NCBI GenBank assembly: GCA_905221605.1 | Contig: CAJNDS010000735.1 | Span: 628,001-692,000, forward strand | From: Symbiodinium natans | Taxonomy: Eukaryota; Sar; Dinophyceae; Suessiales; Symbiodiniaceae | Direction: 5' to 3' | DNA length: 64,000 nucleotides | Shown here: piece by piece, positions 1 through 64,000 of the stretch | How the letters are laid out: every line of letters starts with the position of its first letter | How positions within the stretch are numbered: position 1 is the first letter of the stretch | Notes under the pieces: model-generated | What the model was told of the DNA's origin: nothing | The model's database searches: none | Seen by the model: the letters and a program-made list of their open reading frames with translations, nothing else | Translations under genes and position numbers: made by a program

Positions 1-77
1 GGGTTTGGGGTGTAGGCTTCAGGCTTTGGAGGGTTTAAGCAATGACTTAACCCTGAGAGCGTAGGGCTTTGCAGCCA

Positions 78-90
78 ACACACACACACA

Positions 91-174
<84 letters not shown>

Positions 175-177
175 CCG

Positions 178-211
<34 letters not shown>

Positions 212-214
212 ACA

Positions 215-305
<91 letters not shown>
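78..305. repeat. CA and CACG microsatellite
   Basis: A dinucleotide CA run passes into a CACG tetranucleotide run (about 91-174) and back into CA with scattered CCC interruptions. Long open frames on both strands here are by-products of the repeat. Confidence 0.97.
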
Positions 306-307
<2 letters not shown>

Positions 308-543
308 GCGCGCGCGAGCCCACACCACACCCACACCACCACACCACACCCACACCCACACCCACACCCACACCCACCACACACCACACCCACACCCACA
401 CCCACACCCCCACCCACACCCACACCCACACCCACACCCACACCCACACCCACACCCACACCCACACCCACACCCACACCCACACCCACACCCACACCCA
501 CACCCACACCCACACCCACACCCACACCCACACCCACACCCCG
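306..543. repeat. CACACC-type hexamer repeat
   Basis: A short CG run is followed by tandem CACCCA hexamers with a few irregular units, reaching the ordinary sequence at about 544. Only A and C occur on the + strand over most of it. Bases 544-784 hold no gene that I can see. Confidence 0.95.
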
Positions 544-784
544 CACGCACGCACTCACTCATTCACACGGGAAGGGAGCTTCAGGATGTTGGTCGGCTTG
601 AGGGTTTTAGGAGCCCTGAACCGCCCCCCTAATTCGGAATAGGGTTTACAAGGCAGGGTCGGTTTCGGCAGGATTTTCCGGAAAGTGTGTTCATAATGAG
701 GGGGGGCGTTTAATGAAAGGGGGAAGGGACGTCAGTATATTGCTGAGGAGTGAGACGCAGGGAAAGGGACTCGTGCATGTGTCT

Positions 785-885
785 TCGGAGTAGGCCCTTA
801 TTCCCTTTTTTTCGGCTTTAGGTTCCCTTGTATTCCCCTTAAAACCAAGGAGGGCACCGTTTTTTCCCCCAGGTAACTCTTGGCC
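785..885 (+). repeat. Degenerate copy of the CTAGGACCCAGAG TIR element
   Basis: The order of blocks (GGAGTAGGCCCTTATTCC, a pyrimidine run, AGGTTCCCTTG, AACCAAGGAGGGCACC, GGTAACTCTTGGCC) matches the elements at 5697-5809, 15254-15360 and the gene-internal copy at 21572-21682. It is joined directly to a CCCTAAA array on its right. Confidence 0.6.
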
Positions 886-936
886 CTAAACCCTAAACCC
901 TAAACCCTAAACCCTAAACCCTAAACCCTAGAGAAG

Positions 937-1036
937 CATCAAGTTCCACCACGGTCTGGAGGATATTCCGTGATGGCGACATCCGCTGGCTGACGGTGCC
1001 TCCCTCATCTCAGGCGGCGCGGGATTCAGGATCTGT
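937..1036 (+). CDS. Candidate micro-exon, unknown protein
   Basis: A unique island between CCCTAAA (left) and TTTAGGG (right) is open for about 35 codons on the + strand and includes the stretch TTVWRIFRDGDIRWLTVPP. It is preceded by CCCTAG and followed by G/GTTTAGGG, which would serve as acceptor and donor; the in-frame stop lies inside the first heptamer. No family recognised, and no partner exon identified. Confidence 0.3.
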
Positions 1037-1186
1037 GGTTTAGGGTTTAGGGTTTAGGGTTTAGGGTTTAGGATTTAGGGTTTAGGGTTTAGGGTTCAGG
1101 GTTGAGGGTTCAGGGTTTAGTAATTTAGGGTTTAGGAATCGTATAGGGTGTTTTGTATTGGCATACACCCTAAACTCCAAGCCAAC

Positions 1187-1670
1187 ATGGGCAGCAAAGG
1201 TTCTGGCAGTGACACTGCTGCCAGAAGTCAGAGGTCTCGAGCTCTGCTCTTTTTGTTGGTTAGGGTTTTGGGCTTTTAGGGTTAAGGGTCTAGGGTCTAG
1301 GGTCTAGGGTCTAGGGTTTAGGGTTTAGGGTTTAGGGTTTAGGGTTTAGGGTTTAGGGTTGATTTGGTATCATTCCAAGAATACCTCGCACATCGGCGTG
1401 CTGCGGGCGGCGCAGTCTGTGCAATTGCATCCAGGTTGTCTTTCTGCATTAGGGCATTAGGGGCCCTGCACGCTTACCCAGTGTGACAAAATCCTTCCTA
1501 AATTAGGCCTAACCCTAAACCCGAAGCACTTAACCCTAAACCCTAAACCAAGAGCAAACATCGGAGCACCCAGAGCAACCCACGCTTATCTGAATGCCAA
1601 TACACCTGAAGCCCTTCTTCGCACTAGACTTATATATGCCCTGGCCTACACCAGCCTGATCCAACCTTGA
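1187..1670 (+). CDS. Candidate three-exon gene, unknown 80-residue protein
   Basis: Three open islands join in phase: 1187-1258 (ATG start, 24 codons), 1380-1434 and 1555-1670 (TGA). Donors are GT at 1259 and 1435; acceptors are CCAAG and CAAGAG. The introns are 121 and 120 nt and consist largely of telomere-like heptamers: TTTAGGG-oriented in the first; in the second, TTAGGG-like near the 5' end and CCCTAAA near the 3' end. The N-terminus is basic and then hydrophobic (RSRALLFLL), and the last exon contains ANTPEALLRTRLIYALAY. I recognise no family. The splice sites were chosen to keep the frame, so this is an inference and the islands could also be inner exons of a longer gene. Confidence 0.35.
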
Positions 1671-1867
1671 AACCAGAAACACCCTGCTAAACCATGCTAA
1701 ACCCTAAGCTTAAACTTTACTAACCCCGTAAAAATCGCTGACGCCAGGCCGATCTAGAGTTATCTATGTACCTCTACAGACGGGATATACTATGCGCTGC
1801 CTTGCCTGAACTCCTGGGCCCACTTCCCCATCTCACCGGTGGATAGGTACGTGGACCCGAAACCCTA

Positions 1868-1976
1868 CCCAGAGACTCCAAAACCCCTTAATTAAGGAAT
1901 ATACCTTAAATCATATTAGGGTTCCGATTATACTTTAAGGTATATTCCTTAATTAAGCGGTTTTGGAGTCTCTGGG
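1868..1976. mobile_element. 109 bp palindromic TIR element (family P109)
   Basis: A near-perfect palindrome opens with CCCAGAGACTCCAAAACCCC and closes with its complement; the middle carries TTAATTAAGGAATATACC and its mirror. Copies of the same length are at 18585-18693 and 19025-19133 and a longer one at 18398-18515. A 13 bp direct repeat, ACCCGAAACCCTA, flanks this copy, directly on the left and 3 bp away on the right. No coding capacity; MITE-like. Confidence 0.85.
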
Positions 1977-2253
1977 TGCACCCGAAACCCTACACCGCAA
2001 TCCCCAACCCCTACACCCCAAAGCCTAAGTCCCCAATCCTCCTGCAGCCGAGACTCGTCACCCGGCCTGCTCGGGCTGCACCCGTACACACCTTAAACCC
2101 TAAACCCTAAACCCCAAACCCTAAACCCTAAACCCTAAACCCTAAACCCTAAACCCCAAACCCTAAACCCTAAACCCTAAACCCTAAACCCTAAACCCTA
2201 AACCCTAAACCCCAAACCCCAAACCCCAAACCCCAAACCCCAAACCCCTAAAC

Positions 2254-2313
2254 TGACAGGTCTATCGAAACCTCGAGCCGCTCCTAGGGCCGCAGGGCAT
2301 CCAGAGGCCAACG
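2254..2313 (+). other. Open unique island between inverted heptamer arrays
   Basis: About 60 bp are open in at least one + frame (Leu-Thr-Gly-Leu-Ser-Lys-Pro start). CCCTAAA lies to the left and TTTAGGG to the right. CTGACAG is an acceptor-like sequence, but no GT or GC donor is obvious at the right edge, so the exon reading is weak. Confidence 0.2.
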
Positions 2314-3088
2314 CCATTTAGGGTTTAGGGTTTAGGGTTTAGGGTTTAGGGTTTAGGGTTTAGGGTTTAGGGTTTAGGGTTTAGGGTTTAGGGTTTAGGG
2401 TTTGGTTAGGGCCTGGGGTTTAGTCGTTTCCCGCTGGTTCTGGTGTGGGGTTTAGGGTTTAGGGTTTAGGGTTTAGGGTTTAGGGTTTAGGGTTTAGGGT
2501 TTAGGGTTTAGGGTTTAGGGTTTAGGGTTTAGGGTTTAGGGTTTAGGGTTTAGGGTGGAATGGGGGAATGAGGTACCCTACATAGTCCCTTCAAGGTATA
2601 TACAGGGGCCTCATTCCCTCAGTCCCTACTAAGAACCAGCCAGGTTTAGGGTTTGGGGTTCAGGGCCAAGTCCAAAATGTCGCACCTGGGTCGATCCGTA
2701 GGCGGGGCAAAGTCTGAAGAAAGAGCCTTCGGGAGAATACTCGGTAGGCATTTTCCCTTATTCGGTTGAAGAGAATCATATTCAGGAACATTTTTCCGAG
2801 GGTCTTGCGGGCCATCCTAGAATAGTCTGCAGCAGCACGTCTTCTTCCGTGCGATTGTGGGGTCTGGGGCTCGGGGGTTTAAGGTTTGGGGCTTAAGGAC
2901 TTTATAGGGTTTAGGAGTGTGCATAGCTGCATGTCTCTCCTTTCTGGACTTCAGATTTCGGAGGGCTCCATGCTCGAGCCCCGAGGATTGTTGAACTTTT
3001 TCACATCGCACGCATCGTGCCTCCCTAAACCCTAAACCCCAAACCCCAAACCCCAAACCCTAAACCCTAAACCCTAAACCCTAAACCC

Positions 3089-3244
3089 GACGCCAGGTTG
3101 GGCTATGTGAAGATAGAGTCTGCAGCTGGGCCTCTCCTCAGGCTGGTTGGCTGGGCCGTACCCCTTCCATTCCTCTTTTTGGGGTTCCCCTTCCGATTAG
3201 ATCTATGGTTTTCATGCTCAGCCATGTGCTCCACATGCTTGTGA
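3089..3244 (+). CDS. Candidate exon with hydrophobic segment
   Basis: 51 open codons follow directly after a CCCTAAA array and end at TGA. The product is protein-like, with a hydrophobic stretch LLRLVGWAVPLPFLFLGF and Cys-rich end. No start codon is fixed because the frame runs back into the array. Unknown family. The following CCCTAAA array begins near 3270. Confidence 0.3.
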   Translation, partial: DARLGYVKIESAAGPLLRLVGWAVPLPFLFLGFPFRLDLWFSCSAMCSTCL

Positions 3245-3657
3245 GGTCTTCATGGGGGCGCACCGCAACAACCCTAAACCCTAAATCCTAAACTCTAAGC
3301 TGGTTTCGAGGCTCGGGAACCATTCCAGGAGGTTGGGTTATGCAGGTTTATCGCTGCAAGCATCTCTAGGATAATCTGGGAGCTCTGGAGGGAGGGTTTG
3401 GGGCTTGGGGTTTTCGAAGTGCATGCATAACCCCTTCTAGACGTGGTAGCCCAGCAACCATCTTAAAGAAGGGCACCCTTCTTGTGGTTGGTTGCTTTGC
3501 AAGGGAACCTGGGTATGGGGGGGGGGGGGGGGGGTAGAAGGCCCAGGGTTTAGGGTTTAGGGTTTATGGAAAACCCTAAACCCTAAACCCTAAACCCTAA
3601 ACCCTAAACCCTAAACCCTAAACCCTAAACCCTAAACCCTAAACCCTAAACCCTAAG

Positions 3658-3980
3658 CGTGTGAGCTCTGAGGAGGCACACCGCCGTGGACACGGGCGTT
3701 ACCATCACCGAGCCTCGGCGAGGGAACCAGCAGCTGGTGCCATCCTCACGATTTGTGTTTAGGGTTTAGGGCCAGTTTAGGGCTTAGGGTTTAGGGTTTA
3801 CTGTTTAGGGTTTAGGGTTTAGGGTTTGGGGTTTAGGGTTTAGGGTTTAGGGTTTAGGGTTTAGGGTTTAGGGTTTAGGGTTTAGGGTTTGGATCCAAGG
3901 GCTTCGTAGCCTGCGTTGAGTTGAGTGGTGTTTTCCAAGACCCGGCCCTACACGGTCAAAGCTCCACACCCCACTTGGAG
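3658..3980 (+). CDS. Candidate two-exon fragment, unknown protein
   Basis: Exon 3658-3756 is 33 open codons starting after CCCTAAG and ending at GTTTAGGG (donor GT at 3757). A second open island starting at 3900 after GGATCCAAG continues in phase 0 and contains the segment GFVACVELSGVFQDPAL. It runs up to an ACTTGGAGGTTCATGG sequence at about 3975, which is the end of the TIR family seen complete at 7507-7621. The intron 3757-3899 is almost entirely TTTAGGG. Both reading and splicing are inferred; no family recognised. Confidence 0.3.
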
Positions 3981-4146
3981 GTTCATGGTTAGTTGGGCCA
4001 CGGGTCCTGGGTTGCCGCAGTGTTTTTTTTTGTTTAGGGTTTAGGGTTTAGGGTTTAGGGTTTAGGGTTTAGGGTTTAGGGTTTAGGGTTTAGGGTTTAG
4101 GGTTTAGGGCTGGTTCCTGCACTTTTCCTGTTTTTCGGCTGGGGGG

Positions 4147-4398
4147 GTGGGGCGCCCAGCATGTGTACTGCTTGAACTCGAAGGCTGGTCTATGGGAAGC
4201 CCCTTTAAAGACGCAGTATCTACACACGTAACATGGACCCTTAGGGGTATACACCATACCATCCCCTGCAGACCCGCTATGAGCCCTACCTACGAGCAAC
4301 CCTCGTGTCTAGTTTCTTCGAACAAAGGGTCATATATCCCAATAACTGAGGCGCCCGTCCCTTTTTTTAAGTGCAGAGCTGTAAACCCGAAACCCTGA
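4147..4398 (+). other. Unique island 4108-4420 with an 83-codon open frame
   Basis: The frame is open from a GTG and ends TGA inside degenerate heptamers (CCCGAAACCC). No ATG at the start, no motif and no family; part of the island (about 4290-4375) resembles other dispersed non-coding elements. I would not call a gene without transcripts. Confidence 0.15.
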
Positions 4399-4593
4399 AC
4401 CCGAAACGCGAAGCCCGAAGCCCGAAACCCTAAACCCTAAACCCCAGACCCCAAACCCTAAACCCTAAACCCTAAACCCTAAACCCTAAACCCTAAACCC
4501 TAAACCCTAAACCCTAAACCCTAAACCCTAAACCCTAAACCCTAAACCCTAAACCCTGGCTGGTTCTTAAACCCGAAACCTTAAACCTTCCAG

Positions 4594-4809
4594 CTCCGAA
4601 GATCTCAGGAGCTCTCCTCCTATGGGGAGCCCTGGGTGGTGGAGCACGATCAGGCCAGGGTTTAGGGTTTAGGGTTTAGCGTTTAGGGTTTAGGGTTTAG
4701 GGTTTAGGGTTTAGGGTTTAGGGTTTAGGGTTTAGGGTTTAGGGTTTAGGGTTTAGGGTAATAGTCAAAGACTGTTAGAAAGGGACTTGAATGGGAGCCC
4801 CGGACAGGA
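4594..4809 (+). CDS. Candidate pair of micro-exons, unknown protein
   Basis: Exon 4594-4653 follows CTTCCAG and is 20 open codons (SSYGEPWVVEHDQ near its end), with a GC donor at 4654. Exon 4765-4809 follows AATAG and is 15 codons (TVRKGLEWEPRTG) with a GT donor at 4810. Both are phase 0, so they join in frame. The 111 nt intron is TTTAGGG array. GC donors are a known feature of dinoflagellate introns. Family unknown. Confidence 0.35.
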
Positions 4810-5534
4810 GTTAGGGGTTTAGGGTTTAGGGTTTAGGGTTTAGGGTTTAGGGTTTAGGGTTTAGGGTTTAGGGTTTAGGGTTTAGAGTTTAGGGTTTAGG
4901 AATATAATCGGAATAACCTACCAGGGTCCTTATGTTCCCATTCCATTCCTACTATGTTTTTCGGGTTCCCTGTTTGGGGTTCCCACTAGGCTCCGTTTAT
5001 GTAAGGATGTTAGAGCTTGGGGTTTCAGGTTTAGGGTTTGGGGTTAAGGTTGCCGATCAGTGTGCAGGGCTTTGCGGGTTTAGGGGTTAAGGGCTGAACG
5101 TTTCTTGTGGGTTTTGGGATTCTGGGGTTCAGGTTGTTTTTTGGGGTTTAGGGTTTTCGGGGTTAGGGTTCGGGTTCGGGCTTTTGGTGTTCAGGGTTTT
5201 TGGGATTTGGGGTTCTTGGTGTTTAGGGTTTTCGGGGTGAGGATTAGGGGCTGTTTGGTGTTCAGGCTCTTTTGGGTTCAGTGGTTTGGGGGTCTTGGGT
5301 CTAGGGTTTGTGCGGTTCAGGGTTTAGGATGTATGATTCCCAGTGGCCCAGTGGTGCCCTTTTTGTCCGTTGTTGGTCTCTGCGTTCCTTGCAGCACGTA
5401 TTCCGTAGAAACAATGTGGGGATTTCCGAAAATGGGGGTACCCTTTTTGGGGGGTCCCTTTAAGGGGTTTCTTTTCTATTGAAGGGGTATAAACGGTGTA
5501 GCCCTATTTGGGGATATACGCCTGTGCTTTTCAG

Positions 5535-5877
5535 GATCGAGTCTTTGGGCTACGCAGCTTTCGGCCATCATCCGGGTGAGCCCCAAAACCAGCCCTAAAC
5601 CCTGAACCCGAAACCCCAACCCTAAGCCCCAAACCTCGAGGGCCCAGAGAAGGCCCTTATTCCTTTTTTTGAGGGTTTAGGTTCCTTTAGAAACCCCTAG
5701 GACCCAGAGTAGGCCCTTATTCCTCTTTTTAGGGTGTAGGTTCCCTTCTGAACCTCTTTAACCCAAAAAGGCCACCCCTCTTGATTCCGAGGGTTACTCT
5801 GGGGCCTAGACATGGCGCCGGTACATTTTGGTCGCATCTGTTCTGGAATCCAGCCATGATCCCCAATCCCTGGAAGG
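5535..5877 (+). CDS. Candidate pair of exons separated by a TIR-element intron
   Basis: Exon 5535-5575 lies between a good acceptor (CTTTTCAG) and a good donor (GTGAGC). Exon 5810-5877 starts immediately after the 3' end of the TIR element at 5697-5809 (GGGGCCTAG) and ends before GTTTAGGG. The joint is phase 2 to phase 2, and the second exon encodes GTFWSHLFWNPAMIPNPWK. The 234 nt intron holds degenerate heptamers and two nested copies of the element. This is the same element family that splits the recognisable gene at 21.6 kb, which supports the model. Protein family unknown. Confidence 0.4.
5639..5696 (+). mobile_element. Truncated TIR element, left half
   Basis: Starts GGGCCCAGAGAAGGCCC and matches the left half of the adjacent complete copy. 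It is cut off where that copy begins, so one element was inserted into or beside another. Confidence 0.6.
5697..5809 (+). mobile_element. Complete TIR element (CTAGGACCCAGAG family)
   Basis: About 113 bp, from CTAGGACCCAGAGTAGG to TTACTCTGGGGCCTAG, whose ends are inverted repeats. It aligns block by block with the element inside the gene at 21572-21682. It ends in AG directly before an open island, which fits use as an intron 3' end. Confidence 0.75.
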
Positions 5878-6339
5878 GTTTAGGGTTTAGGGTTTAGGGT
5901 TTAGGGTTTAGGGTTTAGGGTTTAGGGTTTAGGGTTTAGGGTTTAGGGTATAGGTTTTGTCCCAAGCCCTCATCAAGTTTAGGCTCTATAGAGTTTAGGG
6001 TTTAAGGCTCATAATGGCTCGAGATCCCAAAAAACAAGCAACCAGCTCCTGTATCCTGAATCCCCTCAACTCTGAACCCCCCCCCCTAAACCCTGAACCC
6101 TGTAAGCCCTCGGCCCTATAAACACCTATAAACTAAACCCTAAACCCTAAAACCTAAACCCTAAACCCTAAACCCTAAACCCCCTATCGACCCGTATCAC
6201 TGTGAAACCCTTGAGCTGAATCCTGAAACCCAAACCCTAGAAACCCACCCACTGTCAACCCTCAATCCTAAACCCATATAAACCACCATTAAAACCCTAC
6301 AAGGCGCTAAAACCCCAACACCCTACACCCTACACCCTA

Positions 6340-6492
6340 GACCCTCAACCCTAAACCCTAAACCCTGAACCCTAAACCCTCAACCCTAAACCCTAAACCC
6401 TAAACCCTAAACCCTAAACCCTAAACCCTAAACCCTAAACCCTAAACCCTAAACCCTAAACCCTAAACCCTAAACCCTAAACCCTAAACCTT
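6340..6492. repeat. CCCTAAA array
   Basis: About 20 units, preceded by degenerate heptamer-like sequence (5950-6340: CCCTGAACCC, CCCTACACCC) in which I see no gene. Confidence 0.9.
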
Positions 6493-6508
6493 ACCTGAAA
6501 CCCACGAG

Positions 6509-6581
6509 GTGGTAGTTCGACGCGGCCCCTCCACCACGGAGCGGCCCGTGGGCATCATGATCAAGGCCGGGGCATGCGGTT
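6509..6581 (+). CDS. Candidate micro-exon, unknown protein
   Basis: The island lies between CCCTAAA and TTTAGGG. After CACGAG it is open and contains VVVRRGPSTTERPVGIMIKA, then meets G/GTTTGGGG. The coding look is good, but no partner exon was assigned. Confidence 0.25.
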
Positions 6582-6639
6582 TGGGGTTTAGGGTTTAGGG
6601 TTTAGGGTTTAGGGTTTATAGGGTTTAGGGCTTAATGTT

Positions 6640-7506
6640 TAATGTTTCAATGGTTAGGGTTTAGGGGTTAGACGGGGTGCTGGGGCTTAAGCTCAACAGG
6701 CCTGTAAGGCCTGATGCAGGAGCCCAAAAAAGACACCAATGCTATCCCCTCAGTAGGGTTTAGGGTTTAGGATTTAGGGCTTAGGGTTTAAAGTTTATGG
6801 TTTTGGGTTAAGGGTTTAGGGTTTAGGGAAATCTCTATCGTGTAAACTACCGGAAAATATCCCCCCCCCCCGTCCATAGTGGGGTTCTCAGGGTTTGGGG
6901 TGCTAAGCTGCTAGGCTCATGGCGGGCTATCATTTTTAGCAAGATCTTCAGGTGGAGCTGCTGGGTTTCAGGGTTTAGGGTTTAGGGTTGAGGGTTTAGG
7001 GTTCAGGGTTTAGGGTTTTGGGTTTAGGGGTGCTGAACAGACATAGAACATAGATTCACGAGAAACTGTCCTGACTAGAGCATGTGGGTCATGGCCAGCA
7101 GCCAATATTCTTCGAATGCTGCTGCCATTCACAACTCGTGACAAACGTATTGAAGCTCTCCACCTCTACAACCGGGAGTAGGCCCTTTTTTTCTTCCCTT
7201 GGTTCCTCCCATGTCTAGACCGGCAACCCCCCCCCCCCCCCTACCCATGAACCTCCAATGCAGCGCCAGCTGGCCAGGGTGATGTGGTCGGAGTGCGACG
7301 TCGCAAAGGCAACTGGGTGGAGCTCACTCAGGACCTACACCCGAAACCCTAAACCCCAAACCCCCAACCCCAAGCCCTACCCCTAACCAAGCTCAGTCTG
7401 CTACTTGTACAGCAGCCGCCATCTCTTCAGCCTTGGCACTGTTGTTTAGTCTCCCCTCTTGCTGGAAGCCGTAAACCGTGGGCCAGAACCCTTTTTTCGT
7501 GTGCCC
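6640..7506. other. Intergenic or intronic mosaic, no assigned gene
   Basis: Degenerate TTTAGGG runs, short C-tracts (6860, 7228) and small unique islands. The island at 7258-7335 is open in two + frames, but neither has convincing splice sites on both sides. Confidence 0.5.
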
Positions 7507-7621
7507 TACTTGGAGGTTCATGGGTAGATATAAGTAGGGGATATAATTATGGTAGCTATACTTATAACCCTATATGGGGTACCTTTAGCCTTACTTATAT
7601 CTACCAATGAACCTCCAAGTA
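7507..7621. mobile_element. TIR element, TACTTGGAGGTTCA family
   Basis: Ends TACTTGGAGGTTCATGGGTA and its inverted complement flank about 75 bp of AT-rich sequence with TACTTATA blocks. A second full copy is at 9871-9990. Single ends occur at about 3972-3999, 15846-15873, 18322-18352 and 18385-18397. No coding capacity. Confidence 0.8.
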
Positions 7622-7639
7622 GACTTTTTTGAAGTGCAG

Positions 7640-7719
7640 TTAAGAGGACTCCGACGTCCGCTTCAAGAAGCGGGAAGGTGGGGGCGACCCTCCGATTGCC
7701 GCTCCTCAGCTGCGGATGG
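7640..7719 (+). CDS. Candidate micro-exon after a TIR element
   Basis: Starts after GAAGTGCAG, 18 bp past the end of the TIR element, and runs open in two + frames to G/GTTTAGGG at 7720. One frame contains DSDVRFKKREGGGDPP, the other RPLQEAGRWGRP; I cannot tell which is used. Confidence 0.25.
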
Positions 7720-7849
7720 GTTTAGGGTTTAGGGTGTAGGGTGTAGGGTGTAGGGTTTAGGGTTTAGGGTTTAGGGTTTAGGGTTTAGGGACACTTCTTT
7801 GCATGGGTACTTCTAGACCCAAAACCCTGAACCCTGCTGGTCCATGAAG

Positions 7850-7946
7850 GGTCCATGTACCTTGTTGTTATATACTTGGGGCCCCAAAGTCCCTATATAG
7901 GCAGTACCTTCAGGCCCAAGTATTCCCTATTTAGGTACATTGGGGG
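7850..7946. mobile_element. TIR element, GGTCCATGTACCT family
   Basis: Begins GTCCATGTACCTTG and ends TTAGGTACAT, with the internal blocks ATATACTTGGG and CCCAAGTATTCC in opposite orientation. It is related to 12936-13028, 13481-13590 and 16504-16596, and a partial copy lies near 19998-20040. Confidence 0.7.
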
Positions 7947-8089
7947 GCTTTAGGGAATCTACTGTAGGCGTGCTAGGGGTGAGAGAAGGTACCTCATTCC
8001 CGAATTCCCTCGCTAAGAAAAGTACACCCAAAAGAACCCAGGCCCGCATGAAGCGGGCCCCATGCGTAACATGAACAACCCAAAGGGCA

Positions 8090-8197
8090 CAAGACCCCTT
8101 AATTAAGGGATATACTTGAATTGACTTGAATTGATATAGAAATCCTTACTATGATTTCCGGTATATTCCTTAGTCAAGAGAGGCATTTGGTCTTCTT
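8090..8197. mobile_element. Diverged palindromic element, P109-like
   Basis: CCCCTTAATTAAGGGATATA on the left and GGTATATTCCTTAGTCAAG on the right mirror the inner part of the 109 bp family, but the outer AGAGACTCC ends are replaced by AAGACC/GGTCTT. Confidence 0.5.
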
Positions 8198-8215
8198 TGG
8201 GAAAGGATTTTTTAA

Positions 8216-8520
8216 ACCCTACACCCTAAACCCTAAACCCTAAATCCTAAACCCAAAGCCCTAAGCCCTAAACCCTAAACCCTAAACCCTAAACCCTAAA
8301 CCCTAAACCCTAAACCCTAAACCCTAAACCCTAAACCCTAAACCCTAAACCCTAAACCCTAAACCTAACCCTAAACCCTAAACCCTAAACCCTAAACCCT
8401 AAACCCTAAACCCTAAACCCTAAACCCTAAACCCTAAACCCTAAACCCTAAACCCTAACCCTAAACCCTATACCCTAAACCCTAAACCCTAAACCTTAAA
8501 CCCTAAACCCTAAACCCTGC
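8216..8520. repeat. Longest CCCTAAA array of the window
   Basis: About 40 units with few variants (CCCTACA, CCTAACC, CCCTATA), longer than any other array here. Confidence 0.95.
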
Positions 8521-8651
8521 GTTGGATCTAAATCGTTCGGGCCATTCTGGGCCTTGTTTGGGGGGTGTCAGGGTGACTAGGGTTTAGGGTTTAGGGTTTA
8601 GGGTTTAGGGTTTAGGGTTTAGGGTTTAGGGCTTGACCTCTCTCCAAGGCG

Positions 8652-8853
8652 ATGAACGGACTCCGCCGTCACAAGGTTTGGCAGTTCGGGACAGCAGGGG
8701 AGGGTTTAGGGTTTAGGGTTTAGGTTTTAGGGTTTAGGGTACATTCGCAAAGCTTTGCTAGGTCCAGCACCGTCAACGCCGATGTCAAGAACGATAGGTT
8801 GCGCAAATGAGTACAGTAGTCCAACACCATATTCTTCGAGCCAGATGCCCTGA
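8652..8853 (+). CDS. Candidate two-exon gene, unknown 50-residue protein
   Basis: ATG at 8652 follows CTCTCTCCAAG. Exon one (to 8703) encodes MNGLRRHKVWQFGTAGE and ends at GTTTAGGG; exon two starts at 8753 after CGCAAAG and ends at TGA 8851-8853, next to a CCCTAAA array. The codon is completed across the joint (G plus CT). The intron would be only 49 nt of TTTAGGG repeat, which is short, so the model is tentative. Unknown family. Confidence 0.3.
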
Positions 8854-8911
8854 AGCCCTAAACCCTAAACCCTAAACCCTAAACCCTACATAGCCTACTA
8901 TAGGCTCCCAG

Positions 8912-9427
8912 ATGCAGGTGTCGGAAACCGGGAGAAGTCGCTCCTCCAGCTCTGTGCTGATGCCAGATTCGGAGGCGCGCACGTACAAATGGGCTTAGGG
9001 TTTAGGGTTTAGGGTTTAGGGTTAGGGTTTAGGGTTTGCGGCTTAGTGCTTAGTATTCTGAGGCCATGGGGCCCAGGTTACATGAAGAGCTGGCCTCTGC
9101 AGGGTGTCCATATCTTGGGGGACATATCCGGCTCATGACTCTGGAGCTTTCTTTCTGCATGATTGTGGGAGAACCCGGGATAGTACGATTTTTGGAGCTT
9201 TTAGGTTACTTACAAGTAGACCCGCCCCAAATTCCTAAACTCTAATCCCTACACCCCAAACCCTAAACTCTAAACCCTAAACCCTAAACCCTCAACCCCA
9301 AACCCCAAACCCTAAACCCTAAACCCCAAACCCCCAGAACCTTTAGGCTTGGATGCTGGTGGAACATCCGAACTTCGGCCAGCTGCTTCGCCGCGCCCGA
9401 AAGCGGAAGGCCGGATGTTTGGTTTAG
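8912..9427 (+). CDS. Candidate two-exon gene, unknown 53-residue protein
   Basis: Exon 8912-8992 (ATG, 27 codons, Ser/Arg-rich) ends at a GC donor, GCTTAGGG. Exon two starts at 9347 after CCTTTAG and encodes AWMLVEHPNFGQLLRRARKR. The frame stops at TAG inside GTTTAGGG (9425-9427), or splices again at the GT of 9422. The joint is phase 0 on both sides. The intron (8993-9346) contains TTTAGGG at its 5' end and CCCTAAA at its 3' end, so its two ends could pair. Unknown family; a second + frame of the first island is also open. Confidence 0.35.
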
Positions 9428-9597
9428 GGTTTAGGGTTTAGGGTTTAGGGTTTTGGGTTTTGGGTTTTGGGTTTAAAGGGTTTAAAGGGTTTAAAGGGTT
9501 TAAAGGGTTTAGGGTTTAAAGGGTTTAGGGGTTTAGGGGTTAGGGTTTAGGGTTTAGGGCTTAGGTTTTAAAGGGTTTAGGGTTTAGGGCTTAGGGT

Positions 9598-9830
9598 GTG
9601 CTCGGTAGGCCCTTGGTTTCTGAGGGTCTTAATGGCCATCCTAGGCTATTATTTACGTACCTGAAGGCCCTAACGGTAGTTCCTTTTTTGGGGGTAGATA
9701 TTGGGGATTCTAGTATACTACCCAAAAATGGTACTACACAGGAGCCTGTGGGTAAGAGCTCCCCCCCCAAAAAGAAATGCAAAATTATAATAGTCCCCTT
9801 ATTGCCCTTGTAGGGAAGTTTTTTGTCCTT
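9598..9830 (+). other. Fragment of a dispersed element, no gene
   Basis: Starts GTGCTCGGTAGGCCC and carries GAGGGTCTTAATGGCCATCC. The same two blocks occur at 2739-2818, and the second alone at 16689-16711. The 71-codon open frame here crosses these repeat blocks and is not treated as a gene. Confidence 0.5.
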
Positions 9831-9870
9831 TTTGCCGGGGGGTTCTTAAGCAAACAGTACGTAGGCACTC

Positions 9871-9990
9871 TACTTGAAGGTTCACGGGTAGTTATAGGTA
9901 GGGTTGGAAGTACCTGAAGTAAAGTGATAACTTACCGTACGAATCACCCTACACGTGCCCTACTTATAGCTACCCATGAACCTCCAAGTG
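9871..9990. mobile_element. TIR element, second full copy of the TACTTGGAGGTTCA family
   Basis: Left end TACTTGAAGGTTCACGGGTA and right end TACCCATGAACCTCCAAGTG are inverted repeats. The interior differs from the 7507 copy. It ends about 20 bp before the CCCTAAA units that precede the reverse-transcriptase remnant. Confidence 0.8.
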
Positions 9991-10019
9991 GATTTTTGAA
10001 TTTCTGAACCCTAAACCCT

Positions 10020-11553
10020 AAACCCTGTGACATTGCCGCGGTCAGTGCTGCTCTGACCCTGGTCCAGCAGCAGGCCTCCGCAATTGGACTGCAACTCAAC
10101 CTGCGTAAGTGCGAAGTTGTGGCTTTGGGACCTATTGATGAGGGCACCATGCGCGCAAGTTTCCCGGCTGCCCTGCTGCTCCATGCTGATGGTTCTGGGA
10201 GAGTGCTCAGGAACTTCGAGTTCCTGGGGGCCGCTATTGGGGACGATGACTTCATCCAGACACACACCCTGGCGCGGGCAGAAAAAGCGGGTGAATTGCT
10301 GGAGGCGCTGGCCGAGCTTGAGGACCCCCAGGTGGGACTACGCTTGCTGCGGGCGTGCGCCGGCTTCTGCCGCATGGTTCACAGCATGCGCTGTAACCCG
10401 CCTGCAGCTCAGGCTGCAGCTTTGGCCCACTTTGATGGGCTGGTGCGGCGGTGCCTCGGTGGTCTCACTGGCATCCATGTTACTGCTGAGCAGTGGTTGC
10501 AAGCCTCTCGAGGGCTCGCGCACGCGGGGCTTGGGCTGCGCTCTTGCTCTGCCCATGCGCCTGCTGCCTACTTGGCCTCGGTGGGGGCCTCCCTGGAACA
10601 CTGCAGTGACCTCGACCCCAACTTCTCAAAGGAGGCCGTTCAAACCTCGAACCATGTGGTCGGGGCTTTCCACCTGTTCCAGAACGCCGTGGGCAGTCGG
10701 GTTGCTACGCTTGCTGCTGCTTTGCAAAGCAAGCAACGCGACCTGTCTCAGCTTTTGGACTCCACCTGCTTCGCTGCCCAGCTTGAACACTAGCAGCCAC
10801 GTCGCTCGGGCTGCCCTTCACTCTGAAGCGGGGTTGGGGGCGCGCGCCTTCCTCAACGCCATGCCCTCAGGACGCACGCGCATGGAGCCTGCCGCCTTCA
10901 TTGCCGAGTTGCGAATCCGCCTGGGGGTGCCCGAAGCCACTGATGATTGCTGGTGTCCTCGCTGCGATGGGGTCTTGGACTGCTGGGGCTACCACGCTGG
11001 CATGTGTGTGGCTGGCGGCGAACGGACTCTGAGACACAACGCTGTCCGTGACCTTGTGTGTTCCTGGGCTGCGCGGGCTGGCCTTCGGCCGGAGAAGGAG
11101 CGCCCGAACCTTCTGCTGCCCACTTGCCCTGAAGACACGCAGACAGGCAGACGTCGCCCTGCCGATGTCTTTCTGCCTGCCCTTGCTGGGTCTCCCGCTG
11201 CGCTTGGCTTCGCTGTTACAGCGCCTCAGCGGCAGGAGACCCTAGCACTGGCAGGCAGGGAGACAGGCGCGGCGGCTGCTGCCTACGCCCGCCACAAGGA
11301 GGCGCACTTGGGCACTGCGCAGGCCTGTGAGGGCCAGGGCGTGGTGTTTGTGCCGATGGTGGTGGAATCCACAGGCACATGGGACAAAGGTGCGGGCATC
11401 GTCCTCCAGCACATTGCGCGGGCTGTGGCTGCGCGGACTGGCGAGGAGCCCCAGCGTGCACATTCCGCCCTCATGCAGGAGCTGTGCGTTCTGATCCGTG
11501 CCCATCGGGCGCGGGCGGCCCTGCGCCGCCGCGCTGAAGCTGCGGAGACATGA
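10020..11553 (+). pseudogene. LINE-type reverse transcriptase, 5'-truncated and frameshifted
   Basis: The readable part starts just past where the catalytic YADD box of the palm domain would lie: LQLNLRKCEVVALG is the conserved block after it, so fingers and active site are missing. The frame runs to a stop at 10794-10796; from about 10797 the protein continues in the next frame to TGA at 11551-11553, consistent with a one-base insertion at the stop. The second part carries the C-terminal CxxC...HAxxC block (about 10948-11013), then GGERTLRHNAVRDLV and RRRPADVFLPAL, as in non-LTR retrotransposon ORF2 proteins that I know from dinoflagellates. Telomere-like CCCTAAA units precede it. Not functional. 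Confidence 0.85.
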
Positions 11554-11960
11554 TGCTTGGAAGCAGCATGGAGCTGCGCTGGGGGAGACCCGGTGTACTG
11601 GGGGTGTACTGGGTAGATGTGGACGCCCGCTCGTACAGTACGACACGGGCCCACGACCCTGTGTAAATGTCTGTCCATGACTGTGCACGTTGGAAGGGGC
11701 GATGCTGGAGGCAAAGGATTTCCGCACCTTCCTGGAAGCACGGAGCTGCGCTCGGGAGGACCCGGCGTAGTAGGGGGGGGGCGGTTGACGGGCCTTGCTG
11801 CGTCTTCCGTCCGCGACCCTTAGTGTCGGTTTTGCTCGGTGGAGCGCTGCTTGCTAGAATCGTCTTGATGCTTGGAGTTCTGGCATGGGTTTGAGCACCT
11901 GCTCAGCGGTTGCCACAAGCAGATGAGACTTCAATGGACAAGGAATGAGTCGTAAAAAAA
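11554..11960 (+). other. Presumed 3' untranslated tail of the LINE, ending in A-run
   Basis: No open frame with coding look. It contains an imperfect direct repeat of about 45 bp (GGAAGCAGCATGGAGCTGCG near 11560 and GGAAGCACGGAGCTGCG near 11732). It ends GAGTCGTAAAAAAA, and the A-run is followed directly by CCTAAACCCTAAA. Confidence 0.55.
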
Positions 11961-12059
11961 CCTAAACCCTAAATGGTGTTTTTCCCCACCTTCGGTGTGG
12001 GGTTGTTAGATTTTAATCTCAACTCTTCTCCTCGTCCGGAACTCTTCTCCTCGCCCTGT

Positions 12060-12340
12060 CTACTCAGAGACTCCCTGAATTGCCCAACCCCAGACACTCC
12101 CTGGACTGCCCAACCCCAGAGACTCCCTTGGAGTGCCCAACCGCCCAACCCGAAAAATTTCTGGAGTGCCCAAATCAGAAACTCCCTGGAGTGCCCAACC
12201 CCAGAGACTCCCTGCAAACGCCAGAGACTCCCTGGAGTGCCCAACCCCGAGACTCCTTGGAGTCCAACGCCAGAGACTCCCTGGAGTGCCCAACCCCAGA
12301 GATTTCTGGAGTGCCCAACCCCGGAGACTCCCTGAAGGTG
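12060..12340. repeat. Minisatellite, unit about 28 bp
   Basis: About ten irregular units of the type GAGACTCCCTGGAGTGCCCA followed by ACCCC. Each unit contains the short mirror GACTCCCTGGAGT. Open frames on both strands arise from the repeat. Confidence 0.9.
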
Positions 12341-12935
12341 GGGATGTTCGAAGTAAAATAATTAGGAGTACACTGGGACAACGTCGGTCTAGGTACCACG
12401 TACCTCCTGCATTACAATAATGATACATGAAGTCCTTTAAAGGGTATTGGGTTGTTTGGGCCCGAAGAGAACGGAAGCTGCCTTAATCATGTCCCGTTTT
12501 GGGGAGATTCTGGGGTAGGGCTGTAGAATTTGGGAATTTGGGGGGGGGGGGGGGGGGGGAGGGTTGTATAGGCTTCAACGACTCGAGTTGTGTGGTCTGG
12601 ACTTTCAGGAGGTTTGAGCCTAGAGCTTTTGGGTGTTCGGGTTGTCGGGGTTGTCGGGCTTAGGGCTTTGGGGGTGCTTAGAGCTCGGGTTTCAGTTTAA
12701 TTAGGGTGTAAGACTTACTTAGGGTTTAGGCTCAGAGCTTATGATTTACCACTTCACCTACCGTCGGGATCCAATGGTGGTTCACCGGAGAATTCGTTCA
12801 GCTGCGTCCGTGTGAATGAATCACACCTACAGAGACCCATCTGACATTAGAGACTCAAAATGATGTCTCAATCATTCAGGTATGTATGTCCCTAAACGCT
12901 AAACCCTAAACCTCGTCACGAAACCCCAACCCTAA
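12341..12935. other. Unique stretch, no gene seen
   Basis: Contains a G-run of about 20 (12540-12559) and GT-rich sequence. No open frame with protein-like content and no RNA gene recognised. Confidence 0.5.
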
Positions 12936-13028
12936 GGGTCCATGTACCTGACTAGGGAATACTTGGGCCTTAAATTACTGCCTGTATGGGGACTTTGGGA
13001 CGCAAGTATATGACAAGAAGGTACATGG
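12936..13028. mobile_element. TIR element, GGTCCATGTACCT family
   Basis: GGGTCCATGTACCTGACTAG to AAGGTACATGG. It differs from the copy at 16504-16596 by only about two bases, so the two are recent relatives. Confidence 0.8.
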
Positions 13029-13148
13029 TTTGGGGTTTAGGGTTTAGGGTTTAGGGTTTAGGGTTTAGGGTTTAGGGTTTAGGGTTTAGGGTTTAGGGTT
13101 TAGGCGACCCCTAGGATAAGAGTCGAGCATGCCAAGCCCTGACCGACA

Positions 13149-13218
13149 CAGGGCGGACTGGGCCACGGCTGCGTTCTCACGGAGCAGCGCCTGATGATGT
13201 ACCAGCAGGCTTGTGCTT
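13149..13218 (+). CDS. Candidate micro-exon, unknown protein
   Basis: Starts after CCGACACAG, is open, encodes HGCVLTEQRLMMYQQACAS and meets GG/GTTTAGGG. Flanked by TTTAGGG arrays on both sides. No partner assigned. Confidence 0.25.
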
Positions 13219-13480
13219 CTGGGTTTAGGGTTTAGGGTTTAGGGTTTAGGGTTTAGGGTTTAGGGCTAGGGTTTCGGGTTTAGGATTTAGGGTATCGGGT
13301 TTCGGTTTTAGGGTTTAGGGTATAGGGTATAGGGGTCGGAAGGACTGGTAGTATTCCCTTACAGCCCCGATATATAAGAATACTATGAAGAACCTCCCCT
13401 CCCCGCACAAAGAAAAAATCTAGCTATCAAGGGCACGACGTACGAACTCGTAGTTACATGCCACTACCCAGCATCGCTTG

Positions 13481-13590
13481 CCCTAAGGATCCATGTACCT
13501 ATATAGTATATACTTGTGCCCTAAAGCTACTATCTAGGAACCCCTTTAAGGCCCAAGTATGTACTATATAGGTACATGGATCCTTAGGGT
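13481..13590. mobile_element. Near-perfect palindrome of the GGTCCATGTACCT family
   Basis: CCCTAAGGATCCATGTACCT at the left is mirrored by AGGTACATGGATCCTTAGGG at the right; the stems extend over about 36 bp with ATATAGTATATACTTG inside. This is the best preserved inverted repeat of its family here. Confidence 0.85.
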
Positions 13591-13617
13591 TGTATTTAGG
13601 TAATGAACCTTATAAAC

Positions 13618-13740
13618 TTTGGCAGCCCAGTGGTGCCCCTTTACCCTTTTTTTCGGTTCAAGGTCCCCTTCAAAAGTAACCAACCCAAAAAAGTGTACCC
13701 TTATTATAAATGGTTACTGGGATATCAAGCAAAGTTATAT
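13618..13740 (+). mobile_element. Relative of the CCCAGTGG/CTGGG element
   Basis: GCCCAGTGGTGCCCC, a pyrimidine run, CAAGGTCCCCTTC, AACCAACCCAAAAAAG and TTACTGGG follow the same order as the sequence at 20925-21025. Part of the same blocks is seen at 5345-5375. Confidence 0.5.
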
Positions 13741-13942
13741 TGGTACTCCGATTCCAATGTGGGGAATATTCCCAGATTTCCGCGCTCTACGCGACCCGGA
13801 GAGGGCGTGCAGAGGGGGTTTAGGGTTTAGGGTTTTGGGTTTAGGGTTTACGGTCTACGGTTTAGGGTGTACGGTCTACGGTCTACGGTTTAGGGTTTAG
13901 GGTTTAGGGTGTAGGGTTTGGGGTTTGGGGTTTAATTAGGGT

Positions 13943-14539
13943 TTAGGGTTCACTGGAAGTCCAGACAGGTCCACAAAAACATACAGGGTTCGTATGGGGA
14001 AAGTCGCGGTTCATGGGGGTCTCGAAATGGCGGAGCAATCTGCGCCACTCTGCCTTGGGCCCATCAATGTCACACCACCGTTGACACCATATCCTAACAT
14101 TCTTGGGAAAGTACGCGTTTCGCCTAGGTGAAATGCGTGTTTTTGCCTGATTACAAACAAGGCCAATTTTTGCGAGTACCGTCGCGAACCCATGGGTTTT
14201 TGCAGAATTGTCATGCTGTGGTTTTGTTGGTTGGAGGTGCAGCGCAATGCATTCGGACCATACTTTGTGTGCGTCTTCTGCTGTCGGGGTCAAAGCTTTG
14301 CAGCGGCCTTGCCGGTCTTGACAAGCAAGTCTGAGGAACAAACGCTGTAAACAGCAGCGTTTGCGGCATGTTCGCAAAGGCATGAACACTTGTGCATGAA
14401 CACCTGTGAAAGCTCTTCTGGTTGCAGAAGCATCAATCAGACTCTTGCAATATGTCGAAAAGCCAAACACGCTGAACATCCCAGTGTTGCGGGCATGCTT
14501 GCAAAAGGCTTGTGACAGCGGGTCTTGTTCCAGAAACAT
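13943..14539 (-). CDS. Hypothetical protein, 198 residues
   Basis: The longest clean frame of the telomere-like part, read right to left from ATG 14539 to a stop at 13943. It is Cys- and Arg-rich with a middle part that looks like ordinary protein (AEDAHKVWSECIALHL, FPKNVRIWCQRWCDIDG). The 600 bp island is flanked by TTTAGGG on the left and CCCTAAA on the right, the opposite of most islands. No family recognised. Competing + frames of about 70 codons exist, so coding status is open. Confidence 0.3.
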   Translation of the reverse strand: MFLEQDPLSQAFCKHARNTGMFSVFGFSTYCKSLIDASATRRAFTGVHAQVFMPLRTCRKRCCLQRLFLRLACQDRQGRCKALTPTAEDAHKVWSECIALHLQPTKPQHDNSAKTHGFATVLAKIGLVCNQAKTRISPRRNAYFPKNVRIWCQRWCDIDGPKAEWRRLLRHFETPMNRDFPHTNPVCFCGPVWTSSEP

Positions 14540-14848
14540 CAAACCTCCTGGTGCAGCATGTTGTATAGAGGAGCAAAACCGACCAAACCCGAAACCCGAA
14601 ACCCTAAACCCTAAACCCTAAACCCTACACCCAGCCCTAAGCCCTGAATGCCCTGAAGCCTTAAAGGTTTTTTTGGCAATGGGTACGGTTGCACCGCCGC
14701 AAAGACAATAGCAGGTCCACGGAAGGGTTAGAGTGTCTTGGCATGTTGAGTTCAGTTTAGGGTTTAGGGCTTAGGGCTTAGGGCTTAGGGTTTAGGGCTT
14801 AGGGCTTAGGGCTTAGGGCTTAGGGCTCAGGGCTCAGGGTTTAGACAG

Positions 14849-15186
14849 ATGTGGCTGCTCAGTCGGTTCTTCGCACATCTATTGCGTCTTCTTGCTGCTC
14901 TGACCACGAGGCAGGTCCACTCCGATGAAGCCCTAAACCCTGAACCCGAAACCCTAAACCCGAAACCCTAAACCCCAAACCCCAAACCCTATAACCTTGA
15001 ACCCTAAACCCTAAGCCCTAAACCCTGACCCTAAGCCCTAAGCCCTAAACCCCAAACCCGAACCTAGGAGCCTCTTGCAGTCTTCGGTGGGGGTTCTAAC
15101 TGCGCATTTCCGCCGATCGCGTGAAGGTCATAGAAGTCTGCCACCGCCGGATCTACAAGGCCGCCCCTTCCCCCGATCATCCTTTG
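14849..15186 (+). CDS. Candidate two-exon 5' gene end with signal-like N-terminus
   Basis: ATG at 14849 lies after TTTAGACAG. Exon one (27 codons, to 14929) begins MWLLSRFFAHLLRLLAAL, a hydrophobic N-terminus like a signal peptide or anchor, and ends at a GC donor, GCCCTAAAC. Exon two starts at 15081 after CTCTTGCAG, continues in phase 0 for 35 codons and meets G/GTTTAGGG at 15187. The intron is CCCTAAA-type repeat with drift. The downstream continuation is not identified. Without splicing, the first frame stops within the array. Confidence 0.35.
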
Positions 15187-15253
15187 GTTTAGGGTTTAGG
15201 GTTTAGGGTTTAGGGTTTAGGATTTAGGGTTTAGGGTTTAGGGTTTAGGGTAA

Positions 15254-15360
15254 CTAGGACCCGGAGTAGGCCCTTATTTCCTTTTTTTAGGGGTTGGGCT
15301 TCGCTTATAATCCCCTGAAAACCAAAAAGGTGCCCGGTTTTTTCCTAGGCTACTCGTCCT
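15254..15360 (+). mobile_element. TIR element copy (CTAGGACCCAGAG family), diverged right end
   Basis: CTAGGACCCGGAGTAGGCCC on the left; the middle blocks ACCAAAAAGGTGCCC and CTAGGCTACTC follow in family order. It sits at the right end of a TTTAGGG array. A further partial relative follows at about 15430-15490. Confidence 0.6.
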
Positions 15361-15913
15361 TATTCTGTTTTCTCAAGGTTTGGGGGGTTATGGGTTTAGG
15401 GTTTGGGGTTTAGGGTCTAGGGTTTTGGGTTTAGGTTCCCTCATATGCCCCCTTTCACCCAAAATGGGCACTCATTTAATTCCTAGTCGGAGGATGATGG
15501 GGCTTAGGAAGTAGGTTTGTAAGTACCCGAATTGGGGTTATAAGTAATTGTAACTATGGTTGCCCTAAATATGACTCTACTTACTAAGTCCCCTGATCCT
15601 TTAAGTAGGTTACTCTAGGGCCTAGTACAACATGCCCTTAGGTGGCACGCAAGAGTGACGTATGACGTACGTAGCTCGCACTAGACCATTTTGGGTGGCA
15701 GTTAGGTTGTAGGGTTGAAAAGTTTAGGGTTTAGGGTTTAGGGTTCAGGGTTCAGGGTTCAGGGTTTAGGGTTTAGGGTTTAGGGTGGTTTTCACACCCT
15801 ATCCCTTAACATCATCGACGGGTCTTAGGGAGATTTGACCACAGCTGTAGCTACCCATGAACCTCTAAGTGTTGTTCAAAACGCTAGCCCTAGACTCTTT
15901 TACTTGTCTAATG
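15361..15913. other. Mosaic of element fragments and short heptamer runs
   Basis: Contains relatives of the TIR elements (TTCCTAGTCGG, AGGTTACTCTAGGGCCTAG at 15607-15625, ACCCATGAACCTCTAAGTG at 15855-15873) and a TTTAGGG/TTCAGGG array at 15722-15786. No gene seen. Confidence 0.5.
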
Positions 15914-16051
15914 ACCCTAAACCTAAACCCTAAACCCTAAACCCTAAACCCTAAACCGTACACCCTAAACCCTAAACCCTAAACCCTAAACCCTAAACCC
16001 TAAACCCTAAACCCTAAACCCTAAACCCTAAACCCTAAACCCTAAACGGAA

Positions 16052-16190
16052 ATGTCGCTTCTTGGTGGTGATCCCCAAGCCTTTTGCTGCAGAGCCTTCT
16101 GTTCCGGAGCCTGCTTCCTTTATGAAAAGCGTCATCCGTTTAAAAGCGGTATCGCTCATTACGGGCAGCCTAAAATCTGCCCAAAACCCT
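16052..16190 (+). CDS. Candidate exon after a CCCTAAA array
   Basis: Two + frames are open. One starts at ATG 16052 (MSLLGGDPQAFCCRAFC); the other contains CRFLVVIPKPFAAEPSVPEP and looks more protein-like. Which frame is used, and where the exon ends, cannot be fixed. The next island (16236-16290) is again open. Confidence 0.2.
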
Positions 16191-16235
16191 CGGCCCTGAA
16201 CCCTAAACCCTAAACCCTAAACCCTAAACCCTGAA

Positions 16236-16290
16236 GGAGAACCTGGACAGCCTCTGGGATGGTGAGGCCGCCCCTGCCTCAGCTCAAAAT
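16236..16290 (+). CDS. Candidate micro-exon
   Basis: Follows CCCTGAAG and is open (ENLDSLWDGEAAPASAQ in one frame). It runs into AAAATACTCGGTAGGC, the start of a dispersed element also seen at 2735. Confidence 0.2.
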
Positions 16291-16503
16291 ACTCGGTAGG
16301 CTTCGGTAGGGTTTAGGGTTTAGGGTTTAGGGTTTAGGGTTTAGGGTTTAGGGTTTAGGGTTTAGGGTTTTGGCTTTAGGGTTTAGGGTTTAGGGTTTAG
16401 GGTTTGGGGTTTGGGGTTTGGGGTTTGGGGTTTAGGGTTTCGGGTTTAGGGTTTTCATGATTATTCTGTTTTTTTGTGCGTTTTTTAGAAACCCTAACCC
16501 TAA

Positions 16504-16596
16504 GGGTCCATGTACCTGACTAGGGAATACTTGGGCCTTAAAGTATTGCCTGTATGGGGACTTTGGGACGCAAGTATATGACAAGAAGGTACATGG
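16504..16596. mobile_element. TIR element, GGTCCATGTACCT family
   Basis: Nearly identical to 12936-13028, and both are followed by TTTAGGG or TTTGGGG units starting in the same place. Confidence 0.8.
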
Positions 16597-16644
16597 TTTA
16601 GGGTTTAGGGTTTAGGGTTCAGGGTTTAGGGTTTAGGGTTTAGG

Positions 16645-17173
16645 TTGTAGGGTTTTCCCTTATGGGGTTTCAGAGGATGATATTCTGCAGAGGGTCTTAA
16701 GGGCCATCCTAGCATAGATAGGAGGCAACTACGAAAGGGTTTTTGGGGTTTAGGGTCTAGGCAACTAGTAGAGGGTCTTAAGGGGTTTAGTGCTCAGGGC
16801 CCCTAATTATATGGGGGTTTCCGAACTTAGGGGCACCTTATTTGGGTCTTTGGGGGGTCTATTGTGGGTGTTCCCTACTTTCGTAAACCCCCAAAATACC
16901 TTTAGTACCTGGGAAAGCAGCCCGCGGGCACTGCGCGGAACATGTCGCGAGAATGGAAAGCTTGCTCTTTAAACACCACCCCCCCCCCCCCCCCCCCGGC
17001 CGAGCAGTAGGTGCAGGCTTGCCTGATCTTAGGGATTCTTGGGAATCATTTTTCGTTTTTGGCCACTGTAATTCCTAAGAAAGCAGCTAAAATATTTTTT
17101 TTGCTGCGGCTCCAAGTATGGTGATCCCCGCTTCGTCGTCTTGGTGTCGTGGCGGCGAGTTCTTGTCGTTGTT
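16645..17173. other. Element fragments, C-run and unique sequence, no gene assigned
   Basis: Holds GAGGGTCTTAAGGGCCATCC (16689), a related block at 16760, a C-run at 16978-16997 and AT-rich sequence. A 60-codon frame at 16790-16972 has no coding support. Confidence 0.45.
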
Positions 17174-17554
17174 TGAGGGTTTAGGGTTTAGGGTTTAGGG
17201 TTTAGGGTTTAGGGTCTAGGGTCTAGGGTCTAGGGTCTAGGGTCTAGGGTCTAGGGTTTAGGGTTTAGGGTTTAGGGTTTAGGGTTTAGGGTTTAGGGTT
17301 TAGGTGAAGCATCGGGCCCTAGGTGGCACCTGTGGTCAGGCGACTGACTCACTCTCTCACTCCTTTGTGGTACTTTACTGTAACTTTAGATCCTTACCTT
17401 TTTTTGGGTTTATTGGGTTGCTTATTAAGGCAGCTAAGAGTTTTATTTATAGCTACCCTCCTGAGTGCAGCCAAGACTCACTCACTTTGTAGGGTTGCGT
17501 TTCAGGGTCTAGGGGGGTTTAGGATCCTGGTTGCAGGGTGTCAGGGCCGAGATC

Positions 17555-17830
17555 ATGGGCAAGCGAGGACATTATGGCATTCGTCTCCCGAATTGTAAGT
17601 GTCCGACCTGTGCAGCCCTTCATGTTCACTGCTTCAAGCAAGAAGTCGTCCTGCCTAGCATCGAGACGTGGCCCAAACCCTCTTGGGCAACACAAAGGAA
17701 ACCTAAGCCACCAAGGCCACATCCCGGGAGCATGGGCCCTTACACCCTCCTTTACACCCCCTCCCCCCCTTGCCTTGTTACGTGCACACGTGCCGCAGCT
17801 CAGGACAAGCTTCCCAGCAAGGAAAGCTTA
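17555..17830 (+). CDS. Hypothetical protein fragment with CxC-xx-C motif
   Basis: From ATG 17555 the frame encodes GIRLPNCKCPTCAALHVHCF, a small Cys/His cluster that could bind a metal, followed by a Lys/Pro-rich part. The frame stays open to 18163, but after about 17830 it enters degenerate GGGTTTCGG repeats and the G-rich tract, so the real end is unknown. GTAAGT at about 17597 would be a good donor and could end the exon earlier. No family recognised. Confidence 0.25.
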
Positions 17831-17967
17831 GAGGCTGGCTGGGGTTTCGGGTTTCGGTTTTCGGGTTTCGGGTTTCGTGTTTCGGTGCTCTTGCTTGTGC
17901 AAGGATGGTGGTGTGCTTTGTCAAGATGTTGCTCGAAGGTGTTGGTTTGTGCTTTGTTCTGCAGGTG

Positions 17968-18046
17968 CGGGGGGGAGGGGGGGGGGAGGGAGAGGGGGCG
18001 GGGGGGGAGGGAGGGGCCGGGGAAGAGGGATAGAGGGCGGTGGGGG
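17968..18046 (+). repeat. G-rich low-complexity tract
   Basis: Nearly pure G/A on the + strand with many GGG runs, able in principle to form G-quadruplexes. Open frames across it are compositional. Confidence 0.8.
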
Positions 18047-18397
18047 CCAGTTTCCACCCAGCAAGTGCAAAAACTTGCGGCGGCCCAGGTGCCGTCACAG
18101 GCATTCATGACTTCAGTCACAATCACAAGCACAATCACACCCAATAATCCCGACACCGTCTGATACCGTGTGCATGTAACCCTTGACATGGTAACTGAGG
18201 TTCCTGTCAGGATTGTGTCAGGGGTGTTTCTCAGGTGTTCGGGTTCAGGGTTTAGGGCTTTCGGTGTTGCTTGGAGTTGCATGCGTAGGCATTACTTCCT
18301 TATTTAGGGTACTGATAACTCTGCTTATAGCGACCCATTAACCTCCAAGTAAGGGGGCTTCGAGCTTGTGGAGTTCAGGGTAATACTTGGAGGTTCA

Positions 18398-18515
18398 CCC
18401 AGAGACTCCAAGAGACTCCAAAACCCCTTAATAAGGAATATACCTTAAATTATAATCGGAACCCTAATATGATTTAAGGTATATTCCTTAATTAAGGGGT
18501 TGTGGAGTCTCTGGG
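18398..18515. mobile_element. P109 palindromic element with a duplicated 10-mer
   Basis: Same ends as the 1868 copy, but the left end has AGAGACTCCA twice. It begins exactly where an end of the TACTTGGAGGTTCA family stops (TACTTGGAGGTTCA/CCCAGAG), so one element was inserted at the other's edge. Confidence 0.8.
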
Positions 18516-18533
18516 GCATGGTGCTTATTAGCC

Positions 18534-18584
18534 AATTATAACTGTACTTTTAACCCACTTGTAAGTGCAGTTATAAGTACAGTA
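18534..18584. mobile_element. Small AT-rich palindrome between two P109 copies
   Basis: AATTATAACTGTACTTTTAA and AGTGCAGTTATAAGTACAGT are partly mirror images. Non-coding. Confidence 0.5.
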
Positions 18585-18693
18585 CCCAGAGACTCCAAAA
18601 CCCCTCAATTAAGGAATATACCTGAAATCATATTAGGGTTCCTATCATAACTTAAGGTATCTTCCTTAACTCAAGGGTTTTGGAGTCTCTGGG
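18585..18693. mobile_element. P109 palindromic element
   Basis: 109 bp, CCCAGAGACTCCAAAACCCC at the left and its complement at the right. Followed 12 bp later by an open island (18705-18830) that looks coding (YRGKGGATGEKKLDRSG). Confidence 0.85.
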
Positions 18694-18704
18694 TCATTGG
18701 TCAG

Positions 18705-18830
18705 GCCAAGTAGGGGTGCCACTGGCATACAGAGGGAAGGGGGGAGCTACTGGTGAAAAGAAACTTGACCGCTCCGGCAGATGCGGCTCGCAGCCGCTCC
18801 TCGACCTTAAGCCCCTAGACCGAAACAATA
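18705..18830 (+). CDS. Candidate exon downstream of a P109 element
   Basis: Starts after TTGGTCAG, open for about 40 codons with the content GVPLAYRGKGGATGEKK, and runs into degenerate CCCTTAAA units. The donor could be one of several GC dinucleotides; phase to the next exon (18946) not fixed. Confidence 0.25.
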
Positions 18831-18945
18831 AACCCTTAAACCCTAAACCCTAAACCCTAAACCCTTAAACCCTTAAACCCTTAACCCCTTAAACCCTTAA
18901 ACCCTAAACCCTAAACCCTTCAGGGTTGAGGGCTGAAGGCTTAAG

Positions 18946-19243
18946 ATCGCGCGCCCCTTGCTTCGAAACGCTTGATGCTGGGGCAGCTTAAACGAAGTTG
19001 GGCATCGCTTCGTGGGGTTCCTGTCCCAGAGACTCCAAAACCCCTTAATTAAGGAATTTGCCTTAAATCATATTAGGGTTCCTATTATATTTTAAGGTAT
19101 CTTCCTTAATTCAGGGGTTTTGGAGTCTCTGGGTACGTCCCTCCACCATGAAAAAAGGCACCCACAAAGGGACCCTATTTTAGAACACACGCACACACAT
19201 TCGAGAGCTGGCTACAAAGCATCCCGATATTCCTGCAACCTGA
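18946..19243 (+). CDS. Candidate two-exon 3' gene end around a P109 element
   Basis: Exon 18946-19016 (after GGCTTAAG; content ASKRLMLGQLKRSWASLRG) ends at GT 19017. Exon 19184-19243 starts after CTATTTTAG and encodes NTRTHIRELATKHPDIPAT, then TGA. The joint is phase 0 on both sides. The 167 nt intron is mainly the 109 bp palindrome at 19025-19133. The N-terminal part is missing or lies in the exon at 18705. Unknown family. Confidence 0.35.
19025..19133. mobile_element. P109 palindromic element, candidate introner
   Basis: Third 109 bp copy with both TIRs intact. It lies between two open islands that join in frame once it is removed. Confidence 0.8.
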
Positions 19244-19418
19244 GATCAAGACCCTCCTTTGGAGGTGCATATGTAGCTTCAACTGGTTAAAACCTCGCTT
19301 AGGCTATGGTTTATTCAGCGCCCGACATCCCTAAACCCTAAACCCTAAACCCTAAACCCTAAACCCTAAACCCTAAACCCTAAACCCTAAACCCTACTCC
19401 CCCCAACCACCTTTAGCC

Positions 19419-19716
19419 ATGCAACTTGGCGTTAGACGCCATGCATCCACCATGTCCGATCTGGCGCTTCGACGCACGGGTGCGGTTCTTAGAGTGCCAG
19501 GGAAGAAGGGTCTAGGGTTTAGGATTTAGCGTTTAGAGCGTAGAGGGTTTAGGGTTTAGGGTTTAGGGTTTAGGGTTTAGGGTTTAGGGTTTAGGGTTTA
19601 AGCTTTAGGCTTTAGGGACGGGGTGGGGACCGGGTCACGGGGGTTGCGGGGATTTTTGGGAGCTGTTGGGCAAGATTGCGAAGAGCAGGTTCTGGCAGTT
19701 GGTCCCTAAACCCTAA
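19419..19716 (+). CDS. Candidate two-exon gene, unknown 63-residue protein
   Basis: ATG 19419 follows CCTTTAG. Exon one (to 19509) gives a basic N-terminus (MQLGVRRHASTMSDLALRR) like a transit peptide. Exon two starts at 19616 after GGCTTTAG, contains GDFWELLGKIAKSRFWQLV and stops at TAA within the first CCCTAAA units (19714-19716). The shared codon is completed across the joint (G plus GG). The 106 nt intron is TTTAGGG array beginning GTCTAGGG. Family unknown; splice sites inferred. Confidence 0.35.
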
Positions 19717-19759
19717 ACCGTAAACCCTAAACCCTAAACCCTAAACCCAAAACCCAAAA

Positions 19760-20450
19760 CCCTAGGTCCCCCCGCCCCCTGAGAAAGAATCCTCAAACCC
19801 TAACCCCCAAACCCAAAATCCCGGCTTTCCATCACAGCAGATCTCGACATTCGCGAGTCGAGCTACCTATGACAACTTATATACAAGGAGGGCCCCCTAG
19901 ATATAAGTAGAGTTATAAGGCCCCTAAATTGGGTTATAAGGATCCTAACTTAGGTTATAAGTCCCTTAACTATAGTTAGTACAGTAAGGGGGCCCCTCCA
20001 TGTACCTGCCTAAACCCAACAATTTAGGCAGTTTCCCCGTTGCCATTCGGAACCTGAATATATGCCACCCTACCCTGCCCCAGAGCTGAAACTCGAGCTT
20101 CTTGGCCACACCCCGAAGCAGACGAAATCTACAAAAAGCCCAATATAGGGTTTAGGGTTTAGGGTTTAGGGTTTAGGGCTTAGGATTTAGAGTCTTTCAG
20201 GGCTTGGAGTTTTGGTCTTTTCGGGAAGGCGAGGTGAGAAAATGTTCCTTTCCGACAACTCGTCTGATTTGCCCCTAACCCGACACCCTAAACCCTCGCG
20301 AAACCAGGGTTTAGTGTTTAGGGTTCAGGGTTCAGAGTTCAGGGTTCAGGGTTTAGGGTTATGGGTTTAGGGCTAAACCCAAACCCCTGACGTAATCTAG
20401 AGGTTTGAATAATTACTAACAGTATTCCCTCATGGCCCCTTCATAATTTT
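19760..20450. other. AT-rich unique sequence and short heptamer runs, no gene seen
   Basis: Contains palindromic ATATAAG/CTTATAT blocks at about 19876-19985 (likely another element), the end of a GGTCCATGTACCT element and a short TTTAGGG array at 20147-20190. Confidence 0.45.
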
Positions 20451-20711
20451 ACTATAAGAAGCCCCAAAACCCTATTCTTATTATTCGGGCCCCTATAGTC
20501 TCAGCCTGCACATGCGTTGAGACATCTGCAATGTTTTGTGCTGAGGGAATCATGAGCCTCAGGCGTCGAACAGACCAGGGTCCTTGCCACATACAGTATG
20601 TCAGCCTCTTCACCTCCTTACACTTAGAATTGTCGATTCGTCGTGGGGCCAACTTCTCTGCCCCGGTACCATAAACCCTAAACCCTAAACCCTAAGCCCT
20701 AAACCCCCGCC

Positions 20712-20802
20712 ATGGCGCCCTTCAGCCCCAGCAACGCGGCAAGCTCGAGCGCGGAGTCCCAGGAAGCCACCGCCGAGCAGAGAAAGGAGCTGCGGATTCT
20801 TG
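20712..20802 (+). CDS. Candidate first exon of the SHSW/RLWC membrane-protein gene
   Basis: GCCATGG start right after a CCCTAAA array. 30 codons (Ser/Ala-rich, then TAEQRKELRIL) run up to TTGGTAGCCC. The sequence GGGCTACCAA just before the next exon (21020-21029) is its inverted repeat, so 20803-21030 would be an inverted-repeat intron holding a TTTAGGG array and the element at 20925-21025. A plain GT-AG cut shifts the frame; an in-frame join needs a non-canonical boundary, so the link is uncertain. Confidence 0.35.
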
Positions 20803-20924
20803 GTAGCCCGTAGTTTCGGGTTTAGGGTTCAGGGTTTTGGTTTGGGTTTTAGGGTTTAGGGTTTAGGGTTTAGGGTTTAGGGTTTAGGGTTTAGGGTTTA
20901 GGGTTTAGGGTTTAGGGCTCAAAA

Positions 20925-21025
20925 TAGCCCAGTGGTACGCTTTTCCATATTTTTGCTTCAAGGTTCCCTTATCCAGTAGCCAACCCAGAAAAGGGCGCCC
21001 TTATTGTAATGTAGTGACTGGGCTA
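20925..21025 (+). mobile_element. TIR element, TAGCCCAGTGG family
   Basis: TAGCCCAGT on the left, ACTGGGCTA on the right, with TTGCTTCAAGGTTCCC and AACCCAGAAAAGGGCGCCC inside. It ends a few bases before the recognisable exon at 21031. Confidence 0.65.
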
Positions 21026-21030
21026 CCAAG

Positions 21031-22149
21031 GACGGCTGACTATGTCGCAAAGATGCAGATCGCCAGCCCTGAGGTGTTGCGTGTGACCCCGGCACACATG
21101 GCCCTGTGCAGGTTCGGAAAGGCCTTCCGCGGTACTGAGGAGAAACTGTTTCACAAGAGCAAGAGAAGCCAAGAGATCGAGAGGTTTTGGTCTCATTCAT
21201 GGCATGGCAACTCGTGGGCGAAGGTGCTCACACTCTTCGTGCTCTACAATGGTTTGCCCGCTGTTGTGCTCGGGACGTTGGCTGCCGCCGTGATGATGGT
21301 GTTGTTTGGCTTGGGGGTCTTGCCTGGCTTCAACAGGACGTCGGGACTTTCCGACGCTGAATCCTCTGTCTGGAGTCTTTGTGCTGGCCTGCTCGTTTAC
21401 GCAATCGTGCTTGTCCAGTGGCGTCCACAACAAAGAGTGTTCTTCGATCGAGTCTGCATCAGCGAGGACGACCCCGGCCTCAAGGCAAAAGCTATTCGAA
21501 GCCTTGCAGGGATTCTGAGGAATTCGAAGCAGATGTTGGTTCTTTGGGACCAGAGCTGGAGTACCCGGCTCCTAGGACCCAGAGAAGGGCCCTTGTTCCC
21601 ATTTTAGGGTTTAGGTTCCTTCTTAACCCCCTTTAGCCCAAAGAGGGCACCCTTTTTCTTGACTAGGTTGCTCCTGGGCCTAGGCTCTGGTGCTTGTTTG
21701 AGTTGGCCGCGTTTTTGAAATGCAAGAAAGCCAAAAGCGAGCACGTGCTGATCGTGAGACCCACCCTGGTTGGACCGTGTTCAATCGCCGTGTTCACAAC
21801 TGTTTCCGCGGGCATGTTGGGCGTGCTTACGTTTCCGGTGCTTGCTTCTTCTCCTGATCGGCGTTTTTGGGCAGCCGCCTCACTGCTGCCATTGGCGGGT
21901 TTTGCGGTGTGTTTTTCAGCAATGTTTGTAGCGGCGTTTGTCTATCTTCGACGGTATTATCACTCCATCCATACCTTCGTGGAGAAGCTCCGATCCGGCC
22001 ACTTTGACGAGGTCACCTGCTCGTGCTGCCAGCTGAACCATGTGGACAAGCAGGGTCAGCGAATACCGTGCGACAGGGAGGTGGTGAAGCGATGTGTGGC
22101 AACTTGGTTTGGCAGCATCGCAGCATTTGAGGAGTTCATCAATGAGGAG
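21031..22149 (+). CDS. SHSW/RLWC-type multi-pass membrane protein, split by an introner
   Basis: Two exons, 21031-21567 and 21684-about 22149. Removing 21568-21683 (GC donor, AG acceptor, 116 nt) restores the motif RLWCLFELAAFLK across the joint. The order RFWSHSWHG, FFDRVCISEDD, QMLVLWDQSWSTRLWC matches a large dinoflagellate protein family that I know with this arrangement and no assigned function; its soluble motifs resemble TIR-like domains. At least four hydrophobic segments are visible: two in exon one (VVLGTLAAAVMMVLFGL; LCAGLLVYAIVLV) and two in exon two. The frame stops at 22168-22170 beyond GAG/GTGGGG, so a further intron probably starts at 22150, beside an inverted repeat (GGTTCTTAAGG). 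The 3' exon is not identified. Confidence 0.65.
21572..21682 (+). mobile_element. Introner: TIR element forming an intron, with target duplication
   Basis: 111 bp from CTAGGACCCAGAG to CTCCTGGGCCTA(G), inverted ends, flanked by the direct repeat GGCTC at 21567-21571 and 21683-21687. The exon sequence is intact once element plus one duplicate is removed, so the insertion created the intron. Relatives: 785-885, 5639-5809, 15254-15360. Confidence 0.85.
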
Positions 22150-22465
22150 GTGGGGCTTTGGGGTTCTTAAGGTAGTAGGGAGTAGAAGGGAACCTTAGGT
22201 TATGTACCTCCCTGAATCCCCCCTCCCTTAAGAACGCTAAACCCTAAACCCTAAACCCTTGTAGAGACTCACCCTTCTCCGCGCTTGTATGTTGTAGGTC
22301 AGTAGAGCCTGTAGCATGCAGTTATGTTGTTTTCCTTTGTTGCTGCTTTAGGCCCAAGGTTGTATGCAACACTTCAAGCATTATCATTGGAAGTAGCATA
22401 GTAGCAACTCCTAACTGAACAAGATCTTCTTTGTTGCTGTGTGAAAAAGAGACCCTCTGAGGGTA
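22150..22465. other. Inverted-repeat sequence and unique spacer
   Basis: GGTTCTTAAGGTAG (22158) and CTCCCTTAAGAAC (22204) are mirror ends of a short element, followed by a few CCCTAAA units and non-coding sequence with TTGTTGCTG repeats. No gene seen. Confidence 0.5.
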
Positions 22466-24997
22466 TTGCTTGCCATGGATTCCTTGTTAAGGGAAAGACG
22501 CACTTTATTACAGCCTGAAGGGTCCGCTCACGCGGCTCTTCAGGTTATGAGCCAAACCGGGCTGCGCAACTCCAACATGGCCGACGCTACCCCATCCGGA
22601 AGGGTCGGGCTTGCACAGGTGTCTAGGAGCAATCAGCTCAAATCGAACCAAGTGCAGGTGCCGATTCAGAATGCCTTGACATCACACGAAATAGGAGGAG
22701 CGTGCTGGGCCAAGTTTGGGCACAACACATGGGGCCATGAGTCAAAAGTGTAGAGCTACGGCGCAAACGCCAAACGGAGGTGTGGATGAGAGGGCAATCA
22801 GAGTGCAAGTATCACTAGTGGAGCGCGCGCTTGAAGGTGCAAATTGGTTGGGGGAAATGTGGCAAGCCATGATGCAAACGCCGCCCTCAACCAGCACCCT
22901 TGCAAACAGCCGCCCAACATCCAGCCCCCAACACACAGGTTTTGCGACCCCAGGTTTAGGGGGAGATTTAGCAGAAGAGCATGCCACGGAGCAATGCCAT
23001 GCGATGCCTGGAACCGGTAGGCAGGTTTTGACCGCAGCGCATGCCGGAAGGCATGACCATTGTGCCACTAAGGAGCGTGACCATGAGACCGCCACTATCA
23101 ATCAGTTGACGCCGGGGTCCGGTAGGCAGGTCCAGTTGGATGCCAACTCGCCTGCCGGAAGGTATGGCTGCAATGCAGTAAGAGGTCATCAGGAGGAAGT
23201 GCGACGACAAGTTGCAATTTTCATGGCGCAACATGCTGAGGCAATGAAAAGGTTGCAGGATGAAAATGCAGCCCTGCGGGATTGGTGTAACCAATCCGCC
23301 GCCTCACAGGCCTTTCCCAGCCAGCAGGTCCACGTGCAAAGGAGCCGCCGGCGAGCGTGCCAGCATCATGGAGTGGGGATGGGGTTCCTAGCGTGGTTCA
23401 ACCAGTAGGAGTTGCGTCAGAAGCAACTGCGGGCATCCCTCAGACAGGAACGAGCCTGTCGTCATTGATAGATGATGCGCCGGGCATAAGTGTGCCAGCT
23501 CTAAGCAGTGCACCGCCTGCCCGAAGGCCTGGCACCATGCAACCAGCAGGTGCCGACTCCTCAGGCGTGTATGCAAATGTGTGCAGTGCAATGCCGGCCG
23601 GAAGGCCTGGTGCCATGCCAGGTGCCCGGGTCCCAATCCAGCAGCCAGGCAGAACTCCCAGGTGCACCGGCGCAAGGTGCCAAGGTCCAAGGTCCCAATC
23701 CAGCCGCCGAGCTGGCAGGACTCTTAGGTGCCACTCAGTCTGCGTCAAACGTGCCCGTTGGTGCAACCAACGGTTTGCAGGGGCCGCAGGTTCCATCTTT
23801 TGCAGGCTCAATGCCACTTCCACCGCAGGCCCAAACCCCTCATCCCTGGTTAAGGGGTTCGGCTGAGTCAGACCTGTTGTCAGGTTTGGTGACTGGTACG
23901 AAGCAGCTCCAGGATGCACTGATAAAGAAAGAGTCTGATAAGGTGAATGTAGGTAGGGATGAGCCCGACACAGCTCAGGCTCAGGTGCCAGGCATAGACC
24001 AGGTTTGTGAGCTTTATGGTGTAGTTGACTTCGCTCAGGGTGTGAATAAGGGTTTAGAGATTTCTGCAGCCAGTGATCCATTGCAGAGCTGGAGCAACGG
24101 CCCAGCCGCAAAGCCCCAATGCACAACATTGCGCAACTCACTCACCTCGCGGGAGCAGTGGAGCTCTCGTCGCCAATGTCTGTGAGCCCGGAGGCGGAGC
24201 CAACATCCAGGTTGGAACGACGTGCGCAATCCACTTCAGCTACAGTGGGTTGCAGCCCTGTCAACAGCGATCCCACTTGGATGGCGTTGGAGGAGATGGT
24301 GTCGGAGGTCAAGAAAATGGCTGAATCCCATTCCGTAGCCCATGTAAAGACAAAGGGGGCTGTTGCGAAGGTTGCTGAGGACGAGTCCGAGTCAGGTGTT
24401 GCGAGTCAACTTCAGGAGCAGAGCTTCAGTTGCAAACTCCTGGACGCGAAGATTGATGCAACAACTGCCGGTCCACCCCGCGCTCCTGTGGACACTCAGG
24501 AGGCTGTGTTTGAGGAGGAGGTTACAAGCAAAGTGCACCTCACTCCCCGGGAGGGTGAGTCAAGCACCGCTCCCGCAAGTTGCAAACAGCTTGTGTGCAA
24601 CACTGCGAACCCTTCCTCACGAAGGGATAGCAGAGCTGAAACGGCCAGCCGAAGGGTTGAGTTAGAAGTTGAAAGCAACTGGCAACTGCAGTGTGAGCGC
24701 AGCGAAACTGGAGCACAAGTTCCTGCCAGTGTTCGCGCCATGTCTGTTGGCTGCCATGAGCCAGCCGTCGCCGCAGCGAGTGTAGACGGGGATGGTTTTG
24801 GGCAGCACGCGCTTACGCAGCTAGCAGTTGAAGCTGTCGAGCATGTGATTGTGCAACGCGCTCGTGAACTCACAGCTAGCGCAGCCCTTTCCGAGTTGCT
24901 CCAACGTGTCGTTGTGCTAGCCGCGTGCGCAGTCATCAGCCAGGGACTGTGCCAGCATCGAGCACAAGAAGCCAAAGCACAAGCCAAGCCCGGTTAA
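22466..24997 (+). pseudogene. Gag-like retroelement protein remnant, at least four frame changes
   Basis: A coding-looking stretch of 2.5 kb switches frames about 22.73, 23.38, 23.64 and 24.15 kb, alternating between two frames. Recognisable parts: ANWLGEMWQAMMQTPPSTST, a coiled-coil-like EEVRRQVAIFMAQHAEAMKR, PAGRPG repeats in Pro/Gly-rich sequence, and SDLLSGLVTGTKQLQDALIK. These resemble the N-terminal region of Ty1/copia-type polyproteins that I know from dinoflagellates, but no protease, integrase or reverse transcriptase follows. The last part (24119-24997, 292 codons) is a clean open frame without a motif that I recognise. Alternatives are an unrelated gene with several introns, or sequencing indels. 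Confidence 0.45.
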
Positions 24998-25551
24998 GCG
25001 AAGCACGGCATAAGGTCACCCACTCGCCAGTCTGCTGCACTCATTTGTGCGCCGGGGGTAAGCCGGCCAGATTGCGCAGTGTGGGTCAAGACCGCGTAGC
25101 GTGCCGTGTAGCGACCTGAAGATGGCAAAGTGCCAAGAAGCCAATCAGGGCCAAGTTTTGCCACTCGGGAGGGAGAGCAGGCTTTGCAGTACTTGGAATC
25201 CTGGCTTTTTTATAACTAGTTAACATAGTTATGTTAGTTAGCTAAAAAGTTAGGTGGAGTTAGCTTAAGTTATAGACATCAAATGTAGAGGTAAGTTCCC
25301 TTGTAGTTCCTATAGTTTAAAGGCATTGTTTAGGCTACGGAGTCTGATACAAGAGAAGAAAATCAGTGGAGTCTAACAGTGGTTTAAGTAATAACATATA
25401 TATATATAACATACCTTTTCAAACGTATGTAAAGGAAAAATACGTGTCCATGGCCTGCATGGGCAGGCTGTCGTGCATAGCCATGATAGGGCTGCAACAT
25501 GTCATCTGCGTGTGGAAATGCCATGTGGCGGATTCAGAAGCATTGTTTTTT
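24998..25551. other. AT-rich intergenic stretch
   Basis: No gene seen. It contains TTAGTTAGCTAAAAAGTTAG, ATATATATATA (25393) and a region that forms the 3' flank of the minus-strand gene to the right. Confidence 0.5.
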
Positions 25552-27633
25552 TCAAAGCCTGTGGTACAGCTGGTATTGTAGCAGCACAGTGGCCTCGCTC
25601 TCCGAGGTCTTGCTGTACACCAGTGGGTACAGGATGGAGTCCATGGTCACGAAGCCTTGCTCGTTGGTGATGGAGCACTTGGCGAACTGCTTTGTCTTCT
25701 GTGTCTCTGTTGGCCTCCAACGTTGGACGAGTGTGGCTTTGTCGTCTCCGAGCTCCAAATGGAAAAGCACCTGGCCCAGGTCCCATCTTCCGTTGTCCTG
25801 GCGGAAAACCACGACGTCCTGGGCATGGATGGCACCACCCCTTGCGAGCCTCGCGACGGAAGCAACCTTGGCTTCGCTCGCGGAGCAATCCACAAACTGG
25901 TTGAGGAATTGCAGCTGCTGCTTGTTGGGCTTCTTTGGCTTCACCAACTGGCAGGAGTCTGGAAACCGCCCGGGCTCTGTCAACGTGGTGATCTCCATGG
26001 CGAGCACTTGCTTCATCAAGTGGATCTCGAAGGCAGTGGTCTTCTGGAGCCTGGTGGCGAAAGCCGAAATTGTTTTATGTTTCCGTTCGCTGGTAAAAGT
26101 GGAGAGCAGGCAGCCATGCCGGTGGAGAAAATCTGGAAGATGCAAGAGCCAATGCCACTTCCTCATCAATCCCACGTCGAAGTTGGCCTGCTGGAAGCTC
26201 TGGATGGACTCTTCCGCAGCCTCCAGAAGGCTGGCCCTGGTGGTGGCCCCATACATGACCCCTTGGTGAACCTGGTCTAACAAGCAGGCCTGGCTGAGGA
26301 AAGCTTGGCAGGGCTTTGGGCAGGTTCCGCTTGGCACAAGTACAGAATGCAAAAAATGGCGAACGACTGGATAAATGCCTAGCAGGTCGGAAGCCTGGCA
26401 ACTGAACTTGTGGCTGCTCTTGTACTTGGCGACCTTGCTGGCGTCAAACAAACCGGCCAAGTGACCGGCTTTGGTAGCACCTGGAAAGTTCCACATGGCC
26501 ATGTATGGGCCCATGGCCTCCCAAATGTTGTAGTGCTCAGAGATGGCATGGAAGGTGTGGAACAGCACGACCGGGGCCGTTCCTTGCAGAATGCCGTGCA
26601 TCCAGTCATGGCAGAATTGGCTGACTGGCTTCACCTGGTTCTTGGCCAACAAAGTCTGGTTGAGGAGCAAGGCATGGGCATTCCAGGTCCAGCCGGTGGC
26701 TTGTTGCCACTGCGAGAATTCAGCTTTGGTCCTGCACGTGGCTCGCCTTTCGTTTAATCTGTGGAAGGACTGGACGACGTCTTCGTCAGTGGTCAAGACC
26801 AACTGGCTGTACTTGGTGGTGCGATGGTCCATGGTGTCCTCGTCGTCGCCAGTGGTGGGTTGTCCTGAGTGGATGTTGGCACAAAGGATGCAGAATTTTG
26901 TGCCTGCGTCCCCCTTGCTGGACCAAATCTGCTTGTGGGCAGCACCGTCTGCAAGACAAATGGCCCACCGAAAATGCAGTCGAACATCGGAACCTGGGCC
27001 ACATGGACTTTTCAATAAAAACCCTGCCTGTGGTTCCATGTGGGCATTGGCGAAGATGGCTTCCAAGATCTTGGACATGATCTGGCCAACGCCGCCTTGG
27101 ACCTGGCTGACGAAGCTGGACCTTTCCAGGGAGATGGTGAGCCAGAGGTCTTCGTGGTGGAGGAACTGGTCCATCTCTTGGAAACTGGCATAGATCGCCC
27201 ACAACTTTCGTTGGGCTGGTCCTAACACGTTTCCAGGAATCACCTCGTCCGAATAAATACTAAGTTGCCATGGCTTGGAGACCGATGATGGGTTGGCTCG
27301 GTGCTTCCTTTGGACCAGATCATGGAAGCTTCCACCCATCTGGAAAAGGCTGGCCAAGTAGACCAAAAGGTTGGCAAAATACATGGTGACTTTGGCACCA
27401 TCATCGGTGGTGACCTCTGCTTCTTGGATCAAAGGACCCAGTGGCCCACCATGGCAGCTCTGTAGAAGCTCGTCCCTGGCTTTCCGCTGGTCATTGGAAG
27501 AGCTCTTCTCTGGGAGGCCTTGCTCCTTGGCGGCGTCGACAAAAGCAGCCAGTGCACTCTGGGAGTGAGCTGGCAAAGCGGCTTTGAAAGTAAGAAGCTG
27601 CTGCAGCTTGCTTCTTTTTCTTGGAGGTTCCAT
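25552..27633 (-). CDS. Transposase-like protein, dinoflagellate-expanded family, 693 residues
   Basis: Uninterrupted from ATG 27633 (context GCCATGG) to TGA 25552. The N-terminus has a basic, nuclear-signal-like PPRKRSK. In the middle is a CxxC (KFCILCANIHSG), then about 70 residues on VSQFCHDWMHGIL; downstream are KWHWLLHLPDFLHRHG and STFTSERKHKTISAF. This order is that of a very abundant dinoflagellate ORF family. The Asp-x-x-His block resembles the core of CACTA/Tnp2-type transposases, but I cannot assign all catalytic acids. It lies 355 bp downstream of another minus-strand gene. Intact length suggests recent activity or selection; terminal repeats were not found. Confidence 0.65.
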   Translation of the reverse strand: MEPPRKRSKLQQLLTFKAALPAHSQSALAAFVDAAKEQGLPEKSSSNDQRKARDELLQSCHGGPLGPLIQEAEVTTDDGAKVTMYFANLLVYLASLFQMGGSFHDLVQRKHRANPSSVSKPWQLSIYSDEVIPGNVLGPAQRKLWAIYASFQEMDQFLHHEDLWLTISLERSSFVSQVQGGVGQIMSKILEAIFANAHMEPQAGFLLKSPCGPGSDVRLHFRWAICLADGAAHKQIWSSKGDAGTKFCILCANIHSGQPTTGDDEDTMDHRTTKYSQLVLTTDEDVVQSFHRLNERRATCRTKAEFSQWQQATGWTWNAHALLLNQTLLAKNQVKPVSQFCHDWMHGILQGTAPVVLFHTFHAISEHYNIWEAMGPYMAMWNFPGATKAGHLAGLFDASKVAKYKSSHKFSCQASDLLGIYPVVRHFLHSVLVPSGTCPKPCQAFLSQACLLDQVHQGVMYGATTRASLLEAAEESIQSFQQANFDVGLMRKWHWLLHLPDFLHRHGCLLSTFTSERKHKTISAFATRLQKTTAFEIHLMKQVLAMEITTLTEPGRFPDSCQLVKPKKPNKQQLQFLNQFVDCSASEAKVASVARLARGGAIHAQDVVVFRQDNGRWDLGQVLFHLELGDDKATLVQRWRPTETQKTKQFAKCSITNEQGFVTMDSILYPLVYSKTSESEATVLLQYQLYHRL

Positions 27634-27987
27634 GGCCAGAAATGGCTGGAGGGGGGGTTTAGGGAAAATGCACAAGGGAACTTCCGGCAGACTAGTAGCT
27701 GGGGAGCGAAAATATGATGGAAGGATGTCTGTCTAACCCTGCTGCGATCTTTGGTCTTTCAAGCACGTCTGGAGCCAAAATGCTCGCCCACACAAGAATG
27801 GCCGGCCGTATATGGCTTGTGCAGAAACATGCATGCTGAACTTGAAGGCAGTGCCCCTTTTGTCCCCTGCTCGGCACGACCTCCTGCAGCCCGTGGCCTT
27901 GCATGGCTTCTTGCTACCCTGCACCTGGGTGGCGGCGGTGCTCCCCGCAAAAAGCCTTGCTTGGCAGCGGCTGCCTTGAAAAAAGGC
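27634..27987 (-). other. Spacer between two minus-strand genes
   Basis: No coding region supported; probably the promoter side of the transposase-like gene. I see no recognisable promoter element. Confidence 0.4.
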
Positions 27988-30900
27988 CTAGTTCTTGGTC
28001 TTCTTTTTGGTGGCGGCTGCCTTCTTGGCTTGGATGTAGTCTTTCCATGCCTGGCGACCTGGCAGTCGCAAGCCTGCAAAGTTGGGATCGATGCACGTGG
28101 AACACCCTTTGGTGTTGCCTCTGCAACGAATGCAACCGAAAGTCTCGGCGGGCTTGGCCTTCTTGTCCTCTTTCGGTGGCTGCCGCATGGCCGGTGCCGC
28201 AGCTGGCCGCTTCATGCCCTTGGACTGCTTCGTCTCCTTGGCCTGCTTCTTGGTCTCGTTCTTCTTGCTTTGGAGCTTGGCGAAGGCCTCCTTTTCGAAC
28301 TGCTCCAAAGTTTTCTTCTCCTGCAATGCTTCAAGCCATACACACAAAACATGTGATTGAAGTCGAGTCCCTATAAAGCAAAGCTGTCCTGCTTGGGAGA
28401 CTGGTCGTTCTTTGTGGGGTCTGTGGCCGCAGTCTCCTTGCCAGCAGTCTCTGTGGGTGGCTTGGTGTCTTCGGCCTTGGCAGCTGCAGTTGGCTGGGAA
28501 GGGGCTGGTGGCAGCCACGGCAAGACCTGGTTCGCGGTTGCAGCTGCGACCGTCTTGGTGGGAGCCCCGAAAGACTGCAGTGGCAGTGGTGCCGGTGACT
28601 TGGGCTGGTGACCGTGCTTGAGCTTCAGCTGCTCCAGCTCTTCTTCAAACGTGATGGCCGCTTGTGGCGTTGCAGGTGGTCGCTTGCCTCTGAACCTGGT
28701 GCCCTTGTTGGCCGCCAAGGACGCATGGGTGTTCCGCAATGGTACCTTGGTTTGCAAGTATGTGTGATTAAAACAGAAGCAATTTAAAACATCAGACATG
28801 TGCCTGCAAAGCATGGGTCTTCATGCAAGCCGAGGGCCTTCTTCAGCCATGGCGCCATGCAGGGCTCCTGGCCCAGTGGCTTGTCCGTGGGGTAAGCTTT
28901 TCCCAGCCAGACTTCTCCCATCTCGTTGGGGTTGGCCGGGTCGGTCGCTGCTCCCGGGCAACTTGTCGCTGGCAAAGCTTGGAAAACCGCTGCAAAGTCG
29001 GCGACGGCAGAGATGATGGAGTCTGGGCTGAGGCATGGCCTGCCTTGGCCAGATTGGACCATCAACATTACGGCCACAGCCTGTGCCTTGGTGCCTTCCT
29101 TCAGGCTTTGGACTCCCATGCCTTTCAGCCGCTTGGCCAAAACCTGCAACTGGTCCGTCTGGGTGACGTAAGTGGTCAAGGCTGTCCAATCTGAGTGGGT
29201 CAAGTATGGCGCCAAATTGGGCACACTCTGGCCGGAGTTCACGAGCTTCAAGTGAGATCCTTGGCTCGTGCTCAAGTTCTGGATGGTATCCAGAATGCCA
29301 CTCTTCATGGCTTCAGGGAAAGTTGAAGCCTGGGTCTTGGCTAACAACTGGCAGATGGCTTCGGAGGACCAGGACTGGTAGCTTTTCAGCTTTGTGCAGA
29401 AGGTGGAAGCCATTGACGCTGCCACTGGGCTGTCTGGGAGCATGCTGCACAAGTTCTGGAGATGGTCCAGCTCCTGGACTAGGTCCTGGCACCCGTACTG
29501 CTGCATGGCTTGGTCTCTTTCCTTGGAAGACCAGTGTGTTCAGCCAGAATGGCTTCGGAAAAGGCAGGCTTGTCTCTGCAGAAGGAAATCAAAAACATCA
29601 TGGACTGCAATTAAAACGTGACTGGAAGAAGAGATGTCCTGCTTTCTGTGTCGTTCCTAAAATGGCAGAGCCACACTGGCGAAAGGATATGTTGTGCATC
29701 TGTATCTAGAAGCATATATGGGTTTATGGTTGGAAGAAAAGAATTGAAGACCCTGGTGTCCTGAATTGGCAAGCATGGGAAAGCCAAGTGGCTGGAAACT
29801 TTAGGGTATGGGTTTAGGGTTCCCAGAGCATGGTATAGCCGCTTGGCTTCAGGACATGGCAAGACGGTCACAGCAGTCTTTTTGGCAGCCGCGACTGACT
29901 TGGCTGCCCTTGCTCCAGTGGAAGACGTGGCCGTGGTCCTGGCAGGATCAACAAATTTGTGGTGTGGCTTCAACAAAGCTGTGGCTGCACTCCAAGTGGT
30001 CTGGAGATCTCGAAAGCGATCTGGCAGCGATGGCGGGTTTTCGCCAGCCACGATGAGGTCCGTCTGGTACTGGACCCATTGTTGGAGGCTGGGCTCCCCC
30101 AAATACCTGGGATTGTGACGGAAGCAAATTGGGGTATATATGTCTGGGCCAAAAAGCCTATATGGTCTCCTTGGGGTATGAATGGACCAAAAAAGCCCGT
30201 TGTGGGTTTCCCTACACAAAAGTATGTGGAAACCTAAATGACAATGGGTGCTGCTTGGCATCCATTCCGACTGGCGCTGGCAACGGTTCCAGTCGCCATC
30301 ATGGACTGCTTGCATGAACCATGTGGCCTTGGAGAACCACGCTGGCGAGTCCGCCGGGCCGGACGTGGCGGGCGGCGGTTGGTCGGACTGGAGCTGGTCC
30401 TGGCGGTCGGCCCAGAACGCCTGGCATAGCTGGTTCAGTTTGGCCCACTGGCGTGCTTCGTGGTAGGCCAGCAGCCACCCCAGCTTGTGCTTCCACCCCG
30501 TGTCTTTGGTCTTTCTGGTGTGGGTGGAAGCTGGGGTGGCTGCTGGGCTACCACCAGGTGCAGCACTGGCGGATGCTCCTTGCCCTGGGAAGAAGTCGGG
30601 TGGTGGGTAGGGTGGCTCCCTTGGAACTCCTGCTTTTTGGGTCGGTGGCGGCCTGCTGGGTTCGTTTGGTCTTTGCTGGCCCATGGCTGGCTTGGCCCCG
30701 GCGACTTTTGGGTGTGGGCGGCGTGGTGGTGTGATGGCACGTCTGGTCAAGTCCATGCCGCGTGGGGGTGGGAGCGGCGGTGTTTTTGGTGCCGGTGGCA
30801 GTGTCGTGCGGTGAGTGGGTGGTTCTGTGCTTGGGGAGGGGGGCGGTTGCACTGTGGATGGGCGAGTGGGCGGGTACTTGAGCTTGGGCTGTGTTGGTGC

Positions 30901-31625
30901 AGCTGGTCGTGGCGAGGGTGTCGGTGCTTGGTGGGGCTTTGCTGGGCAGCGACTGGGCCTGGACCTTGACAATGGCGGGGGTGGTGCTGGCGGTGCTGGG
31001 TCCGAAAGACACGGGCGGCCCGGTGGGGAGGGCGGTGGCAGCACAGCCGGGTCCGAAAGAGACGGGTGGCCCAGTTGGAGCAGCGGCGCGGAGTGTGGGG
31101 CTGAAGGCTTGTGGTCCAGTTGGGTAGCCGGTCTGGGCGGTGTGGCTCAAGGACACCGGCAAGGGCGGTGGCTGGAGGCTGGACTGTTGGGGCTGCCAGC
31201 GGGGTGTGAACTGTGCGATGGGCTGCCCTGGACTTGTCACTGGTACCAGCTCCGGGTGGGTGATGGGGTAGACTGCTGGAGCTTGGAGTGGCTGGACGAC
31301 AGGGTTGGTGGGGATAGGTAGGAAGGCGGGAGGGTGGCCTGCCAGTGGGTTGGGTGGCCACGAAAGGCCGTGGGAAGACAGGAGCCTGGCTCGCTTTGGG
31401 AGCCCGGGTGGCTGGGCTGGGGGGAGTCACAGGAGATGCCTGGTGGCTGGGCCCTGCCTCGGGGGCGGCGGATGCTTCGTGGCTGCCGGAGTCATGGGGG
31501 ACATTCAACTCCACGGTTGGTGCTTGGAACCTGGGTTCCTCTGGCTCCGCTGGCGACTGTTGGTCTGGGCCGAGCACTGTGGGGACGGACGTGGGGCTGC
31601 TTTCAACATCTGTGGCATCGTCCAT
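27988..31625 (-). CDS. Multi-exon, Pro-rich protein with Cys-rich tail, transposon-associated family
   Basis: Read right to left. ATG 31625 opens an acidic, then Pro/Thr-rich region (TGPPVSFGP occurs twice) whose frame changes near 31.34 and about 30.87 kb. A block with KLGWLLAYHEARQWAKLNQL lies at about 30.48-30.42. Further coding blocks: 30.12-29.83 (YLGEPSLQQWVQYQTDLIVA, after CCCAG), 29506-28784 (about 240 codons, mostly helical), 28.75-28.38 and 28.33-27.99. The last ends GCIRCRGNTKGCSTCIDP and a Lys-rich C-terminus, a signature I know from dinoflagellate repeat-family proteins. Exon edges are not all fixed, and the frame changes in the Pro-rich part may be introns or decay. Function unknown; possibly a partner of the transposase-like gene. 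Confidence 0.5.
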
Positions 31626-32112
31626 GGTGGTGAAACGTGGCTACTAAAACACCTGTCTCGGAAGTTTGTAACTGTGTGGTGAATGGTATGTGGTTTGTGT
31701 TTACTATGAGTTAAGTTCAAAATTTGATTCCAGGTGGTAAATTTTGGGAATTGAGTTAAAAATTTAAATTCAATCTTTCATTGGTTTCAAATTTTTAACT
31801 TGAGTCGCAGATTTTGGGAAAGGAGTTCAAATTTTGAACCTAGCCTATTTCATGGTCTGTTGTGAAGCTTACGGCACAGCCATGGATCCATGGTTCCTAA
31901 AGCCTGCCCTCATGCTCTGGGCCATGGACGGGAGCATAAACATTGGCAAGCGTATTTGTGTGGAAAGGCCAATTGGCTCATGGAGATGCACGTGCTACAG
32001 CCATGGGGCAGCTTGCATGTTGTGGTCCTACTTCCTGGAACAGCCACAGGGCTCGGGTTGTTGGCTGTGCATTTTGTCTGGGAGCTGCATGTTTTTTGGC
32101 TTTGCAAAGCGT
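31626..32112. other. AT-rich spacer and unique sequence, no gene seen
   Basis: The 5' flank of the minus gene has repeated AATTTAAATT-like blocks (31720-31840). The rest resembles the intron sequence of neighbouring genes (CATGG-rich). Confidence 0.4.
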
Positions 32113-32273
32113 AAACCCTAAACCCTCAACCCTTAACCCTAAAGCCTGAACCCAAAACCCTAACCCTAAACCTTAAACCCTCAACCTTACACCCCAAACC
32201 CTAAACCCTTCACCCTCAACCCTCAACCCTGAACCCTTCACCCTAAACCCTCAACCCTAGACCCTAAACGTGC
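32113..32273. repeat. Degenerate CCCTAAA array
   Basis: About 20 units with frequent variants (CCCTCAA, CCCTTAA). An isolated array outside the main mosaic. Confidence 0.85.
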
Positions 32274-32495
32274 AGGCCTGCATGGTTTGCTTGGAAACTC
32301 TGGTATGGCAGCTGTGGTGCTCATGGCAGCCATTTTTTTTGCCGGAGTGAGGCTCGCTTGGTTCATCCTGGCCGTGGAAAAGGCCTGGGCAGCAGGCCGC
32401 AGTGGCCTTCAAAAACAAGCACATGGAAGCCGATGGCAGTGGTGCTTCAAGCCATGGCCTCGTGGCACTGGAACCTGTGGCGGTGCATGGTGGTT

Positions 32496-32885
32496 TCACC
32501 CCCACCGCCAAGCGATGCCGCCAATCCTCAACGACTGGAGCCAATGTTGGCCGCACACCGAGCAGTGGATGAGGCTGTAGAGGCGATGGAGAAAAATTTG
32601 GCTGGATGCACAGTTGGTACATCTCAACACAAGATTTCCGCCTATTGGCCAGGCGTGGCCAATGTCCTCCACGCCTGGCAAGGTTGTCACCGTCCCTGGC
32701 TCTGGGTCCGTGGTGTTGGCGATCGGCTCGAGTGGGCCCAACCCCATGGTCGCCATGACACCTGGCGGCCCTGCCACGTTGGCCGCTGGTTTCTTTGACG
32801 CGACGGGCTTGGACTTGGCCGGTTTCTCCTTCATGGTGGGCTTCTTGGCCGCCGTGGTCTTCTTCATGGCCTTCATGGACGGCAT
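32496..32885 (-). CDS. Small Lys-rich protein with zinc-ribbon-like motif
   Basis: ATG 32885 to TGA 32496, 129 residues. It begins MPSMKAMKKTTAAKKP, the MKAMKK type of basic start common in dinoflagellate proteins, and ends with LVLRCTNCASSQIFLHRLYS, then HCSVCGQHW. The spacing CxxC...CxxC suggests a metal-binding ribbon. The same block occurs in the gene to the right. Upstream in-frame sequence is open but crosses intron-like DNA, so ATG 32885 is a choice. Confidence 0.45.
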   Translation of the reverse strand: MPSMKAMKKTTAAKKPTMKEKPAKSKPVASKKPAANVAGPPGVMATMGLGPLEPIANTTDPEPGTVTTLPGVEDIGHAWPIGGNLVLRCTNCASSQIFLHRLYSLIHCSVCGQHWLQSLRIGGIAWRWG

Positions 32886-33164
32886 GGCTGCAGGCTTGGG
32901 CGGCTGTGGGTGGTGACTGGCCAGAGTGGCAGCTGACATGAAAGCAAAATCCAGACGGAAACAATCATGGCATGCATGTGCACGTGGTATAGCCAAAGAG
33001 GCTCTTGGAAATGGTATATAGCCACACAGGCTCAAGCATGCATGGACCCCTGCAGCGGCTAGGCGTGGCCCCTTTTCCTCAAGGTCGGTGGTGGATCCTG
33101 CCTGCATGGCGGTGGCCGCCTTGAAAAAAAAACATGGCTGCTGCATGGATCTGGCCAAAGAGTG

Positions 33165-33389
33165 GCCCTGCATTATGCCACCATCCTTGATGGATGTGAT
33201 CCATGGCTGCTCGCGATGCGAGCAGTTGGCCATGTGGTAATGTCTCCACAGAAAGATCCTGCACTGGTCGCAGTTGGAGCACCGAACAAGCACGTGGACA
33301 CCTGCAGGCCCTGTTGGCTCTGGCACCTGGTCCATGTCGGGGACCTTGCCATTCTTGGCCACGGCCGTCCTGTTGGTGATTTTTTCCAT
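33165..33389 (-). CDS. Zinc-ribbon-like exon, paralogue of the neighbour
   Basis: ATG 33389. After a short basic lead it encodes HVLVRCSNCDQCRIFLWRHY, ANCSHREQPW, then SIKDGGI, aligning with the block at 32.5-32.6 kb (RCxNC, FLxRxY, CS, W, GGI). The second Cys pair is C...H here. After about 33165 the frame enters sequence like other introns. The two copies may be exons of one gene or two tandem genes. Confidence 0.4.
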
Positions 33390-33670
33390 GGCAGGAAGTG
33401 GAAGGAAAGGCCAGATGGCTGGGTGGCTTGGCAGAGGAATATGCTGGTGTGGAAAATATATGTATAGAACAAAAACTGTCGGATGTATATTTTTAGGTAC
33501 ATACACGCTATACATCTTGGAAAACATACAGTACAGGCTCAACACTCATATCGGTGTAATCTAGAAGCTAAACATTGACATATCAGTGGAAATATAAGGC
33601 TGTTATGAATTCACTAACTGTATGTTTACACACAAATCTCTATCAGTATATCTCTAACCAACTACACATT

Positions 33671-33994
33671 TATCTTTCTCTATAAACAAATCGTGGAAAA
33701 GCCAAAGGGCTCGCATGCTGACCTGAACTGGTATAGCCAAGCAGGCTTCATGCAACATGGACCAAAACCCTGTATGCTCAACCTCGCCGCAGTGGAAGAG
33801 TCTGCAGTGCGAAGAGATTCCTGGCAACGTGGTATCTTTCTCTATAAACAAATCCTGGAAAAGCCAAATGGCTTGCATGCTGACCTGAACTGGTATAGCC
33901 AAGAAGGCTTCATGCAACATGGACCAAAACCCTGCATGCTCAACACCGCCTTAGTGGAAGAGTCTGCAGTGGAACAGATTCCTGACAACGTGGC
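33671..33994 (+). repeat. Two tandem copies of a 162 bp unit
   Basis: 33671-33832 and 33833-33994 both begin TATCTTTCTCTATAAACAAA and are about 85-90% alike. 162 is 54 codons, so the + frame stays open through both. Confidence 0.9.
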
Positions 33995-34157
33995 CGCTGT
34001 CTCTGGCTGCCCTGGGATTGCTGGAGTTGTGACACAGTTGTGGCCCGTGGCTGCCAGGGTGCACGTGGCCGACAATCGGAGACTACCAAAGGTGACCCTA
34101 GGCAAAGGTGACCTTTGCAGGGTCTGTGGCTGTGCCACAGAGTATGGCATAGATTGA
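33693..34157 (+). CDS. C-terminal gene fragment with conserved RRLPKVTL...CxxCxC end
   Basis: An open + frame without ATG. It spans both 54-codon repeats (HADLNWYSQ, FMQHGPKPCMLN in each) and ends with RRLPKVTLGKGDLCRVCGCA, YGID and TGA 34155-34157. The same C-terminus, with RRLPKVTLQKGDLCRACACA, is encoded on the minus strand at about 54.58-54.66 kb. The last 80 codons are probably a real terminal exon; the repeat part may be intron. Function unknown. Confidence 0.35.
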   Translation: MEKPKGSHADLNWYSQAGFMQHGPKPCMLNLAAVEESAVRRDSWQRGIFLYKQILEKPNGLHADLNWYSQEGFMQHGPKPCMLNTALVEESAVEQIPDNVAAVSGCPGIAGVVTQLWPVAARVHVADNRRLPKVTLGKGDLCRVCGCATEYGID

Positions 34158-34350
34158 ATATGTTTGGACGAATACATTTAAATTACACAGCGTGTGTGTG
34201 TGTGTGTGTGCAAATTCTAAATCTAGATGTGTTGCTTCAAGTAGTGCCAACAATCAAAACAAACAGAACTGCCAGCCAAAAAACATTTTGCTCCAAGTGG
34301 TGCCAACTATCAAAATCGTTGTGAACCAAGAACAAAATCATATTTTTTGT
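34070..34350 (+). repeat. Inverted relative of 54400-54660
   Basis: Terminal exon plus 3' flank (GT run at 34190-34211, GTGTTGCTTCAAGTAGTGCC, TTTTGCTCCAAGTGGTGCC, AACCAAGAAC) match the reverse complement of 54400-54660. Confidence 0.8.
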
Positions 34351-34359
34351 TTTCAGAAA

Positions 34360-34555
34360 GAGAAAACCCCAAACTCCAATCCCCAAACCCCAAACCCTAA
34401 ACCCTAAACCCTGAACGACCCTAAAATGCCCTGCGTATGTGCCTGGCGCCGTGGACCACAGCCAGCCACCATGCCGGGGGCCCCAGGCCTTACCCTGCCC
34501 GACCCTTCTCCTTCCCCCTCCCCACTCCCCCCCTCTCCCCCCACCCCCCAACACA
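34360..34555. other. Short CCCAAAC/CCCTAAA run and C-rich spacer
   Basis: Degenerate heptamers at 34374-34412 and a C/T-rich stretch at 34495-34552. No gene. Confidence 0.5.
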
Positions 34556-35050
34556 CACTGTGTGAGGACAATGGGACCCTAAACCCTAAACCCTGAAACC
34601 CTACCGGGCTGTGTAGCCCTAATTGGTAGGACAATTGCGGGGCTGTAAACCCTAAACCCTAAACCCTAAGTATAGCCCTAGGCCGGGCTGTATAGCCCTA
34701 ATTGGGCTGTGTAGCCCTAGGACAAATGGGCTGTATAGTCCTAGCCAGGCTGTATAGCCCTAGTTTGGCTAGTTGGGCTGTGCAGTCCTAGACAAATGGG
34801 CTGTATAGCCCTAGGCCGGGCTGTATAGCCCTAGCTGGGCTGTGTAGCCTCAGGACAAATGGGCTGTAAGGCCCTAGGCGGGGCTGTAAAGCCCTAGTTG
34901 GGCTGTGTAGCCCTAGGACAAATGGGCTGTTTTTTTAGGCCGGGCTGTATAGCCCTAGTTGGGCTGTGTAGCCCTAGGATAAATGGGCTGTATAGCCCTC
35001 GGCCGGGCTGTGCCCTAGGACAAATGGGCTGTATAGCTCTGGGCTGAGTC
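34556..35050. repeat. Hairpin minisatellite GGGCTGTATAGCCC
   Basis: About 18 copies of GGGCTGTATAGCCCTAG or GGGCTGTGTAGCCCTAG, spaced by TT, GCC or GACAAAT. Each unit is self-complementary. A higher-order unit of roughly 65-70 bp is visible. Related short blocks occur near 38270, 48620 and 52360. Confidence 0.9.
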
Positions 35051-35159
35051 AGAACCAGACGAATTCCATTTATAGGTCTCTACCTGACAAAACTCTCACG
35101 ATTTTTTTTAAAGCTTCTTTTTTTGGGTCTCCGCCCTCACAAAACTCTCGCGAATTTTT

Positions 35160-36148
35160 AAAGCGCCCCACACACCCCACACACCCCGCACGCCCCGCGC
35201 GCCCCACGCACACCCCACACCACCCCACACCCCCCCACACCACCCCACACCACCCACACACCACCCCCCACACCACCCACCACCCAACACCACCACGCCT
35301 CCGACCCCACCACCCCCCACCACCCCCCCACACCACACACCCCACCACAACAACCCCGCACCCACACCACCACACAACACACCCCACACCACCCACACAC
35401 ACCCCACCGCCCCCCCCACCCCCCCCCCCCCCCACCCCCCCCCCCCACCCCCACCCCCCACCCCACCCCCCACCCCCCCCCCCACCCCCCACCCCCACCC
35501 CCCACCCCGACCCCTCACACAACCCACACCCCACACCCCACACCCCACCCCACAACCCCCCACCCCACACCCCACACCCCACACCCACACCCCACACCCC
35601 ACACCCACACCCACACCCACACCCCACACCCCACACCCCACACCCCACACCCCACACCCCACCACCCACACACCACACCCCACACACCCACCACACACAC
35701 CCCACACACCGCACACCACACACCACACACCACACACCACACACCCACACACCCGCACACCCACACACCCACACACCCACACACCACACACCACACACCA
35801 CACAGCCACACAGCCACACACACCACACAACCACAAAACCACACAGCCACACAGCCACACAGCCACACAGCCACACAACCACACAACCACACACCCACAC
35901 ACCCACACACCCACACACCCACACACCCACACACCCACACACCCCACACCACACACCACACACCACACACCACACACCACACACCACACACCACACACCG
36001 CACCACACACCGCACACCGCGCACCGCACACCGCACACCGCACACCACGCACCACACACCACACACCACACACCACACACCACACACCACACACCACACA
36101 CACACACACCCCACACCCCACACCCCACACCCCACACCCCACACCCCC
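35160..36148. repeat. About 1 kb of almost pure A/C sequence
   Basis: The + strand is nearly only A and C, as CACACC, CACCCC and CACACAGC subrepeats, with a few G and T. The long minus-strand open frames (Cys/Val/Gly/Trp only) are compositional. Confidence 0.95.
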
Positions 36149-36312
36149 AATTGAACTCCAGACCTCAAGCCCTGATTGAACCCTTAACCCCTAAACCCTA
36201 AATCCCACTACCACACAATGGGGGGTGCCATAGGTGGGGAGCAGCAACAGCCCATTCCTGTTGGGCTTAGGGCTTAGGACGTGGGATTCAGCTGATGGTG
36301 TGGGGGAACACG

Positions 36313-36359
36313 CGTCGGGTACCCGACGGGTTTGATGCGCGCCCGTCGGGTACCCGACG
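36313..36359. repeat. Paired palindromes CGTCGGGTACCCGACG
   Basis: Perfect 16-mers at 36313-36328 and 36344-36359. Further perfect copies start at 36597, 37627, 38139, 39836, 40985, 41425, 47476, 51038, 52455 and 52931, with degenerate ones near 39352, 40401, 40567, 47058, 50587, 51453 and 63885. They are often paired, with about 15 bp between. Confidence 0.9.
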
Positions 36360-38357
36360 CGGGCACCTCCCCTCCCCCTACACACACACACACCCAAACA
36401 AATTTGTATTTGTGTCAAATGAAGCGAATCCAAATTGACAGAATTGTCTTACATACAAAAACAACTTTGTTTGGACGGAGAATGTCAATTTTGATTTGGC
36501 CTTCATTAACGGCCTGCAAAGCCTGAAAACCCCAAGCCCCGACAACCAAAACCCAGAACATTTTTTCAGTCGGGCCCGACGGGCGCACATCGGGCCCGTC
36601 GGGTACCCGACGCGTGTTGGGGGAGAGGAAAGGGGAAGAAGCGCTTTGCGTTTGAGGTTTAGTGCTTTAAGATTATAGGGGTCAGGAGTTTGGTCCCACC
36701 CACCCCCGTGGTGTGGTGGCGGGGTTTGGGGTTCAGGTTTAGGCTTAACTTAAGGTTTCAGGGCGGAAACCCAAGAAGTGTGTGTGGGGGAGGGACACAC
36801 GCGTGCCCCCGTGGTGTGCTAGTGGGATTTCGGGCTTAAAGTTTCAAGGGTTCAATCAGGGCTTTAGGGTCCAGCGTTCAATCGATGTTTTGGGCAGAAG
36901 GCATTGCGGCTTAAGTAGCACTTTGGGTTCGAGGACAATTCTGGTTCAAGAGTCTGGGCTGAGGATTTAGGGTGCTATTCCCCTTCGCCCACCCCCCCCC
37001 CCCCCCCGTGGTCTGGCGGTAGGGCGTTGAGCTGAATTTAGGGTCTTAGAGCGTTTGCGGTTTCAGGTTTAGGGCTTTGGGGTTTTATGTTTTAAGGGGG
37101 TTCCTCCCCCCCACCCAAGTCTAGAGTCTAGGACAAAGTCTCTGGTTTTTAAAGAATTCTTTCACTCTCATTTGTGTTGCAAATGCATTTTATCGGGTGA
37201 GAAGTTTTTCAAATTGAGTTAACCTAGCCAACTTATGTTGAGGTGGCGCCAAAGCATGCTTTCTGTTTTCAGTTCAATGGTTAACTCAGCTCTTGCGCTC
37301 AACTTTACTGTTTCAAGTGCTGCCAACAGTCTTCTTCGATTTCAAATAAGAAACAAACTCAAGCCACTGATTACCAGCTTCGTAGGGTTTAAGGCTTGCA
37401 AAGCCCAAGACCTTAACCCGAAACCTCTACATCTAGGGATTAGGGTTTAGGGTTTAGGGTTTAGGGTTTAGGGCTTCGGGTTTAGGGTTTACATTTTAAG
37501 GGTATCGCTCCTCAGCCGGAAGCCCCGTGCAAGTTTCTTACCACTCAACGGGGGTACCATGGGGGGGAGCAGCAACAGCCCATTCCTGTTAAAGTTGCCT
37601 TCTTCGTCCTTTCCTCCCCCAACCCGCGTCGGGTACCCGACGGGTTTGATGCGCGCCCGTCGGGAACCCGACGCGGGCACCTCCCCGCCCCCCCCACACA
37701 CACACATTGTTTCCCATCCTGGGTTTCCGCCCTGGCCAAAACCTCTTGACGTTTTTCAATGTCCCAGATAAGCCAGACACTTAATGTTCCCCTAACCCTA
37801 TGTAACCCGGCCGTGAGTCAAAGCGGGCAGAGGCCAAACCCTGAGCCCTAAATCCAAACCCACCACTAATGAAATTACAGGCATACACTTTCCCGGAACC
37901 CAACCTTGAACCAGAAGCTTTGCTACGTTCTGGGTTTTGGTTGTCGGGGCTTCTTGGGGTTTTGAGGCTTTTGCGGTCTTTTAATGAAGGCCAAATCAAA
38001 ATTGACATTCTCCGTCCAAACAAAGTTGTATTTGTGTCAAATGATAACAAAAAAACCAACGAATCCAAATTGACAGAATTGTCTTACATACAATACAGTA
38101 TTTTGGGAGGGGTGCCCCTGGGAAAACAGACGCATATCCGTCGGGTACCCGACGCGTGCCGGGGGGAGGGGTGTACTCGACGGGTGTTCTGGGGGTGCAG
38201 GGGGCGATAATGTTTCAAGGCTCTGTAGCTCATACTCCTAATAAAGGCCACACAGCCCACGCCCCTCTTAGGGCTATACCGCCCATGACCCTAACAACAA
38301 CCCAAAGGCTACACAGCCCCTCGCGAAGACTATGCTAAAGCCGAAGAAGGTCAGACT

Positions 38358-38432
38358 GAACCCCCAAACCCCCAAACCCCCAAACCCCCAAACCCCCAAA
38401 CCCCCAAACCCCCAAACCCCCAAACCCCCAAA
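38358..38432. repeat. CCCCCAAA octamer run
   Basis: Nine units of an 8-mer (CCCCCAAA), different in length and base from the 7-mer telomere-like repeat. Confidence 0.9.
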
Positions 38433-41400
38433 CCTACTGTGGCCCGGCATGAGGGATGCGGGCCACCACGCCTTGGTGTTTTGGGTCATCGCGAATCAAT
38501 ACTCAGGTTTTGGAGCTTCGATGCAGGGGACAGGGGAATCAGTGGGTTGAGTTTGTTTCTTATTTGAAATCGAAAAAGATTTGTTGGCAGCACTTGAAAC
38601 AGTAAAGTTGAGCGCAAGAGCTGAGTTAACCATTGAACTGAAAACAGAAAGCATGTTTTGGCGCCACCTCAAAGTAAGTTGGCTGGGTTAACTCAATTTG
38701 AAAAACTTCTCACCCGATAAAATGCATTTGCAACACAAAATGAGAGTGAAAGATTCTTTAAAAACCAGAGACTTTGTCCTAGACTCTAGACCGGGGGGGG
38801 GGGGAGAGGGGCAAAGGTCCGAAACACTGTAAGCCGTCAACGCTAAACCCGAACCCCCTTAAAACATAAAACCCCAAAGCCCTAAACCTGAAACCGTAAA
38901 CGCTCTAAGACCCTAAATTAAGCTCAACGCCCTACCGCCAGACCACGGGGCGGGGGGGGGGGGATGGGCGAAGGGGAATAGCGCCCTAAATCCTCAGCCC
39001 AAACTCTTAAACCAGAATATCCTCGAACCCAAAGTGCTACTTAAGCCGCAATGCCTTCTGCCCAAAACCTCAATTGAACGCTGGACCCTAAAGCCCTGAT
39101 TGAACCCTTGAAACTTTAAGCCCGAAATCCAACTAGCGCACCACGGGGGCACGAGTGTGTCCCTCCCCCACACACACTTCTTGGGTTTCCGCTCTGAGAC
39201 CTTAAGTTAAGCCTAAACCTGAATCCCCAAACCCCGCCACCGCACCACGGGGGTGGGACCAAACTCCTGACCCCTAATTTTGAAGCACTGCTCCTCAAAA
39301 CGCAAGGCGCTTTTTAAACCCTTTGTTCCCCCTTTCCTCTCCCCCAACACGCGTCGGGTGCCCGACGGGCCCACGACGCGCGCACCTCCCCCCCCCCCCA
39401 CACACAAACACCGTTTGCTATCCTATCCTGGGTTTCCGCCCTGGCAAAAACCTCTTGACATTTTTCAATTACCCAGATAAGCCGGACACTTAATGTTCCC
39501 CTAACCGTGAAGCAAAGCGGGCAGAGGCTAAACCCTAAGCCCTAAATCCAAACCCACCATTACTGAAATTTAAGTCATACACTTTCCCGGAACCCAACCT
39601 TGAACCAGAAGCTATGCTGTTTATATGTGGGTGATAACATGTTCTGGGTTTTGGTTGTCGGGGCTTGGGTTTTCAGGCTTTGCGGGACGTCAATGAAGGC
39701 CAAATCAAAATTGACATTCTCCGTCCAAACAAAGTTGTATTTGTGTCAAATGATAACAAAAAAACCAACGAATCCAAGTTGACAGAATTGTCTTACATAC
39801 AATACAGTATTTTGGTGGGAAAACAGACACATATCCGTCGGGTACCCGACGCGTGCCGGGGGGGAGAGGGGTGTACTCGAGGGGTGTTCTGGGGGTGGGC
39901 AGCGCGATGGGTTTAGGGTGAAAGGGTTCAATCAGGACTCAATCAGGGCTTTAGGGTCTACAGTTCAATTGGGGTTCAGGGCATAAGGCTTTGCGGCCTA
40001 AATAGCACTTTGGGTTCGAGGATATTCTGGTTTAAGAGTTTTTGCTGAGGATTTAGGGTGCTATCCCCCTTCCCCCCGCCCGCCTTGCGGTCTGGCGGCG
40101 GGGCTTGGTTTACGGTTTCAGGTTTAGGGCTTTGGGGCTTTATGTTGTTAGGGGTTTTTCGGGTTTAGGGTTGAGGGCTAAAACTAAAGGTTTTAAGGCG
40201 ACTAGGGACTTGAGGCACAGTTTTTGCTCGTTTTCCAATAGGAAACAATCAACCCCCTGAGTCTTAAACGCTATCAGTAATGCACTCCTTGCAGCGAAGC
40301 TCTAAAACCTGAGTATTAATCCCCCTGTGCATGTGCTTCGTGCCCCCCCGGCCGCCCGCGAATACTCGTTAGGTACCTACCTCTCCCCCTCCCCTCCCGT
40401 ACGCGTCCGGTACCCGACGGAAATGTCGGTTGCCTGACGGCCCGAGCACAAGATGTAAAAATAATTGGGTCGATTTGGATTTGATACTGACTTATGTTTT
40501 CGACAAATGCAGATGTTTGGATGTTTAGACGTTTGGAGAATGTCAATTTTGATTTGGCCTTAGTGCCCGTCGAGTACCCGACACTGCGCGTCGGTACTCG
40601 ACGGACCCCGCCGCCCCGCCTCGCCCCTACCACCCCCCGCCCCCACCACATTAAAGGGGGTGAGACGGGAAGAAACAAGCCGCATTGCCTGGAAAATGAC
40701 AACCCAAAACCCAAAACATCTATCACCAGCTTCTGGAACGCTGTTTACGTTTGGGGTCAGGTTTTAAAGTTTGTGCCTGATGTTTAATCAGTGGTGGGTT
40801 TGGATGTAGAGTTTTGGGTTTGGTCTATGCCCGCTTTGATTCACGGCCGGGTTATATAGGGTTAGGGGAACATTACGTGTCTGGCTTATCTGGGACATTG
40901 AAAAATGTCAAGAGGTTTTTGCCAAAGCGGAAGGAAACCAAGGATGGGAAGCAATGTGTGTGTGGGGGGGAGGGGAGGTGCCCGCGTCGGGTACCCGACG
41001 GGCGCACATCGGGCCCGTCGGGTAGCTGACGCGGGTTGGGGGAGAGGAAAGGGCGAAGACGGGAACCCTGCACACCCTCACAGGAATGGGCTGTTGCTGC
41101 TCCCCCCCCACCCCCCCATGGTACCCCCCGTTGTGTGTGGTAGTGGGATTTAGGGTTTAGGGGTTAAGGGTTCAATCAGGGCTTGCAATTGGAGTTTCAG
41201 GGCATAGGCTACATAGGGTTCAAAATGCGCTTTGCGTTCTAGGATTCGTGCTGTAAACTTCAGGGTTCAGGAGTTTGGTTTTGATTTAGGGTGCTATCCC
41301 CCCCCCTCCCACTCCCGTGGTGTGGTGGCGGGGTTTGGGGTTCAGGTTTAGGCTTAACTTCAGGTCTCAGGGCGGAAACCGAAGAAGCGTGTGTGGGAGG

Positions 41401-41479
41401 GGGAGGGAGGGAGGCAGGGGCCCGCGTCGGGTACCCGACGCATGCGGGGTTGGCTGGTTGAAGTTTTAAGGTCCAAAGG

Positions 41480-43150
41480 CCTGGGTTAGTTAACTTGGGG
41501 GGTGGGGGGTTTTGATTTTCAGGGTTGAGAGATCTAGGTTTCTTAACTGCTTGCTTCTGGAGGGCTGGTGCGCTGATGGGGGCTAAGGGGCTTCGAGGGC
41601 TTAAGGGGCTTAGGGGGGCTTAAGGGGCTTAGTGGGCTTAAGGGGGCTCAAGGGGCTTAAGGGGGCTTAAGGGGGCTTAAGAGGGCTTGGGGCCCTTAAA
41701 GGCTTAAAGGGCTTAGGGCACTTAGAGCGCTTGTGAGGGAGGTTTGGGGCTGATGGACCCTAGCTTTGGTCCAAAGGCCTGGGTTAATTAACTTGGGGAG
41801 TGGGGGGTTTTGATTTTCAGGGTTGAGAGGTCTAGGTTTCTTAACTGCTTGCTTCTGGAGGGTTGGTGCGCTGATGGGGGCTAAGGGGCTTCGAGGGCTT
41901 AAGGGGCTTGGGGGGGCTTAAGGGGGCTTAAGGGGCTTAGTGGGCTTAAGGGGGCTCAAGGGGCTTAAGGGGGCTTAAGAGGGCTTGGCGCCCTTAAAGG
42001 CTTAAAGGGCTTAGGGCACTTAGAGCGCTTGTGAGGGAGGTTTGGGGCTGATGGACCCTAGCTTTGGTCCAAAGGCCTGGGTTAATTAACTTGGGGGGTG
42101 GTTTTGATTTTCAGGGTTGAGAGGTCTAGGTTTCTTAACTGCTTGCTTCTGGAGGGTTGGTGCGCTGATGGGGGCTAAGGGGCTTCGAGGGCTTAAGGGG
42201 CTTGGGGGGGCTGAAGGGGGCTTAAGGGGCTTAAGGGGGCTCAGGGGGCTTAAGGGGGCTTAAGGGGGCTTAAGAGGGCTTGGGGCCCTTAAAGGCTTAA
42301 AGGGCTTAGGGCACTTAGAGCGCTTGTGAGGGAGGTTTGGGGCTGATGGACCCTAGCTCTGGTCCAAAGGCCTGGGTTAATTAACTTGGGGGGTGGGGGG
42401 CTTTGATTTTCAGGGTTGAGAGGTCTAGGTTTCTGAACTGCTTGCTTCTGGAGGGTTGGTGCGCTGATGGGGGCTAAGGGGCTTCGAGGGCTTAAGGGGC
42501 TTAGGGGGGCTTCAAGGGGCTTAGTGGGCTCAAGGGGGCTCAAGGGGCTTAAGGGGGCTTGGGGCCCTTAAAGTCTTAAAGGGCTTAGGGCACTTAGAGC
42601 GCTTGTGAGGGAGGTTTGGGGCTGATGGACCCTAGCCTTGGTCCAAAGGCCTGGGTTAATTAACTTGGGGGGTGGGGGGTTTTGATTTTCAGGGTTGAGA
42701 GGTCTAGGTTTCTTAACTGCTTGCTTCTGGAGGGTTGGTGCGCTGATGGGGGCTAAGGGGCTTCGAGGGCTTAAGGGGTTTGGGGGGGCTTAAGGGGGCT
42801 TAAGGGGCTTAGTGGGCTTAAGGGGGCTCAAGGGGCTTAAGGGCGCTCAAGAGGGCTTGGGGCCCTTAAAGGCTTAAAGGGCTTAGGGCACTTAGAGCGC
42901 TTGTGAGGGAGGTTTGGGGCTGATGGACCCTAGCTTTGGTCCAAAGGCCTGGGTTAATTAACTTGGGGGGTGGTTTTGATTTTCAGGGTTGAGAGGTCTA
43001 GGTTTCTTAACTGCTTGCTTCTGGAGGGTTGGTGCGCTGATGGGGGCTAAGGGGCTTCGAGGGCTTAAGGGGCTTAAGGGGGCTTAAGGGGCTTAGTGGG
43101 CTTAAGGGGGCTCAAGGGGCTTAAGGGGGCTTAAGGGGGCTTAAGAGAAA
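41480..43150 (+). repeat. Satellite array, unit about 295 bp, G-rich orientation
   Basis: Six units, each with TTAATTAACTTGGGGGGTGG, TTGATTTTCAGGGTTGAGAG, TTCTTAACTGCTTGCTTCTGG, GGTGCGCTGATGGGGGC and a run of GGGGCTTAAG decamers. Spacing of the TTAATTAA block is 281-298 bp. Repeat-derived open frames are ignored. Confidence 0.95.
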
Positions 43151-44327
43151 CCTGGTTGTTAAGCTTGCGATAGCCCCTAAACCCCTACTGCCTAAGCCCT
43201 AAACCCTTGAATCCTAAACCCCCCCCCCAGTCCATGTTTGCTTAAGGTTTGCTCTGGTGGCTGGCGAATGGCTCTTGCTCCCATATGCACCAGCGTCTGT
43301 GTTTTCCCGCCATTGAGTTTAGGCTTTAGGGGTTCTCTCCATCCCTGGGGTTTAGGGTTTGGCGTGTACTGTTAGGCTTCAGGGCTCAGGGTGTTTATTC
43401 TTCCTTCTGTGAGTCGTGGTGCGTTTGGGGTTTGACTAGGGACGAATGTTGAGGTTTTGGGTTTGGAGTTGCGTGCAGGGTTTTGGTTTGCCCCGTGTTT
43501 CCCCTTGAGGCGGAGCCAGGGTATAGGGTGACGCCAGGACTAGAAATTATTCCTGAAGGGACAGGTGGCACTTTGTAAACGACCAGTCCGCAAAGCCCTT
43601 CGCAGCGGCAGACACAGAAAAAAAAAACAAAAAAAAACAGTGAAGGGATGAGTGGCATTTGGAAACGACCATTCCACCATGTAGCCCCCCCCCCCCAAGC
43701 GGCTGACCATAAAAATGTCGGGGCGCTAAGGCTGACAGCGTAGCGCAAACGTCCGTTTCTCCATATCATAAATCGCCTTTTTTAAGTGCAGCTCCGCGCA
43801 GCGGCCGACTCGAAAAACTCACCCCGCCCCCCGCCTCGGTTACACCCCTCCTTCCCCAACTTCCCTGTGGTTGAGAGCCTATTGTTTAGGGTTTGCTTTT
43901 TAGGGTTGGGGAGGATACCATAGGGGTGGAGTGGGACCGGGAGGGGGGGGGGGGTGATTACACAGAGCACGGGCGCAGAAAGAAAGCAGATGGCCGTCTT
44001 AGACCAACTTACAGCTTAATAGCGACCTTATGCGGCACAAGAAGGTGATTAAGCTATAATAATTTTTTATAGCTTAATAACCTCCTTAAGTGGTTTTAAA
44101 CGTTAGAGTGCAGACTATCTGCAGCTTAGCTTTTTTTCCGGTAAGGAGGTAATTAAGCTATGTTGCTCATTTTTGCTTAACTTTTAAAAAACTTAAGGAG
44201 GTTATTAAGCTATCAAAAATTTTTATAGCTTAATCGCCTTCTTGTGCCGCATAAGGTCGCTATTAAGCTGTAAGTTGGTCTAAGACGGCCATCTGCTTTC
44301 TTTCTGCGCCCGCGCTCTGTGTAATCG

Positions 44328-44365
<38 letters not shown>

Positions 44366-45050
44366 CCTCCCAGTCCCACTTCCCCACCCTATGGTATCCT
44401 CCCCAAAAGCAAACCCTAAACAATAGGCTCTCAACCACAGGGAAGCATGGGGAAGGAGGGGTGTAACCGAGGCGGGGGGCGGGGTGAGTTTTTCGAGTCG
44501 GCCGCTGCGCGGAGCTGCACATAAAAAAGGCGATTTATGATATGGAGAAACGGACGTTTGTGCTACGCTGTCAGCCTTAGCACCCCGACATTTTTACGGT
44601 CAGCCGCTTGAGGGGCGGGGGGTTACCCTATATCCTGGCTCCGCCTCAAGGGGAAACACGGGGCAAACCAAAACCCTGCACCCAACTCCAAACCCAAAAC
44701 CTCAACATTCGTCCCTAGTCAAACCCCAAACACACCACGACTCACAGAAGGAAGAATAAACACCCTGAGCCCTGAAGCCTAACAGTACACGCCAAACCCT
44801 AAACCCCAGGGATGGAGAGAACCCCTAAAGCCTAAACTCAACATGGTTCACAGATGGCGGGAAAACACAGACGCTGGTGCATATGGGAGCAAGAGCCATT
44901 CGCCAGCCACCAGAGCAAACCTTAAGCAAACATGGACTGGGGGGGGGTTTAGGATTCAAGGGTTTAGGGCTTAGGCAGTAGGGGTTTAGGGGCTATCGCA
45001 AGCTTAACAACCAGGTTTCGGGCCTTGAAAAGCTAGGGTTTAAAGCTTAA
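43150..45050. mobile_element. Foldback element core, copy 1
   Basis: Long inverted arms (43152-44090 and 44192-about 45016) flank a 101 bp asymmetric spacer (44091-44191) with CTGCAG. The inner stems hold TTATAGCTTAATAACCTCC and its mirror. The left arm carries a ~165 bp segment (about 43525-43690) that the right arm lacks. C- and G-runs lie at 43938-43951 and 44329-44362. No protein coding. Inverted arms built of tandem satellite outside such a core are the layout of foldback transposons. Confidence 0.7.
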
Positions 45051-45059
45051 GGGTTTAAG

Positions 45060-47030
45060 GTTTGACTTGAAAGCTATGAGCTTATGGGATCAGCCCCCAC
45101 ACCTCCCTCAGCCCCATGAGCACCCTAAGGACCCAAGTGCCCTAAGGGCCCTAAGCCCTTCAAGCCTCCTAAGCCCGCGAACCCCAAGCACCCTAAGGGC
45201 TCCAAGCACCCTAAGGGCCCCAAGCCCTCTTAAGCCCCCTTAAGCCCCCCAAAGCCCCTTAAGCCCTCGAAGGTGCTTAGCCCCCATCAGCGCACCAGCC
45301 CTCCAGAAGCAAGCAGTTAAGAAACCTAGATCTCTCAACCCTGAAAATCAAAACCCCCACCCCCCAAGTTAATTAACCAAGGCCTTTGGACCAAAGCTAG
45401 GGTCCTTCAGCCCCAAACCTCCCTCACAAGCGCTCTAAGTGCCCTAAGCCCTTTAAGCTTTTAAGGGCCCCAAGCCCTCTTAAGCCCCCTTAAGCCCCCT
45501 TAAGCCCCTTGAGCCCCCTCAAGCCCACTAAGCCCCTGAAGCCCCCTTCAGCCCCCCCAAGCCCCTTAAGCCCTCGAAACCCCTTAGCCCCCATCAGCGC
45601 ACCAACCCTCCAGCAGCAAGCAGTTAAGAAACCTAGACCTCTCAACCCTGAAAATCAAAACCCCCCACCCCCCAAGTTAATTAACCCAGGCCTTTGGACC
45701 AAAGCTAGGGTCCATCAGCCCCAAACCTCCCTCACAAGCGCTCTAAGTGCCCAAAGGGCCCCAAGCCCTCTTAAGCCCCCTTAAGCCCCTTGAGCCCCCT
45801 TGAGCCCCCTAAGCCCCTTAAGCCCCTTAAGCCCCCTTAAGCCCCCCAGCCCCTTAAGCCCTCGACCTTAGCCCCCATCAGCGCACCAACCCTCCAGAAG
45901 CAAGCAGTTAAAGAAACCTAGACCTCTCAACCCTGAAAATCAAAACCCCCCACCCCCCAAGTTAATTAACCCACGCCTTTGGACCAAAGCTAGGGTCCAT
46001 CAGCCCCAAACCTCCCTCACAAGCGCTCTAAGTGCCCTAAGCCCTTTAAGCCTTTAAGGGCCCCAAGCCTTCTTAAGCCCCCTTAAGCCCCCTTAAGCCC
46101 CTTGAGCCCCCTTAAGCCCACTAAGCCCCTTAAGCCCCCCTAAGCCCCTTAAGCCCTCGAAGCCCCTTAGCCCCCATCAGCGCACCAACCCTCCAGAAGC
46201 AAGCAGTTAAGAAACCTGGACCTCTCAACCCTGAAAATCAAAACCCCCCACCCCCCAAGTTAATTAACCCAGGCCTTAGGACCAAAGCTAGGGTCCATCA
46301 GCCCCCCACCTCCCTCACAAGCGCTCTAAGTGCCCTGAGCCCTTCAATTAAGGGCCCCAAGCCCTCTTAAGCCCCCTTAAGCCCCCTTAAGCCCCTTGAG
46401 CCCCCTTAAGCCCCTTAAGCCCCCTTTAGCGCCCCAAGCCCCTTAAGCCCTCGAAGCCCCTTAGCCCCCATCAGCGCACCAACCCTCCAGAAGCGCTCTA
46501 AGTGCCCCAAGCCCTTTAAGCCTTTAAGGGCCCCAAGCCCTCTTAAGCCCCCTTAAGCCCCCTTAAGCCCCTTGAGCCCCCTTAAGCCCCCTTCAGCCCC
46601 CCCAAGCCCCTTGAGCCTTCGAAGCCCCTTAGCCCCCATCAGCGCACCAACCCTCCAGAAGCAAGCAGTTAAGAAACCTGCAACCCTGAAAATAAAAACC
46701 CCCCACCCCCCAAGTTAATTAACCCAGGCCTTTGGACCAAAGCTAGGGTCCATCAGCCCCAAACCTCCCTCACAAGCGCTCTAAGTGCCCTAAGCCCTTT
46801 AAGCCTTTAAGGGCCCCAAGCCCTCTTAAGCCCCCTTAAGCCCCCTTGAGCCCCTTGAGCCCCCTTAAGCCCCCTTCAGCCCCCCCAAGCCCCTTAAGCC
46901 CTCGAAGCCCCTTAGCCCCCATCAGCGCACCAACCCTCCAGAAGCAAGCAGCTAAGAAACCTAGATCTCTCAACCCTGAAAATCAAAACCCCCCACCCCC
47001 CAAGTTAACTAACCCAGGCCTTTGGACCTT
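45060..47030 (-). repeat. Satellite array, same unit, C-rich orientation
   Basis: Reverse complement of the 41480-43150 unit, about seven copies, including a shortened one at about 46489 where CTCCAGAAG joins CGCTCTAAGTGCCC. Forms the right arm of the large palindrome. Confidence 0.95.
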
Positions 47031-48520
47031 AAAACTTCAACCAGCCAACCCCGCATGCGTCGGCTACCCGACACGGGCCCCTGCCTCCCTCCCCCCCCCC
47101 CCCCCCCCCCCCCCCCCCCACCAGCTCTTGGGTTTCCGCCCGAGAACCTGAAGTGTACGGCCTCTAAACCTGAACCCCAAACCCGCCACCACACACGGGG
47201 GTGGGAAGGGCGGGGGGGGATAGCACCCTAAATCAAACCAAATGAACCTATGTGAGACTATGCCTGAAAAACTCCAGGAATTAGAACCCCCAAGCCCTGA
47301 TTGAACCCTTAACCCCTAAACCCTAAATCCCACTACCACACACAACGGGGGGTACCATGGGGGGGTGGGGGGGGAGCAGCAACAGCCCATTCCTGTGAGG
47401 GTGTGCAGGGTTCCCGTCTTCGCCCTTTCCTCTCCCCCAACCCGCGTCAGCTACCCGACGGGCCCGATGTGCGCCCGTCGGGTACCCGACGCGGGCACCT
47501 CCCCTCCCCCCCACACACACATTGCTTCCCATCCTGGGTTTCCTTCCGCTTTGGCAAAAACCTCTTGACATTTTTCAATGTCGCAGATAAGCCAGACACT
47601 TAATGTTCCCCTAACCCTATATAACCCGGCCGTGAATCAAAGCGGGCATAGACCAAACCCTAAACTCTACATCCAAACCCACCACTGATTAAACATCAGG
47701 CACAAACTTTAAAACCTGACCCCAAACGTAAACAGCGTTCCAGAAGCTGGTGATAGATGTTTTGGGTTTTGGGTTGTCATTTTCCAGGCAATGCGGCTTG
47801 TTTCTTCCCGTCTCACCCCCTTTAATGTGGTGGGGGCGGGGGGTGGTAGGGGCGAGGCGGGGCGGCGGGGTCCGTCGAGTACCGACGCGCACTGTCGGGT
47901 ACTCGACGGGCACTAAGGCCAAATCAATATTGACATTCTCCAAGGTCCTTCTCTCCTTTCTCTCCCTCTTCCCCTTTCCCTTCCCTCCCCCCTCCCCCCC
48001 CCTTCCCGTCACCCCCACTCCCCCCCCTCCCCCCTTTCTTTTATTTTCCTCTTTTCCTTTTTTTCCTCCTCCTCTCTTCCTCCCCCCCCTCTTTCCTCCC
48101 CTTCCTCTCCCTTCTCCTGCCCACTTCCTTTTCCCTTTCTCACCCCTTCCCCCCTCCACCTCCCCCCCCCCCTCTCTCTCCTCTGTCCCTCTCTCCTCCT
48201 CCCTCTCTTTCCACCCCCCTTTCTCCCCCTTTTTTTTTCGTTTTTTTTTTTTTTCCCCCCCCCACCCCCCCCCCTCCTTAAAACATCCAAACATCTGCAT
48301 TTGTTGAAAACATAAGTCAGTATGGGGTTGATTGTTTCCTATTGGAAAACGAACAAAAACTGTGCCTCAAGTCCCTAGTCGCCTTAAAGACTTTAAGTTA
48401 AGCCCTCAACCCTAAACCCGAAAAACCCCTAACAACATAAAGCCCCAAAGCCCTAAACCTGAAACCGTAAACGCTCTAAGACCCTAATTTAAGCTCAAAG
48501 CCCCACCGCCAGAAGCACTA
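47030..48520 (-). repeat. Right outer arm, inverted copy of 40090-41460
   Basis: 47323-47571 is the reverse complement of 40905-41153 and 47750-47940 of 40535-40726. The match resumes at 48280-48480 against 40090-40500, with about 220 bp of the left arm missing and a polypyrimidine insert in between. Confidence 0.85.
47942..48275 (+). repeat. Polypyrimidine tract, 330 bp
   Basis: Almost only C and T on the + strand. Inserted where the inverted arms otherwise match; absent at the corresponding left-arm position (about 40530). Open frames are compositional. Confidence 0.9.
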
Positions 48521-48549
48521 AATCCTCAGCCCAAACTCTTAAACCAGAA

Positions 48550-50076
48550 GCTGGGCAGGGGGCGATGATGTTTCAAGGCTCTGTAGCTCATACCCCTTAT
48601 GACCCTAACAACAACCCAAAGGCCACACAGCCCAGGGCTATGCTAAAGCCGAAGAAGGTCAGACTGAACCCCAAACCCCCAAACCCACTCTGGCCCGGCA
48701 TGAGGGATGTGGGCCACCACGCCTTGTGTTTTGGGTCATCAGGGGATCAATACTCAGGTTTTGGAGCTTCGACGCAGGGGTAATCAGTGGGTTGAGTCTG
48801 TTTCTTTTTTGAAATCGAAAAAGATCTTGTTGGCAGCGCTTGAAACAGTAAAGTTGAACGCATGAGCTGAGTTAACCATTGAACTGAAAACAGAAAGCAT
48901 GGTTTGTCTCCACTTCAAATTAAGTTGGCTGAGGTTACGCAATTTCCAAAAACTTCTCACCCGATAAAATGCAAGACGTTCGCAACAAAAAATGAGAGTG
49001 AAAGAGTTCTTTAAAAACCAGAGACTTTGTCCTAGACTCTCGACTTGGGGGGGAGGGGCAAAGGTCACCGAAAATCCTAAACACTGTAAGCCGTCAACGC
49101 TAAACCCGAAACCCCTTAAAACACAAAACCCCAAAGCCCTAAACCTGAAACCGCAAACGCTCTAAGACCCTAAATTAAGCTCAAAGCCCCACCGCCAGAC
49201 CACAGCAGGGGGGAGGGGAGGGGGATAGCACCCTAAATCCTCAGCCCAAACTCTGAAACCAGAATATCCTCGAACCCAAAGTGCTAATTATTCAGGCCGC
49301 AAAGCCTTCGGCCCTAAAACCTCAATTGAATTCTAGACCCCCTGATTGAACCCTTAAACCCTAAGCCCGAGTTCCCACTGGCACACCACGGGGGAACGGG
49401 AGCAGCAACAGCCCATTCCTATTGGGCTTAGCGTTTAGGAGTTGGGACTCGATAGGGAAACGCGAAAAAATGTATGCGTGCCCAGTATGCTTGCTCGAGG
49501 CTTCGGAAACCACTACAAATGTTGTCAACTGGCAATGAATTTGTATTTGTGTGTGTGTGTGTGTTTTGCCGACATCTTGGTAATGTGGGTTGTAGCTGAT
49601 GCATGTCCTTTTGCGGATATTATGTTTTGGGTATGTGGCTGCGCCGCTTTCTCCCCAATCGGTTTTGCTAGGCTCCAAAACCAACCCCCCCAAGCGATTT
49701 TGTAGCAGAGGCTTCAAACTTATGCTTTTTTGCAAACGTCCCCCCATGGATCAGGTCGAACCCTAGGAGGGGGTAACCCACCCCCGCCAGTCATACTTTG
49801 GCTATCGTTCGATACAAACATATATCTGAATTCTGTTCTTCAATAAATACAGATGAATATCCCGATGGCCCCCCCCTCCCGCCCCCTCGCTGATTCCCCT
49901 CCTGTTCCCACACAGTTTCCTCCCTGGCAAAACTCCCATGATGGTTTTCAGTTTCCTCCAAAATTGCATGTAGAAGACAAAGTCCCCTCCCACCTCCCCA
50001 CCCCCCTTGAAAAATTCCCTGCACCGCCCTTCGGCCCCCATCCCAAACTAAAGACGAAGCCCAAGTCCAAGCTTAG

Positions 50077-50112
<36 letters not shown>

Positions 50113-53100
50113 AGGGTTTAAGTCTAAGGGCTCGATCAAAGCTTGAGGATCTAATGGGTACGTCGGGCTTTAGTTTGAGGATTCTCATGTTTTAGGGTTT
50201 AGGGCTTTGGGCTGAGGGTCGTCCCCGCAAATTTCAAGAGATTTGGCAGGACGGGAAGAAGTGTGTGTGGGAGGGGGGGGAGGGAGGGAGGGAGGGAGGG
50301 AAAGGCGCGTGTACCCGACGGGTGCGTCGGACTGCATGCATCCTAAGCCAGCCTAGCTACGCGCTACGCCGCTATGCCCAGTAACACTAGGAATGGGCTG
50401 TTGCTGCTCCTGTACCCCCGCGATGTGCTAGTGGGATCTCGGGTTCAGGGTTCAAGGGTTCAATCAGGGCCTTAGGGTCTAGAGTTCTATTGGGGCTTTA
50501 GGGCGTAAGGCGTTGCGGCCTAAATTAGCACTTTGGGTTCCAGGATACCCAAACCACCCCTCGAGTACACCCCTCCCCCCCCCGGCACGCGTCGGGTACC
50601 CGATGGATATGATATGTGTCTGTTTTCCGACGGGCCCCCTCTTGTAAGACAATTCTGTCAATTTGGATTCGTTGGCCTTTTTTGCTATCATTTGATACAA
50701 ATACAGATTTGTTCGGACGGAGAATGTCAATTTTGATTTGGTTTTCATTAACGGCCCGCAAACCCTGCAAACCCCAAGCCCCGACAACCAAAACCCAGAA
50801 CATTTTATCACCCACATATAAACAGCATAGCTTCTGGTTCAAGGTTGGGTTCCGGGCAAGTGTATGCCTTAAATTTCGTTAGTGGTGGGTTTGGATTTAG
50901 GGGTTAGGGTTTGGCCTCTGCCCGCTTTGATTCATGGCCGGCTTATTTAGGGTTAGTGGGTAATTACATTAAGTGTCTGGCTTGTCTGGGACATTGAAAA
51001 GAAGCAATGTGTGTGTGGGGGGCAGGGGAGGTGCCCGCGTCGGGTACCCGACGGGCGCACATCGGGCCCGTCGGGTAGCTGACGCGGGTTGGGGGAGCGG
51101 AAAGGGCGAAGAAGGGAACCCTGCACACCCTCACAGGAATGGCTGTTGCTGCTCCCCCCCCTCCGCCCCGTTGTGTGTGGTAGTGGGATGTAGGGTTTAG
51201 GGGTTCAGGGTTCAATCAGGGCTTGGGGTCTAGAGTTCACTTGGAGTTTCAGGGCATAGGGTTTAACAAGCGCTTGGCTTGAGGATTAGACCTGCAAAAT
51301 TTTAGGGGTCAGGAGTTTGGTCCCTACCACCCCCGTGGTGTGGTGGCGGGGATTGGGGTTCAGGTTTAATTAGGCTTAACTTAAGGCCTCAGGGTGGAAA
51401 CCCAAGAAGTGTGTGTGAGGGGGGAGGGGGGAGGAGGGAGGGAGCGACGGGTCGCATCGGGTATCCGACGCATGTGGGGAGGGAGACCGCCGAAGCCCAA
51501 CTCCTAAACGCTAAGCCCAATAGGAATGGGCTGTTGCTGCTCCCTTTCCTCCGTGGTGTGCCAGTGGGATTTCGGGTTTAGGGTTTAAGGGTTCAATCAG
51601 GGCTTTAGGGTCTAGAGTTCAATTGAGGTTTTAGGGCCGAAGGCTTTGCGGCCTGAATAGCACTTTGGGTTCGAGGATATTCTGGTTTAAGAGTTTGGGC
51701 TGAGGATTTAGGGTGCTATCCCCCTCCCCTCCCCCCTGCTGTGGTCTGGCGGTGGGGCTTTGAGCTTAATTTAGGGTCTTAGAGCGTTTGCGGTTTCAGG
51801 TTTAGGGCTTCGGGGTTTTGTGTTTTAAGGGGTTTCGGGTTGAGCGTTGGCGGCTTACAGTGTTTAGGATTTTCGGTGACCTTTGCCCCTCCCCCCCAAG
51901 TCTAGAGTCTAGGACAAAGTCTCTGGTTTTTAAAGAACTCTTTCACTCTCATTTTTTGTTGCGAACGTCTTGCAATTTATCGGGTGAGAAGTTTTTGGAA
52001 ATTGCGTAAACTCAGCCAACTTAATTTGAAGTGGCGCCAAAAACATGCTTTCTGTTTTCAATTCAATGGTAAACTCAGCTCTTGCGTTCAACTTTACTGT
52101 TTCAAGTGCTGCCAACAAGATCTTTTTCGATTTCACTCAAGAAACAAACTCAACCCACTGATTACCCCTGCATTGAAGCTCCAAAACCTGAGTATTGATC
52201 CCCTCCTGATGACCCAAAACACCGTGGTGGCCCGCGTCCCTCATGCCGGGCCACAGTGGGTTTCTGGGTTTGGGGGATGGGGGTTCAGTCTGACCTTCTT
52301 CAGCTTCAGTATAGCCATCGCGAGGGGCTGTGTAGCCTTTGGGTTGTTGTTAAGGTTATGGGCGGTATAGCCCTAAGAGGGGCGCCTTGAAACATTATCG
52401 CCCCCTGCCCACCCCCAGAACACCCGTCGAGTACACCCCTCTCCCCCCGGCACGCGTCGGGTACCCGACGGATATGTGTCTGTTTTCCCAGGGGCGCCCC
52501 TCCCAAAATACTGTATTGTATGTAAGACAATTCTGTCAATTTGGATTCGTTGGTTTTTTGTTATCATTTGACACAAATACAACTTTGTTTGGACGGAGAA
52601 TGTCAATTTTGATTTGGCCTTCATTAAAAGACCGCAAAGCCTCAAAACCCCAAGCCCCGACAACCAAAACCCAGAACGTAGCATAGCTTCTGGTTCAAGG
52701 TTGGGTTCCGGGCAAGTGTATGCCTTAAATTTCGTTAGTGGTGGGTTTGGATTTAGGGGTTAGGGTTTGGCCTCTGCCCGCTTTGATTCACGGCCGGCTT
52801 GTATAGGGTTAGGGGGTACATTAAGTGTCTGGCTTGTCTGGGACATTGAAAAATGTCAAGAAATTTTTGTGAGGGCGGAAACCCAGGATGGGAAGCAATG
52901 TGTGTGTGTGGGGGGGATGGGAGGTGCTCGCGTCGGGTACCCGACGGGCGCGCATCGGGCCGTCGGGTAGATGACGCGGGTTGGGGGAGAGGAAAGGGCG
53001 AAGAAGGGAGCCCTGCACACCCTCAGCCCTGCATCCTAAACAAGAAGCCTTAAAGCTGAATCCCACGTCTTAAGCCCTAAGCCTAGCAGGAATGGGCTGT

Positions 53101-53160
53101 TGCTGCTCCCCCACCCCCATGGTACCCCCCAATGTGTGTGGTAGTGGGATTTAGGGTTCT
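48550..53160. repeat. Shuffled repeat modules, right block
   Basis: The modules of the left block again: M3 at 48790-49050 and 51895-52170, M4 at 49180-49400, 50390-50560 and 51300-51760, M2 at 50560-50840 and 52430-52700, M1 at 50970-51230 and 52820-53160. 48556-49000 matches 38190-38760 in direct orientation. Unique sequence at 49410-50240 has no supported gene. Confidence 0.8.
50082..50113 (+). repeat. CTG trinucleotide run
   Basis: About eleven CTG units. The frame 49853-50113 that reads it as poly-Cys has no other coding support. Confidence 0.95.
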
Positions 53161-53254
53161 TCAAAATTTAGGGGTCAGGACTTGGTCCCTCCCATTTTGG
53201 GGTGTGGGGTGTGTGGAGTGTGTGAGGTCCCCGGACCCTGCGCCCTCAATCCTA

Positions 53255-53902
53255 GGCAGTGCAGTTCAAGACCAACTACATGACGTGAGGGCTATCAGTG
53301 CCACAGGAACCGCCTTCGCAGCTGTTCGGCAGGATGGCTCTGTGGTGACTGGGGTGGTGATCTTGGGGGTGGCAACTGCAATGACGTGCGTGCTCAGCTG
53401 GTGGACGCGCAGCAGATCCAAGCCACCAAAGGTGCTTTTGCTGCTATCTTGGCAGACGGCTCTGTTGTGACCTGGGGCAATCCAGTAACAGGCGGCACCT
53501 GCATCCATGTGCAAAGCCAACTGAGACGTGTGTCGCAGATCCAAGCAACCGACAGAGCTTTTGCAGCTATCACGGAAGGTGGCTCCATTGTGGCCTGGGG
53601 TGATGTGCGCTATGGAGGTGACAGGGCCTTTGGAGCTACCACACCGGTGGAACCACTGCAGGGCGTGCAAGCAATCCAGGCAAATTATGTTGCTTTTGCA
53701 GCGCTGCTCGACATGGCCGGGTGCTGACTTGGGGAGCACCACAGGCCGGTGGTGACAGTGCTGCTGTACAGAGCCTCTTGAAGAACGTCCGACAGATTGC
53801 AGCCTCTCACATGGCTTTTGCTGCCATCCTGCGAGATGGATCCGTTGTCAGCTGGGGCGATGCGACCCATGGCGGTGGGTTTCACCAAGACCTTAGCCAA
53901 TG
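53255..53902 (+). pseudogene. RCC1-like repeat protein fragment, two frameshifts
   Basis: Follows AATCCTAG, an acceptor-like edge. Repeats of about 40 residues contain the family pattern (QIQAxxxAFAAI, DGSVVTWG, GGD): AISATGTAFAAV, QIQATKGAFAAI, QIQATDRAFAAI, AIQANYVAFAAL, QIAASHMAFAAI. The frame changes at about 53350 and about 53715; each break fits loss of one base inside a repeat. The end at TGA 53900-53902 truncates the last repeat. RCC1-like beta-propeller genes of this type are extremely numerous in dinoflagellates; this copy is probably dead, or mis-sequenced by two bases. Confidence 0.8.
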
Positions 53903-54399
53903 AGCTTCTAGGTACCAGGTAGGCCCTTGGGGAATTATATTGTTCACTTACTGGGTAGAAAAGGATCGTATTCGGGCTGAGGGGTTGAGGGCGTTCAAGT
54001 TCAGGGCGGTCGAGGAATTTTGGGTTTAGGCTTCGAGGAATTTAGGCTTTGGGCTTAGAAGTCTAAGGTCTCGCTTCTGGAGCCTAAACCCTATAGCCTT
54101 CAACCCTAGAAGCCCAACAACGCCATGATCCCTACCCCTAAACCCTAAACCCTGAGTCAAGCCCCACACCGAGGAATTTAGGGTTTATGAGTTCAGGGTC
54201 TGGAACCCCTGCACTCTAAACCCCGAACCCTAAATTTACCTTAATTCCTAAGTCCCACGCCCTAAGTCCTATAACCTAAGTCCTAAGCCCCTCCCTATCC
54301 CTCCCCCCCCGTCCGGCAGGACCAGACGACGCTTCAGCTCCAGGTTCGGCCGGCGGCAGGTTCGGTTATTACCCCAAACTCCCAACCCCCAGACTCCTA
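53903..54399. other. Degenerate heptamer sequence, no gene seen
   Basis: Drifted TTTAGGG/CCCTAAA-like units and C-rich spacer. Confidence 0.5.
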
Positions 54400-54660
54400 A
54401 AGGCTTGTTCTTGGCTCAAAATATGTTAATTGTGGGCACCACTTGGAGCAAAATGTTGTTTGGCTGGCAGTTCTTGGTTCAAAACTATTTTTGATTTGTT
54501 GGCACTACTTGTAGCAAAACATCTAAATTTGAAGTTTTGCACACACACACACACACATTCTTCCAAACATATTCATTACATACCATACAACATGGCACAG
54601 GCACAGGCCCTGCAAAGGTCACCTTTCTGTAGGGTCACCTTTGGTAGTCTCCGAGACAAG
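54400..54660 (-). repeat. Inverted relative of 34070-34350
   Basis: Contains the 3' flank (GGCACCACTTGGAGCAAAAT, CA run at 54539-54556) and terminal exon shared with the fragment at 34.1 kb, in opposite orientation. Confidence 0.8.
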
Positions 54661-57121
54661 GGCAACATAACATTCTGGATGAAAGTCTTTTCGGGCTGGA
54701 TCACGTTCCCTGGCAAGCCTCTTGGGATAAACAAAGCCGCCGGCATGGAACTCATCCATGTGGCCCATCCTGAAGTTGGCAGGAAGCCGGGGTGCAGAAC
54801 ATGCAGCGAATGGCCCAGTGGTAGAGCGGGTCAGGGAGGCTGAAGTCTGGATTACATGAACTGGTTGCTCAAGTGGAAGGAGATGGGGCCCACGATCCCA
54901 CCCACTTGGGCAGGCAGAGCCGTAGTGCTCACCTCCCCCTGGACTGTGGCCTGGACCTCTGTGGCCTCTGTGGCACCCGTCACGGCCACCTCCTCCATGG
55001 CTGGGGTCTGCTCCTGGCAAAGACATGCAGATTTGTAATGCATAAGTATACAGAAAGAAGCAAAACAACGTCCTGCTGGTTGGCCATGGCAGTGGCTTGG
55101 AAGTTGCTGGCCAAGTGGCTTGGAGTGTCTTGCCAACTGGCTTGGGCTGAAAAACTGCAGGTTGTCGGGCGCCGTGGCATGCTACAAAGACGAGAGAAAC
55201 ATGGCAGGAGTCCGACAATGTGGCATAGCCATTGAGCTGCAGGCAGCTGCATGTGGGTCCTTAACCCAAATCCTGGAGTGCAACCCTGCAGAGCTCCAGT
55301 TTTTCCTGCCTGGCAAAACTTGAGCCATCAAAACTCCTCTTGCAGCTCCCGTGCAAAGATGGCTCCGGCTCAGTGGCCCTCAATGCTCTGGCTGCAGTGG
55401 CTGCTCTGGAAATGCACCACTCACTTGGTCTTGGCTTTCTTCTTGGCCGATTCTGCTGGCTCCTCGAGCTGGTTCTCGCACAAAATCATGCTTTTGCCTG
55501 GAATGCGGACGTGGTTCTGAAGCATGGGAATGGTGGCTGGTCCCTGCTTCACAGTGGTCCACTGCATGTTGGCAAGTGGAGCATCTACTGGCTTGCACCA
55601 GAACCACGGGACCGCCACCCCATGCTGGTCCACATCTTGTTTCCAGCTGCCAATGGACCATTTCTCTCCGAACGCATGGACGACCAACCTGGCCTTCCCC
55701 GGCTCTTTGACCTTGGAGACAGGGCCTATGGGAAGCAGCTTGAGCTTCTTAGGCTGGAGGGTCTGCCTGGCAAACAGTGCCTGGGGGCTGCAAGCGAAGC
55801 CGAGCAGCTCCTGGTCCTGGCAGGAGTGCTTCTGGTAAGCTTCGTGCAAGGCACAGACCACTTGGGCTTTCTGGAACTCTTCCACAGCCATGGCATGCTC
55901 TGTGGGGAAAGCCTTGGCCACCATGGCCTCTTCTGCCAGGAAAGGCATCCGCTGCTTGGACACCCTCCACTTCTTCAAGTCGCCCAAGGCAACTTGCACA
56001 TTCTGTACTGGCAACAGAATGGGACGATGCTGCATGGTGGCCCCGTCGTTGGTCACCTCCAAGAGCTCGAAGACCTTGGACCCATGCTCTTTGGGAAGGC
56101 AGAACCTTGGCTCCCAAATGGCAACAAGATTTAAAACACCAAGCGGAATGCACAAGCAGAAGACTTGCAACTAAGACACAGCTCGCCCACCTTGATGTGG
56201 CTGTTCTGCAGCAGCATGGCCTGGTACGGCTGGGCCTTCACCGCATCCTCAACCTGGCCTGCCTGACTGGAGGCCGCCTGGCTTGGAGTGGGCACACCCG
56301 ACACCTCCTGTGTGAACTTGTCCAGGATCTCTGGCAAGGTGTCGAAGCACACCTGGTCTGGGGCATGCTTCTGCTTCTTCACGATGAAGAGGATGGTCCT
56401 CACACAGAGCTTGCCAAAGCACCTGTACAGATGGAGGGTCTTCTTGTGGTTCTCAGCAGTGGCGGCGGGCAGCTGGGACTGGATAAGGTGCCAGCAGTCC
56501 GCCAGCATGGACTCCCCGGCCTTCACTTGGTCCAGGATGGATGGCGTGGAAAGTTTTTGCAAGTCCGACCTCACCAACAACCTTGCAAACCCATCATTGC
56601 TTTTCTGGGAAGTCAATTGGCTCGCCCAGACGGCCGTGCGGGTCAGCGGAAAGAGGTTGGTCGCCTCTGGAAAAGTCATGTTGGCAAGAGTGTCGGTAAA
56701 GTCTGTGCCTAACATGAGTGTCGCACCGAACATGGACCCGAATTGGGAGAGGAATCGGAGCAGCGGCGCCCCTGGGCCCCCGCCATACCTCGACACATAA
56801 TGGCCTATACTGGCCAAACTGGCTCTGCAGGCCACCTCCCCGCTTGCCACCTGCTTGATGGCGGCCTCCAAAGTGGATCCCAGCTGGAGTTGGGCTGCGA
56901 TCTGGCAGGCTGCCTCCAGCTCGCTGGTGGCCCTGCCAATGGCGTTGCCACTGTTGGCACCGACCTGGAAGAACTGTGGCAAGCTTGGCATGGCTTCCTC
57001 CACCGAGGAGGCAACAACGTGCCACTTCCAGCCCTTTTGGATGGCTTCCCAAACTGGATCCGTTCTGGGCACGCTGATGGCTTTGCCATTGGCATCTTGG
57101 CAGCCATGCTCGAGGCATCTG
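54576..57121 (-). CDS. Multi-exon gene, dinoflagellate transposon-associated family of unknown function
   Basis: Right to left. Exon about 57121-56190 follows ATTTCTCAG and encodes KGWKWHVVASSVEEAMPSLP, GAPLLRFLSQFGSMFGATL, FPLTRTAVWASQLTS and NDGFARLLVRSDLQKL. Exon about 56116-55421 encodes NVQVALGDLKKWRVSKQRM, LLGFACSPQALFARQTL and WFWCKPVDAPLANMQW, ending at CCAA/GTGAGTGG, a good donor. Smaller blocks follow at 55190-55070 and 55020-54680 (after TTTGCCAG). The last coding block ends RRLPKVTLQKGDLCRACACA and TAA 54576; a one-base frame change at about 54655 may be an exon edge or decay. I know the two large blocks as a recurrent dinoflagellate family; function unknown. The 5' end is probably cut off by the sequence gap. 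Confidence 0.55.
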
Positions 57122-57205
57122 AGAAATGCCGTGGTGTGGCTGGAGGCTAGGCTCAGAAAGCCTCAGTCTTGCTGCATGGCAAGCACGGAATGAAATAACT
57201 GAACT

Positions 57206-57305
57206 NNNNNNNNNNNNNNNNNNNNNNNNNNNNNNNNNNNNNNNNNNNNNNNNNNNNNNNNNNNNNNNNNNNNNNNNNNNNNNNNNNNNNNNNNNNNNNN
57301 NNNNN
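57206..57305. other. Assembly gap, 100 N
   Basis: Exactly 100 undetermined bases: a scaffold gap of unknown true length. The order of what lies right of it is only as good as the scaffolding. Confidence 1.
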
Positions 57306-59935
57306 CCCCCGTTGTGTGTGGTAGTGGGATTTAGGGTTTAGGGGTTAAGGGTTCAATAGGGCTTGGGGTCTAGAGTTCAACTGGAGTTTCAGGGCATAGG
57401 CTACCTTAGGGTTCAAAATGCGCTGATGGACCCTAGCTTTGGTCCAAAGGCCTGGGGGGTGGGGGGTTTTGATTTTCAGGGTTGAGAGGTCTAGGTTTCT
57501 TAACTGCTTGCTTCTGGAGGGCTGGTGCGCTGATGGGGGCTAAGGGGCTTCGAGGGCTTAAGGGGCTTGGGGGGGCTGAAGGGGGCTTAAGGGGCTTGAG
57601 GGGGCTCAAGGGGCTTAAGGGGGCTTAAGAGGGCTTGGGGCCCTTAAAGGCTTAAAGGGCTTAGGGCACTTAGAGCGCTTGTGAGGGAGGTTTGGGGCTG
57701 ATGGACCCTAGCTTTGGTCCAAAGGCCTGGGTGAATGAACTTGGGGTGGGGGGTTTTGATTTTCAGGGTTGAGAGGTCTAGGTTTCTTAACTGCTTGCTT
57801 CTGGAGGGTTGGTGCGCTGATGGGGGCTAAGGGGCTTCGAGGGCTTAAGGGGCTTGGGGGGGCTGAAGGGGGCTTGAGGGGCTGAAGGGGGCTCAAGGGG
57901 CTTAAGGGGGCTTAAGGGGGCTTAAGAGGGCTTGGGGCCCTTAAAGGCTTAAAGGCTTAAAGGGCTTAGGGCACTTAGAGCGCTTGTGAGGGAGGTTTGG
58001 GGCTGATGGACCCTAGCTTTGGTCCAAAGGCCTGGGTTAATTAACTTGGGGCTGGGGGGTTTTGATTTTCAGGGTTGAGAGGTCTAGGTTTCTTAACTGC
58101 TTGCTTCTGGAGGGTTGGTGCGCTGATGGGGGCTAAGGGGCTTCGAGGGCTTAAGGGGCTTAAGGGGGCTTAACGGGGCTTAAGGGGAAGGGGCTTAAGG
58201 GGGCTTAAGAGGGCTTGGGGCCCTTAAAGGCTTAAAGGCTTAAAGGGCTTAGGGCACTTAGAGCGCTTGTGAGGGAGGTTTGGGGCTGTTGCATTGCTGA
58301 CCTCTTTTATTGTTCTCTCACTCTTTTCTCTCTGATGCCACTTTGCTCCCCCCGGGAAAAAAAAAAGGCCGGGGGGGCTAAACTTGGGGGGTGGGGGGTT
58401 GTGGTGTGGATTTGCAGTCCTCCATCACGGTCTGTGTGGGTGTGTGTGGTTGGTCTAGGTTCTGACGGCGTGCTTCTGGAGGGTTGGTGCGCTGATGGGG
58501 GCTAAGGGGCTTCGAGGGCTTAAGGGGCTTGGGGCGCTAAAGGGGGCTTAAGGGGCTTAAGGGGGCTCAAGGGGCTTAAGGGGGCTTAAGGGGGCTTAAG
58601 AGGGCTTGGGGCCCTTAATTGAAGGGCTCAGGGCACTTAGAGCGCTTGTGAGGGAGGTGGGGGGCTGATGGACCCTAGCTTTGGTCCTAAGGCCTGGGTT
58701 AATTAACTTGGGGGGTGGGGGGTTTTGATTTTCAGGGTTGAGAGGTCCAGGTTTCTTAACTGCTTGCTTCTGGAGGGTTGGTGCGCTGATGGGGGCTAAG
58801 GGGCTTCGAGGGCTTAAGGGGCTTAGGGGGGCTTAAGGGGCTTAGTGGGCTTAAGGGGGCTCAAGGGGCTTAAGGGGGCTTAAGGGGGCTTAAGAAGGCT
58901 TGGGGCCCTTAAAGGCTTAAAGGGCTTAGGGCACTTAGAGCGCTTGTGAGGGAGGTTTGGGGCTGATGGACCCTAGCTTTGGTCCAAAGGCGTGGGTTAA
59001 TTAACTTGGGGGGTGGGGGGTTTTGATTTTCAGGGTTGAGAGGTCTAGGTTTCTTTAACTGCTTGCTTCTGGAGGGTTGGTGCGCTGATGGGGGCTAAGG
59101 TCGAGGGCTTAAGGGGCTGGGGGGCTTAAGGGGGCTTAAGGGGCTTAAGGGGCTTAGGGGGCTCAAGGGGGCTCAAGGGGCTTAAGGGGGCTTAAGAGGG
59201 CTTGGGGCCCTTTGGGCACTTAGAGCGCTTGTGAGGGAGGTTTGGGGCTGATGGACCCTAGCTTTGGTCCAAAGGCCTGGGTTAATTAACTTGGGGGGTG
59301 GGGGGTTTTGATTTTCAGGGTTGAGAGGTCTAGGTTTCTTAACTGCTTGCTGCTGGAGGGTTGGTGCGCTGATGGGGGCTAAGGGGTTTCGAGGGCTTAA
59401 GGGGCTTGGGGGGGCTGAAGGGGGCTTCAGGGGCTTAGTGGGCTTGAGGGGGCTCAAGGGGCTTAAGGGGGCTTAAGGGGGCTTAAGAGGGCTTGGGGCC
59501 CTTAAAAGCTTAAAGGGCTTAGGGCACTTAGAGCGCTTGTGAGGGAGGTTTGGGGCTGAAGGACCCTAGCTTTGGTCCAAAGGCCTTGGTTAATTAACTT
59601 GGGGGGTGGGGGTTTTGATTTTCAGGGTTGAGAGATCTAGGTTTCTTAACTGCTTGCTTCTGGAGGGCTGGTGCGCTGATGGGGGCTAAGCACCTTCGAG
59701 GGCTTAAGGGGCTTTGGGGGGCTTAAGGGGGCTTAAGAGGGCTTGGGGCCCTTAGGGTGCTTGGAGCCCTTAGGGTGCTTGGGGTTCGCGGGCTTAGGAG
59801 GCTTGAAGGGCTTAGGGCCCTTAGGGCACTTGGGTCCTTAGGGTGCTCATGGGGCTGAGGGAGGTGTGGGGGCTGATCCCATAAGCTCATAGCTTTCAAG
59901 TCAAACCTTAAACCCTTAAGCTTTAAACCCTAGCT
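57306..59935 (+). repeat. Satellite array, G-rich orientation, left arm of second foldback
   Basis: The first 120 bp match 41126-41240 (GTTGTGTGTGGTAGTGGG), then about eight ~295 bp satellite units. A foreign ~180 bp piece at 58285-58465 (CCCCGGGAAAAAAAAAAGGC, GTGTGGGTGTGTGTGG) interrupts one unit. The last part, 59700-59935, is the mirror of 61860-62100. Confidence 0.9.
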
Positions 59936-61860
59936 TTTCAAGGCCCGAAACCTGGTTGTTAAGCTTGCGATAGCCCCTAAACCCCTACTGCCTAAGCCCT
60001 AAACCCTTGAATCCCAAACCCCCCCCCCCAGTCCATGTTTGCTTAAGGTTTGCTCTGGTGGCTGGCGAATGGCTCTTGCTCCCATATGCACCAGCGTCTG
60101 TGTTTTCCCGCCATCTGTGAACCATGTTGAGTTTAGGCTTTAGGGGTTCTCTCCATCCCTGGGGTTTAGGGTTTGGCGTGTACTGTTAGGCTTCAGGGCT
60201 CAGGGTGTTTATTCTTCCTTCTGTGAGTCGTGGTGTGTTTGGGGTTTGACTAGGGACGAATGTTGAGGTTTTGGGTTTGGAGTTGGGTGCAGGGTTTTGG
60301 TTTGCCCCGTGTTTCCCCTTGAGGCGGAGCCAGGGTATAGGGTGACGCCAGGACTAGAAATTATTCCTGAAGGGACAGGTGGCACTTTGTAAACGACCAG
60401 TCCGCAAAGCCCTGCGCAGCGGCAGACACAGGAAAAAAAAAAAAAAAAAACAGTGAAGGGATGAGTGGCATTTGGCAACGACCATTCCACCATGTAGCCC
60501 CCCCCCCCCCCAAGCGGCTGACCATAAAAATGTCGGGGCGCTAAGGCTGACAGCGTAGCGCAAACGTCCGTTTCTCCATATCATAAATCGCCTTTTTTAA
60601 GTGCAGCTCCGCGCAGCGGCCGACTCGAAAAACTCACCCCGCCCCCCGCCTCGGTTACACCCCTCCTTCCCCAACTTCCCTGTGGTTGAGAGCCTATTGT
60701 TTAGGGTTTGCTTTTTAGGGTTGGGGAGGATACCATAGGGGTGGAGTGGGACCGGGAGGGGGGGGGGGGATTACACAGAGCGCGGGCGCAGAAAGAAAGC
60801 AGATGGCCGTCTTAGACCAACTTACAGCTTAATAGCGACCTTATGCGGCACAAGAAGGTGATTAAGCTATAATAATTTTTTATAGCTTAATAACCTCCTT
60901 AAGTGGTTTTAAACGTTAGAGTGCAGACTATCTGCAGCTTAGCTTTTTTTCCGGTAAGGAGGTAATTAAGCTATGTTGCTCATTTTTGCTTAACTTTTAA
61001 AAAACTTAAGGAGGTTATTAAGCTATCAAAAATTTTTATAGCTTAATCGCCTTCTTGTGCCGCATAAGGTCGCTATTAAGCTGTAAGTTGGTCTAAGACG
61101 GCCATCTGCTTTCTTTTTTTTCTTTCTTCTGAGCGCACGCGACTCCATCTGGTTGTGTAATCGCCCCCCCACCCCCCCCCCCCCCCCTCCCCTCCCAGTC
61201 CCACTTCCCCACCCTATGGTATCCTCCCCAAAAGCAAACCCTAAACAATAGGCTCTCAACCACAGGGAAGCATGGGGAAGGAGGGGTGTAACCGAGGCGG
61301 GGGGCGGGGTGAGTTTTTCGAGTCGGCCGCTGCGCGGAGCTGCACATAAAAAAGGCGATTTATGATATGGAGAAACGGACGTTTGTGCTACGCTGTCAGC
61401 CTTAGCACCCCGACATTTTTACGGTCAGCCGCTTGAGGGGCGGGGGGTTACCCTATATCCTGGCTCCGCCTCAAGGGGAAACACGGGGCAAACCAAAACC
61501 CTGCACCCAACTCCAAACCCAAAACCTCAACATTCGTCCCTAGTCAAACCCCAAACACACCACGACTCACAGAAGGAAGAATAAACACCCTGAGCCCTGA
61601 AGCCTAACAGTACACGCCAAACCCTAAACCCCAGGGATGGAGAGAACCCCTAAAGCCTAAACTCAACATGGTTCACAGATGGCGGGAAAACACAGACGCT
61701 GGTGCATATGGGAGCAAGAGCCATTCGCCAGCCACCAGAGCAAACCTTAAGCAAACATGGACTGGGGGGGGGTTTAGGATTCAAGGGTTTAGGGCTTAGG
61801 CAGTAGGGGTTTAGGGGCTATCGCAAGCTTAACAACCAGGTTTCGGGCCTTGAAAAGCTA
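59936..61860. mobile_element. Foldback element core, copy 2
   Basis: Near-identical direct copy of 43150-45050, with the same asymmetric spacer and the same ~165 bp left-arm extra segment. Differences are a 14 bp block (ATCTGTGAACCATG, about 60113) missing at 43.31 kb, A- and C-run lengths, and a replaced stretch at about 61108-61156. Confidence 0.75.
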
Positions 61861-63914
61861 GGGTTTAAAGCTTAAGGGTTTAAGGTTTGACTTGAAAGCT
61901 ATGAGCTTATGGGATCAGCCCCCACACCTCCCTCAGCCCCATGAGCACCCTAAGGACCCAAGTGCCCTAAGGGCCCTAAGCCCTTCAAGCCTCCTAAGCC
62001 CGCGAACCCCAAGCACCCTAAGGGCTCCAAGCACCCTAAGGGCCCCAAGCCCTCTTAAGCCCCCTTAAGCCCCCCAAAGCCCCTTAAGCCCTCGAAGGTG
62101 CTTAGCCCCCATCAGCGCACCAGCCCTCCAGAAGCAAGCAGTTAAGAAACCTAGATCTCTCAACCCTGAAAATCAAAACCCCCACCCCCCAAGTTAATTA
62201 ACCAAGGCCTTTGGACCAAAGCTAGGGTCCTTCAGCCCCAAACCTCCCTCACAAGCGCTCTAAGTGCCCTAAGCCCTTTAAGCTTTTAAGGGCCCCAAGC
62301 CCTCTTAAGCCCCCTTAAGCCCCCTTAAGCCCCTTGAGCCCCCTCAAGCCCACTAAGCCCCTGAAGCCCCCTTCAGCCCCCCCAAGCCCCTTAAGCCCTC
62401 GAAACCCCTTAGCCCCCATCAGCGCACCAACCCTCCAGCAGCAAGCAGTTAAGAAACCTAGACCTCTCAACCCTGAAAATCAAAACCCCCCACCCCCCAA
62501 GTTAATTAACCCAGGCCTTTGGACCAAAGCTAGGGTCCATCAGCCCCAAACCTCCCTCACAAGCGCTCTAAGTGCCCAAAGGGCCCCAAGCCCTCTTAAG
62601 CCCCCTTAAGCCCCTTGAGCCCCCTTGAGCCCCCTAAGCCCCTTAAGCCCCTTAAGCCCCCTTAAGCCCCCCAGCCCCTTAAGCCCTCGACCTTAGCCCC
62701 CATCAGCGCACCAACCCTCCAGAAGCAAGCAGTTAAAGAAACCTAGACCTCTCAACCCTGAAAATCAAAACCCCCCACCCCCCAAGTTAATTAACCCACG
62801 CCTTTGGACCAAAGCTAGGGTCCATCAGCCCCAAACCTCCCTCACAAGCGCTCTAAGTGCCCTAAGCCCTTTAAGCCTTTAAGGGCCCCAAGCCTTCTTA
62901 AGCCCCCTTAAGCCCCCTTAAGCCCCTTGAGCCCCCTTAAGCCCACTAAGCCCCTTAAGCCCCCCTAAGCCCCTTAAGCCCTCGAAGCCCCTTAGCCCCC
63001 ATCAGCGCACCAACCCTCCAGAAGCAAGCAGTTAAGAAACCTGGACCTCTCAACCCTGAAAATCAAAACCCCCCACCCCCCAAGTTAATTAACCCAGGCC
63101 TTAGGACCAAAGCTAGGGTCCATCAGCCCCCCACCTCCCTCACAAGCGCTCTAAGTGCCCTGAGCCCTTCAATTAAGGGCCCCAAGCCCTCTTAAGCCCC
63201 CTTAAGCCCCCTTAAGCCCCTTGAGCCCCCTTAAGCCCCTTAAGCCCCCTTTAGCGCCCCAAGCCCCTTAAGCCCTCGAAGCCCCTTAGCCCCCATCAGC
63301 GCACCAACCCTCCAGAAGCGCTCTAAGTGCCCCAAGCCCTTTAAGCCTTTAAGGGCCCCAAGCCCTCTTAAGCCCCCTTAAGCCCCCTTAAGCCCCTTGA
63401 GCCCCCTTAAGCCCCCTTCAGCCCCCCCAAGCCCCTTGAGCCTTCGAAGCCCCTTAGCCCCCATCAGCGCACCAACCCTCCAGAAGCAAGCAGTTAAGAA
63501 ACCTGCAACCCTGAAAATAAAAACCCCCCACCCCCCAAGTTAATTAACCCAGGCCTTTGGACCAAAGCTAGGGTCCATCAGCCCCAAACCTCCCTCACAA
63601 GCGCTCTAAGTGCCCTAAGCCCTTTAAGCCTTTAAGGGCCCCAAGCCCTCTTAAGCCCCCTTAAGCCCCCTTGAGCCCCTTGAGCCCCCTTAAGCCCCCT
63701 TCAGCCCCCCCAAGCCCCTTAAGCCCTCGAAGCCCCTTAGCCCCCATCAGCGCACCAACCCTCCAGAAGCAAGCAGCTAAGAAACCTAGATCTCTCAACC
63801 CTGAAAATCAAAACCCCCCACCCCCCAAGTTAACTAACCCAGGCCTTTGGACCTTAAAACTTCAACCAGCCAACCCCGCATGCGTCGGCTACCCGACACG
63901 GGCCCCTGCCTCCC

Positions 63915-63960
<46 letters not shown>

Positions 63961-64000
63961 ACACGCTTCTTGGGTTTCCGCCCTGAGACCTGAAGTTAAG
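61860..64000 (-). repeat. Satellite array, C-rich orientation, near copy of 45060-47150
   Basis: Follows the 45.06-47.15 kb array unit by unit, including its shortened unit (at about 63308), and ends in a C-run at 63917-63960 after a degenerate GTCGGCTACCCGAC palindrome. Confidence 0.95.

Follow-up and report, generated by a model that had tools for sequence, protein, structure and literature searches.

Micro-exons of a conserved gene of probable dinoflagellate type, separated by introns that carry telomere-like arrays

A chain of fifteen micro-exons

The window, i.e., the whole stretch of 64,000 nucleotides analysed here, starts with long CA and CACCCA tracts. Our segmentation split 881-20920 into 89 telomere-like arrays interspersed with 84 islands, as described in the first-pass annotation, which had rightly called the islands mostly 50-150 bp long (43/84, counted from the segmentation length list). 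Fifteen + strand segments of 27-63 nt, spread from 959 to 17833, could be joined without a stop into 231 residues. Downstream, the next gene probably begins with a first exon (MAPFSPSN...) at 20710-20809 (+ strand), which loosely matches the N-termini of homologues. In what follows, arrays in TTTAGGG orientation are denoted G and those in CCCTAAA orientation C.

The fifteen segments were identified by protein similarity. In a first protein search (database of 5.8 billion sequences, with scoring of the 7997 candidates that had most words in common with the query), the best match for a chain of 27 island peptides was P0001 (E 5.8e-18). Colinear tblastn matches to P0001 residues 175-405 were obtained on the + strand, and the joined 231 amino acids were identical to P0001 at 208 positions, with one 1-residue gap in the joined alignment. 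In a profile scan of the whole window on both strands, 11 of the 15 exons were the top 11 scoring places; exons 2, 3, 9 and 10 were not distinct singly, and exon 10 was the weakest. Among 16 other relatives, 14 were 38-66% identical to the joined exons, in part over shorter stretches, and the remaining two matched the missing C-terminal part only. Array sequence was absent from the relatives' uninterrupted proteins, including one that bears a Trinity transcript name. The SH3_3 match of a homologue begins at micro-exon 6. Homology thus shows what appears to be part of a dinoflagellate-type nuclear gene, predicted to encode a conserved SH3_3-domain protein in 15 exons separated by 14 introns, most of them GC-AG and ranging from 242 to 3742 nt. 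No solved relative of P0001 was found up to E 0.01, the Rfam search gave nothing at gathering scores, and a search of the window for the spliced-leader sequence, allowing as many as three mismatches, was negative.

The last part of P0001 (residues 405-590) had no match within the window in the profile scan, and no exon was found in it beyond micro-exon 15; this may mean that the copy is truncated, that the assembly is broken or that the intron after exon 15 is very long. This missing part, like the tracts at the window start, would suit a dead or mis-assembled gene whose real exons lie scattered in subtelomeric-type debris. We consider this improbable, however, given 15 exons that lie in order on one strand and keep an unbroken, stop-free frame, 90% identity to a relative, and a usable border at every one of the 14 junctions.

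All 15 exons were placed by tblastn and joined alignment, and micro-exons 1, 4, 5 and 8 to 14 by the junction search as well; every exon and intron below is on the + strand. Micro-exon 1 (RIFRDGDIRWLTVPPSSQ, 959-1013, donor CAG/GC, probable 5' edge from AG/G) precedes intron 1 (1014-2259, 1246 nt), whose arrays run GCGCCCCCC and which contains a foldback element at 1869-1975. Micro-exon 2 (2260-2306, GAG/GC), weak alone (tblastn E 0.04, and no better than noise when scanned with the profile), was placed by its order and the joined alignment, and is followed by intron 2 (2307-3096, 790 nt, arrays GGGGC), micro-exon 3 (3097-3141, CAG/GC, weak alone) and intron 3 (3142-3672, 531 nt, CGGC). Next come micro-exon 4 (3673-3709, ACC/GA), intron 4 (3710-4608, 899 nt, GGC), both borders of which repeat GAGC, and micro-exon 5 (4609-4653, CAG/GC). 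Intron 5 (4654-6508, 1855 nt) carries 17 arrays (GGGGGGGCGGGGCCCCC) and leads to micro-exon 6 (6509-6565, AAG/GC), intron 6 (6566-7277, 712 nt, GGGGG) and micro-exon 7 (7278-7331, CAG/GA). In intron 7 (7332-7646, 315 nt), a single C array is found together with a foldback element at 7506-7622, and both borders repeat GAC. Micro-exon 8 (7647-7700, GCC/GC) and intron 8 (7701-8648, 948 nt, GCCG) are followed by the 27-nt micro-exon 9 (8649-8675, AAG/GT, the sole GT), which is weak alone, and by intron 9 (8676-8917, 242 nt), a G array, then a loop, then a C array. The Ser-rich micro-exon 10 (8918-8974, GAG/GC) matched least well of all (one gap, tblastn E 1.8); intron 10 (8975-9346, 372 nt) likewise consists of a G array, a loop and a C array. 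Further downstream lie micro-exon 11 (9347-9409, AAG/GC), intron 11 (9410-13151, 3742 nt, GGCCGCG) with a coding-looking stretch at 10029-11550, micro-exon 12 (13152-13208, CAG/GC), intron 12 (13209-15126, 1918 nt, GGCGC), micro-exon 13 (15127-15159, AAG/GC), intron 13 (15160-16236, 1077 nt, GGGCC), micro-exon 14 (16237-16269, GCC/GC), intron 14 (16270-17803, 1534 nt, GGGGG) and micro-exon 15 (DKLPSKESLE, 17804-17833, probable 3' edge from AG/GC).

Splice borders and the limits of open islands

The fitted donors were GC in 11 introns, GA in two and GT in one, and all 14 acceptors were AG/G. Every intron thus has spliceosomal borders of the dinoflagellate type (GT/GC/GA donor, AG acceptor), to be read as consistency with the protein alignment and not as an open test, the junction search having permitted these GT/GC/GA-AG dinucleotides only. 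The donors earlier proposed, GTTTAGGG and GCTTAGGG, were not borne out: the fitted donors are mostly AG/GC and stand before the array start. Indeed, the donor lies 1-42 nt upstream of the first array in 13 of the 14 introns, so that GTTTAGGG itself is not the donor.

The earlier reading had also taken AG...GT/GC plus phase as evidence of exons, and had called for a shuffle null. This signal carried no information, shuffled islands being joined equally often: among 67 islands of 40-420 nt (66 neighbouring pairs), 61/66 joins on the + strand were in phase vs. a shuffle mean of 61.7, with 60/66 on the - strand and 60-63/66 across 12 shuffles. Longer joins behaved alike (at least 120 nt, 60/66 vs. 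59.4; at least 180 nt, 41/66 vs. 40.3). Such equality is what would be expected if the islands were no exons and the arrays merely repeats, but for the 15-exon chain this chance reading, now vanishingly improbable, is refuted by the protein match (E 5.8e-18) and by the colinear chain, the other islands being excepted. Five of the nine exon sets first listed overlapped at least one exon of the chain in a comparison by hand (3658-3980, 4594-4809, 8652-8853, 8912-9427 and 14849-15186), 8912-9427 alone holding two neighbouring true exons. The other four overlapped none (1187-1670, inside intron 1; 5535-5877, inside intron 5; 18946-19243; 19419-19716), and most of the joins were wrong. Codon-usage scoring of the islands, trained on 2158 codons from neighbouring open frames, did not separate the strands. 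A simple gene finder gave 182 for the + strand vs. 98, having been trained partly on + frames, and recovered only some exons. Many of 40 exon-like islands picked by eye were false, and of the 27 peptides searched, eight lay on exons of the chain in the right frame and two in the wrong one, with the remaining 17 inside introns (hand count); short islands therefore easily look coding.

Telomere-like arrays within the introns

Each of the 14 introns carries at least one telomere-like array. Arrays reach 309 bp in length, and the longest perfect one has 15 copies of the canonical dinoflagellate telomere unit; of the 52 perfect runs of at least three units in the window, the 14 introns contain 44. 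As internal tandem runs of the telomere unit, they would class as interstitial telomeric sequences (ITSs). A run of at least three perfect units, in either orientation, brings stops into all three frames, and the joined stop-free exons match P0001; the arrays between exons therefore lie in introns, and an mRNA could be translated only if it lacked these arrays. The protein match, by giving 15 exons, bears out the core of the first-pass annotation, micro-exons with telomere-like arrays in the introns between them.

Thirteen blocks of at least three identical variant (non-canonical) units were found, 12 of them within introns. Such homogeneous blocks point to slippage, in line with a neutral repeat load, in which heptamers expanded within introns of a weakly constrained region and neither orientation nor hairpins have a role; this is plausible, and we place it somewhat below even. 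They are unlike the output of a fixed telomerase template, which weighs against telomerase-aided break repair having set the arrays inside pre-existing introns. Such repair would account for the perfect canonical runs, and an insertion of this kind is described in mammals in the available part of PMC7215372, but it would be expected to leave no fixed orientation relative to exons. Moreover, hardly any arrays are found beyond 22167 (102 of 41833 bases in perfect arrays vs. 2429 of 16181 intron bases, 15%). Break repair is thus an unlikely origin.

Orientation departs from chance. The first array of an intron tends to be TTTAGGG (12/14) and the last CCCTAAA (10/14), as statistics show, a bias as extreme being reached in 19 of 20000 permutations (p about 0.001). 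Introns beginning with TTTAGGG and ending with CCCTAAA, as first proposed, are hence a tendency only, and exons accordingly tend to sit between inverted telomere-repeat arms. The order CCCTAAA-island-TTTAGGG, earlier called usual, does not hold overall (C-G 20, G-C 19, G-G 30, C-C 15 of 84 islands) but holds round 10 of the 15 exons, which was matched by 0/4000 base-level and 5/5000 island-level placements. When the next gene's probable first exon, itself flanked C-G, is included, this order is seen in 11/16 exon-bearing islands vs. 7/55 others. Its survival under the island-level null and the orientation permutation argues against a purely neutral load. Distances behaved differently from one null to the other. 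The median from array to exon was 19 nt upstream and 15 nt downstream, a closeness found in 0/4000 base-level placements, yet in 1456/5000 island-level placements with islands up to 350 nt and 518/5000 with islands up to 550 nt. Because arrays are dense, this closeness is ordinary; the idea that arrays stand unusually near splice sites was dropped, and on this point the data agree with a neutral load.

Introner-like elements

An introner-like element makes up a whole intron of the next gene (21568-21683, + strand, GC-AG), in a gene model trained partly on that gene and with homologues reading straight across. It has a 4-bp direct repeat (TSD) GCTC, inverted ends CTAGG...CCTAG, its own 3' splice site and further copies: intron 5 has one that is full-length and 79% identical, at 5696-5809, while incomplete copies lie near 793, 5639, 15254 and 15423. 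At its positions 36-48 it contains about two telomere units (TTTAGGGTTTAGG), a possible seed. Its layout matches that described for Symbiodinium microadriaticum in the available text of PMC9860276. These features, together with the arrays inverted between the two ends of most introns, are consistent with introner-type insertions whose telomere-like ends or inner parts later expanded. Several results speak against such an origin here, which we regard as possible but rather doubtful. Border direct repeats of at least three bases were found in introns 4 and 7 only, among the 14, so that TSDs are not a general feature of these introns; outside the arrays, no intron-specific inverted repeat was found. 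In an array-masked self-comparison of the 64-kb window, what different introns shared was limited to scattered stretches 46-122 nt long, which never reached an intron end, and no whole-intron family, as introners would form, was seen among the 14 in this one window.

Folding and pairing

Introns 9 and 10, the sole two folded in near-isolation, gave more stable folds than shuffled sequences did (z -5.2 and -3.6). When five longer stretches of pre-mRNA were folded at minimum energy, arrays paired across exons in every one, and in only three did they also pair within one intron. Pairing across exons speaks against a simple intron zipper, and the fact that folds do not favour zippers fits a neutral load. 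Intron ends showed no greater complementarity to their own partner than to the ends of other introns; specific end-to-end pairing outside the arrays was rejected, the ends not being specific to their own intron.

Proposed explanation and known systems

With high confidence, we favour a joint account in which the micro-exons belong to a conserved gene, its introns bear the arrays, the arrays have been amplified and, less firmly, their arms pair. The blocks in which a non-canonical unit recurs unchanged suggest that the arrays grew mainly through tandem amplification in place; the starting material may have been short seeds, or else intronic insertions whose ends were inverted. The inverted arms might then pair in the pre-mRNA and affect micro-exon recognition, with either the intron zipped or the exon shown in a loop. 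A bolder version takes the arrays for structural splicing signals, inverted TTTAGGG/CCCTAAA arms flanking each micro-exon and folding the pre-mRNA so that exons whose shortness defeats ordinary recognition are offered to the spliceosome in loops, or introns are zipped, with GGG near GC donors as enhancer and CUAAA near acceptors as branch-site material; we find this quite unlikely.

Introners are known in dinoflagellates, in Symbiodinium microadriaticum (PMC9860276) and in Polarella (cited in PMC11453091). As far as the available parts of these papers describe them, the likeness lies in dinoflagellate introns with inverted repeats toward the ends, and in the next gene's one introner-like intron with its 4-bp direct repeat. 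By contrast, the inverted parts here are not a fixed terminal repeat but arrays of tandem telomere-type units, at most 309 bp long, 12/14 introns lack border direct repeats of at least three bases, and no whole-intron family occurs in the window. ITSs likewise place telomere-unit arrays within genes in the excerpts of PMC7215372 (see also PMC6410037); in human, 31% are reported to be intronic, with a distribution compatible with random insertion (PMC7215372, in part), whereas here all 14 consecutive introns bear arrays, and their orientations follow a preferred order. The hairpin introns of Amoebophrya, also a dinoflagellate, share end inverted repeats able to form a hairpin and non-GT borders, but the accessible text of PMC7789003 gives 8-20 nt repeats and highly varied borders, unlike the long arrays and GC/GA/GT-AG borders found here. 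The ends of euglenid nonconventional introns are also able to pair and come together; according to the portion of PMC4770533 consulted, they use the very ends, with non-spliceosomal borders, whereas the borders here look spliceosomal and the ends outside the arrays lack specific pairing. The literature search, as judged from titles, abstract openings and excerpts, found no paper dealing with arrays of telomere-like repeats at the ends of introns or with microexons in dinoflagellates.

Genes of this kind may escape annotation. Three of the 17 proteins of the P0001 set (P0001 included) have names that look like genome annotation, and these match just 18-30% of P0001. Among the other 14, the matched share is 94-100% for 12 and 55-59% for two. 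The short matches of the annotation-named proteins hint that micro-exon array genes are easily missed. The effect of intronic telomeric repeats on splicing is a question posed in the ITS literature, in the available part of PMC7215372. With its run of 14 consecutive introns that all bear arrays, its fitted exon borders and its preferred array orientation, the present gene makes that question directly testable, and prompts one to ask if DNA of telomere type is able to shape splicing.

Homology of the micro-exons

The 15 + strand micro-exons (27-63 nt, 959-17833) lying between telomere-like arrays are shown by homology to be real, as a predicted coding sequence interrupted by telomere-repeat introns. 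A 594-aa query, made by concatenating the peptides of 27 open + strand islands, the unique stretches between arrays (933-9421), matched five proteins at E <=10, the top one at E 5.8e-18. Tblastn of this top match, P0001, gave colinear + strand matches to the window spanning residues 175-405. When the entire window was scored with a profile on both strands, 11 of the 15 exons were the 11 top-ranked places; exons 2, 3 and 9 were at the level of chance places, exon 10 was absent from the 60 places listed, and these four were assigned through order, borders and the joined alignment. Exon junctions were fitted by search, except those of introns 2, 3, 6 and 7, fitted by hand. Once joined, the exons encode 231 residues with zero stops; aligned to residues 175-404 of P0001, they show 90% identity and a single gap. 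Among the other relatives, 14 of 16 matched at 38-66% (over partial length for some). The domain of this protein is SH3_3.

Segmentation divided 881-20920 into 89 telomere-like arrays and 84 islands. The repeat unit of these arrays is TTTAGGG, which an extract of PMC11453091 reports as a dinoflagellate telomere unit, and perfect arrays were about 60 times denser in introns 1-14 than beyond 22167. The first-pass annotation had proposed such micro-exons, which homology confirms on the + strand, but its argument from in-phase joins does not hold. Across 67 islands of 40-420 nt (66 adjacent pairs, AG...GT/GC exons), in-phase joins were possible for 61/66 pairs on the + strand, 60/66 on the - strand and 60-63/66 in 12 dinucleotide-shuffled sets, so that they carry no weight as exon evidence. 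Furthermore, the order CCCTAAA-island-TTTAGGG, described as usual, was found for only 20 of the 84 islands.

Intron borders and array orientation

Introns 1-14 measure 242-3742 nt, 9-50% of each consisting of arrays, and 12 of the 14 are in phase 0. All acceptors are AG|G, while donors are GC (introns 1, 2, 3, 5, 6, 8 and 10-14), GA (introns 4 and 7) or GT (intron 9). A branch-site-like motif, CTRA, was present no more than 60 nt from the acceptor in 10/14 introns, and 13/14 had GGG no more than 60 nt from the donor; both result from the arrays and are not independent evidence.

An inverted arrangement of arrays was indeed preferred in this one gene, as supported at p ~0.001. The first array was TTTAGGG in 12/14 introns and the last CCCTAAA in 10/14, a combined count equalled in 19 of 20000 orientation shuffles (11 of 20000 as extreme with arrays >=35 bp); two donors were placed 1-3 nt off in these shuffles, which should leave the counted arrays the same. 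A CCCTAAA array before and a TTTAGGG array after were found at 10/15 exons, a value attained in 0/4000 base-level random placements and 5/5000 island-level placements (islands <=350 nt). Including the probable first exon (20710-20809) of the next + strand gene, this order characterized 11/16 exon islands versus 7/55 others (Fisher p 3e-5). The closeness of arrays to exons was significant against the base-level null only, and not at the island level.

Folded alone, introns 9 and 10 formed long array stems. Longer folds of five exon-containing stretches (about 0.9-2.3 kb, two nested within others) gave exon-enclosing array helices in 5/5 and within-intron helices as well in 3/5, so that array arms could, in these models, either zip introns or loop exons. 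Complementarity between intron ends (60-nt windows) reached -44.6 kcal/mol versus -25.9 for interior pairs; since mismatched intron-end pairs gave -45.8 kcal/mol, pairing with the own partner is not specific. Any role of the arrays in splicing is hypothetical.

Origin of arrays and introns

Thirteen blocks of at least three identical variant units were found, 12 of them in introns, which suggests that arrays were enlarged through local tandem amplification. In the next gene (20710-22149, +), the intron at 21568-21683 resembles an introner and has GCTC as its direct repeat, a layout described for Symbiodinium in an extract of PMC9860276. This element carries TTTAGGGTTTAGG internally, a possible seed for arrays. 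A full-length relative lies in intron 5 (5696-5809), and further copies at 793-888, 5639-5698, 15254-15330 and 15423-15477, the copies being 73-82% alike.

After masking of arrays, sequence shared between different introns was limited to scattered stretches of 46-122 nt, of which none lay at an intron end (one pair, in introns 11 and 14, was 97% alike), and direct repeats of >=3 bases were absent from the borders of 12/14 introns. Any part played by arrays in intron birth is hypothetical. Three foldback families occur inside and near introns: one of about 108 bp with CAGAGACTCC... ends, up to 95% alike (1869-1975, 18408-18515, 18584-18694, 19025-19133 and a diverged copy at 8090-8178), a second (7506-7622, 9869-9989) and a third (13481-13589, 7847-7940, 12927-13011, 16496-16579). 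Intron 11 also contains a coding-looking stretch (10029-11550, one frame break near 10790), without a Pfam match, which presumably resembles retroelement-derived frames.

Neighboring sequences and protein ends

The next gene belongs to a large family: of 7999 candidates scored, 125 were relatives at E 1e-5. Names among them include Durusdinium, Symbiodinium, Cladocopium and Effrenium; some Symbiodiniaceae relatives are named transmembrane or TIR-domain protein. Taken with the TTTAGGG unit and the GC and GA donors, these genus names are the basis for regarding the window as dinoflagellate-like. The database protein P0012 is 94% identical across 49% of the query and, by eye, apparently continues into the intron, so that a close second locus exists in another record.

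Elsewhere, a 3.9 kb direct duplication (43222-47122 / 60023-63947, 98.4%) and inverted copies (44619-46494 / 58472-60349, 99%) sit in long GGGCTTAAGGGG-type tandem repeats. A scaffold gap of 100 N lies at 57206-57305. On the minus strand, open frames as long as 726 aa occur at 25555-31640 and 56134-57162 (no Pfam match in four scanned), and there is an RCC1-repeat protein fragment at 53284-53724.

In the profile scan, P0001 residues 1-174 had no above-chance match in the window, and their exons should lie upstream of it. Residues 405-590 likewise had none anywhere in the window, including 17834-64000. Among annotation-like models of relatives, P0136 matches P0001 no further than residue 404, and the matches of P0137 and P0135 begin only at residues 404 and 414. 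With all three breaking off or setting in at this point or close to it, other species too seem to have a hard-to-cross border here, perhaps a very long intron.
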